Assembly (NCBI RefSeq): GCF_017308075.1
Contig: NZ_JAFKFX010000057.1
Coordinates: forward strand, 1 to 35,098
Length of the DNA stretch: 35,098 nt
Direction of reading: 5' to 3'
Source of the DNA: Allobosea sp.
GTDB taxonomy: Bacteria > Pseudomonadota > Alphaproteobacteria > Rhizobiales > Beijerinckiaceae
The notes beneath the pieces were generated by a model. That model was not told where the DNA came from and searched no databases. It worked only from the letters and a program-made list of their open reading frames with translations. Below, piece by piece: positions 1 to 35,098 of this stretch (within the stretch, counting starts at the first letter, position 1; each line of letters starts with the position of its first letter). A program made the position numbers and the translations under genes.

Positions 1-92
1 TTCGACACCTCTGCAACGGGGTAGCCCCGCTCGGTGATCTGCGCGACCGCATCACGCTTGAAATCGTCCGTAAAATGTCCGGGCCCCATCAT
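1..92 (-). CDS. IS3-family transposase OrfA, N-terminal part, cut by window edge
   Basis: Reading leftward from ATG at 92 (a second ATG follows directly), the frame encodes a start of the type MMGPGHFTDDFKRDAVAQI, continuing with TERGYP and VAEVS to the window edge. This is the usual opening of IS3-family OrfA, which carries a helix-turn-helix that binds the element ends. AAGGAGG lies just upstream (rightward), a good ribosome site. Only about 30 codons are inside the window, so intactness cannot be judged. The element end should lie between here and about 150, but I could not define a terminal repeat. Confidence 0.72.
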   Translation of the reverse strand, partial: MMGPGHFTDDFKRDAVAQITERGYPVAEVS

Positions 93-194
93 GGCCTCCT
101 TGCCTCAAAATTAGGGAAGAAGGCGTCCAGGAATCTAGGGGCTATTCAGCAGGCCACCCGATCATCCGCAAACCAAAAGGATGAGTGTGTCCAG

Positions 195-641
195 CTACGG
201 AGCTGTGAGGAGCCGCTCGATTTCGTGGATCGGATGCTTGGTCAGGTCCTTGTCGACTTCTGCGAGGATACGCGAGCGCGATTGCACATCGAGGTATTGA
301 CGTAGCAAAGCAAGGATACGCGGCGGCGCCACCAGAACGATGTCTTGCGGGCCGCCGGATCGATCAGCGTGTTTGACAGCGGCCGCCGTATCGCGGGCAA
401 ACTGGATTTCAGCGAGCTCATGCCAATCTGTGCCCTCGGTCGCGCTGGTGGGCCCGACGGCGTTTTGCATCCGCCCGGGCCGATCCGTGCCCTGACGAGC
501 GCTAGGTGGATTTTCAGGCGCCTTCTTGACCTCCACGACCTCGAATTTGGGTTGCGCGACGCTTCCCTGGTTTCGCAGGAACATCGCCTTGCGGGCGTCG
601 CATACGATCACCCAGGCATCGTGCGGAATCCGTAGGTCCAT
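195..641 (-). CDS. Host attachment family protein (baeRF/Host_attach type)
   Basis: A 148-residue protein. It opens with a beta-strand and a DAWVIVCDARKA stretch, then a polar middle (ENPPSARQGTDRPGR) and a conserved tail with VLVAPPRILALLR, DKDLTKHPIHEIERLL. This pattern is that of the small proteins annotated as required for attachment to host cells, now grouped with bacterial release-factor-like (baeRF) domains. The true function of the family is unsettled and it is often found beside stress genes. I chose the ATG at 641 because GGAG precedes it at about 8 bases; the longer frame to 767 runs into promoter DNA. It is divergent from the gene at 831, and an anaerobox-like site lies at 706-719. 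Confidence 0.8.
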   Translation of the reverse strand: MDLRIPHDAWVIVCDARKAMFLRNQGSVAQPKFEVVEVKKAPENPPSARQGTDRPGRMQNAVGPTSATEGTDWHELAEIQFARDTAAAVKHADRSGGPQDIVLVAPPRILALLRQYLDVQSRSRILAEVDKDLTKHPIHEIERLLTAP

Positions 642-705
642 GGCACTGCTCCGTCGATCGGGTTCTGGCCTGATGATGAGGATCGCAACTGATAGTCCGT
701 CCGCC

Positions 706-719
706 TTGATCCAAAGCAA
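706..719 (-). promoter_or_regulatory. Candidate FixK/FNR box (TTGATCCAAAGCAA)
   Basis: Matches TTGAT-N4-ATCAA in 9 of 10 positions. Its centre is 71.5 bases upstream of the ATG at 641, compatible with activation from about -41.5 and a leader of about 30 bases. It is read with the other boxes of this neighbourhood; alone it would be weak evidence. Confidence 0.55.
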
Positions 720-741
720 AAGGAACGCGCTCGCCGTAAAT

Positions 742-755
742 TTGATCGCTCGCAA
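742..755 (+). promoter_or_regulatory. Candidate FixK/FNR box (TTGATCGCTCGCAA)
   Basis: Matches TTGAT-N4-ATCAA in 8 of 10 positions and sits 82.5 bases upstream of the ATG at 831. Together with the site at 706 it gives one box per direction in the divergent promoter region 642-830. Confidence 0.42.
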
Positions 756-830
756 GGCGATAAGCAACCGAACATGCCTCGATTGCGCCTTGTCGGAACT
801 CAGGCCTGCAGCTCTTTTGGGAGATTAACG

Positions 831-2438
831 ATGGCGATGGCGGACGCGCGGCGCGAAACTGGTATCCGCCTTTGTTTCCACGGCGCCGCCCGCGCCGTCA
901 CCGGCTCCTGCTTCGCCCTTCGGACAGAGCATGCACAAATCCTCGTCGATTGCGGTCTGTTCCAAGGGTCGAAAACTGAAAAGGAACTGAACTACCGGGC
1001 GTTTCCCTTCGATCCCGCGGCGATCGATGCCGTGCTCCTGACGCACGCCCACATCGATCATAGCGGTCTGCTGCCCAAGCTGGCGAAAGACGGTTTCCTG
1101 GGTCCGATTTTCGCAACCGCAGCGACCGTCGATCTCTGCTCGGTGATGCTGCCCGATTCCGGGCATATCCAGGAAATGGAGGTCGAACAGCTCAACCGGC
1201 GAAATGCGCGGCGTGGCCGTGCGGCGGTAGAGCCGATCTACGGGGCCGAACAGGCCGTCACGACCCTCACACAGTTTCGTGCCGTTCCGCTCGGCAAGCT
1301 GGTGGCGATCACCGAAGGGATTCGGGCGCGATACTGGGATGCCGGCCATCTGCTGGGCTCGGCCTCGATCGAGATCGAGATCGACCGGCCGGGCGGAACG
1401 CCGCTTCGGATCCTCTTCTCGGGAGACGTCGGTTCCAGCCTCAAGCCGTTCCATGCCAGCCCCACCGGTCCGAAGGGTGTCGACTACGTCGTCTGCGAAA
1501 CGACCTACGGCGATGTCGATCGGGACGACGTGACGCTCGACCAGCGCCTGCTCTTGCTGCAAGCCGAGGTGGCAGCTGCGGCACAGCTCTCGGGGCCGCT
1601 GCTCATTCCCTCCTTCGCCGTAGAACGGACCCAGGAGCTGCTTGTCGATCTCATCCGCCTGATGAAAGCGGGGCGCATCCCGCAAGCGCCGATCTTCGTC
1701 GATTCACCGCTCGCCACCAAAGCCAGCACGGTCTTCGAGCGACATGCCGGCGAGATGGCGAATGGCGAAGCCCTGCTCGATGCCTTGCAGGACCCGCGAG
1801 TCCGGTTCACGGAATCGGTCGAGCAAAGCAAGGCCATCGACCGCATCCGCGGCTTTCACATCGTGATCGCGGCGAGCGGCATGTGCGATGCCGGGCGCAT
1901 CCGGCATCATCTCAAGGAATGGCTGTGGCGCGGCGCTGCGACGATCCTCTTCGTCGGCTTTCAGGCTCAGGGAACGCTCGGCCGAATCCTGCTCGATGGC
2001 GCCCGCCATGTGCGGCTGATGGGCGAGGACGTCCAGGTGAAGGCGCGCATCCGCTCGATCGACGTCTACTCCGGCCATGCCGACGGGCCTCAGCTTGCCG
2101 CCTGGATCGCTGAGCGGCGGCCGATCTCCGGCTCGGTCTTTCTGACGCATGGCGAGGAGCACGCCATGCTCGGTTTCGCCGACAGATTGAAGGCGGTAGA
2201 TCCCGACCTGCTGGTCATCGAGCCGACGCTCGACAGCGTGTTCGCGCTTCCGGGCGGGGCGCCTTGCCAGATCGGTGGCCCGGTGCGCACTGCGGCGGAA
2301 TGCGCCGGCCGGCTCGATTGGCACAACGAACTTTCCAGCCTGATCCTCGATATCGACGAGCAGATGTCTTTGGCTGCGGACGAACGGGCGCGCAAACAGA
2401 TCGTCAGGCGGCTGCGGAAGGCTCTCGCCGCTGAATAA
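831..2438 (+). CDS. MBL-fold beta-CASP metallo-hydrolase (RNase/CPSF-like)
   Basis: A 535-residue protein with a metallo-beta-lactamase core and a beta-CASP insert. The zinc motif HAHIDH is at about 72-77, the beta-CASP DSPLA motif near 291-295, and the C-terminal SGHAD motif at about 414-418, followed by an RNA-specificity tail (VFLTHGEEHA). The family includes archaeal and bacterial CPSF-like ribonucleases acting in the cytoplasm; the RNA target is unknown. The ATG at 831 is preceded by GGGAGA at about 6 bases, so the upstream extension to 774 is rejected. A candidate FixK box lies at 742-755. Divergent from the host-attachment gene and followed by 408 bases with no large gene. Confidence 0.88.
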   Translation: MAMADARRETGIRLCFHGAARAVTGSCFALRTEHAQILVDCGLFQGSKTEKELNYRAFPFDPAAIDAVLLTHAHIDHSGLLPKLAKDGFLGPIFATAATVDLCSVMLPDSGHIQEMEVEQLNRRNARRGRAAVEPIYGAEQAVTTLTQFRAVPLGKLVAITEGIRARYWDAGHLLGSASIEIEIDRPGGTPLRILFSGDVGSSLKPFHASPTGPKGVDYVVCETTYGDVDRDDVTLDQRLLLLQAEVAAAAQLSGPLLIPSFAVERTQELLVDLIRLMKAGRIPQAPIFVDSPLATKASTVFERHAGEMANGEALLDALQDPRVRFTESVEQSKAIDRIRGFHIVIAASGMCDAGRIRHHLKEWLWRGAATILFVGFQAQGTLGRILLDGARHVRLMGEDVQVKARIRSIDVYSGHADGPQLAAWIAERRPISGSVFLTHGEEHAMLGFADRLKAVDPDLLVIEPTLDSVFALPGGAPCQIGGPVRTAAECAGRLDWHNELSSLILDIDEQMSLAADERARKQIVRRLRKALAAE

Positions 2439-2467
2439 GCCGTATCAACCCGCCTGATAGCAGCGCT

Positions 2468-2635
2468 TCAGCGGGAGATGATGTGGCGTATGAGGCTGAA
2501 GAAGGCGCGTACATGGAGCCAGAAAGCGGTGGCGGGCTTCTGATCGAGTTCAGTTGTGATCGGCAGGGCGCGCCTGTCCCGCCAAGACAGCCAAGCCTGC
2601 CTGAGCCGTGCAATCCAGGTGCTTGCTTCGGGCAT
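2468..2635 (-). CDS. Possible small basic protein, 55 residues
   Basis: The frame from ATG 2635 encodes a short protein rich in Trp, Arg and His, with a more hydrophobic tail (AFWLHVRAFFSLIRHIISR). I recognise no family. In its favour, an anaerobox at 2691-2704 is centred 62.5 bases upstream, the same geometry as at the larger genes, with CATCAT-like DNA in the -10 zone. Against it, the ribosome site (GAAGAG) is weak and the length is within chance for high-GC DNA. The longer frame to 2716 would place the box inside the coding region, so I prefer the inner start. Confidence 0.3.
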   Translation of the reverse strand: MPEASTWIARLRQAWLSWRDRRALPITTELDQKPATAFWLHVRAFFSLIRHIISR

Positions 2636-2690
2636 GGCGTGGCTCTTCGGCTGGGGCTTGCTTTGATGATGACACTGCCCTCGGACATCC

Positions 2691-2704
2691 TTGATTTTCG
2701 TCAA
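2691..2704 (-). promoter_or_regulatory. Candidate FixK/FNR box (TTGATTTTCGTCAA)
   Basis: Matches TTGAT-N4-ATCAA in 9 of 10 positions. It is 62.5 bases upstream of the small leftward ORF at 2635 and about 150 bases from the rightward gene at 2847, so it fits the leftward direction better. Confidence 0.55.
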
Positions 2705-2781
2705 GGAGGTCGACAAGCGGGAAAGGTGAGGCGTTGCCCTTCGATCGGCAAGGCTGCTTCCTGGCGGACGCCCTTCCGAGG

Positions 2782-2795
2782 TTGACGCGTATCAA
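2782..2795 (+). promoter_or_regulatory. Candidate FixK/FNR box (TTGACGCGTATCAA)
   Basis: Matches TTGAT-N4-ATCAA in 9 of 10 positions. Its centre is 58.5 bases upstream of the ATG at 2847; a -10-like AATAGT follows at the spacing expected for an activator bound at -41.5. Confidence 0.58.
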
Positions 2796-2846
2796 GGCGA
2801 CCTTCCGGGGGGTGGAGAATAGTGGCGTGGCAGACCGGAGCCTGCC

Positions 2847-4433
2847 ATGCCGCTTGCCAGCCAGAACGAAACGATCTGCTTCCTGGGATCATGCGACGCC
2901 TTTGGCGGCGGCGCGGCGGGGATGGAGATGATCTCGACCCATATCTCGGTCGTTCTGCTGATCGGTGCCCGTGCTCTCAAGCTGAAGCGCGCGGTCAAGC
3001 TGCCCTATGTGGATCTGTCGACACCGGCGCGGCGGTGGGCGATGTGCGAGCGGGAACTGCTGCTGAACCGCCGGACGGCTCCGGATCTCTATCGCGCAGT
3101 CCATCGGATCACCCGCGAGCAGAGCGGCGAGCTCGCGCTGAACGGTCGAGGCGAGCTGGTCGATGCCGTCCTGGAAATGGTGCGCTTCAACGAGAACTTC
3201 CTGTTCGATCGGCTGGCGCAGAGACAGTGCCTCACCGCGTCGGGAATGACTGATCTGGCGGAGGCTATCGCCCGGCTTCATCGCGGGGCAGCCGTTTCGC
3301 CGGACGGCGAGGGCGCCAGCCGGATGGAGCGCGTGCTCGCGGTCAATGAGCGAGCTTTTGCCAATGCCGACATCCTCTCGCGCAGCGAGGTCGAGCCCGT
3401 CACAACAGGGTGCCGGGAGGCGCTGGCGCGCCATGCAGGCTTGCTGGACCTGCGGGCTCGCAACGGGAAGGTTCGGCGGGGGCATGGCGATCTGCACCTG
3501 CGCAACATCTGCCTGTTCGAGGGCAAGCCGCTGCTCTTCGACTGTCTCGAGTTCGATGAGGACCTGGCGACCGTGGACATCCTCTACGATCTCGCCTTCG
3601 TTCTGATGGATCTGTGGCACCGCAAGCTCGAACCGCTCGCGAACGTCCTCTTCAACCGCTATCTCGACGCCATCGACGATGAGACGGGTCTTCGCCTGTT
3701 GCCGTTCTTCATGGCGGTGAGGGCGGCCGTGCGCGCGCATGTCGCCGCGGTCGATAGCGGCAGGTCGGAGGCTTCCCGATTGGCCGAGGCGCGTGGCTAT
3801 CTCGAGCTCTGCTGCCGCCTGCTGAAGGCGAGCCCGCCTGTCCTCGTCGCGGTCGGAGGCTATTCCGGTTCGGGGAAGTCGACGCTCGCGGCGAAGCTCG
3901 CACCGATGCTCGGGCCGCCGCCCGGAGCCCGCATCGCCGCGAGCGATCGCATCCGCAAGACGCTCTGCGGCGTTCCCGTCGAGACCCGGCTTTCGGCGGA
4001 GGCATACGGTGCCGAGGTTTCCGCCCGGACCTATCGCGCCATGATGCAGCGTGCCGAGGTGGCATTGGCGCAGGGGCACGCCGCTGTCGCCGACGCGGTC
4101 TTCGATCGCCGGATCGAGCGCGAACGGATCGGCGAGGTAGCCAGGCGCGCAGGCATGCCGTTTTGCGGCCTCTGGCTTCAGGCCCCCCGGGAGACGCTTG
4201 TGCAACGTGTCGCGGCAAGGCGTGGCGATCCCTCCGATGCCACGCCTGGTGTCGTGATGGACCAGATCGCCCGGCATGGCGCGGCGACGGAATGGACCAG
4301 AATTTCGGCGCAGGAGAACATCGATCTCGTCACGACAGCCGCTCTGGCGGCAATAAGATCACATGCCGGCGCCGCAGCGGTTTGGCCGAGCCCGGCCCGT
4401 GCGCGACCGGGGGCTCCGGCGGCGACGGCCTAG
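2847..4433 (+). CDS. Bifunctional aminoglycoside phosphotransferase-like / P-loop kinase protein
   Basis: A 528-residue fusion. The N-terminal part begins with the family-typical block ISTHISVVLLIGARALKLKR and contains an APH/choline-kinase-type catalytic loop (HGDLHLRN, about 213-220) followed by FDCLEFDEDLATVDILYDLAF. The C-terminal part is an AAA_33/zeta-toxin-like ATPase with Walker A GYSGSGKST at about 338-346. Such fusions are widespread in proteobacteria and have no firmly assigned substrate; aminoglycoside resistance should not be assumed. The ATG at 2847 has CGGAG about 6 bases upstream and the N-terminus matches the family start. A FixK-like box is at 2782-2795. It converges on the histidine kinase gene. 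Confidence 0.85.
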   Translation: MPLASQNETICFLGSCDAFGGGAAGMEMISTHISVVLLIGARALKLKRAVKLPYVDLSTPARRWAMCERELLLNRRTAPDLYRAVHRITREQSGELALNGRGELVDAVLEMVRFNENFLFDRLAQRQCLTASGMTDLAEAIARLHRGAAVSPDGEGASRMERVLAVNERAFANADILSRSEVEPVTTGCREALARHAGLLDLRARNGKVRRGHGDLHLRNICLFEGKPLLFDCLEFDEDLATVDILYDLAFVLMDLWHRKLEPLANVLFNRYLDAIDDETGLRLLPFFMAVRAAVRAHVAAVDSGRSEASRLAEARGYLELCCRLLKASPPVLVAVGGYSGSGKSTLAAKLAPMLGPPPGARIAASDRIRKTLCGVPVETRLSAEAYGAEVSARTYRAMMQRAEVALAQGHAAVADAVFDRRIERERIGEVARRAGMPFCGLWLQAPRETLVQRVAARRGDPSDATPGVVMDQIARHGAATEWTRISAQENIDLVTTAALAAIRSHAGAAAVWPSPARARPGAPAATA

Positions 4434-4440
4434 ATCGCCG

Positions 4441-4458
4441 CGCGTCCGTTCGGACGCG
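4441..4458 (+). terminator. Hairpin after the kinase-ATPase gene
   Basis: CGCGTCCG and CGGACGCG form a perfect 8-base stem with a 2-base loop, starting 8 bases after the stop at 4431-4433. There is no T-tract, so it may stabilise the 3' end rather than terminate on its own. Confidence 0.4.
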
Positions 4459-4485
4459 GTCACCGTGATCTATCTCATTGTTATC

Positions 4486-4531
4486 GCATCGGAGTTTCCC
4501 GAAAAGTGGAGTCCACTTTTCGGTCCGATGC
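4486..4531. repeat. Nested intergenic palindrome (REP/RIME-like)
   Basis: Outer arms GCATCGGA and TCCGATGC enclose a perfect 12+1+12 inner palindrome, CCGAAAAGTGGA-G-TCCACTTTTCGG. It lies between the convergent genes ending at 4433 and 4563. The layout is that of a dispersed extragenic palindrome, and this inner core resembles one I recall from rhizobial-type genomes. Only one copy is in the window. Confidence 0.7.
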
Positions 4532-4562
4532 TATTGGCTGGCGGTCGTGCCCGCGCGCAATT

Positions 4563-6476
4563 TCAGTCGAGTAGCAGGCGCAAGCGTGTCGCCAGCTCCC
4601 GCGCCGTGTACGGTTTTTTCAACCAGCTTCCTTCCGCGAGCTCGCGACCGGCCAAACTCGGCTCGGCATAGCCTGATGTGAAGAGGACCTGCAGGTTCGG
4701 CCGAAGACGGCGGGCTTCTCTGGCCAACTCATCGCCGAACATGCCACCCGGCATGACGACATCGGTGAACAGCAGTCGGATCTCGGGGTGCGAGACAACC
4801 AGCGAAAGCGCCTGCTCGCCATTCGCAGCCTGGATGACGCGATATCCTTCCTCTTCGAGGCGCGCGACGACGACTTTCCGGACGCGGACATCGTCCTCGA
4901 CCACGAGGATGCATTCGTCCGCCCGCGCCTTGGGGGCAGGAGCCGGATTGACATTGCCGGCTTCGGCTTGGGGATCCGGGCTTGCCGCCGGCAGGAACAA
5001 CCGCACGGTCGTTCCCTCGTCGAGTTCGCTGTAGAGCTGGACATGGCCGCCCGATTGTCGCGCGAAGCCATAGACCATGCTGAGGCCGAGCCCGGTGCCG
5101 GCGCCCACGCCCTTGGTGGTGAAGAAGGGCTCGAAGGCCCGCTGCTTCACCTCTTCGGTCATCCCGGCGCCGGTATCGGAGACGCTGGTGAGCACATAGT
5201 CGCCAGGCCGGACCTGCGGATACATCTGAACATAGTCGGCATCGAGATGGACCGGCCCGATCTCGAGCCTGAGGCGTCCGCCGCGCGGCATCGCGTCCCG
5301 GGCATTCAGCGCAAGGTTCAGCAGGGCATTCTGCAACTGGGTGGTATCGACGAGCGCCGTGAGAGAATCGCCGGTGATGACGGTCTGCAACTCGATCGTT
5401 TCACCCAGCGTCCTGCGAAGCAGTTCGGTGAAGGTCGAAACGAGCTGCCCGATATCCGTCAGCTTCGCATTGAGGGCCTGCCGCCTGCCGAAGGCGAGAA
5501 GTTGCCCCGTGAGCTTGGCGCCGTCGTCGGCCGCGCCCTGGGCCTCGCGCAGCAGTTCCCGGAGACGGTCATCATTGAGGCGTCGCTCGATCATTTCGAG
5601 GTTCCCGCTGATGACGGTCAGCAGGTTGTTGAAGTCATGGGCAATCCCGCCTGTGAGCTGGCCGATGGCTTCCATCTTCTGGGACTGGCGCAACTCCTCT
5701 TCCATCCGGTGCCGGCCGGTCAGGTCGCGGATAAAGCCCGTGAAGATGCGCTTGCCGTTGGCTGAGGCTTCCCCGACCGCAAGCTCCATGGGGAAGGTCG
5801 TTCCGTCCTTGCGCTGGCCTGTGACCACCCGCCCGAAGCCGATGACGCGCCGTTCTCCTGTCGTCAGATAGCGGCTGATATATCCGTCATGCTGGTCGCG
5901 ATCGGGATTTGGCATCAGAATCCGAACATTCTGCCCGCAGACTTCGTCGGCCGTGAATCCGAACAGCTTCTCCGCAGCCTTGCTGAACGACAGCATGCTG
6001 CCGGCTTCGTCGATCACCACCATCGCTTCCGGTACCGTTTCGAGGATGGAGAGCAGGTGTGACTGCCGGGCGGCGAGAGCAGCCTGCGCGTTCTTCAAAT
6101 CGGTGATGTCGATGTTCGTCGCCAGGACCACGAGGTCTTCAGGGGCCTGCCGGGCCACGACGACCCAGCGGCTTACTACGACGATCGATCGTCCATCCCT
6201 GTGGCGCTGAGTCAGCTCGCCTTTCCAGGTCCCGTCCCGGCGCAAGTCCCGGAGGATGTCTGCGAGCGGTTCCGGAAATTCCGTCTTCAGGAGCTGGCGG
6301 ACGTTCTGCTCGAGAGCTCCCTGCGCAGTCCAGCCGTAGAGATCCTCGCAGCCCCCGCTCCAACGAAGAATCCGTCCCGCGAGCTCGAAGACGATGATGT
6401 TGGCGTCATCGAGGACCTGGACGATCTCATCCAGGCTCCGCTGGCTGATCGCCCTTGGCCTGCGTGCTGCCGTCAT
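4563..6476 (-). CDS. FixL-like heme-PAS hybrid histidine kinase
   Basis: A 637-residue soluble kinase with no obvious membrane segment. Order: PAS 1 (about 15-125), PAS 2 (about 140-255), HisKA with phospho-acceptor His280 (GGIAHDFNN), HATPase_c (about 375-497, with DTGAGM and GTGLGLS), and a C-terminal receiver with Asp572 and Lys621. PAS 2 closely resembles the FixL oxygen-sensing domain: [18 protein letters not shown] places His196 at the heme-ligand position, and Arg216, 20 residues on, matches the distal Arg of FixL, in [16 protein letters not shown]. The presence of heme is inferred. It starts 9 bases after the FixK-like gene, so the two are probably co-transcribed. The fused receiver recalls the hybrid FixL proteins of Rhizobium etli and R. 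leguminosarum. Confidence 0.88.
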
Positions 6477-6485
6477 TGCCGCCTG

Positions 6486-7238
6486 TCAATGCGCTCGCAT
6501 GGCCTGCCGGCCGAGAGGTATGCCATCCAGATCATGGTATTCGTCACCGCCGTCGGCAAGGCTTTTCAAGAGCGCCGGCTTGCGTATCGTAAAGCGATAG
6601 CGCGCGCTTGACTGGATGACGCCCCGCCTGATCAAGTTCGTCATCGTTCTCGAGACCGTTTCGATCGTCAGCCCCAGATAGTCCGCCATGTCGATCCGGC
6701 TGATCGGGATTTCAATCTCTGAGGCGGGCCCGTTATCGTTCCCGGCACGCCGCGCGAGCGTGAGCAGGAGGTCGCAAACCCGCTCCTCGGCCTTCTTGCG
6801 GGTGAGGAGCACCATTCTGGCCTGCGCGCTTGCCATCTCCCGATACAGCCAGTTGATGAATTGGGGCCGCAGTTGTTCGGAGCTGTCGACCGCTTGCTGA
6901 AAGCGATTCCGGCTGAGCCGGCGCAGCTTTACTTCCCCGACGGCCTCGGCGTCTCCGAGATAGCGCTCATCCGGAGCAAGGCCGAAGATTTCGCCGGGAT
7001 AGAAGAAGTCCGTGATGACGCGGCTGCCATCGTTGAGGATCTTGGCGATACGGACAAGGCCGCTCACGATCTTGAAGACATGCATCGCCGGATCGTCGTC
7101 CCGAAACACGGCTTGGCCGCGCTCGAACGTTTCCAGGGGCTGCTGGCTGAAAAGTCCCAGCAAGCCGGATTTGGGCTGATCGTTCGGGACAATGTGCAAC
7201 GGGGAAGGAAAGTGAGACGCCGCACTCGCAACAGACAT
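6486..7238 (-). CDS. FixK-class Crp/Fnr transcription regulator
   Basis: A 250-residue regulator with an N-terminal cyclic-nucleotide-type sensor fold (about 28-140), a dimer helix, and a C-terminal winged helix (about 176-220). The recognition helix TIETVSRTM carries Glu193, Ser196 and Arg197, the E..SR signature of FNR/FixK proteins that read TTGAT-N4-ATCAA. It lacks the cysteine cluster of iron-sulfur FNR and has a single Cys (155), so it is FixK-class rather than an oxygen sensor itself. I chose ATG 7238 because GGAGGA precedes it at about 8 bases; the GTG at 7253 overlaps that site. It heads an operon with the FixL-like kinase and is divergent from the response regulator. Confidence 0.87.
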   Translation of the reverse strand: MSVASAASHFPSPLHIVPNDQPKSGLLGLFSQQPLETFERGQAVFRDDDPAMHVFKIVSGLVRIAKILNDGSRVITDFFYPGEIFGLAPDERYLGDAEAVGEVKLRRLSRNRFQQAVDSSEQLRPQFINWLYREMASAQARMVLLTRKKAEERVCDLLLTLARRAGNDNGPASEIEIPISRIDMADYLGLTIETVSRTMTNLIRRGVIQSSARYRFTIRKPALLKSLADGGDEYHDLDGIPLGRQAMRAH

Positions 7239-7328
7239 GGCGCTGTCCTCCACACCGAGCTGACGATTGGGAAGAAAGCGGCGATGTGTGGCGCTGCGAA
7301 GGTCTGCATGTTAGCTTGCGTTGAAAAT

Positions 7329-7344
7329 TGTCACAGATTGTAAC
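7329..7344 (-). promoter_or_regulatory. Direct repeat GTTACA-N4-GTGACA upstream of the FixK-like gene
   Basis: On the minus strand two near-identical hexamers are spaced 10 bases apart, one helical turn, as in binding sites of OmpR/PhoB-type regulators. The repeat lies about 90-105 bases upstream of the FixK-like start and just before the response regulator gene. From memory it resembles the K-box bound by FxkR upstream of fixK in Rhizobium etli; that comparison is unverified. Confidence 0.45.
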
Positions 7345-7376
7345 ATCAATCAGTGACCCAAGCTCCACGGTCCGCC

Positions 7377-8120
7377 ATGGCCGAGCCGACATCATGCAGC
7401 GCTCATATTCTGGTCGTGGATGACGATCCGCGCATTCGCCAAATGCTGACCCGCTACTTCGAAAATGAAGGCTATCAGGTCAGTGCCGTGGCGGACGGGC
7501 AGGGCATGCGGGATGCGCTGCAGCGCGACGCGATCGACATCGTTCTGCTCGACCTGATCCTGGGCGGCGGAGAGGACGGATTGATGCTTGTCCGCGAAGT
7601 CCGCACAAGCTCGGACATGCCCATCATCATGCTGAGCGGGCGGGATGATGTCGTGGACCGGATCGTCGGACTCGAGATGGGGGCCGACGACTACATCGCA
7701 AAGCCGTTTCATCTGCGCGAGGTCCTGGCGAGACTGCATAGCGTGCTGCGGCGGCACCATGCGCAGCCGCCCCAAGCGATCGACGGCGAAGGCGAAGACG
7801 TCATCCGGTTCAATGGATGGTTATTGAATCCCCGCGAACGCCGGCTGGTCGCACCCGAGGGCACGGAAGTCGCGTTGACGACGGGAGAGTTCGACATTCT
7901 CCTGGTGATGGCCAAGCATCCTGGCCGGGTCTTCTCGCGCGACAGGCTGATGAATTTGACGAGAGGCCGCCATTACGAGGCGCCTGACCGGGTGATCGAT
8001 GCTCAGATCTCGCGTCTGCGCAAGAAAATCGAAGCGGGCAAACATCCTGCGAGCCTGATCAAGTCGGTCCGCGGCGTTGGCTACGTCTTCACCGGTCAAG
8101 CATCCGAGCGAGCGAGCTGA
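7377..8120 (+). CDS. OmpR/PhoB-family response regulator
   Basis: About 247 residues. A receiver domain has the acidic pair Asp15/Asp16, phospho-acceptor Asp59 (VLLDLILGG) and Lys109 (YIAKPF). A C-terminal winged-helix DNA-binding domain (about 135-240) ends in the typical SLIKSVRGVGYVFT block. No kinase lies beside it in the same direction; the divergent FixL-like hybrid kinase is the obvious partner. A direct repeat of the kind such regulators bind lies in the shared promoter region. The start is uncertain: GTG at 7353 is in frame and neither candidate has a clear ribosome site; I prefer ATG 7377 because it gives a normal N-terminal length. Confidence 0.86.
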   Translation: MAEPTSCSAHILVVDDDPRIRQMLTRYFENEGYQVSAVADGQGMRDALQRDAIDIVLLDLILGGGEDGLMLVREVRTSSDMPIIMLSGRDDVVDRIVGLEMGADDYIAKPFHLREVLARLHSVLRRHHAQPPQAIDGEGEDVIRFNGWLLNPRERRLVAPEGTEVALTTGEFDILLVMAKHPGRVFSRDRLMNLTRGRHYEAPDRVIDAQISRLRKKIEAGKHPASLIKSVRGVGYVFTGQASERAS

Positions 8121-8216
8121 CGCCCTGGCCGGACCGGCGACACGTCGGGCCGAAAAGCAGCGCGCGCGTTCTGAGTTCCGAAGTCGGCACGGCGCGCTTC
8201 CGAGCCCTGTCCGCCT

Positions 8217-10607
8217 TCACCGGGTCCCCGTCCATTGCCAATCACGCACCTCCGGCAGGTCCACGCCGTGCTCGCGAATAAAGCGCCGATGCTCGACCAG
8301 CTTGTCGCGGATCAACTGCTTCGCGTAGGCCGCGCGCGCGGCGAGCTTGGGCACCCGCTCGATGACATCGCCGACGAGATGGAAGCGATCGAGCCGGTTG
8401 CGCACGACCATGTCGAAGGTGGTGGTCGTCGAACCCTCCTCCTCATAGCCGCGCACATGGATGTTGGCGTGATTGGTCCGCTTGTAGACGAGGCGGTGGA
8501 TGAGCCAGGGATAGCCGTGATAGGCGAAGATCACCGGCTTGTCGGTGGTGAACAGCGCGTCGAAATCGGCATCGGTCAGGCCGTGGGGATGTTGCGTCCT
8601 TGGCTGCAGGGTCATCAGGTCGACGACGTTGACGACGCGGACCCGCAGATCAGGCAGATGGTCGCGCAACAGCGTCACCGCCGCGAGCGTCTCCAATGTC
8701 GGGACGTCGCCGGCGCAGGCCATCACCACATCGGGCTCTGAGCCGCGGTCGCTGCTGGCCCATCCCCAGATGCCGATGCCCTGCGAGCAGTGCTTGATCG
8801 CGGCATCCATGTCGAGCCATTGCGGCGAGGGCGCCTTTCCGGCGACGATAACGTTGATCCGGTCCCAACTCCTGAGACAATGATCCGTGACGTGCAGCAG
8901 CGTGTTGGCGTCCGGCGGCAAATAGACCCGCACGATATCGGCCTTCTTGTTCACGACATGGTCGATGAAGCCGGGGTCCTGATGGCTGAAGCCGTTATGG
9001 TCCTGCTGCCAGACATGGGAGGTGAGGAGGTAGTTCAGCGAGGCGATCGGCCGCCGCCAGGGCACTTCCTTGGCCGCCTTCAGCCATTTCGCATGCTGGT
9101 TGAACATGGAATCGACGATGTGGATGAAGGCCTCGTAGCAGGAGAACAGGCCGTGGCGGCCGGTCAGGAGATAGCCTTCGAGCCAGCCCTGGCAGAGATG
9201 CTCGCTCAGGATCTCGGTGACGCGTCCGTCGCGTGCGAGATGCTCGTCCTCGGGGATGACCGCTTCCTGCCAGGCCCGGTCCGTCACCTCGAAGATGGCC
9301 TGCAGGCGGTTCGACGCCGTCTCATCGGGGCCGAAGACCCGGAAGTTCCGGCTGGCCTCGTTAGCCTTCATGATATCGCGCAGGAATGCGCCCATGACCC
9401 GCGTGGCCTCGGCCTTGCTGCTGCCGGGGCGCTCCACGGCAACGGCGTGCCCGGTGTAGTCCGGTATCCTGAGGGGCCGGCGCAGCGCCCCGCCATTGGC
9501 ATGGGGGTTGGCGCTCATTCGCTTGTCACCTGACGGCGCCAGAGCTGCCAGGTTCGGATGAAGTCGGCCGGCCGCGTCGAACAGCTCTTCTGGGCGATAG
9601 CTGCGCAACCAGTCCTCGAGCAGCTGCAGATGCCCGGGCTTCGACATGTCGCCGAACGGCACCTGGTGGGAGCGCCAGAAGCCCTCGGCCTTGAGGCCGT
9701 CTACGCGCTTGGGACCGGTCCAGCCCTTGGGGCTGCGCAGTACGATCATCGGCCAGCGTGGACGAGCATGCGCTTGCCCGGCACGGGCCTCGCTCTGGCG
9801 CGCGGCAATTCTGGAGAATGCGGTGTCGAGCGTGGCCGCCATCGCCCGGTGCATCGTTTCCGGCTCCTCGCCTTCGACGAAGAGCGGATCATAGCCGTAT
9901 CCGCGCAGCAGCGCCTCCAGTTCCGCGTGCGGGATGCGGGCGAGCACGGTCGGATTGGCGATCTTGTAGCCGTTCAGATGCAGGATCGGCAGGACAGCAC
10001 CGTCTGCCGCCGGGTTGAGGAACTTGTTGGAGTGCCAGGACGCCGCCAGGGGACCGGTCTCGGCCTCGCCGTCACCGATGACGCAGGCGACCATCAGATC
10101 CGGATTGTCGAGCACGGCTCCGAAGGCATGGACCAGCGAATAGCCGAGCTCTCCGCCCTCATGGATCGAGCCCGGCGTCTCGGGAGAGGTGTGGCTGGGG
10201 ATGCCGCCCGGAAAGGAGAATTGCCGCACGAGGCGGCGCAGGCCTTCCTCGTCCTGCGAGATCTCCGGATAGAGCTCGCTATAGGTCCCTTCGAGATAGG
10301 TGCTGGCCACCACCCCCGGTGCCCCGTGGCCCGGGCCCGCAATGAAGAGGATGTCGAGATTTCGGGCCCGGATGATGCGGTTGAGGTGCAGGTAGGTGAA
10401 GGTCAGGCCCGGTGTCGTGCCCCAGTGGCCGAGCAGTCGCGGCTTGATGTGCTCGATCCGCAGAGGTTCGCGCAACAGTGGATTGTCCAGCAGGTAAATT
10501 TGCGCGACGGAGAGGTAGTTGGCGGCCCGCCACCACGCCTGCATCGAGGCGATCTCATCTGAACTCAGAGCCGGCTGGGCCGGCGTGTCGCTATCGTTCG
10601 GAGTCAT
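8217..10607 (-). CDS. xfp: Phosphoketolase (xylulose-5-P / fructose-6-P)
   Basis: A 796-residue thiamine-diphosphate enzyme, the usual length for the family. Visible signatures are HWGTTPG at about 61-67, GPGHGAPG at 91-98, the [15 protein letters not shown] block from about 150, and the TPP/Mg motif GDGEAETG at 178-185. It splits xylulose 5-phosphate (and often fructose 6-phosphate) with phosphate into acetyl phosphate and a shorter sugar phosphate in the cytoplasm. ATG 10607 has GGGAG about 7 bases upstream; the longer frame reaching 10685 would include the promoter box. A candidate FixK box at 10672-10685 fits low-oxygen induction. No acetate kinase or phosphotransacetylase gene is in the window. 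Convergent with the response regulator. Confidence 0.94.
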
Positions 10608-10671
10608 CGCTGCGCTCCCGGAAGGGGTCGTCAGATAAAAACTCGATACTGCCGCACAGGCATTTCGCGCT

Positions 10672-10685
10672 TTGATCTCCAACAA
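10672..10685 (-). promoter_or_regulatory. Candidate FixK/FNR box (TTGATCTCCAACAA)
   Basis: Matches TTGAT-N4-ATCAA in 9 of 10 positions, centred 71.5 bases upstream of the phosphoketolase ATG. On the minus strand a -10-like TATCGA follows 23 bases after the box, as expected for an activator at -41.5. Confidence 0.58.
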
Positions 10686-10924
10686 AGCGCGTCCGACATT
10701 CAGCCGCTACGGAATAGCTGACGCCACCGGGAACAATTCAATAGCATCATGGCGTCGATCTGTTCGTGGCCTGCCGAAACGTCCGGATCTCGCCGTTCAG
10801 CCGAAGCTCCGGGTGCCGAGGCTCGGCGCCGCCTGAGCCGGATATTGTGCCGTAGGGGAACTCGGAGGGGGTTCTGGAGCGAAAGTGAGGCCGCGCGATC
10901 ACGCGGCGATTGGAGGGAGAGCGA
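10686..10924. other. Divergent spacer before the acetyltransferase gene
   Basis: Together with 10608-10685 this forms a gap of about 317 bases between divergent genes. I see no anaerobox for the rightward gene. A hairpin (GCCGCG, 6-base loop, CGCGGC; 10890-10907) sits immediately before the ribosome site of the gene at 10925 and could affect its translation. Nothing else is recognisable. Confidence 0.4.
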
Positions 10925-11461
10925 ATGATGACCCAGGATAAGAACCGGACCCTGAGCGCGCGAACCGGCTTCAGATTTCAAGTACGACCTGCCCGGCCCG
11001 ATGATGAAGCTGGGCTTGCCGAGTTCTTCCAACACGTGACGCCCGAGGATCTACGCTTTCGCTTCCTGACGACGGTGAGGGAGGTGGGGCACGACCGCTT
11101 GGCGGCCATGACGAAGATCGATCATCGGCAGACCGAGAACTTCATCGCCTTTACCGAAGACGGCAAGACGATGATCGCCAGCGGCATGCTGGCCTGCGAC
11201 GCCGCCCTGGAGAGAGGAGAGGTCGCGATCTCGATCCGAAGTGAGTACAAGAACCGGGGCGTCGGCTGGGAATTGCTCAGGCACATCAGCAAAGTCGCCG
11301 AGGACAAGGGCGTCCACGTAATCGAATCTCTGGAGGATCGGCAGAACCACGAAGCAATCGAGCTCGAGCGCGAGCAGGGCTTCGAGGTTGACGAGTGCGC
11401 GGACGATGTTCGGCTCGTCGTGCTTCGAAAAGTACTCAAACAGGCGCCGAAGCCGAAATGA
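10925..11461 (+). CDS. GNAT-family N-acetyltransferase
   Basis: A 178-residue single-domain protein. The N-terminal part (FQVRPARPDDEAGLAEFF) and the acetyl-CoA binding loop (YKNRGVGWELL) with the following helix fit the GNAT fold. The start of the domain also resembles the acetyltransferase module of Pat-type protein lysine acetyltransferases (VTPEDLRFRF), but no regulatory domain is attached. The acceptor substrate is unknown. ATG 10925 follows GGAGGGAGAG; a second ATG is directly adjacent. It lies between the phosphoketolase and universal stress protein genes; acetyl phosphate or protein acetylation links are speculative. Confidence 0.8.
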   Translation: MMTQDKNRTLSARTGFRFQVRPARPDDEAGLAEFFQHVTPEDLRFRFLTTVREVGHDRLAAMTKIDHRQTENFIAFTEDGKTMIASGMLACDAALERGEVAISIRSEYKNRGVGWELLRHISKVAEDKGVHVIESLEDRQNHEAIELEREQGFEVDECADDVRLVVLRKVLKQAPKPK

Positions 11462-11523
11462 CCGGCTGATGCGGGCCGCTGCCATTATTGGTCGCGTGTC
11501 GGGGCGCTTTTCGGCCAGAATCT

Positions 11524-11543
11524 GGCGCGTCTCGCGACGCGCC
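11524..11543 (+). terminator. Hairpin after the acetyltransferase gene
   Basis: GGCGCGTC and GACGCGCC form a perfect 8-base stem with a TCGC loop, followed by GCCTTTC. It lies 62 bases after the stop at 11461 and is a plausible, weakly T-rich terminator. Confidence 0.5.
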
Positions 11544-11573
11544 GCCTTTCATGAGCTTGCGTGGAAATCGCAT

Positions 11574-11600
11574 GCGATGACCGGCGGCGCCGGTCATCGC
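11574..11600. terminator. Strong hairpin between convergent genes
   Basis: GCGATGACCGGC and GCCGGTCATCGC form a perfect 12-base stem with a 3-base loop, 9 bases from the stop of the leftward universal stress gene (11609). No T-tract; likely a shared 3' end for both convergent transcripts. Confidence 0.55.
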
Positions 11601-11608
11601 GCTTCCAA

Positions 11609-12499
11609 TCAGTGAGCGAGGAGCAACGGCACTGGAGAACCGTCGAGCAAATCCGCGGTGACGCCACCCAGCACCCATTCCCTGAAACGCGAATGGCCGT
11701 AGGCTCCGATGACGATCAGATCCGCCGAGATCCTCTTGGCTTCAGCGAGGAGCGCATCGGTCGGGGATGTCTGCGTGTTCAGGGCGGTTGCCGTCGCCTC
11801 AACGCCATGTCTGGCAAGGTGCGCGCTGATGTCGGCGAGGACTTCGGCACCGCCCATCCGTCCATGCGCTTCCTCCCTGACCGTGACGATATGAACCTGT
11901 GTCGCCCGGGTGATCAGAGGCAGCGCCTCGGCCACGGCGCGCGCGCTCTGGCGCGTATTGGTCCATCCGATCAGCACGGTCTTGATCGGGGAACGCAACG
12001 TGGCCCCGGGCGGCAGGAGATAGAGTCCTCTGCCTGCGTCGAACATGACGCTCTCGACCAGGGACCGCCAGCGGCCGTGGCCGTCTTCGCGTGGGCAGGT
12101 CGCGATGAAAAGGTCGTTCCAGCGGGCTTCGGTGGCGACGGCCTGTTCGAGAAGGCCGGGGAAGGCGTCCAGACGACGTATCTCATGCGCCGGGCCGAGG
12201 CGGGCCAGTCGTTGCCGCAGCCGCTTCTCGCAGACGTCCCCTTCCTCGCGGGCGGCATCGACCAACTGGCCGATCGCGCTGAGGCCGAAATCCCCGGCGA
12301 AGAGAGCGGGATCGGGCAGGGGGTTGGTGAAGATGCCCGTGATCCGAGCCGTGTAGCGCTCAGCAAGGGCTTCGGCGTGAGCCAGACGGGTCTCGTCTTC
12401 CGGTGAACCGTCGAGATGGACGGCGATGTCGCGATAGGCCAAGCCGCGAGCGGTCTGTGCGTTCGCCAAGGTGTTCGAAGAAGCGGTGATGTCGTTCAT
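11609..12499 (-). CDS. Universal stress protein, tandem UspA domains
   Basis: A 296-residue protein with two Usp folds. The first (about 20-160) starts RDIAVHLDGSPEDETRLAHA; the second (about 165-296) starts TVLIGWTNTRQSARAVAEAL and ends with the ATP-binding signature GAYGHSRFREWVLGGVT and PVPLLLAH. Such proteins act in the cytoplasm in energy and stress survival. ATG 12499 is preceded by GGAGG about 6 bases upstream. A perfect FixK/FNR consensus at 12577-12590 lies upstream, so low-oxygen induction is likely. It is divergent from the exporter operon and convergent with the acetyltransferase gene. Confidence 0.92.
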   Translation of the reverse strand: MNDITASSNTLANAQTARGLAYRDIAVHLDGSPEDETRLAHAEALAERYTARITGIFTNPLPDPALFAGDFGLSAIGQLVDAAREEGDVCEKRLRQRLARLGPAHEIRRLDAFPGLLEQAVATEARWNDLFIATCPREDGHGRWRSLVESVMFDAGRGLYLLPPGATLRSPIKTVLIGWTNTRQSARAVAEALPLITRATQVHIVTVREEAHGRMGGAEVLADISAHLARHGVEATATALNTQTSPTDALLAEAKRISADLIVIGAYGHSRFREWVLGGVTADLLDGSPVPLLLAH

Positions 12500-12576
12500 G
12501 CCAACCTCCGCATCGAGCGCTGATCTCGGATCGCCGTTCTTGCTGTGCAATCGAGCAAAGTCGGATGCAGATCGCA

Positions 12577-12590
12577 TTGATTTTTATCAA
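12577..12590 (-). promoter_or_regulatory. Perfect FixK/FNR box (TTGATTTTTATCAA)
   Basis: A 10 of 10 match to TTGAT-N4-ATCAA, centred 84.5 bases upstream of the universal stress protein ATG at 12499. It is the clearest anaerobox in the window and anchors the interpretation of the others. Confidence 0.75.
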
Positions 12591-12612
12591 ACGACGCCGA
12601 ATCCGTTTGGTT

Positions 12613-12626
12613 TTGCGTTGCATCAA
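12613..12626 (+). promoter_or_regulatory. Possible second FixK/FNR box (TTGCGTTGCATCAA)
   Basis: Matches 8 of 10 positions. It is 65.5 bases upstream of the small leader ORF at 12685 and could drive the rightward exporter operon; the perfect box at 12577 drives the other direction. Confidence 0.35.
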
Positions 12627-12684
12627 ATGCGAAGCGGCCGGTTCGCGGCAGGCTGAAACGTCTCGACAAATTCGGAGAGCGGCC

Positions 12685-12807
12685 ATGTTGCCGGCGCTTC
12701 AGTCCGATCCGCTGTCCTCCATCGAACCAAGGCGAGCGAGCCGATCCCGGATGATGCGCCCGGCCGGAACGCTGTCCGCAGCGACGAAACCATGGACCAG
12801 CGCGTGA
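12685..12807 (+). CDS. Possible 40-residue leader ORF coupled to the exporter operon
   Basis: The ATG at 12685 has a good ribosome site (GGAGAG, about 6 bases upstream). The frame encodes 40 residues (MLPALQSDPLSSIEP then an Arg-rich part) and its TGA at 12805-12807 overlaps the ATG at 12807 of the membrane fusion protein gene. That geometry, plus an anaerobox-like site at the right distance, suggests a leader peptide translationally coupled to the next gene. The peptide itself matches no family I know, and a chance ORF of this size is possible. Confidence 0.4.
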   Translation: MLPALQSDPLSSIEPRRASRSRMMRPAGTLSAATKPWTSA

Positions 12808-14090
12808 TGGATCAGCCGGCGCAGCAGCCGGATATTCGCCTGCTCGGGGCGAGCAAGGAGGCCGGCGGCGCTCGGCGCGTCCTCGGCGCTCTCTGGTCGC
12901 ATCGCTGGTTCGTCCTCGTGGCGGCGATCGCAACCGCAGTCGGAATGTGGCAGGCCACCCGCATACTGATCGGCCCGGCCGTTGCGGTCGACATCGTGCG
13001 GCGTGGCGATCTCGTCCAGACCGTGGTCGCCAGCGGCCATGTCGAGACCCCTTATCGCGTCGAGATCGGCAGCCAGATCACCGGGACCGTGGACGAGGTC
13101 TTGGTCGATCAAGGCCAGGCTGTGGTGAAAGGCCAGGCCTTGATCCTTCTGGACAGCCGCGAACTCAAGGCCGCGCTCGTGCAGGCACAGGGGACCTTGG
13201 CGCAAGCTGAAGCGCGAGAACGGCAATTGCAGGAGCTCACTCTGCCTTCGGCGAAGGAGGCGCTCGCTCAGGCTCAGGCCGTTTTGCTCAATGCGCAGCA
13301 TTCGTACGACCGTGCGACACAACTCCTGAATAGGGGAGCCCAGACGCATGCCGCGGTCGACGACGCGAAGAAGGCTCTCGATGTCGCGCGCACATTGGTG
13401 CGCAGCGCGGAATTGCAGGTTTTCACCGCCAGCTCGGGCGGCAGCGATGCCGTCATGGTGGATACCCAACTGGCGCAGGCGCGCGCGAATCTCGACAGTG
13501 CCGCGTCGCGCCTTGCATACGCGACGATAACCGCCCCACGAGCGGGTGTCCTGATTTCGCGGGCCGTGGAGCGCGGCACGGTCGTGCAGCCCGGCAAGGC
13601 TCTGATGGTGCTGGCGCCTGCCGGGGAAACGCAGCTCGTGATCCAGCTTGACGAGCGCAATCTCGGCCTCATCAAGCTGGGTCAAGCGGCGTTGGCTTCC
13701 GCCGATGCCTATCCCGATGGGCGCATGCAGGCGAAGGTCGTCTACATCAACCCGGGCGTCGACATCGCGCGGGCTTCCGTCGAGGTCAAGCTGGGGGTTC
13801 CCGAGCCGCCGGCCTATCTGCGCCAGGACATGACCGTCTCGGTCGATATCGAGACGGCTAGGCGTACGGACACACTCGTCGTTCCAGTGCGCGACGTTCA
13901 CGATGCGGGCACGGCTTCGCCCTGGGTCCTGGGGCTGAGCAAGGGGCGCGCCGTGAAACGTCCGGTCAAGCTTGGCTTGCGCGGGCAGAGCAGCGTCGAA
14001 ATCGTCGATGGGCTCGAAGCTGGCGATGCGGTGATACCGATCGGTTCCGGGGCGGTGACCGGTCAGAGGATCAGGGCGATCCGGCCATGA
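12807..14090 (+). CDS. Periplasmic adaptor (HlyD/MacA-like membrane fusion protein)
   Basis: About 427 residues. An N-terminal membrane anchor (FVLVAAIATAVGMWQ, about residues 30-45) leads to a lipoyl half-motif (VDIVRRGDLVQTVVASG, GQALILLDSREL), an Ala/Gln-rich coiled coil (about 110-220), a second lipoyl half (ATITAPRAGVLIS) and beta-barrel domains ending GLEAGDAVIPIGSGAV. Such proteins link an inner-membrane pump to the outer membrane or periplasm. Two in-frame starts exist, 12792 and 12807; I prefer 12807 because a ribosome site and a leader ORF ending there suggest coupling, but 12792 (5 more residues) cannot be excluded. Its TGA overlaps the next ATG (14087). Confidence 0.88.
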   Translation: MDQPAQQPDIRLLGASKEAGGARRVLGALWSHRWFVLVAAIATAVGMWQATRILIGPAVAVDIVRRGDLVQTVVASGHVETPYRVEIGSQITGTVDEVLVDQGQAVVKGQALILLDSRELKAALVQAQGTLAQAEARERQLQELTLPSAKEALAQAQAVLLNAQHSYDRATQLLNRGAQTHAAVDDAKKALDVARTLVRSAELQVFTASSGGSDAVMVDTQLAQARANLDSAASRLAYATITAPRAGVLISRAVERGTVVQPGKALMVLAPAGETQLVIQLDERNLGLIKLGQAALASADAYPDGRMQAKVVYINPGVDIARASVEVKLGVPEPPAYLRQDMTVSVDIETARRTDTLVVPVRDVHDAGTASPWVLGLSKGRAVKRPVKLGLRGQSSVEIVDGLEAGDAVIPIGSGAVTGQRIRAIRP

Positions 14091-15313
14091 TGCGCTGGCT
14101 CTCCTTCGTTTGGATCGGCGCGCTGCGCTTTCTCGGCGAGGGGCGGTTGCAGACGGGCTTCATCGTCGGCGGGATCACCATCGGCGTCGCCGTCATCGTC
14201 TTCATGTCGGCGATGCTCGCGGGGCTCGAGGCGAATTTCATCAAGCGCGTGCTGACCTCCCAGGCGCAGATCCAGCTCCTCCCGCCGAACCAGATCGCGC
14301 GGCCCCTGCGTAACGGCTCGAGTGAGATCGAGGACGCCATCGTGCAGCGTCCGAGCCAGCGCGTGATTTCGATCGATCAGTGGCAAGCGATTGCGCATCG
14401 CATGGAAGCGCTCCCTGCAGTCAGGGCCGTCGCGGCAAGCATGACGGGCTCGGCCCTGGCGATCCGCGGAGACGCCAGCCGGTCCGTCTCGGTCGTCGGT
14501 ATCCAGCCGGAGAGCTATCTCAAGGTCGTTCGACTGTCGGACTATATCGTGGCAGGCCAATTGCGTCTGACCAGCGACGATATCCTGATCGGGACGGATC
14601 TCGCGCGCGATCTCGGCGCGAGTCTCGGCGACAAGATTATTGTGAGCAGCAATGGCGGAGCGCGCCGGACGCTTACGGTGACGGCTCTGTTTGATCTCGG
14701 CAACAAGGGCGCGAACCAGCGCAACACCTATGTCGCGCTGCGCACCGCGCAATCCTTGCTCGGCGTTCTCGGCGGCGTGACCGAGATAGGGCTGACGATC
14801 AATAATATCTACGACGCGGAGAACATCGCGCGCGAGATCGAGTCCTCGAATGCTGTCGAAGCCGATAGCTGGATCAAGACCAACGCCCAGTTCTTCACGG
14901 CCGTGCAGGCCCAGAAATACACCAACACGCTGATACGCCTCTTCGTGGGACTCTCGGTCGCTTTCGGCATCGCCGCGGTGCTCGTGGTGTCGGTGATCCA
15001 GCGCTCGAAGGACATCGGCATCCTGCGCGCGATGGGCGCAACGCGCGGGCAGATTCTGCGTCTCTTCCTGCTCCAGGGCGGCTTGCTCGGCTTTGCCGGC
15101 TCGCTTGGCGGGTCGGTGCTCGGGGCGGCGGCACTGGTCTACTGGCACAGCATGGCGCGGCAGGCGGATGGCAGCGAGTTGTTCCCGCTGATCATCGAGC
15201 CAAGCCTTTTTGTCGCGACCGCACTGCTCGCCACATTGACGGGCGTCGCGGCGGCGATGGCGCCGGCGCTGAGGGCCTCGCGGCTCGATCCGGTGGAGGC
15301 GATCCGTGGCTGA
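14087..15313 (+). CDS. ABC transporter permease, FtsX/MacB type
   Basis: A 408-residue inner-membrane protein. One transmembrane helix lies near the N-terminus ([20 protein letters not shown]), then a large periplasmic domain, then three helices at the C-terminus (starting [20 protein letters not shown]), the FtsX arrangement of LolC/MacB/DevC transporters. The cytoplasmic loop [17 protein letters not shown] between the second and third helices is family-typical. It overlaps the adaptor gene by 4 bases and the ATPase gene by 8, so the three form one tripartite exporter. The cargo is unknown: MacAB-like systems move peptides, macrolides or lipids. Confidence 0.9.
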
Positions 15314-15998
15314 ACCCATCCTGGCGCTGAAGGACGTACGGAAATCCTATGCGGTCGGCCTGTCGACCGAGACGGAGGTGCTGCACGGGATCGATCTCGA
15401 GCTGGAGAGCGGCGGCTTCGTCGCGCTGGTCGGCCCCTCGGGCTCAGGCAAGAGCACGCTCCTCAACATCATCGGCCTGCTCGATCGTCCAACCAGCGGC
15501 GAACTGGCTATCGCAGGCCGTAAGACCAGCGAGCTCGACGATGCCCAGATCACGCATCTGCGCGGTCACCGGATCGGCTTCGTCTTCCAGTCGCATCTGC
15601 TGATCTCGGCATTCACCGCCCTTGAGAACGTGATGATGCCGATGGTGGTGTCGCGCGGACATGTGACGGAGGCGATCGAGGCACGAGGCCGCCATCTGCT
15701 GGACCGGATGGGAATCGCCCAGTTCGCGAACAATGGCGCGCTCAACATGTCGGGCGGGCAGCAGCAGCGTGTCGCGGTGGCGCGGGCATTGGCCATGCAG
15801 CCTGATCTCATCCTTGCCGACGAGCCTACGGGGAACCTCGACAGCAAATCGGCCGAGGTCGTGTTCACCTTGATGCGCGAGGAGAATGCACGCTCCGGCA
15901 CAAGCTTCCTGATCGTCACCCACAACATGGACCTTGCCCGTCGCTGCGATCGGATCATCACAGTGGTCGATGGGCGCATTGGCGGGAGCCCGGAATGA
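15306..15998 (+). CDS. ABC transporter ATP-binding protein, LolD/MacB type
   Basis: A 230-residue ATPase with Walker [10 protein letters not shown] (about 43-51), signature MSGGQQQR (148-155) and Walker B LILADEP (168-174), and a final TRG-like membrane-interaction set typical of the LolD/MacB ATPases. The start is GTG at 15306, overlapping the permease stop by 8 bases; this also places the family start ([14 protein letters not shown]) correctly. It ends in an ATGA overlap with the P-type ATPase gene. It powers the permease encoded just upstream. Confidence 0.92.
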
Positions 15999-18592
15999 CG
16001 TCGGAGCCCGTGACGGTGGCCACGCCAGGCGAAGGGGCGTTCTGGCGCGAAGGCCGGACGCAATTGCAGCAGCGCCTCGGCGCGACACCGGACGGCTTGA
16101 GCGGCAGCGAGGCGGCCGAACGGCTGCGTCGCTGCGGGCCCAATGTCGCGGTGACCAGCCTGCGGCGCGGGCTGCCGTTCAAGATCGCCAAGCGGCTCGT
16201 CGAGCCTCTGATCGCGATCCTTCTGATCGCTGCGTTGATCTCGGGCGCGACAGGCGATTGGCAGAGCCTGATCATCATCGTTCTCATCGTGCTGGCTTCG
16301 ATCGCCCTCGACGTCGTCCAGCAAACACAGGCAGAGAACGCCGTCGACGCACTGCGCCGCACCGTCGCGGTCCGGGTCGCGGTCCTTCGGAGCGGAAGAA
16401 CCGTCGAAATTCCGCTGCGGGAGGTGGTTGCGGGAGACGTCGTCATCCTCCATGCGGGCGATCTGATCCCGGCGGACGGCCTGATCCTCGACAGCAAGGA
16501 TGCGATGGCCGACGAGGCGGTGCTCACCGGCGAGCCATTTCCGGTCGAGAAGCTGGCGGCTGCCGCCGATCCTGGGGCTGACGGCAGCGATGCGGCGCTT
16601 TTCGGCGGGACGAGCCTGGTCGCCGGCGAGGCCCGTATGCTCGTCGCCGCGACGGGCGCCGATACCCGGCTCGGCTCGATCGCCCGATCCATGCAGGCGG
16701 GCGAGCCGCCCACAGCCTTCGAGCGCGGCGTCCACGGCCTCGGCATGCTGATCCTGCGCCTGACCGGCTTCCTGGTGCTGTTCGTCTTGCTGACCCAGCT
16801 CGTACGCAATGGTCTGTCGATCGAGAGCTTCCTGTTCGCCGTCGCGCTGGCCGTAGGCCTGACGCCGGAACTGCTGCCGGTGGTGATGACGGTGACGCTC
16901 GCGCGCGGTGCGATGCGAATGGCCCAGCGTCAGGTCGTGGTGAAGCGCCTCTCCGCAATTCACGATCTCGGGGCGATGGACGTGCTTTGCACCGACAAGA
17001 CCGGGACGCTGACGGAAGCGCGGATCGCCCATGTCGGAAGCTTCGGCTGTGACGGAGTCGAAAGTGCGCGCGTTACGGAGCTTGCCTGTCTGAACAGCCG
17101 CTTTTGCAGCGGGCTGCGCAACAATCTCGATACAGCTCTGCTCGCCAGCGCGGGAGAGGGGGACGGCTCCTGGCGTTGCCTGGCCGATCTGCCGTTCGAT
17201 TTCCAGCGGCGGCGATCCTCGGTCCTCGTGGCGAGGGGCGACGAGCGGGAAATGATCGTCAAGGGTGCGCCCGAAGCCTTGCTCGCCCTGTGCGACCGGT
17301 TCGAGCGCGTGGATGGCGATGCCGGCGAGCTCGACGATGCCTGCCGGAAACGGCTCCTCGCCCTGATCGAAGGCAAGGGAGCGGAGGGGCTGCGCCTGCT
17401 CGGTGTCGCCCATAGGCGGATGCCGGCGGGCACCGTGGAGCTGTCTCGCGATGATGAGGCCGGGCTCGTCTTTACCGGTTGCGCCGCCTTTATCGATCCA
17501 CCCAAGGCTTCGGCCGGTGTGGCGATCCGAGAGCTCGCGGTGGCTGGCGTGCGCGTCAAGGTGATCTCCGGAGATGCGGCTCCCGTCGTCCGCCATCTGG
17601 CCGAAACGCTGTCGCTGCCTGCGCGGGGCCTGATGACCGGCGAGGAGATCGCTGCATTGGGGGATGCCGCCCTGGCGTCCCGCGTTCGCCATGTCGACCT
17701 CTTCGTGCGGGTCGCGCCGGAGCAAAAGGCGCGCATCGTGCTGGCGTTGCGCAAGGCAGGGCACACGGTCGGTTTCATCGGCGACGGTATCAACGATGCT
17801 CCGGCCATTCACGCCGCTGATGTCGGTCTCTCCGTCGAGGGCGGTATCGAAGTTGCGCGTGAGGCCGCGGCGATCGTCCTGCTCGCGCCCGATCTCGGCG
17901 TGCTCGCACAGGGCATCGCCGAGGGCCGGCGCACCTACGCGAACATCATGAAGTATGTCCGCATGGGCACGAGCTCGAATTTCGGGAACATGCTCTCCAT
18001 GGCGCTGGCTTCGATGGTGCTGCCGTTCCTGCCACTCAACCCGCTGCAGATCCTGATCAACAACATGCTCTATGATCTTTCCGAGGTCGGCATTCCCTTC
18101 GATGAAGCTGACGCTGCCGATCTCGCCAGGCCGCAACATTGGGACATGAGCGCCGTACTGCGCTTCACACTGGTGATGGGACCATTGTCGTCGCTTTTCG
18201 ATGCGGCAACCTTCGCCGTCCTGCTCGGCATTTTTGGCGCCGGCGTCGAGACGTTCAGGACGGCCTGGTTCGTCGAGTCGATCCTCACGCAGATCCTGGT
18301 GATCTTCGTCATCCGCACGGCGGCTCCCTGCTGGCGAAGCCGGCCGCACCGCATCCTCGTCGCAACCTCGCTCGGCGCTCTCGCCGTCGCGTTGGTCCTA
18401 GCCCTGACGCCTCTCGGGCAGCCTTTCGGCTTCGTCGCGCTCTCGGTGCCGCTTCTGGTCACGATCCTGGCAATCGCGGCCCTCTACCTCGCCTGCGCCG
18501 AGATCCTGAAGCCGTACGCGATCCGGCCGGGGAGGCGAGGAGGACGCGCGCGCTCCAGCGAACTCACGTTCCGTCGCTTCCGGCCGTTCTGA
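15995..18592 (+). CDS. Cation-transporting P-type ATPase, MgtA-like (P3B)
   Basis: An 865-residue inner-membrane pump. The actuator motif TGE is at about 178-180, phosphorylation motif DKTGTLT with Asp334, KGAPEAL in the nucleotide domain, and [16 protein letters not shown] from about 596. The membrane segment [24 protein letters not shown] and the C-terminal [30 protein letters not shown] block resemble MgtA/MgtB magnesium importers more than calcium pumps. The cation is inferred only from this likeness. Its ATG overlaps the stop of the ABC ATPase gene (ATGA), so it is the last gene of the exporter operon, an unusual pairing. Its 3' end overlaps the converging gene by 29 bases. Confidence 0.9.
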
Positions 18593-19607
18593 GCCCCGGC
18601 GCGTCAGGAGGCTGTCCTGCCAGCGAAGCCGGACTTCCCGGCGAAGCGTCGAGCGCTCGCGTGACGAGACCGTACTTGACCGTGGTCAAGGCGAGGTTGC
18701 GTGCCCAGTCGACCACGTCGTTCCACGGATCGACGATCCGCCCGGTTGCCGACAGGAAGGTGACGACGGTGGCTATCTCGGTCTGCTCTTGCACGACCAG
18801 GACGCAGCCGATGCCGAGAACGAGCAGGTTGCCCAAGGAGTATGTCAGGTTCATCAGAAAGTTGAGCGAGAACTTGATCTCGAAGATTCCGAGGTTGATC
18901 GAGAAGACCTCGTCCAGGCGGCGCACGCTTGATTCTGATTTCGAGGGCGACAGGATCTCATCGCCGAAATGCCGCAGAATACGGGTGCGCTGCGCCACCC
19001 GGCGGTTGATCGCTCGCTGCATCAGCGGCACGAACACGAATTGCGGTGTCAGAATAAGAATGCTGACGAACATCATCTTGATGTCGAGTACGGCGAGATA
19101 GATGAAGACGCTTGCCAGAAAGCCGATCTCGACGATCGGCAGGCTCAGGCTCGAGCCCACGAAGGCGCCGATGTCATCCGCCTCGGCGAGGATCATCGCG
19201 AGGCCGGTCCCGCTGCTGAGCGGGCTGTCCTCGGCGCTCAACCCTTCGAGGCGCCTCGTGACGACAAGTCGCAGATCCCGGGTGGCGTATTCGCCGAGCC
19301 AGGCGCGATAGACGTTCATCACCAGTTTCGCCAGCCCGAAGGCCACCAAGATCGCGAGCTGTACGGCGGCGAGCGTCAGGATCGTGGAGAGCGGGCCGGC
19401 ATGGACGGCTGTGTCGATGATCCGCCGTTGCGTCTCGATCGGAAAGGCATTGAGAAGGAAGACCGCAACGGACAGGGCGCAGACCGCTGCCTGATGCCAG
19501 CCCCCCGACCAGATCACAAAACGCAGGAACGAGGCGGGGAGGAGCAAGCTCTCGGCGTGCTGGCGCGGGGGCTCCGCTATCGACGCTATGAGCCGCGGGA
19601 GCTTCAT
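18564..19607 (-). CDS. ABC-type six-helix transmembrane protein without an ATPase domain
   Basis: A 347-residue membrane protein with about six helices, for example AVCALSVAVFLLNAFPI near 40-57, LAILVAFGLAKLVMNVY and GFLASVFIYLAVLDIKMMFVSILIL. The layout matches the transmembrane half of type I ABC exporters (YATRDLRLVVTRRLEGL is the intracellular coupling region). No Walker motifs are present and the protein ends soon after the last helix, so it is an orphan membrane domain like those in the ABC_membrane_3 group. Its ATG overlaps the stop of the dehydrogenase gene (ATGA), implying co-translation. Function unknown. Its tail overlaps the P-type ATPase gene by 29 bases. Confidence 0.78.
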   Translation of the reverse strand: MKLPRLIASIAEPPRQHAESLLLPASFLRFVIWSGGWHQAAVCALSVAVFLLNAFPIETQRRIIDTAVHAGPLSTILTLAAVQLAILVAFGLAKLVMNVYRAWLGEYATRDLRLVVTRRLEGLSAEDSPLSSGTGLAMILAEADDIGAFVGSSLSLPIVEIGFLASVFIYLAVLDIKMMFVSILILTPQFVFVPLMQRAINRRVAQRTRILRHFGDEILSPSKSESSVRRLDEVFSINLGIFEIKFSLNFLMNLTYSLGNLLVLGIGCVLVVQEQTEIATVVTFLSATGRIVDPWNDVVDWARNLALTTVKYGLVTRALDASPGSPASLAGQPPDAPGLRTAGSDGT

Positions 19608-20587
19608 GGCAGCAGGACCGCCGCGCCTTGCAACCGGCCGGAGCGCAGATCCGACAGAGCCTCGTTCGCCCGTTCCAGCGGGTAGACCGTGGTTTTCGTC
19701 CTGATATCGGCCTGGCGCGCGACGGACAGGAATTCCCGGCCGTCCGCCCGGGTGAGATTGGCGACCGAGACCAGTTCACGTTCCTGCCAGAGCAGGTCGT
19801 AAGCGAAGCTCGGGATGTCGCTCATATGGATGCCGCCGCAGACGACGCGCCCGCCCTTGGCGACGGCGCGCAAGGCCAGCGGGACCAGCGCCCCGACCGG
19901 GGCGAAGATCAGGGCGGCGTCGAGCGGTTCCGGCGGAATCTCCTCGGAGCTTCCCGCCCAACGCGCTCCGAGCGAGCGGGCATGGGCTTGCGCCGCTTCG
20001 TCGCCCGGGCGGGTGAAAGCATAGACCTCGCGGCCCTGCCAGCGGCAGATTTGCGCAAGAATGTGCGCGGCCGCGCCGAAGCCGAACAGGCCGATCCGCC
20101 GGGCGGCGCCGGCACAGCGCAGGCTGCGCCAGCCGATCAGCCCGGCGCACATCAGTGGCGCGGCAGCGACGGGGTCGGGGAACTCATCCAGGGGGAAGAC
20201 ATAGGCCGCATCGGCGACGACATGGGTGGCGAAGCCGCCATCGCAGGTAAAGCCGGTGAATTCTGGTGCGTCGCACAAATTCTCCCGGAGCGTGCGGCAA
20301 TAGGCGCAATGCCCGCATGTATGCGCCAGCCAGCCGAGGCCGACGCGCCGACCGATCCATTCCCGGGCGACGCCCGTTCCGACCAGATCGACCCGGCCGA
20401 CGACTTCATGGCCCGGAATACGCGGGCAATGCAGACCGGGCAGTTCACCGTCGACGACATGAAGATCGGTGCGGCAGATCGCACAAGCCTCGACCTTGAT
20501 CCGCAGTGTTCCGGCGCCGGGCAGGGGATCGGGGCGCATCTCTTCGACGAGCGGGCGGCCGACAGCGTCCAGAACCATCGCCTTCAT
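19604..20587 (-). CDS. Zinc-dependent alcohol dehydrogenase family protein
   Basis: A 327-residue medium-chain dehydrogenase. Catalytic zinc ligands are Cys38, His60/Glu61 (PGHE) and Cys147; structural zinc cysteines are 91, 94, 97 and 105 (CGHCAYC). The nucleotide fold has GLFGFGAAAH at about 166-175. The type interconverts primary alcohols and aldehydes with NAD(P). ATG 20587 follows a GGGGA site. An anaerobox-like sequence at 20643-20656 is 62.5 bases upstream, consistent with a fermentative role at low oxygen. It is the first gene of an operon with the orphan ABC membrane protein. Confidence 0.92.
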   Translation of the reverse strand: MKAMVLDAVGRPLVEEMRPDPLPGAGTLRIKVEACAICRTDLHVVDGELPGLHCPRIPGHEVVGRVDLVGTGVAREWIGRRVGLGWLAHTCGHCAYCRTLRENLCDAPEFTGFTCDGGFATHVVADAAYVFPLDEFPDPVAAAPLMCAGLIGWRSLRCAGAARRIGLFGFGAAAHILAQICRWQGREVYAFTRPGDEAAQAHARSLGARWAGSSEEIPPEPLDAALIFAPVGALVPLALRAVAKGGRVVCGGIHMSDIPSFAYDLLWQERELVSVANLTRADGREFLSVARQADIRTKTTVYPLERANEALSDLRSGRLQGAAVLLP

Positions 20588-20642
20588 GGGGTTTCCCCGC
20601 TCTATGCGCGAGCAAACCTACTTGAGCGAAGAAGTTTCGGCT

Positions 20643-20656
20643 TTGACCAAGCTCAA
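20643..20656. promoter_or_regulatory. Candidate FixK/FNR box (TTGACCAAGCTCAA)
   Basis: Matches TTGAT-N4-ATCAA in 8 of 10 positions. It lies 62.5 bases from the dehydrogenase ATG (leftward) and 60.5 bases from the ATG of a decayed rightward gene (20710), so it may once have served both. TAGGTT follows on the minus strand at the -10 distance. Confidence 0.45.
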
Positions 20657-20709
20657 GGAGCGCGTGGCTTTCGGAGCGCATGCTGGCGGAAGTCTAGAAG
20701 GGAGAGGTC

Positions 20710-20870
20710 ATGCATTCCTTGACGCCAAGCGGCTTGGCCCGGGGAAGAGACGCTCGGCGAAGAGGCGTTCTCAGCGATTGATCGCATGCGCGCAGCCGCG
20801 ACTGCGAAGTTCACCGGCGGATTTCCGTCGGCTGGAACAAGCGGTACGCGAAGCCTTCCACGGCCCGCGA
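20710..20870 (+). pseudogene. Remnant of a decayed gene, start region only
   Basis: ATG 20710 has a strong ribosome site (GGGAGAGG) and a promoter box at 20643, but its frame stops after 23 codons. A neighbouring frame reads GEEAFSAIDRMRAAATAKFTGG before sense is lost near the IS fragments. That segment faintly recalls the N-terminus of poly-3-hydroxybutyrate polymerases (a D-R-...-FT-GG-like stretch), but the match is too short to rely on. I read this as the 5' end of a gene frameshifted and cut off by insertion events. Confidence 0.35.
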
Positions 20871-20871
20871 T

Positions 20872-20950
20872 GACGAGTAGGCCGCTGAGGTTCGCCGGCT
20901 GAAGCGCGAGCTGCAGCGGGTCACCGAGGAGCGCGACATCCCAAAAACGT
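20872..20950 (+). pseudogene. Fragment of IS3-family orfA (C-terminal coiled coil)
   Basis: The frame AAEVRRLKRELQRVTEERDI is the conserved leucine-zipper-like end of many IS3-family OrfA proteins, normally followed by LKKA. Here a stop precedes it and the frame is lost directly after it. Only about 25 codons survive. Confidence 0.65.
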
Positions 20951-21013
20951 ATGGCCCGCCCCGTCTGCACGGGTGTCGTCTGATTGGCATGATCGCTCCG
21001 CATCAACGTATCC

Positions 21014-21038
21014 GGTCTCAGGGGCTGGCCCTGAGACC
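21014..21038. repeat. Perfect hairpin inside the IS remnants
   Basis: GGTCTCAGGG and CCCTGAGACC form a 10-base stem with a GCTGG loop, in DNA of unknown origin between the IS3 and IS21 fragments. It could be a piece of an element end; I could not assign it. Confidence 0.45.
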
Positions 21039-21070
21039 TGCTGCCGGCGGCAGAGTGAGCGGTCGGTCGA

Positions 21071-21475
21071 CACGCGCAGACGATCGGCGAGCGGCTCGTC
21101 GGCGATCGTGAGGTCTTGCGCTCGTTGCCGGCGGTGCCGCTGGAGCGGCGCGAGAAGCGTGCCGGGCGGGTCTCGTCGGCGGCGCTGGTCCGCTATCGAT
21201 TGAACGACTACTCGGTGCCGACGGCCTATGGCTTCCAGGACGTGGTGGTGAAGGGCTTCGTCGATGAGGTCGTGATGCTGTGCCGGGGCTAGGAGATCGC
21301 CCGGCATCCAGGCAGCTAACGGGACCGGTGTGTTCGTCGCCGATCCGCTGCACTATCTGGCGCTGATTGAGATGAAGCGGAACGCGCTCGACCAGGCGGC
21401 GGCCCTCCAGGGCTGGCACCTGCCCGAGACATTCCAGCACCTGCGCCATCTTCCGGGCGCGGATGGGCACCCTTG
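21071..21475 (+). pseudogene. Degenerate IS21-family transposase (istA) 3' fragment
   Basis: The frame from about 21071 reads TIGERLVGDREVLRSLPAV, later SSAALVRYRLNDYSVPTAYG, then VVVKGFVDEVVMLCRG, the C-terminal region of IS21 IstA transposases. It is interrupted by TAG near 21291 and TAA near 21318, then continues in another frame as FVADPLHYLALIEMKRNALDQ and LQGWHLPETFQHLRHL. The N-terminal two thirds with the catalytic domain are missing, so it cannot be active. No istB follows. Confidence 0.8.
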
Positions 21476-21497
21476 AAGTCATCTTCTGGAGTGTCCG

Positions 21498-21902
21498 ATA
21501 CCGCGTTTTCGAGCTGCGTATCTGCCGGAGTTCCGGCGGCAGATGGTCGAGTGGGCTCGATCCGGGCGAGTGCCTGAGGAGCTGTCGCGGGAGTTCGAAC
21601 CGACCGCGCAGTTCATCGCGAACTGGGTCCGTCAGCTTGATCGCGATAGCGGCAAGCGCAGCTATGGCGCGACGACGGCCGAGCGCGAAGAGCTGGACCG
21701 TCTTCGTCGCGTGAACCAGCGCCTGCGCTACGAGCTCGATAACCTGTCAAAGGCTGCAGCCTGGTTCGCGCGGAACGGATTGCCCCTGCAAGACCAACAC
21801 ATCGACCTGGCGCAGCTTCGCGACGATCACTTCGGGCTTGTGGCGCTTCTTCGGTATCCCAGTCCTTCTGTCTGCCAAGAGACAGGCTTCAGAGCGGGCT
21901 AA
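21498..21902 (+). pseudogene. Degenerate IS3-family orfA with lost start codon
   Basis: The open frame reads PRFRAAYLPEFRRQMVEWA, then EELSREFEPTAQFIANWVRQ, TTAEREELDRLRRVNQRLR and LSKAAAWFARNG, a near full-length IS3-family OrfA. The codon where ATG is expected (21498-21500) is ATA, and after the AAAWFARNG end the sequence departs from the family and stops at 21902. No orfB follows. It abuts the promoter region of the catabolic island and probably marks its left edge. Confidence 0.75.
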
Positions 21903-21926
21903 TTGAACGGGGGTGGATCAGCGGCG

Positions 21927-21955
21927 TTGACATACGATTGATGTACCATTAGTGA
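21927..21955 (+). promoter_or_regulatory. Possible promoter of the catabolic island
   Basis: TTGACA at 21927-21932 is followed after 17 bases by TAGTGA (21950-21955), a perfect -35 and a poor -10, 22 bases before the first gene's ATG. A regulator such as the GntR protein encoded at 30823 could act here; I see no convincing operator. Confidence 0.3.
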
Positions 21956-21976
21956 TCCGTTTTGAAGCGAACGATA

Positions 21977-22825
21977 ATGACCAGCGCGAATGCGCGGCCG
22001 GCGGAGGAAAAAGTGGCTTTCAATCAGTTGACTTGCAGCGTCGACGGGGCTGTGGCGACTATTCGCCTCAATCGTCCGAGCCGCATGAATGCCCTCACCC
22101 AGGTGCTGGAGAACGAGCTGCGCGCGGCGGTGGAGCAGGCGGACGCGGATCCTGCCGTGGGTGCGATCATCCTCACGGGGGAGGGGCGGGCCTTCTGCGC
22201 CGGGATGGACATGGAAGAGCTGGAAGTGCTTCCGCCGGACGACATCCGGCGACAGGACTGGATGCGCCCCTATGACATGAACCGCCGCGCCGACTACCAG
22301 ACGCGCTATTCCTATTTCCCGGCCACGGGCAAACCCATCATCAGTGCCATCAACGGTGCGACCGCTGGCCTCGGGCTCGTCATGGCGCTCTACAGCGATT
22401 TTCGGCTGGCGTCGGAAAGCGCGGTGTTTGCGACCGCATTCGCAAAGCGCGGTCTCATCGCGGAGCATGGCATAGCCTGGATACTTCCGCGGATAGTCGG
22501 CCACGCCAACGCCATCGATCTACTGCTCACCTCGCGCAAGATCGACGCCGCCGAGGCTCTCGCCATGGGTCTGGTCTCGCGTGTGCTGGCGCCCGACGAG
22601 CTCTTGCCCGCGGCCCATGCGCTTGCCACTGCCCTCGCCACCGAGGTCTCGCCTCGATCCGTGCGGATCATGAAGCGCCAGATCTGGGATGCGCCGTTCT
22701 GTGATCTCGGCGCCGCGATCGCCGACGCCAATCGCGAAATGTACGACAGCATCCAGAGCGAAGACTTCAAGGAAGGCGTTGCTCACTTTCTCGAGCGGCG
22801 TCCCGCCCGGTTCACGGGCAAGTAA
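21977..22825 (+). CDS. Enoyl-CoA hydratase/isomerase (crotonase) family protein, atypical active site
   Basis: A 282-residue crotonase-fold protein. The first oxyanion-hole region FCAGMD (about 73-78) and the second, NGATAGLGLVMALYSDFRL (about 127-144), are clear. By eye, the position of the first catalytic Glu of rat crotonase (Glu144) is Phe155 here and that of Glu164 is Asp181; an extra Glu163 lies in RGLIAEHGIAW. Simple hydratase activity is therefore uncertain; a lyase, isomerase or decarboxylase role is possible. The TTG at 21962 is in frame but I use ATG 21977. First gene of the catabolic island, followed by the transporter genes. Confidence 0.85.
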   Translation: MTSANARPAEEKVAFNQLTCSVDGAVATIRLNRPSRMNALTQVLENELRAAVEQADADPAVGAIILTGEGRAFCAGMDMEELEVLPPDDIRRQDWMRPYDMNRRADYQTRYSYFPATGKPIISAINGATAGLGLVMALYSDFRLASESAVFATAFAKRGLIAEHGIAWILPRIVGHANAIDLLLTSRKIDAAEALAMGLVSRVLAPDELLPAAHALATALATEVSPRSVRIMKRQIWDAPFCDLGAAIADANREMYDSIQSEDFKEGVAHFLERRPARFTGK

Positions 22826-22918
22826 CACCAAGAACAAGTAAGATCCGAACAACACGTGCACGCACCCTGCCGCCGGCGCCTTGGCGCCGATTGTGGGCGT
22901 GTGCCTGGAGGAACGCGC

Positions 22919-23794
22919 ATGCCGACCCTTGCAGAGGTGGTCAGTCAACTGACCAACGGCGTGATTCTGGGCCTGATCCTGGCCCTGGTCGCTACGGGAT
23001 TCACGATGGTGCTCAGCGTCATGGGCGTCATCAACTTCGCCCACGGGCTGCTGTTCGCGCTGGGGGCTTATCTGGCGCTCTCCTTGTTGAAGGTCGTGGG
23101 GTACTGGCCGGCGCTAATCATCGCGCCGCTCCTGGTCGGACTGATCGGCATCCTCCTGGAGCAGGCCTTCATTCGCCGCCTGTACGGCAAGGATCCTCTG
23201 TTCGTCCTCCTACTGACGTTCGGCATCGCCATGATGGGAGAGGACCTGATCCAGATGATCTGGGGCAAGCTCGCCTTTTCCATCGCGGCGCCGGATCTCG
23301 CCAAGGGCAGCATCGACCTCGGTTTTATGATCTACTCCAAATACCGCCTCTTTATGGGCGGGTTCGCCCTGGCCGCGATTTTCTCCGTCTGGCTGTTCCT
23401 GGCGAAGACGCCGTTTGGCGCCATGATCAGGGCCGGTTCGCATGACAGCGAGATGGTGGGCATCCTAGGCAAAAACCTACCCTTCATCCGCGCCCTAGTG
23501 TTTGGACTCGCGGCGGCCATGGCGGCGCTCGCCGGCATCATCGCCGCGCCGCTGTGGAGCGTGCGCCCGCAGATGGGCCTCGACGCTCTGCTGCCGGCCT
23601 TCCTCATTGTGGTCATCGGCGGCATGGGCAGCTTTTGGGGCAGCGTCCTGGGCGGCCTGCTCGTCGGGATCACCAACTCGCTCGCCGTCATGTTCGTGCC
23701 GCGCTTCTCGGACCTCATGATGTACGTATTGGCGGCGGCGGTTCTGCTTTATCGACCGCGTGGCCTCCTCGGCACGCGCAGTGTGCTGGAGTGA
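22919..23794 (+). CDS. livH: Branched-chain amino acid-type ABC permease (LivH family)
   Basis: A 291-residue inner-membrane permease of the LIV/HAAT family with about eight helices. It begins with LTNGVILGLILALVATGFTM and has the family motif VINFAHGLLFALGAY; AGIIAAPLW and VIGGMGSFWGSVLGGLLVG lie near the end. GGAGG sits 6 bases before ATG 22919, which excludes the longer frame from 22856. A hairpin (CGGCGCC-TT-GGCGCCG, 22874-22889) lies in the leader. The symbol is given at family level: in catabolic islands such transporters often carry aromatic or organic acids rather than leucine. Confidence 0.9.
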   Translation: MPTLAEVVSQLTNGVILGLILALVATGFTMVLSVMGVINFAHGLLFALGAYLALSLLKVVGYWPALIIAPLLVGLIGILLEQAFIRRLYGKDPLFVLLLTFGIAMMGEDLIQMIWGKLAFSIAAPDLAKGSIDLGFMIYSKYRLFMGGFALAAIFSVWLFLAKTPFGAMIRAGSHDSEMVGILGKNLPFIRALVFGLAAAMAALAGIIAAPLWSVRPQMGLDALLPAFLIVVIGGMGSFWGSVLGGLLVGITNSLAVMFVPRFSDLMMYVLAAAVLLYRPRGLLGTRSVLE

Positions 23795-23799
23795 CGCGC

Positions 23800-24837
23800 G
23801 TGACCCGCCAGACTGCCCCAATCTCCGCCCTTTCGCGGCCCACCATTACCTTCGGCCTGCTGCTCGGCATGTTCGTCGTGCTGCCGGCCGTGCTCCAGGC
23901 GCTCGGCATCAGCTTCAGCCTCGGCACCGAGATCCTGATCATCGCCTTGTTTGCGATGAGCTATAATATTCTACTCGGCACCACGGGCCTGGCTTCCTTC
24001 GGCCACGCGGCGTTCTTCGGATCGGGCGCATATGCCGTCGGCATCGCCCAGAATTACGGCATTGACGGCGCTGCGACCGGCCTCGCCGTCGCGTTCGCTG
24101 CCGGCTTGTGCGCGGCGCTGCTGGTTGGCCTGCTGGTGATGAAGAAGCGCGGCATCTATTTCGGGCTGCTGACGCTCGCCTTCGGCCAGATGTTCTACAT
24201 CGTGGCCTTGCGCTGGGACGGTCTCACCGGCGGAGAAACCGGCCTCACCGGTCTGCGCCGCCCGGCGCCGTTCGGACTGAACCTCAATGACCAGCTCACC
24301 TTCTATTACTTCATCCTGGCCATCTTCATGGTGGCACTTTGGGTGATCTGGCGGATCACGCATTCGCCCTTCGGCAGCCTGCTTGCGGCGATCAAGAGCA
24401 ACGAACTGCGCACCCAGTATCTCGGCTATGACACGGCCCGCTACAAGCTCGCCGCCATGGCGATTTCGGGCGCCCTTTCCGGTCTTGCCGGCGGACTCTA
24501 CGCCTGGTTCCAGTACGCCGCCTATCCGCAGAACCTGTTCTGGATCGAATCCGGCAACATCGTCATCCTCACCTTGCTCGGTGGCGGCCTGTCCAGCTTC
24601 TTTGGCCCCATCCTCGGTGCCGCGGTGTTCGTCGGGGCGCAAGATCTCATCAGCAGCTATACCGAGCACTGGATGTTCTTCTTCGGGTTGATCTTCATCC
24701 TGGTGGTGACGGCATTCCCGAACGGCCTCCCTGAAGCCCTCGCGCGGTTCGCGTCTGTCTTGCGCCGGTCCTCGGGCTCCGCTTCCGAGCCTGCTTCCTC
24801 CGCCCATGTCGCGCCGGCCCGGGGGACTGCGCCATGA
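23800..24837 (+). CDS. livM: Branched-chain amino acid-type ABC permease (LivM family)
   Basis: About 345 residues. Family motifs include LLGTTGLASFGHAAFFGSGAYA, MKKRGIYFGLLTLAFGQM and the coupling helix region AIKSNELRTQYLGYDTARYKL. It pairs with LivH to form the membrane channel. The start is a GTG: 23800 has GGAG about 8 bases upstream, while GTG 23791 would overlap the LivH stop and has no better site. The C-terminal tail (SSGSASEPASSAHVAPARG) is an unstructured extension. It overlaps the next gene by ATGA. Confidence 0.9.
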   Translation: MTRQTAPISALSRPTITFGLLLGMFVVLPAVLQALGISFSLGTEILIIALFAMSYNILLGTTGLASFGHAAFFGSGAYAVGIAQNYGIDGAATGLAVAFAAGLCAALLVGLLVMKKRGIYFGLLTLAFGQMFYIVALRWDGLTGGETGLTGLRRPAPFGLNLNDQLTFYYFILAIFMVALWVIWRITHSPFGSLLAAIKSNELRTQYLGYDTARYKLAAMAISGALSGLAGGLYAWFQYAAYPQNLFWIESGNIVILTLLGGGLSSFFGPILGAAVFVGAQDLISSYTEHWMFFFGLIFILVVTAFPNGLPEALARFASVLRRSSGSASEPASSAHVAPARGTAP

Positions 24838-25610
24838 GCAGCCTAAAGACGGAAAACCTCTCGGTACAGTTCGGCGCGGTGAAGCCGGTGGACGATGTGA
24901 GTGTGGAGATTGCTGCCGGGCGCCTCACATCCATCATCGGCCCCAATGGAGCCGGCAAGACCTCCTTCTTCAATCTGCTTACGGGCCTCTACCAGCCGAC
25001 CCGCGGCAAGGTGTTCTTCGACGGCCAGGATGTCACGCGGATGCCGGTGCACCAGAAGGTGCGCGCCGGGCTCACCCGCACCTTCCAGATCCTCAACGTG
25101 TTCGACACGCTGACGGTGGAAGAGAACATCCGGGCTGCGGTGCAGCGCCGCCACGGCCGCTCCGCATACCTGTTCTGCGCGCCGGATCGGCACGGTCCGG
25201 TGGAAGACGAGCTGAGCGCCGTCATCGAGCGGGTTCGTCTCCAGGAGAAGCGCAAGGTGCGGGCCTGTGACCTCTCCCATGGCCATCGCCGCCACCTTGA
25301 GATCGGCCTGTCGCTTGCCACCCGGCCCAAGACGCTGCTCCTCGACGAGCCGATGAGCGGCCTAGGCATGTACGAGAGCTCGGTGATGGGCGAGTTCGTG
25401 CGCGAGCTGGCGCAGGAGCTCACCGTGGTGCTGGTGGAGCATCACATGTCGGTGGTGCTTTCGATCTCGGACACCATCCTCGTGCTGAGCCAGGGCCGCC
25501 TGCTTGCCTCCGGCACGCCCGCAGAGATCCAGGCCAGCCCCCTGGTTCAGGCGGCCTATCTCGGCACCGGACGCTACGACCTGCCGCAGGAGAGGGCCGC
25601 CCATGCTTGA
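24834..25610 (+). CDS. livG: ABC transporter ATP-binding protein (LivG family)
   Basis: A 258-residue ATPase with Walker A GPNGAGKTS (36-44) and Walker B LLLDEP (168-173). The signature is LSHGHRRHLEIGLSLA (from 147) where LSYGQQR is more usual, a variant seen in HAAT ATPases of organic-acid operons. The tail EIQASPLVQAAYLG is typical of LivG. Its ATG overlaps the LivM stop and its own stop overlaps livF by 8 bases. It energises uptake together with LivF. Confidence 0.92.
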   Translation: MSSLKTENLSVQFGAVKPVDDVSVEIAAGRLTSIIGPNGAGKTSFFNLLTGLYQPTRGKVFFDGQDVTRMPVHQKVRAGLTRTFQILNVFDTLTVEENIRAAVQRRHGRSAYLFCAPDRHGPVEDELSAVIERVRLQEKRKVRACDLSHGHRRHLEIGLSLATRPKTLLLDEPMSGLGMYESSVMGEFVRELAQELTVVLVEHHMSVVLSISDTILVLSQGRLLASGTPAEIQASPLVQAAYLGTGRYDLPQERAAHA

Positions 25611-26301
25611 GGTCCATGAGATCAACACCTTCTACGGCAATGCCCATGTACTGTTCGGCGTTAGCCTGCGGGTGAGCGCCGGCGAGTGCGTGTCGCTGCT
25701 TGGCCGCAATGGCGCGGGCAAGACGACGACGCTGCGCTCCATCATGGGACTTACGGCTCCCCGCAGCGGCACCATCCGGTTCAAGGCAGAGAACATCCAC
25801 CGCCAGGTGCCCTATCGCATCGCACGGTCGGGCATCGCCCTGGTGCCGGAGGACCGCCGCATCTTCCCCGTGCTTACGGTCGAGGAAAACCTGCGGCTCG
25901 GGCAGAAGAAGGGCTCCGGGCCGGCGCAATGGTCCTTGGAGCGCGTCTACGAAGTCTTCCCCAAGCTGAAGACGCTGCGCGACCGCAGTGGCGGCAACCT
26001 CAGCGGCGGCGAGCAGCAAATGCTGACCATTGCCCGCGCGCTGATGGGCAATCCGGACCTCGTCATGCTCGACGAGCCGACCGAGGGCCTCGCTCCCATC
26101 GTGGTCGAGGAGTTGGTCCACGCCATTGCCCGATTGAAGCAGGAGGCCATGACCGTGCTCCTGGTCGAGCAGAACATCAACGTCGCGCTGGCCCTCGCGG
26201 ACCGCTGCTACGTGCTCGACCACGGCAGCGTGGTTGCCGAGGGCACGGCGGATGACATCCGTGCCGACGAGAAGCTGCGCGCCGAGCTGCTCGGCGTGTG
26301 A
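25603..26301 (+). CDS. livF: ABC transporter ATP-binding protein (LivF family)
   Basis: A 232-residue ATPase with Walker A GRNGAGKTT (34-42), signature LSGGEQQ (133-139) and Walker B LVMLDEP (153-159). RRIFPVLTVEENL and the tail RADEKLRAELLGV are the LivF hallmarks. ATG 25603 has GGAGAGGG upstream and overlaps the livG stop by 8 bases; a longer frame from 25504 is an artefact inside livG. Confidence 0.93.
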   Translation: MLEVHEINTFYGNAHVLFGVSLRVSAGECVSLLGRNGAGKTTTLRSIMGLTAPRSGTIRFKAENIHRQVPYRIARSGIALVPEDRRIFPVLTVEENLRLGQKKGSGPAQWSLERVYEVFPKLKTLRDRSGGNLSGGEQQMLTIARALMGNPDLVMLDEPTEGLAPIVVEELVHAIARLKQEAMTVLLVEQNINVALALADRCYVLDHGSVVAEGTADDIRADEKLRAELLGV

Positions 26302-26323
26302 CCCCCCGCCAGGATAGATGATC

Positions 26324-27841
26324 ATGAGCACCAAGCCTTCGCGACGGCCCGAAACGACGCGCGACCAGTGGTCCGAGCGCGCCGCGGCCCTCGCCATTCG
26401 CAGCCAGCTATTCATTGACGGGCGTTTCGAGCCCGCTGCATCGGGCCGCACCTTCGATTGCGTAAGCCCGATCGATGGTCGTGTCCTCACCGCCGTCGCC
26501 GCCGGCGAGGCGGAGGACGTGGACCGGGCCGTGAAAGCGGCGCGCGCCGCATTCGAAGCCGGCGTGTGGTCTAACATGGCCCCTGCGCAGCGCAAGAAGG
26601 TGCTGCAGCGCTTCGCCCAGCTCGTGCGCGAGCACGCCGATGAGCTGGCGCTGCTCGAGACGCTCGACGTGGGCAAGCCGATCCGCTTCTCGCGAAGCGT
26701 GGACATGGTGCAGGTGGAAGAGGCCATCGCCTGGAACGCCGAGGCCATCGACAAGATCTACGACGAGGTGGCCCCTACGGGCGCCAAGTCTCTCGCGCTG
26801 GTACGGCGCGAGCCCGTGGGCGTGGTGGGGGCGGTCGTGCCCTGGAACTTTCCGCTCCTGATGGCGGCGTGGAAGTTTGCGCCCGCACTCGCCACCGGCA
26901 ACAGCCTGGTGCTGAAGCCCGCCGAACAGTCGCCGCTCAGCGCCCTGCGCGTGGCCGAGCTGGCGAGCGAGGCCGGTGTGCCCCCCGGCGTCTTCAACGT
27001 GGTGACCGGCTTCGGCGAGACCGCGGGCAAGGCGCTGGGTCTCCATCCGGACGTCGATGTGCTCGCCTTCACCGGCTCGACGCAAGTCGGCAAGCATTTC
27101 CTCAACTACTCCGCCCAGTCGAACATGAAGCAGGTCTGGCTCGAATGCGGCGGCAAGAGCCCGAACATCGTGTTCGACGACGCCTACGACATGGACGCGG
27201 CCGTCAAGGCGGCGGCCATGGGCATCTTCTTCAACCAGGGCCAGGTCTGCAATGCGGGCTCGCGGCTGCTTGTCCACAGCGCGATCAAGGAAGAGTTCGT
27301 CGAAAAGCTGGTGGCGTTCAGCGAGCGGCTGCGTCCCGCCGACCCGCTGGATCCGGCTGCGATCCTCGGCGCGATGGCGAGCGCCGAACAGATGCGCCGG
27401 GTGCTCGACTACATCGAGATCGGCAACAGCGAGGGGGCGAGGCTCGCGACTGGCGGCGGGACGGCTGAACCGGTGGCCGGCGGCAGCTTCGTGCAGCCGA
27501 CGATCTTCGACGGGGTCGCCCCCGACATGCGCATCGCCCAGGAGGAGATCTTCGGGCCGGTGTTGTCGGTGATCAGCTTCGACAGCGAGGAAGAAGCGAT
27601 CGGTATCGCCAATGCTTCCATGTACGGGCTCGCCGCTGCGGTGTGGACGCGTGACCTGAACCGCGCCCTCCGGCTCGGGCAGCGGCTGAAGTCGGGCCTC
27701 GTGTGGGTGAACTGCTACGACGCCGGCGACATGAGCGTGCCCTTCGGCGGCGTGAAGCAGTCAGGCTTCGGCCGCGACCGCTCACTGCATGCGCTCGACA
27801 AGTACACGCAGCTCAAGACGGTCTGGATCAGCTTGCGCTGA
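26324..27841 (+). CDS. NAD(P)-dependent aldehyde dehydrogenase, PuuC-like
   Basis: About 505 residues, normal for the superfamily. Catalytic Glu274 sits in LECGGKSPNIVF and nucleophile Cys309 in FNQGQVCNAGSRL; VVPWNFPLLMAAWKFAPALA is the NAD-binding region. Overall it resembles PuuC-type enzymes that oxidise gamma-aminobutyraldehyde-like and other aldehydes, but specificity is not readable. I prefer ATG 26324 (AGGA 9 bases upstream) over ATG 26318. It lies between the ATPase and binding-protein genes of the transporter, so its aldehyde is probably made from the imported compound. Confidence 0.92.
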   Translation: MSTKPSRRPETTRDQWSERAAALAIRSQLFIDGRFEPAASGRTFDCVSPIDGRVLTAVAAGEAEDVDRAVKAARAAFEAGVWSNMAPAQRKKVLQRFAQLVREHADELALLETLDVGKPIRFSRSVDMVQVEEAIAWNAEAIDKIYDEVAPTGAKSLALVRREPVGVVGAVVPWNFPLLMAAWKFAPALATGNSLVLKPAEQSPLSALRVAELASEAGVPPGVFNVVTGFGETAGKALGLHPDVDVLAFTGSTQVGKHFLNYSAQSNMKQVWLECGGKSPNIVFDDAYDMDAAVKAAAMGIFFNQGQVCNAGSRLLVHSAIKEEFVEKLVAFSERLRPADPLDPAAILGAMASAEQMRRVLDYIEIGNSEGARLATGGGTAEPVAGGSFVQPTIFDGVAPDMRIAQEEIFGPVLSVISFDSEEEAIGIANASMYGLAAAVWTRDLNRALRLGQRLKSGLVWVNCYDAGDMSVPFGGVKQSGFGRDRSLHALDKYTQLKTVWISLR

Positions 27842-27896
27842 CCCGTTTCGACCGACGCGGGAACCAAAAATCATAGAAGACTAAGGAGGAAACGAC

Positions 27897-29129
27897 ATGA
27901 CGATTTGGTCCAGACTATCGCAGGGCATTGCGGTGGCGGCGAGCGCCGCCTTCCTGATCTCGGCCGCTCAAGCCCAGGAGACGCTGAAGGTGGGGGCGCT
28001 GTTGCCGCTGAGCGGCAACTACGGCTTCCTCGGCGTGAGCGAGCGCCTCGGCATCGATATGGCGGTGGCCGAGGTGAATGCGGCTGGCGGCGTACTCGGC
28101 CGCAAGGTGGAAGTGGCCTACGAGGACGCCGGGACGCCCGCCCAGGCCACGCGTAAGGCCACCCAGATGCTCGAGCACGACAAGGTCGCCTTCTTCGTGA
28201 ACGGCGGCGGCAGCGCGGTGAGCGCCGCCATGTTCGAGTTCGCCCAACGCAACAAGGTGATCAATCTCGCCATCGATCCCAACGCCGAAGAGTTGGTAAC
28301 GAGCAAGGCGAACAAGTATTCGTTCCTCGTGCCCGCTCCCAGCAGCATGATCGCGAACGCCGTCATCCCCGAGGCCGCCAAGCTCGGCAAGACAGTGATG
28401 TTCCTCACCCATGACTATTCCTTCGGTCACGCTCAGACCGCCGAGCAACGGCGCGTCTTCAAGACGGCGGGCGGGGTCTCCGAGGTCGGCGAGATCAAGG
28501 TGCCGCTGAACACGCGTGACTTCTCCAGCCAGATCATCGCTATCCGCAACGCCAAGCCGGACATGCTGGTGGTGAACGTCGCCGGCGTGGACGCCACCGC
28601 ATTGTTCGAGCAGATCTGGGAGTTCGAACTCCACAAGGCGACGAAGATCGTCGTGCCGCTCCTCGACTTCGAGGACAGCTGGGCGATCGGACCGGAGAAG
28701 AACCAACTCATCGCCCTCGCCGGGGGGGAATGGCACTACCAGGTGCCGGCCAAGGATGCTGCCGCCTTCAAGGAAAAGTACCAGCAGCTCTATCCCAAGG
28801 CGCAGTATCCGGTGCCGACGACCAATGCCGTCAACGCCTATCTGGGCGTGCGCGAGACGCTGCGTGCGATCACTCGGGCTGGCTCCACGGACACCGACAA
28901 AATCGTCAAGGCGCTCGAGGACTTCGAGGTGAAGGACGCGCTGAAGCCGAATCCGATGGTGATCCGCGGCAAGGACCATCAGTGGGTCCAGGACTTCTTC
29001 GTCTTCCGCATGAAGGCCCCCAATACAGCGAAGGAGCCAGGGGACATCTACGAGTTGGTCTCGGTGGCGAAGGGGACCGAGATCGTGGTGCCCGCGACCG
29101 AGCGCAAGGGCGACCTCTCTACCCAGTGA
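27897..29129 (+). CDS. ABC transporter periplasmic substrate-binding protein (LivK/HAAT family)
   Basis: A 410-residue type I periplasmic binding protein. The signal peptide is positive at the start and hydrophobic to AAQAQ, with likely cleavage after Ala26. The mature protein begins ETLKVGALLPLSGNYGFLG and contains VNAAGGVLGRKVEV and FVNGGGSAVSAAM, typical of HAAT receptors for branched-chain amino acids, amides and aromatic acids. AAGGAGG precedes ATG 27897 by 7 bases. It is followed by a strong hairpin (29136-29163), which would explain higher expression of the receptor than of the downstream genes. Confidence 0.92.
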   Translation: MTIWSRLSQGIAVAASAAFLISAAQAQETLKVGALLPLSGNYGFLGVSERLGIDMAVAEVNAAGGVLGRKVEVAYEDAGTPAQATRKATQMLEHDKVAFFVNGGGSAVSAAMFEFAQRNKVINLAIDPNAEELVTSKANKYSFLVPAPSSMIANAVIPEAAKLGKTVMFLTHDYSFGHAQTAEQRRVFKTAGGVSEVGEIKVPLNTRDFSSQIIAIRNAKPDMLVVNVAGVDATALFEQIWEFELHKATKIVVPLLDFEDSWAIGPEKNQLIALAGGEWHYQVPAKDAAAFKEKYQQLYPKAQYPVPTTNAVNAYLGVRETLRAITRAGSTDTDKIVKALEDFEVKDALKPNPMVIRGKDHQWVQDFFVFRMKAPNTAKEPGDIYELVSVAKGTEIVVPATERKGDLSTQ

Positions 29130-29135
29130 CAAGCC

Positions 29136-29163
29136 GCGGCGCCCCGCCACCGTGGGGCGCCGC
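29136..29163 (+). terminator. Strong hairpin after the binding-protein gene
   Basis: GCGGCGCCCC and GGGGCGCCGC form a perfect 10-base stem with an 8-base loop, 7 bases after the stop, followed by TCTATAT. Likely a partial terminator or mRNA-stabilising structure between the receptor gene and the CoA ligase gene. Confidence 0.65.
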
Positions 29164-29231
29164 TCTATATCCATCCCAGCGACGCCGCGGGCTGCCCGCG
29201 CAGCGGCGGGATCTCAACCGGCCAATGGACC

Positions 29232-30767
29232 ATGACACAGATTGCCATCTTCGACTGGATCGCCTGCCACGCGGAAAGCCAGCCTGACCGTCTTGCCTTG
29301 GTGGATGATGCTTCCGGCCGCAGCTTCACCTACCGGGAGCTGAATCGCAGAGTGGGCGCGCTCGCGACCTATTTGGGCGACGAGCTCGGGATCAGGCCAG
29401 GCGACCGCGTCGCTACGCTGGCGCACAATTCCACCAGCATTCTCGAAGTGCAGTTCGCCTGCATGCGCATCGGCGCGCTGTTCGTCCCGCTGAACGTGCG
29501 GTTCGCCGCGCCTGAAGTGCTGAGCGTACTCAGGGATTGCGGCGCGCGCCTCCTGCTGCACGACAACGAGTTCGCGGCCATGGCGGCGGAGGTGGCACCG
29601 TCCGCCGGGGTCACCACGGTCGAGACGAACGAATGGGGGAAGCCCTGCCTCTACGAGGACGCCATCGCCGGCTGCGCCCCGCGCGGCCCTCGCCGGGATG
29701 GCACAATCGACGAGACCTGGACTCTGATCTACACTTCCGGAACGACCGGACAGCCCAAGGGCGTGCTCATCTCCTACCAGATGGTGCTGTTCCACGCGCT
29801 CAACTATGGCTTCGCCACCGGGGTGACGCGGGATAGCCATGGCCTCACATTCCTACCCATGTTCCACACCAGCGGGCTAAACCTGCCCGCCAACCCGGTG
29901 CTGCATGCGGGCGGCTGCGTCACTGTGATGCGGCGGTTCGATCCGGCCCGCGCCCTGGCGCTGCTGTCGCGGGAGGAGCGGCCGGTCACTCACTGCTTCG
30001 GCGTGCCGGCGAACTATCTCTTCATGCGCCAGCTTCCCGATTTCGCGCAGGCGGACTTGCGCGGCGTGCGCAGCCTCGGCGTCGGCGGTGCGCCCATGCC
30101 GATCCCGCTGCTGCAGGCCTATGCGGATAAGGGCGTTGCCATGCAGCAGACCTTCGGCATGACGGAGACAGGGCCGACTGTCACCATCCTCGCCGCCGAA
30201 CGCGGCTTCGACAAACTCGGCTCAGCCGGCCTACCGGTCGTGCACGCACAAACCATGATCGCGGACCAGGACGGCTTGCCCGTCGCCAAGGGCGAGATCG
30301 GTGAGCTGTGCCTGCGTGGCCCATCCATTACAACCGGCTACTGGAACCGACCACAGGACAGCCGCGCCGCATTCCGCGACGGTTGGTTCCGCACGGGCGA
30401 CATGGCGCGGCAGGACGCGGACGGTTACTTCTACATTGTCGACCGATGTAAAAACATGTACATTTCCGGCGGCGAAAACGTATTTCCGGCTGAAGTAGAG
30501 CGCGTGCTCGAAAGATTCGATGGAATCATCGAAGTCGCGGTGATCGCCGAGGCAGATGATAAGTGGGGCGAAGTAGGCCGCGCGTTCGTGGTTTGTGATT
30601 CCGGCCAGCCTTTAACCGCTGATCGGATCCTCACATATTGCCGCGGCCAGATCGCCGGATACAAGGTACCCAAATACATCTCCTTCACCGAGCGTCTGCC
30701 CCGCAACGCAACCGGAAAGGTGGATCGGCTAAAGCTGGTTCAACTCTCGCAGAGCGAGATGCGCTAG
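29232..30767 (+). CDS. Acyl-CoA synthetase, AMP-binding (ANL superfamily)
   Basis: A 511-residue acid-CoA ligase. The P-loop YTSGTTGQPKG begins at about 167; MQQTFGMTETGP is the A5 motif; GWFRTGDMARQDADGYFYIVDR and KNMYISGGENVFPAEVE are A7-A8; Lys496 in NATGKVDR is the adenylation lysine. It activates a carboxylic acid to its CoA ester in two steps. The general look is that of medium-chain or aryl-acid ligases. Codon choice from about 30430 to 30680 is noticeably more AT-rich than the rest of the gene. It stands between the receptor gene and the GntR regulator. Confidence 0.9.
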   Translation: MTQIAIFDWIACHAESQPDRLALVDDASGRSFTYRELNRRVGALATYLGDELGIRPGDRVATLAHNSTSILEVQFACMRIGALFVPLNVRFAAPEVLSVLRDCGARLLLHDNEFAAMAAEVAPSAGVTTVETNEWGKPCLYEDAIAGCAPRGPRRDGTIDETWTLIYTSGTTGQPKGVLISYQMVLFHALNYGFATGVTRDSHGLTFLPMFHTSGLNLPANPVLHAGGCVTVMRRFDPARALALLSREERPVTHCFGVPANYLFMRQLPDFAQADLRGVRSLGVGGAPMPIPLLQAYADKGVAMQQTFGMTETGPTVTILAAERGFDKLGSAGLPVVHAQTMIADQDGLPVAKGEIGELCLRGPSITTGYWNRPQDSRAAFRDGWFRTGDMARQDADGYFYIVDRCKNMYISGGENVFPAEVERVLERFDGIIEVAVIAEADDKWGEVGRAFVVCDSGQPLTADRILTYCRGQIAGYKVPKYISFTERLPRNATGKVDRLKLVQLSQSEMR

Positions 30768-30822
30768 GCTGGGACTTACCCAGCAGAGGTTTCCAGCTGC
30801 CGATGTCGAACCAGAGAGACCC

Positions 30823-31554
30823 ATGAGCAAGCTTGCTTTCGCCGATACGAATGCCGACCCGACTCTTTCGGCCGGGGCATCTGAGGAGTCGGGCGAGGAC
30901 GTCATCTCGTTCGCGGACCGCGCCTACAAGATCATCGAGGCGCGCATCGTGCAGCTCAAATATCCGCCCGGCTTTGCGCTTTCCGAGCACCAGCTCAGCC
31001 AGGAATTGGGAATCAGCCGCACCCCTGTGCGCGAGGCCTTTCGACGCCTCGCCGTCGATCAGCTCATTGAGATCCTGCCGCGCAAGGGGGCCTTCGTCAC
31101 CGAGGTGGAGGTGAAGGCATACCTTCACCTCCTGGACCTGCGCCGGCAGCTCGAGATCTTCATGGCTGTGCGTGCCGCCAAGCGCTCGACGCCGCAGCAG
31201 CGCGAGACCATGGCGCAACTCGCGGCCGATCTGCGCGCCGGCATGATGGAGCCGGAGCAGGCCGTCTTCGTCTATGCCGACCGGGCCTACAAGGACCTGA
31301 TCGTCGAGGCGTCTCGCAACCCGTTCGTCGGCAACATCATCGCGCCGATGCACGCTCTCTCGCGCCGCTTCTGGTACTACTATCGGCACCAATGGCTGCC
31401 GGATGAGGCGCAGATCGCGATCAACCACCATCTCGCGGTGATGGATGCCGTTGCCGCTGGCGACGAGGCGATGGCGGCGGCCGCGATCGAGCAGCTCTTC
31501 ATCTATCTCGAGAGTTTCGCCCACCGCATCCTGCAAAACGAACACACGATCTAG
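30823..31554 (+). CDS. GntR-family regulator with FCD domain
   Basis: A 243-residue repressor-type protein. The winged helix-turn-helix (about 30-98) has LSEHQLSQELGISRTPVREAF and LIEILPRKGAFV; the C-terminal all-helical FCD domain (about 105-235) binds the effector, with conserved Asp in VYADRAYK and histidines in RRFWYYYRHQ and INHHLAVMDAV that may bind a metal. Such proteins usually repress the catabolic genes around them and respond to a pathway acid. It is the only regulator in the island, lying in line with the enzyme genes. Possible targets are the DNA upstream of 21977 and its own leader. Confidence 0.92.
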   Translation: MSKLAFADTNADPTLSAGASEESGEDVISFADRAYKIIEARIVQLKYPPGFALSEHQLSQELGISRTPVREAFRRLAVDQLIEILPRKGAFVTEVEVKAYLHLLDLRRQLEIFMAVRAAKRSTPQQRETMAQLAADLRAGMMEPEQAVFVYADRAYKDLIVEASRNPFVGNIIAPMHALSRRFWYYYRHQWLPDEAQIAINHHLAVMDAVAAGDEAMAAAAIEQLFIYLESFAHRILQNEHTI

Positions 31555-31571
31555 TCGCAGGCGATGCGGCC

Positions 31572-31586
31572 CGCCCGCGGCGGGCG
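31572..31586 (+). terminator. Small hairpin after the regulator gene
   Basis: CGCCCG and CGGGCG pair around a 3-base loop 18 bases after the GntR stop, followed by ATTGTT. A weak terminator or attenuator; 61 bases separate regulator and next gene. Confidence 0.3.
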
Positions 31587-31615
31587 ATTGTTGCGCGCCC
31601 ATCACGGAGGCAGAC

Positions 31616-32386
31616 TTGGAACATCTCGCATTGGAGCGCCCTGAGCCGGCGCTGGCCGTCGTGCGCCTTATCGGAGCCGGGCGCGTCAACCTCATGTCCT
31701 ACGCCATGCTGGAGGAGCTATGGCGCACCGCCCACGTCCTACAGGCGGATCGCGAGCTGCGGGTGGTGGTCGTCACGGGATCGGCCGCCGCCTTTTCTGC
31801 CGGCATGAACCTGCGCCAGGCAGAGGTCAGCTCGTTCGAACAGTTCGGCGTGGAGCAACGCCTTCAGATCCATGCCGTCGGTGCGCGTGCCTGCAAGGCG
31901 TGGGAAGATCTGGACGCAGTCACCATCGCGGCGGTCGAGGGCCACTGTATAGGCGGTGGAATCGCCTTCGCCGCGGCGCTCGATTTCCGTGTCGCTTCCA
32001 GCGCGGCAACTTTCAGTGCGCCGGAACTGCGCCATGGCATGAACATGAGCTGGCAGAGCCTGCCGCGGCTCGTTGCCCTGGTGGGGCCGGCGCGGGCGCG
32101 CCGGCTCATCATGCTTGCCGAGACCATTGGTGCGCAGGAGGCGCTCGAATGGGGCTTGATCGACAGGCAGTGCGGGCCCGGCGAGGCGCTGGAGGCGGCG
32201 CGCGTGCTGGCTGACAGCCTCATGACCATGCCACAAGCCCCGCTGCGCATGACCAAGCACGCGGTGAACCAGTCCGCCGGGCCGCTCAACCACGCGGTCA
32301 GCTACATGGATCTCGAGCAGTATGTGCTGAGCCAGTCCACTGACGCGCACCGCGCCAGCATCGACGCTTTCCTGCGTCGTGGGTGA
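31616..32386 (+). CDS. Enoyl-CoA hydratase/isomerase (crotonase) family protein 2, TTG start
   Basis: About 256 residues. Oxyanion regions are FSAGMNL (60-66) and CIGGGIAFAAALDFRV (111-126). By eye, Glu137 (SAPELRHG) corresponds to catalytic Glu144 of rat crotonase, but the Glu164 position is Arg163, so the canonical Glu pair is incomplete; isomerase or lyase chemistry is possible. The start is TTG 31616, fixed by GGAGG 5 bases upstream and by the lack of a suitable ATG; the earlier frame from 31445 runs inside the regulator gene. It precedes the second CoA ligase by 7 bases. Confidence 0.82.
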   Translation: MEHLALERPEPALAVVRLIGAGRVNLMSYAMLEELWRTAHVLQADRELRVVVVTGSAAAFSAGMNLRQAEVSSFEQFGVEQRLQIHAVGARACKAWEDLDAVTIAAVEGHCIGGGIAFAAALDFRVASSAATFSAPELRHGMNMSWQSLPRLVALVGPARARRLIMLAETIGAQEALEWGLIDRQCGPGEALEAARVLADSLMTMPQAPLRMTKHAVNQSAGPLNHAVSYMDLEQYVLSQSTDAHRASIDAFLRRG

Positions 32387-32393
32387 GACGGCC

Positions 32394-34016
32394 ATGTCCG
32401 ACCGCACGCGCCTTGCGCCCCACGGCGCGGTCGCGCTCCCCGAGACCTTTCCCGAGACCATCGCCCGCCACGCCCGCTCCCACCCGTCCTGCGTGTTCCT
32501 GCGCGAAGACGAGCGCAGCCTGACCTATGCCGAGACGCTGAAGACAATCGACCGGCTTGCTGCCGTGTTCGCCGCCCATGGTATCGGGCCGGAGCGGCGG
32601 TGCGTCATCCTGATGGAGAATGGGCTCGATTATGCCCTTGCCTGGCTTGCGCTCGCACGCCTCGGCGCCGTCTCCGTGCTGATCAACCAGCTCTACATGG
32701 GCGACATATTGGAGCACCAACTCCGGCTTGCCGCCCCCGACGCCTTCGTGGTCGACGAGGCACAGGCGGCTAAGCTCCGAGAGCTGCCTGAGCGTGCCCT
32801 GCTGGACAATACCATCGTTTTCCACGGCCTCAGTGACGCCCCTCCTGCGGTCTCCTGTGGCTTCGGCGAGCGGTTCGTGGACCTGTGGCGTGCGCCCGGC
32901 GATCCGGCAATGCTCGCCGGCATCGCGCGGCCGGACGCGTCGGCCACGATGTCGGTCTTCTATACCTCCGGCACTACCGGGCCGTCGAAGGCTGTAGCCT
33001 ACACTCATGCCCAGGGCTGGCAGACTGCCCAGACAGTTGCTCAATACCTCGACAGGTCGGACGTGTTCTACATGACCAATCCGATGTGCCATGTGAGCTT
33101 GCCGCACTGTCTTGGTGCAGCGCTGCTTGCCGGAGCTACCCTGGCGGTGCGCGCCAAGTTCAGTGCCGGGGCCTTCTGGAGCGATGTCCGGCGCTATGGC
33201 GCTACCGTCACCATGATGCTCGGCACGGTGGCCAGCTTCATCGCCGGCCGCCCGGCCGCAGCGGATGATCGCGACCACCCGCTACGCAAGGTGCTTATGG
33301 TTCCGCTGCTCGAGAATGTCGGCGATTTCTGCGAGCGCTTCGGCGTCGAGGTGATGAGCTGGTTCAATATGACCGAGGTGAGCGTGCCGCTGCACACAGG
33401 GGGCTTCTCGCGCATGTGCGAGCCGCTACCGCTGCGTCCGCGACCCTACGCTCAGGTCAGGGTGGTGGATGCCGGCGACCTTCCGCTTCCACCGGGCACA
33501 CCGGGAGAGCTCGTGGTGCGCGACGAGGCTCCCTGGCGGCTCAGCGCGGGCTACTGGAACAATGCCGAGGCCACGGTGAATGCCTGGCGGAACCTGTGGT
33601 TCCACACCGGCGACCTGTTCGTCGAGAGCCCGCCGGGGCATTTCCGCTTCCTCGACCGGATGAAGGACTGCATTCGCAGGCGCGGCGAGAACATCGCCTC
33701 CTTCGAGGTAGAGCAACAAATCCTCTGCCACAGCGCCGTGGAAGAGGCGGCTGTCCTGGGCGTCCCTGCCGTGGATGGTGAGCAGGAGGTGCTCGCGGTC
33801 GTCGTGCTGAAGGCGAAGGCGATCCTCGCCCCGGAGGCACTCCTCGACTTCCTGCAGGAACGGTTGCCGTATTTCTGCGTCCCGCGCTACGTCATGCTGC
33901 GGGAGGCGCCGCTGCCCAAGACCCCCACCGGCAAGGTGACAAAGGTCGAACTGCGCGACTACGGCATCCGAGAGGCGTGGGACCGCGAGCAGAACGACTA
34001 CAGGAGGCGCCAGTGA
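32394..34016 (+). CDS. Acyl-CoA synthetase, AMP-binding, CaiC-like
   Basis: A 540-residue ligase. P-loop YTSGTTGPSKA begins at about 190, MSWFNMTEVSVPL takes the place of the usual Y-G-x-T-E motif, LWFHTGDLFVESPPGHFRFLDRMKDCIRRRGENIASFEVE is split over A7-A8, and Lys514 lies in TPTGKVTK. Overall it resembles crotonobetaine/carnitine-CoA ligase (CaiC) and related enzymes, but the acid is unknown. ATG 32394 is preferred over GTG 32379. It overlaps the next gene by 4 bases, so ligase and MaoC-like protein are made together. Confidence 0.9.
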   Translation: MSDRTRLAPHGAVALPETFPETIARHARSHPSCVFLREDERSLTYAETLKTIDRLAAVFAAHGIGPERRCVILMENGLDYALAWLALARLGAVSVLINQLYMGDILEHQLRLAAPDAFVVDEAQAAKLRELPERALLDNTIVFHGLSDAPPAVSCGFGERFVDLWRAPGDPAMLAGIARPDASATMSVFYTSGTTGPSKAVAYTHAQGWQTAQTVAQYLDRSDVFYMTNPMCHVSLPHCLGAALLAGATLAVRAKFSAGAFWSDVRRYGATVTMMLGTVASFIAGRPAAADDRDHPLRKVLMVPLLENVGDFCERFGVEVMSWFNMTEVSVPLHTGGFSRMCEPLPLRPRPYAQVRVVDAGDLPLPPGTPGELVVRDEAPWRLSAGYWNNAEATVNAWRNLWFHTGDLFVESPPGHFRFLDRMKDCIRRRGENIASFEVEQQILCHSAVEEAAVLGVPAVDGEQEVLAVVVLKAKAILAPEALLDFLQERLPYFCVPRYVMLREAPLPKTPTGKVTKVELRDYGIREAWDREQNDYRRRQ

Positions 34017-34888
34017 CCGAGGCCTTTCCCTTGCTCAACACCGCCTGTTGCGGCACCCGGCTCGGGCCGGTCGAGACTGCACTCACGCCGCGCCGGCTGA
34101 TGAGCTTCGCCGCCGCGGTGGGAGCGACAGACGACGTCTATATGGACGACCTGCGCCCCGGAGGTATCCTGGGGCTGCCACCGTTCGTGGTCGTGCCGGA
34201 ATGGGAGATCATGAACGGCCGCGCCTATCGCGATGCGCTGGCCATGGATGATGCCGGTATGTGGGCCTGCCTGCACGTGCAGCAGGACAGCACCTTTCTC
34301 GCGCCTATGCGGCCCGGGATGCAAATTGCAACGACCGGGGAGATCGGCTGCGTGCGCCGTACCCGGCTCGGTACGTATGTGGCGACCCGTCTATCCACCT
34401 GCTGCGTTCAGACCGGTACGCCGGTAGCCGAGAGCTGGTTCTGCGGCATTTTCCTCGATCGCTTTCCCAACGCGCCCGACCGTGCCGTCGCCACACCGCC
34501 TGATCTGTTGAAGGGCCCGTTCACCGCCGCCGCTTCTCAATCACTGCTCATCGTCAATCGCGCCCTGCCGCACCTCTACACGGAGGCTGCAGCGATCTGG
34601 AACCCGATCCATACCGAGCGAAGCCGGGCGCGGGCGGCCGGCCTGCCCGATACGCTGCTCCACGGCACCTGCACCTGGGCGGCCGCCGGGCGCGCCTTGA
34701 TAGACCTCTTGGCGGATGGCGACCCAAGCCGCCTGCGCCGCCTCGGCGGACGTTTCGCGACGCCCGCCTTCGCAGGAAGCGAGCTGTTTATTGCAGTGGA
34801 GGCTGCCGCTGCCGGGACCTGGCGCTTCCAGGTTACCGACGGCAATGGTGCCGTCGTCCTCGCCGACGGGAGCGCCACCCTTGCTTGA
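34013..34888 (+). CDS. MaoC-like double-hotdog protein with altered dyad
   Basis: About 291 residues with two hotdog folds: the N-terminal (about 15-150, FAAAVGATDDVYMDD, FLAPMRPGMQI) and the C-terminal (from about 170). The hydratase-2 motif normally reads D-x-N-P-L/I-H; here it is IWNPIH, so His200 is kept but Asp is replaced by Ile195. The following RAAGLPDTLLHGT is family-typical. True 2-enoyl-CoA hydratase activity is therefore doubtful; binding, thioesterase-like or other chemistry is possible. The start is GTG 34013 with GGAGG about 6 bases upstream, overlapping the ligase stop. Last gene of the island. Confidence 0.84.
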   Translation: MTEAFPLLNTACCGTRLGPVETALTPRRLMSFAAAVGATDDVYMDDLRPGGILGLPPFVVVPEWEIMNGRAYRDALAMDDAGMWACLHVQQDSTFLAPMRPGMQIATTGEIGCVRRTRLGTYVATRLSTCCVQTGTPVAESWFCGIFLDRFPNAPDRAVATPPDLLKGPFTAAASQSLLIVNRALPHLYTEAAAIWNPIHTERSRARAAGLPDTLLHGTCTWAAAGRALIDLLADGDPSRLRRLGGRFATPAFAGSELFIAVEAAAAGTWRFQVTDGNGAVVLADGSATLA

Positions 34889-34963
34889 CCGGCGAGGCCA
34901 CCCATTTTGCAGGAAGTTCCGAAGCGAGGCTGAGTTCAATATCGGTTAGGCTAGGGCCCGGAC

Positions 34964-35098
34964 TCATAACCAGTAGCTGACGGTCGCGGCGATGCAGACG
35001 GCGGCGAGGAAGTTGATGGCCAGACGGTCGTAGCGTGTTGCGACGCGGCGGAAGTCCTTTAGGCGTCAGAACATGCGCTCGATGGCGTTTCGGCTGCG
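34964..35098 (-). pseudogene. IS5-family (IS427-like) transposase, 3' end with internal stop
   Basis: Read leftward from the window edge, the frame gives RSRNAIERMF, a stop, RLKDFRRVATRYDRLAINF and VCIAATVSYWL, then TGA at 34964-34966. This is the C-terminus of IS5/IS427-type DDE transposases, including the E of the catalytic triad region. The TGA at 35066-35068 stands where a Cys or Gly codon is usual, so this copy looks inactive. The flanking GGGCCCGGACTCATAACC (from about 34955) is probably the element's terminal repeat. It marks the right edge of the catabolic island. Confidence 0.8.

Follow-up and report, generated by a model that had tools for sequence, protein, structure and literature searches.

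The oxygen-responsive cascade formed by the hybrid sensor hFixL, the regulator FxkR and FixK has been described together with the anaerobox (PMC7888657), and has been traced back to the ancestor shared by the Rhizobiaceae (PMC4999443), as far as the available portions of these papers go. Within the same limits, the phosphoketolase, universal stress protein (Usp) and host-attachment genes of Bradyrhizobium diazoefficiens are FixK2-dependent and have boxes at -89, -72 and -69 (PMC9104804), and the proteins that change in low oxygen include AdhP and PhaC2 (PMC9104804, PMC6515984). An extended alphaproteobacterial FixK regulon, predicted at the family level, includes an HlyD protein, ABC subunits, phosphoketolase, a kinase and a zinc alcohol dehydrogenase (ADH); no Bosea island is described in the part of that work available (PMC2908626). 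In a literature search combining Bosea with FixK or hFixL/FxkR, which covered titles and abstract openings outside subscription papers, no title dealt with such a circuit in this genus.

We analyzed a 35,098-nucleotide stretch of Bosea DNA (hereafter, the window) that quite likely carries a chromosomal island of FixK-type, low-oxygen regulation, with eight anaeroboxes predicted to be under the control of an hFixL-FxkR-FixK circuit. Its genes for phosphoketolase, Usp, host-attachment protein and ADH recall published FixK regulons and, combined with the evidence on the boxes, make this locus a well-supported new instance of the FixK regulon type.

Anaeroboxes, promoter anatomy and putative target genes

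A sequence-only reading of the window had listed eight sites matching TTGAT-N4-ATCAA; all eight are present in non-coding DNA and match the consensus in 8-10 of 10 positions, the one at 12577 perfectly. The window contains 19 matches with at most two mismatches, against 5.87 expected, a number attained in none of 100 shuffles; by a hand-made gene list, 11 are intergenic and 8 coding. Shuffled intergenic DNA yielded 1.15 matches (0 of 500 shuffles attained 11), and at 9/10 or better there are five intergenic matches, compared with 0.11 in shuffles, and no coding ones. Permuted palindromes gave the same picture: the first 20.8 kb hold five intergenic boxes of at least 9/10 versus a mean of 0.07 for 14 such controls, the islands of relatives (255 kb) hold 23 versus 0.21, and 134 boxes were counted across 33 island loci versus 2.07 for controls. 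An own-genome background of 400 kb outside the window, sampled at round coordinates as 20 stretches of 20 kb, held no intergenic matches of 9/10 or better (permuted controls, 0.50) and 11 intergenic 8/10 matches versus a mean of 5.5 for permuted palindromes. The density in the window is thus far above that in both shuffled and distant DNA, the two comparisons in which a similar density would have spoken against the array. The exact motif TTGA-N6-TCAA occurs 30 times in the 5.55 Mb genome, with five occurrences on this 35 kb contig, one of them (18676) inside a gene. Three further intergenic matches, not listed previously (20993, 21363 and 31411), are without intact TTG...CAA ends; the reported absence of boxes from the catabolic island holds, the matches there being either coding or devoid of the outer triplets.

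The claim of a constant distance between boxes and start codons stands at 58-85 bp for eight box-start pairs, after correction of some of the starts and genes. Box 706-719 (9/10) is centered 71.5 bp from the start of a host-attachment protein gene (Host_attach/baeRF family 12; 195-641, minus strand; Pfam PF10116, 1.1e-33, and PF18856, 3.1e-33, both scored on a longer frame reaching 767); the start at 641 was set by hand, and the gene caller agrees. In the counterpart promoter of the relative G016 (L033), boxes are found at -106 and -70. Box 742-755 (8/10), 36 bp from box 706, had been assigned to a start at 774, an assignment rejected because the two are a mere 25 bp apart. The beta-CASP metallo-beta-lactamase-fold nuclease gene (831-2438, plus strand; Pfam PF10996, 5e-35, frame from 774) has a conserved Shine-Dalgarno sequence and an in-frame ATG at 831, where the gene caller also places its start, so that the box lies at -82.5 rather than -25; the corresponding distance is 82 bp in G017 and 126 bp in G016. 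Box 2691-2704 (9/10), conserved in G016, G017 and G067, precedes by 62.5 bp a previously unlisted frame of 55 amino acids (2468-2635, minus strand), which is 56% identical to L031:7267-7440 in G017 and has no Pfam match; this pairing is the least sure because an intact counterpart of the small frame is not evident in G016. Box 2782-2795 (9/10) is 58.5 bp from the start of a gene for a fusion of an APH-like kinase with an AAA_33 ATPase (2847-4433, plus strand; Pfam AAA_33, 1.3e-23; APH, 5.8e-9), and lies at -58 in G016 and G017 as well, with different spacers.

Box 10672-10685 (9/10) is centered 71.5 bp from the start of the xylulose-5-phosphate/fructose-6-phosphate phosphoketolase (XFP) gene (8217-10607, minus strand; Pfam XFP_N, 4e-172, frame from an upstream TTG); the equivalent box is at -61 in G017 and at -67 to -70 in G029, G067 and G069. 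The perfect box 12577-12590 is 84.5 bp from the start of the Usp gene (11609-12499, minus strand; Pfam Usp, 6.4e-15, longer frame), a gap that includes a 14-bp insertion relative to G016 and G017, where the box is at -71. Box 12613-12626 (8/10), 36 bp from box 12577, is centered 65.5 bp from the start at 12685 of a 40-codon frame (12685-12807, plus strand) that had been taken for an exporter leader and is instead the 5' remnant of an ADH gene standing at this place in G016, G017 and G067. It is followed by genes for a MacA/HlyD-like adaptor, an FtsX/LolCE-like permease, an ABC ATPase and a magnesium-type P-type ATPase (12792-18592, plus strand; Pfam and NCBIfam), the last scoring 740.5 bits with TIGR01524 against a cut-off of 610.75. 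Insertion of the exporter behind a captured promoter was rejected: G016 and G017 have the ADH gene and no exporter, but in G067 an intact ADH gene precedes these exporter genes. A deletion inside a pre-existing operon is thus the likelier origin of the arrangement in the window, and box 12613 would now drive the exporter through the remnant. Finally, box 20643-20656 (8/10, with exact TTGA-N6-TCAA) lies 62.5 bp from the start of a zinc ADH gene (19604-20587, minus strand; Pfam ADH_N, 4.9e-26). On its other side is a 5' remnant of phaC (approximate limits 20710-20830, plus strand; blastn to the copy on contig C29); an ADH fragment and an intact phaC are each 60 bp away from the paralogous box on C29.

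Comparison with G016 and G017 (G017 only for the XFP box) shows identity at 139 of 150 half-site positions, 43 of 60 spacer positions and 298 of 528 positions in the 20-bp flanks. Among 164 box-start pairs, 42 fall at 60-69 bp. In 53 non-redundant one-direction promoters aligned with the box set at -41.5, A or T is found in 40, 40, 38 and 34 cases at -12, -11, -8 and -7, respectively (background 0.36; p from 5.5e-9 to 2.9e-5); positions -10 and -9 are not raised (22/53 and 23/53), and the mirrored positions on the far side of the box have A/T fractions of 0.36-0.49. Density, conservation and this -10-like signal strongly support the boxes as anaeroboxes, probably at the distance of class II activation. 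Because permuted palindromes also reach 8/10 in intergenic DNA, individual boxes of that score (742 and 12613, for example) carry little weight when taken singly and are less certain; their support comes from conservation and pairing. Anaeroboxes were absent upstream of fixK and fxkR in the 12 loci inspected for each (with only 105 and 12 bp visible in L045 and L046), of hyp18 (one orthologue) and of the hFixL orthologues; the hFixL gene of the window has a 7/10 match at -6.

The central circuit

The matching regulator expected in the middle of the array is indeed there: a FixK-like protein encoded next to an hFixL-like kinase and an OmpR-type regulator, which together resemble the hFixL-FixK-FxkR circuit of Rhizobium. 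The putative hFixL (4563-6476, minus strand) combines, in this order, PAS, FixL-type PAS, HisKA, HATPase and receiver domains (Pfam), matches FixL heme-PAS structures at about 1e-44 and is 62-67% identical over about 96% of its length to Rhizobiaceae hFixL-like proteins (among the matches listed, 40 of 511). His196 and Arg216, which we take to be heme-contact residues, are invariant in all 10 sequences compared. Among the 80 loci listed in a scan of genome contigs with the hFixL alignment, L050, L051 and L052 are near full length at 61% identity or more; the other loci reach at most 52% in the best segment.

The CRP/FNR regulator (6486-7238, minus strand; start 7238 or 7253) has FixK2 (4i2o, E 7.6e-29) as its best solved relative and shares with it the ETVSR recognition helix (GLTIETVSR aligned), in which E..SR presumably confers specificity for TTGAT. 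The FNR-type set of iron-sulfur cysteines is absent from this protein, the N-terminal half of which contains no cysteine. Its score with the NCBIfam FixK (Caulobacter) equivalog, 146.7 bits, is below the cut-off of 300; so does a FixK encoded in a FixLJ island (229.6 bits), and the model is therefore a narrow one. Assignment to the FixK type was based on the domains, the recognition helix and the neighboring genes. The FxkR-like gene (7353-8120, plus strand; start 7353 or 7377; Pfam Response_reg and Trans_reg_C, of OmpR rather than FixJ/LuxR type) adjoins fixK in all 12 loci with FixK identity of at least 47% and is not adjacent to it in three loci with more distant FixK (L047-L049). Between fixK and fxkR is a direct repeat, TGTNAC-N4-TGTNAC (7329-7344), similar to the FxkR operator (K-box): it agrees with GTTACA-N4-GTTACA in 11 of 12 positions, is strictly kept in 10 of the 13 loci aligned, with a single deviating base in the other three (counted by eye), and at all three plasmid loci from Rhizobiaceae a K-box-like repeat (degenerate pattern) precedes fixK. 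Among the aligned loci, an inverted-repeat pattern matched the window alone.

Box enrichment, conservation, spacing, the -10-like signal, the K-box and the protein families are all established from sequence; oxygen sensing, phosphotransfer and activation are proposed by analogy with characterized relatives. Under this scheme, low oxygen would lead the heme-PAS kinase to activate the FxkR-like regulator, which would bind the K-box and turn on fixK. The FixK dimer, probably with no need for an iron-sulfur cluster, would then bind the eight anaeroboxes, centered about 41.5 bp upstream of the transcription starts, and bring RNA polymerase to the phosphoketolase, Usp, ADH, host-attachment, beta-CASP nuclease and kinase-fusion genes, to the 55-amino-acid frame and to the exporter/P-type ATPase operon. 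The two pairs of boxes spaced 36 bp apart would each serve divergent promoters.

Readers of the boxes across Bosea

An over-reading of palindromes that arose by chance or from codon usage is a practically negligible explanation of the array: GATC-rich near-matches are common (at least 98 sites with no more than one mismatch in the genome, 5 of these in the window), but the shuffles, the 400 kb of own-genome background, conservation, spacing and the promoter signal all argue against such an origin for the set, if with less certainty for single 8/10 boxes. Boxes of another CRP/FNR branch, the Dnr/NnrR type that responds to nitric oxide, share the TTG...CAA core and a similar palindrome; we consider this reading very unlikely because the gene content fits FixK regulons and the linked regulator is FixK-like. 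A far more serious contender, which comes close to an even chance without reaching it, is that the boxes are real and mainly read by other proteins, as part of a genome-wide anaerobox regulon rather than a local one. At least three regulators with the GLTIETVSR helix are encoded in this genome, namely the FixK of the window and, on contig C42, an FnrN-like protein and a second FixK that belongs to another hFixL-FixK-FxkR set beside fixNOP-type genes; a FixLJ pair is present as well. The FnrN-like protein has CQSCGIRPMSIC in frame upstream of its called start and contrasts, as regards N-terminal iron-sulfur cysteines, with the window FixK and its cysteine-free N-terminal half. Additional anaeroboxes precede ompW and phaC genes.

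The distribution of boxes at -130 to -30 across the genus bears on the same question. The kinase fusion has a box in 14 of 17 copies from genomes with hFixL and in 7 of 10 from those without; the respective fractions are 8/11 and 7/7 for Usp and 4/6 and 1/6 for ADH, and boxes are missing from the ADH promoter of G040 and from the kinase-fusion promoters of G018 and G027. Other XFP promoters have a box of at least 8/10 in 5 of 17 cases (G017, G069, G029, G067 and G010) and none in G001, G008 and 10 more (that of G064 lies outside the stretch examined); beyond the close clade these promoters are mostly without a recognizable box. Judged by sequence, the boxes do not track the hFixL module of the window across Bosea; their occurrence in hFixL-less genomes adds weight to a shared reader and takes some from control by the local circuit. 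On the other side, the local fixK has a K-box of its own and, in the closest relatives of the window, adjoins its putative targets, and hFixL and XFP occur together in 12 of 67 Bosea genomes versus 5.4 expected (hypergeometric 1.7e-4, uncorrected for shared ancestry), in close proximity in only 5 of the 12. The boxes as such do not tell FixK from FnrN. Of the local regulon originally claimed, the box array and linked regulator stand, with a probable class II spacing; a regulon dedicated to the window FixK is hypothetical, given the other regulators with the same helix and the persistence of boxes without hFixL.

The sensor cassettes themselves vary: hFixL-FxkR-FixK is found in G000, G016, G017, G067 and others; in several hFixL-less species the linked circuit is of the FixL-FixJ-FixK kind, with FixL-FixJ-receiver-FixK as the arrangement in G003, G005, G069 and G086; and no sensor cassette was detected in the examined stretch of the G029 island. 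We tentatively suggest, with slightly more doubt than conviction, that a conserved set of anaerobox promoters (those of the kinase fusion, Usp, phaC and host-attachment/beta-CASP genes and, in part, of ADH and phosphoketolase) might be a shared socket for exchanged oxygen-sensor cassettes, the cis language being fixed and the sensing step, probably along with the oxygen threshold, being swapped.

Comparison with known systems

A similar neighborhood exists on the Agrobacterium tumefaciens plasmid pQ15_94_1 (L132), where hFixL, FixK and a response regulator are encoded beside phosphoketolase, two Usp (with boxes 60 and 76 bp before their genes) and a P-type ATPase; it differs in being plasmid-borne, in including acetate kinase and Hsp20, and in that host-attachment, beta-CASP and kinase-fusion annotations are absent from the stretch examined. 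The circuit of the window is like that of Rhizobium leguminosarum and R. etli in its hybrid FixL, OmpR-type FxkR and FixK, the direct-repeat K-box upstream of fixK and the anaerobox TTGAT-N4-ATCAA, as described in the available parts of PMC7888657 and PMC4999443. Unlike those systems, it belongs to Bosea, outside the Rhizobiaceae, and instead of fixNOQP it has genes of stress and carbon metabolism around it; it is the C42 copy that adjoins fixNOP-type genes. The hFixL-FxkR-FixK circuit would thereby extend to Bosea, beside stress and carbon-overflow genes and in a genome with no nifH above the family cut-off. Conservation and promoter anatomy made the anaerobox array legible from sequence with little background.

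With the FixK2 regulon of B. diazoefficiens, as far as the available parts of PMC9104804 and PMC6515984 describe it, the island shares box-bearing phosphoketolase, Usp and host-attachment genes; the B. diazoefficiens regulon is driven by FixL-FixJ, unlike the hFixL-FxkR circuit of the window. Both kinds of circuit occur in Bosea, with overlapping gene islands, and sister species that share promoters and differ in the sensor offer a natural test of the rewiring of an oxygen circuit.

Anaerobox density in the window and beyond

All eight anaeroboxes (TTGAT-N4-ATCAA, scored over 10 half-site positions) that the sequence-only reading had placed at 706, 742, 2691, 2782, 10672, 12577, 12613, and 20643 were found at these positions in the window, which spans all of contig C49 in a draft genome of 5.55 Mb. 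After division of the window by a hand-made gene list, the 5476 bp of intergenic DNA contained 11 matches at ≥8/10, compared to 1.15 expected from dinucleotide shuffles, and 5 at ≥9/10, compared to 0.11; the coding DNA contained 8 and 0 such matches, respectively. Three of the 11 intergenic matches (20993, 21363, and 31411) are additional to the original list and lack intact outer triplets.

For the background comparison, one gene caller was used throughout, with 14 permuted palindromes as controls. Intergenic boxes at ≥9/10 numbered 5 in the anaerobox island, the initial 20.8 kb of the window (control mean 0.07), 23 in 255 kb of the islands of relatives (0.21), and none in 400 kb elsewhere in the same genome, sampled as 20 stretches at round coordinates (0.50), which puts the local box density well above chance. 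At 8/10, the 400 kb yielded 11 boxes against 5.5 for the permuted palindromes; hence, this score by itself is weak evidence. The genome contains 30 exact copies of TTGA-N6-TCAA, 5 of them in the window, where four sites are intergenic, each 58–85 bp before a start, and the fifth (18676) lies within a gene. Among the 25 outside sites, 23 were fetched, with 13 located within called genes and 10 intergenic, and 2 of the 23 positioned 45–95 bp ahead of a called start; the remaining two, on contig C42, are both intergenic, one of them 62 bp ahead of a called start. The box array is real and functional-looking, and its mechanism would be the already known one.

Alignment of the window boxes with the Bosea genomes G016 and G017 (only G017 for the phosphoketolase region) showed identity at 139/150 half-site positions, 43/60 spacer positions, 298/528 positions of the 20-bp flanks, and 499/869 of the rest; because box positions were taken from the window, this count assumes nothing about matches in G016 and G017. 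The sequences upstream of the fixK and fxkR orthologues (12 loci for each gene, including one for which little upstream sequence was available), of hyp18 (one orthologue), and of the hFixL orthologues yielded no box; the match before hFixL in the window reaches no more than 7/10, at −6.

Promoter geometry and gene anatomy

The previously proposed box-to-start range of 58–85 bp held (58.5–84.5 bp for eight boxes and eight starts), although some of the assigned starts and genes did not; the one-to-one pairing results from their correction. The beta-CASP nuclease gene starts at 831, with a conserved Shine-Dalgarno sequence and in-frame ATG, and the partner of box 2691 is a 55-aa minus-strand frame (start 2635) that is 56% identical in G017; G016 retains the box, yet an intact frame is not evident. 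The supposed exporter leader ORF (12685–12807) is instead what remains, at the 5′ end, of a largely lost alcohol dehydrogenase (ADH) gene: its start resembles the ADH located there in G016 and G017, and in G067 an ADH at the same place is followed by the same exporter genes. This loss leaves the exporter operon adjoining the paired-box promoter.

Across 33 island loci, chosen for carrying the regulator or orthologues of window genes, there were 134 intergenic boxes against a control mean of 2.07, and 42 of the 164 box-start pairs within 300 bp fell at 60–69 bp. In 53 non-redundant one-direction promoters, oriented to their gene and numbered with the box centred at −41.5, A/T occurred at −12, −11, −8, and −7 in 40, 40, 38, and 34 cases (background 0.36) and was not raised at −10 and −9 (22/53 and 23/53), with 0.36–0.49 on the mirrored far side. 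The spacing and composition support predicted class II activation at these promoters, in keeping with the earlier suggestion of activation from −41.5. A G at −33 in this numbering, two bases past the box on its downstream side, is near-invariant (48/53 promoters compared to 17/53 on the mirrored far side) and is possibly a −35 contact.

Several other features of the window were observed. The top NCBIfam match of the beta-CASP protein (831–2438) is the type VII CRISPR Cas14 MBL/CASP model, at 319.8 bits, far under the cut-off of 800. The plus-strand frame 10925–11461 is probably a real gene, given weak acetyltransferase similarity and DNA conservation in G017; on the minus strand, ORFs of comparable length could be misleading here. 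The frames tested at ~20830–21960, between the island and the catabolic genes, include no Pfam-recognised gene, and this segment may contain insertion-sequence remains. A divergent ADH-phaC promoter occurs twice in the genome, at 20643–20830, where phaC beside box 20643 is reduced to a 5′ remnant, and on contig C29 (L148, 1–2346), where a broken ADH and a complete phaC share the paralogous box, at 60 bp each.

Regulators and candidate readers of the boxes

The expected matching regulator is indeed encoded in the middle of the island, in the form of a CRP/FNR-type protein that is FixK-like but below the NCBIfam FixK cut-off, together with fxkR and an hFixL-like kinase comprising PAS domains, a kinase core, and a receiver. 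The second PAS domain matches FixL heme domains at ~1e-44, and, among the matches listed (40 of 511 records), Rhizobiaceae proteins are 62–67% identical to the kinase over ~96% of its length. Of 13 aligned loci, 10 carry a strict TGTNAC-N4-TGTNAC repeat between fixK and fxkR, and the other 3 deviate from it by one base (counted by eye); the repeat of the window agrees at 11/12 positions with the published K-box, GTTACA-N4-GTTACA (PMC7888657).

We consider a FixK-type low-oxygen regulon island to be quite probable given these sequences. The alternative that the boxes are read mainly by FnrN or a second FixK, rather than forming one dedicated local regulon, falls only a little short of an even chance. 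On contig C42 of the same genome, fixNOP-type genes are adjoined by a second hFixL-FixK-FxkR set as well as by an FnrN-like gene (L045/L046), and the genome also encodes a FixL-FixJ pair with no FixK match adjoining. A FixL-FixJ-receiver set (L273) lies ~200 kb from the second hFixL set on C42. Furthermore, in a tally of boxes at −130 to −30 before genes, genomes without hFixL (present in 19/67 Bosea genomes at E ≤1e-180) retain the box at the kinase fusion in 7/10 cases (58–73 bp; none in G011, G064, and G074), at Usp in 7/7, and at ADH in 1/6, compared to 14/17, 8/11, and 4/6 copies, respectively, in genomes with hFixL. This recount slightly lowered our estimate for the FixK-type island and slightly raised that for shared readers; of the local regulon initially proposed, the array stands and its dedication to the local regulator is in doubt.

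The island regulators of G003, G005, G069, and G086 are FixL, FixJ, a receiver, and a different FixK; the G003 FixJ exceeds its NCBIfam cut-off (318.4 against 255), and the stretch fetched from G086 covers FixK and part of the receiver, with FixJ just beyond. In G015, a FixL/FixJ/receiver/FixK-type set is located ~45 kb from the island on the same contig, and the 20 kb fetched from G029 (ADH, Usp, phosphoketolase, beta-CASP, and host-attachment genes) contain no match to these regulators. The sensor over the box array seems to be freely exchanged, which may reflect either replacement or an ancestral pair of sets from which one was lost.

Comparison with known FixK systems

The phosphoketolase, Usp, and host-attachment protein of the island have FixK2-dependent counterparts in B. 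diazoefficiens, for which PMC9104804 lists boxes at −89, −72, and −69; HlyD, ABC, phosphoketolase, kinase, and zinc ADH genes are likewise common to the window and a predicted FixK regulon (PMC2908626). For FixK of R. palustris TIE-1, six comparisons are tabulated, and the phosphoketolase transcript is down 9.4-fold in one, with little or no drop in the others (PMC3050613). Given this overlap, the gene content of the window is ordinary for FixK. The hFixL-FxkR-FixK cascade is described as arising in the ancestor of Rhizobiaceae (PMC4999443), whereas the copy in the window occurs in Bosea; the new elements are this location and the apparent free exchange of the sensor over the box array.
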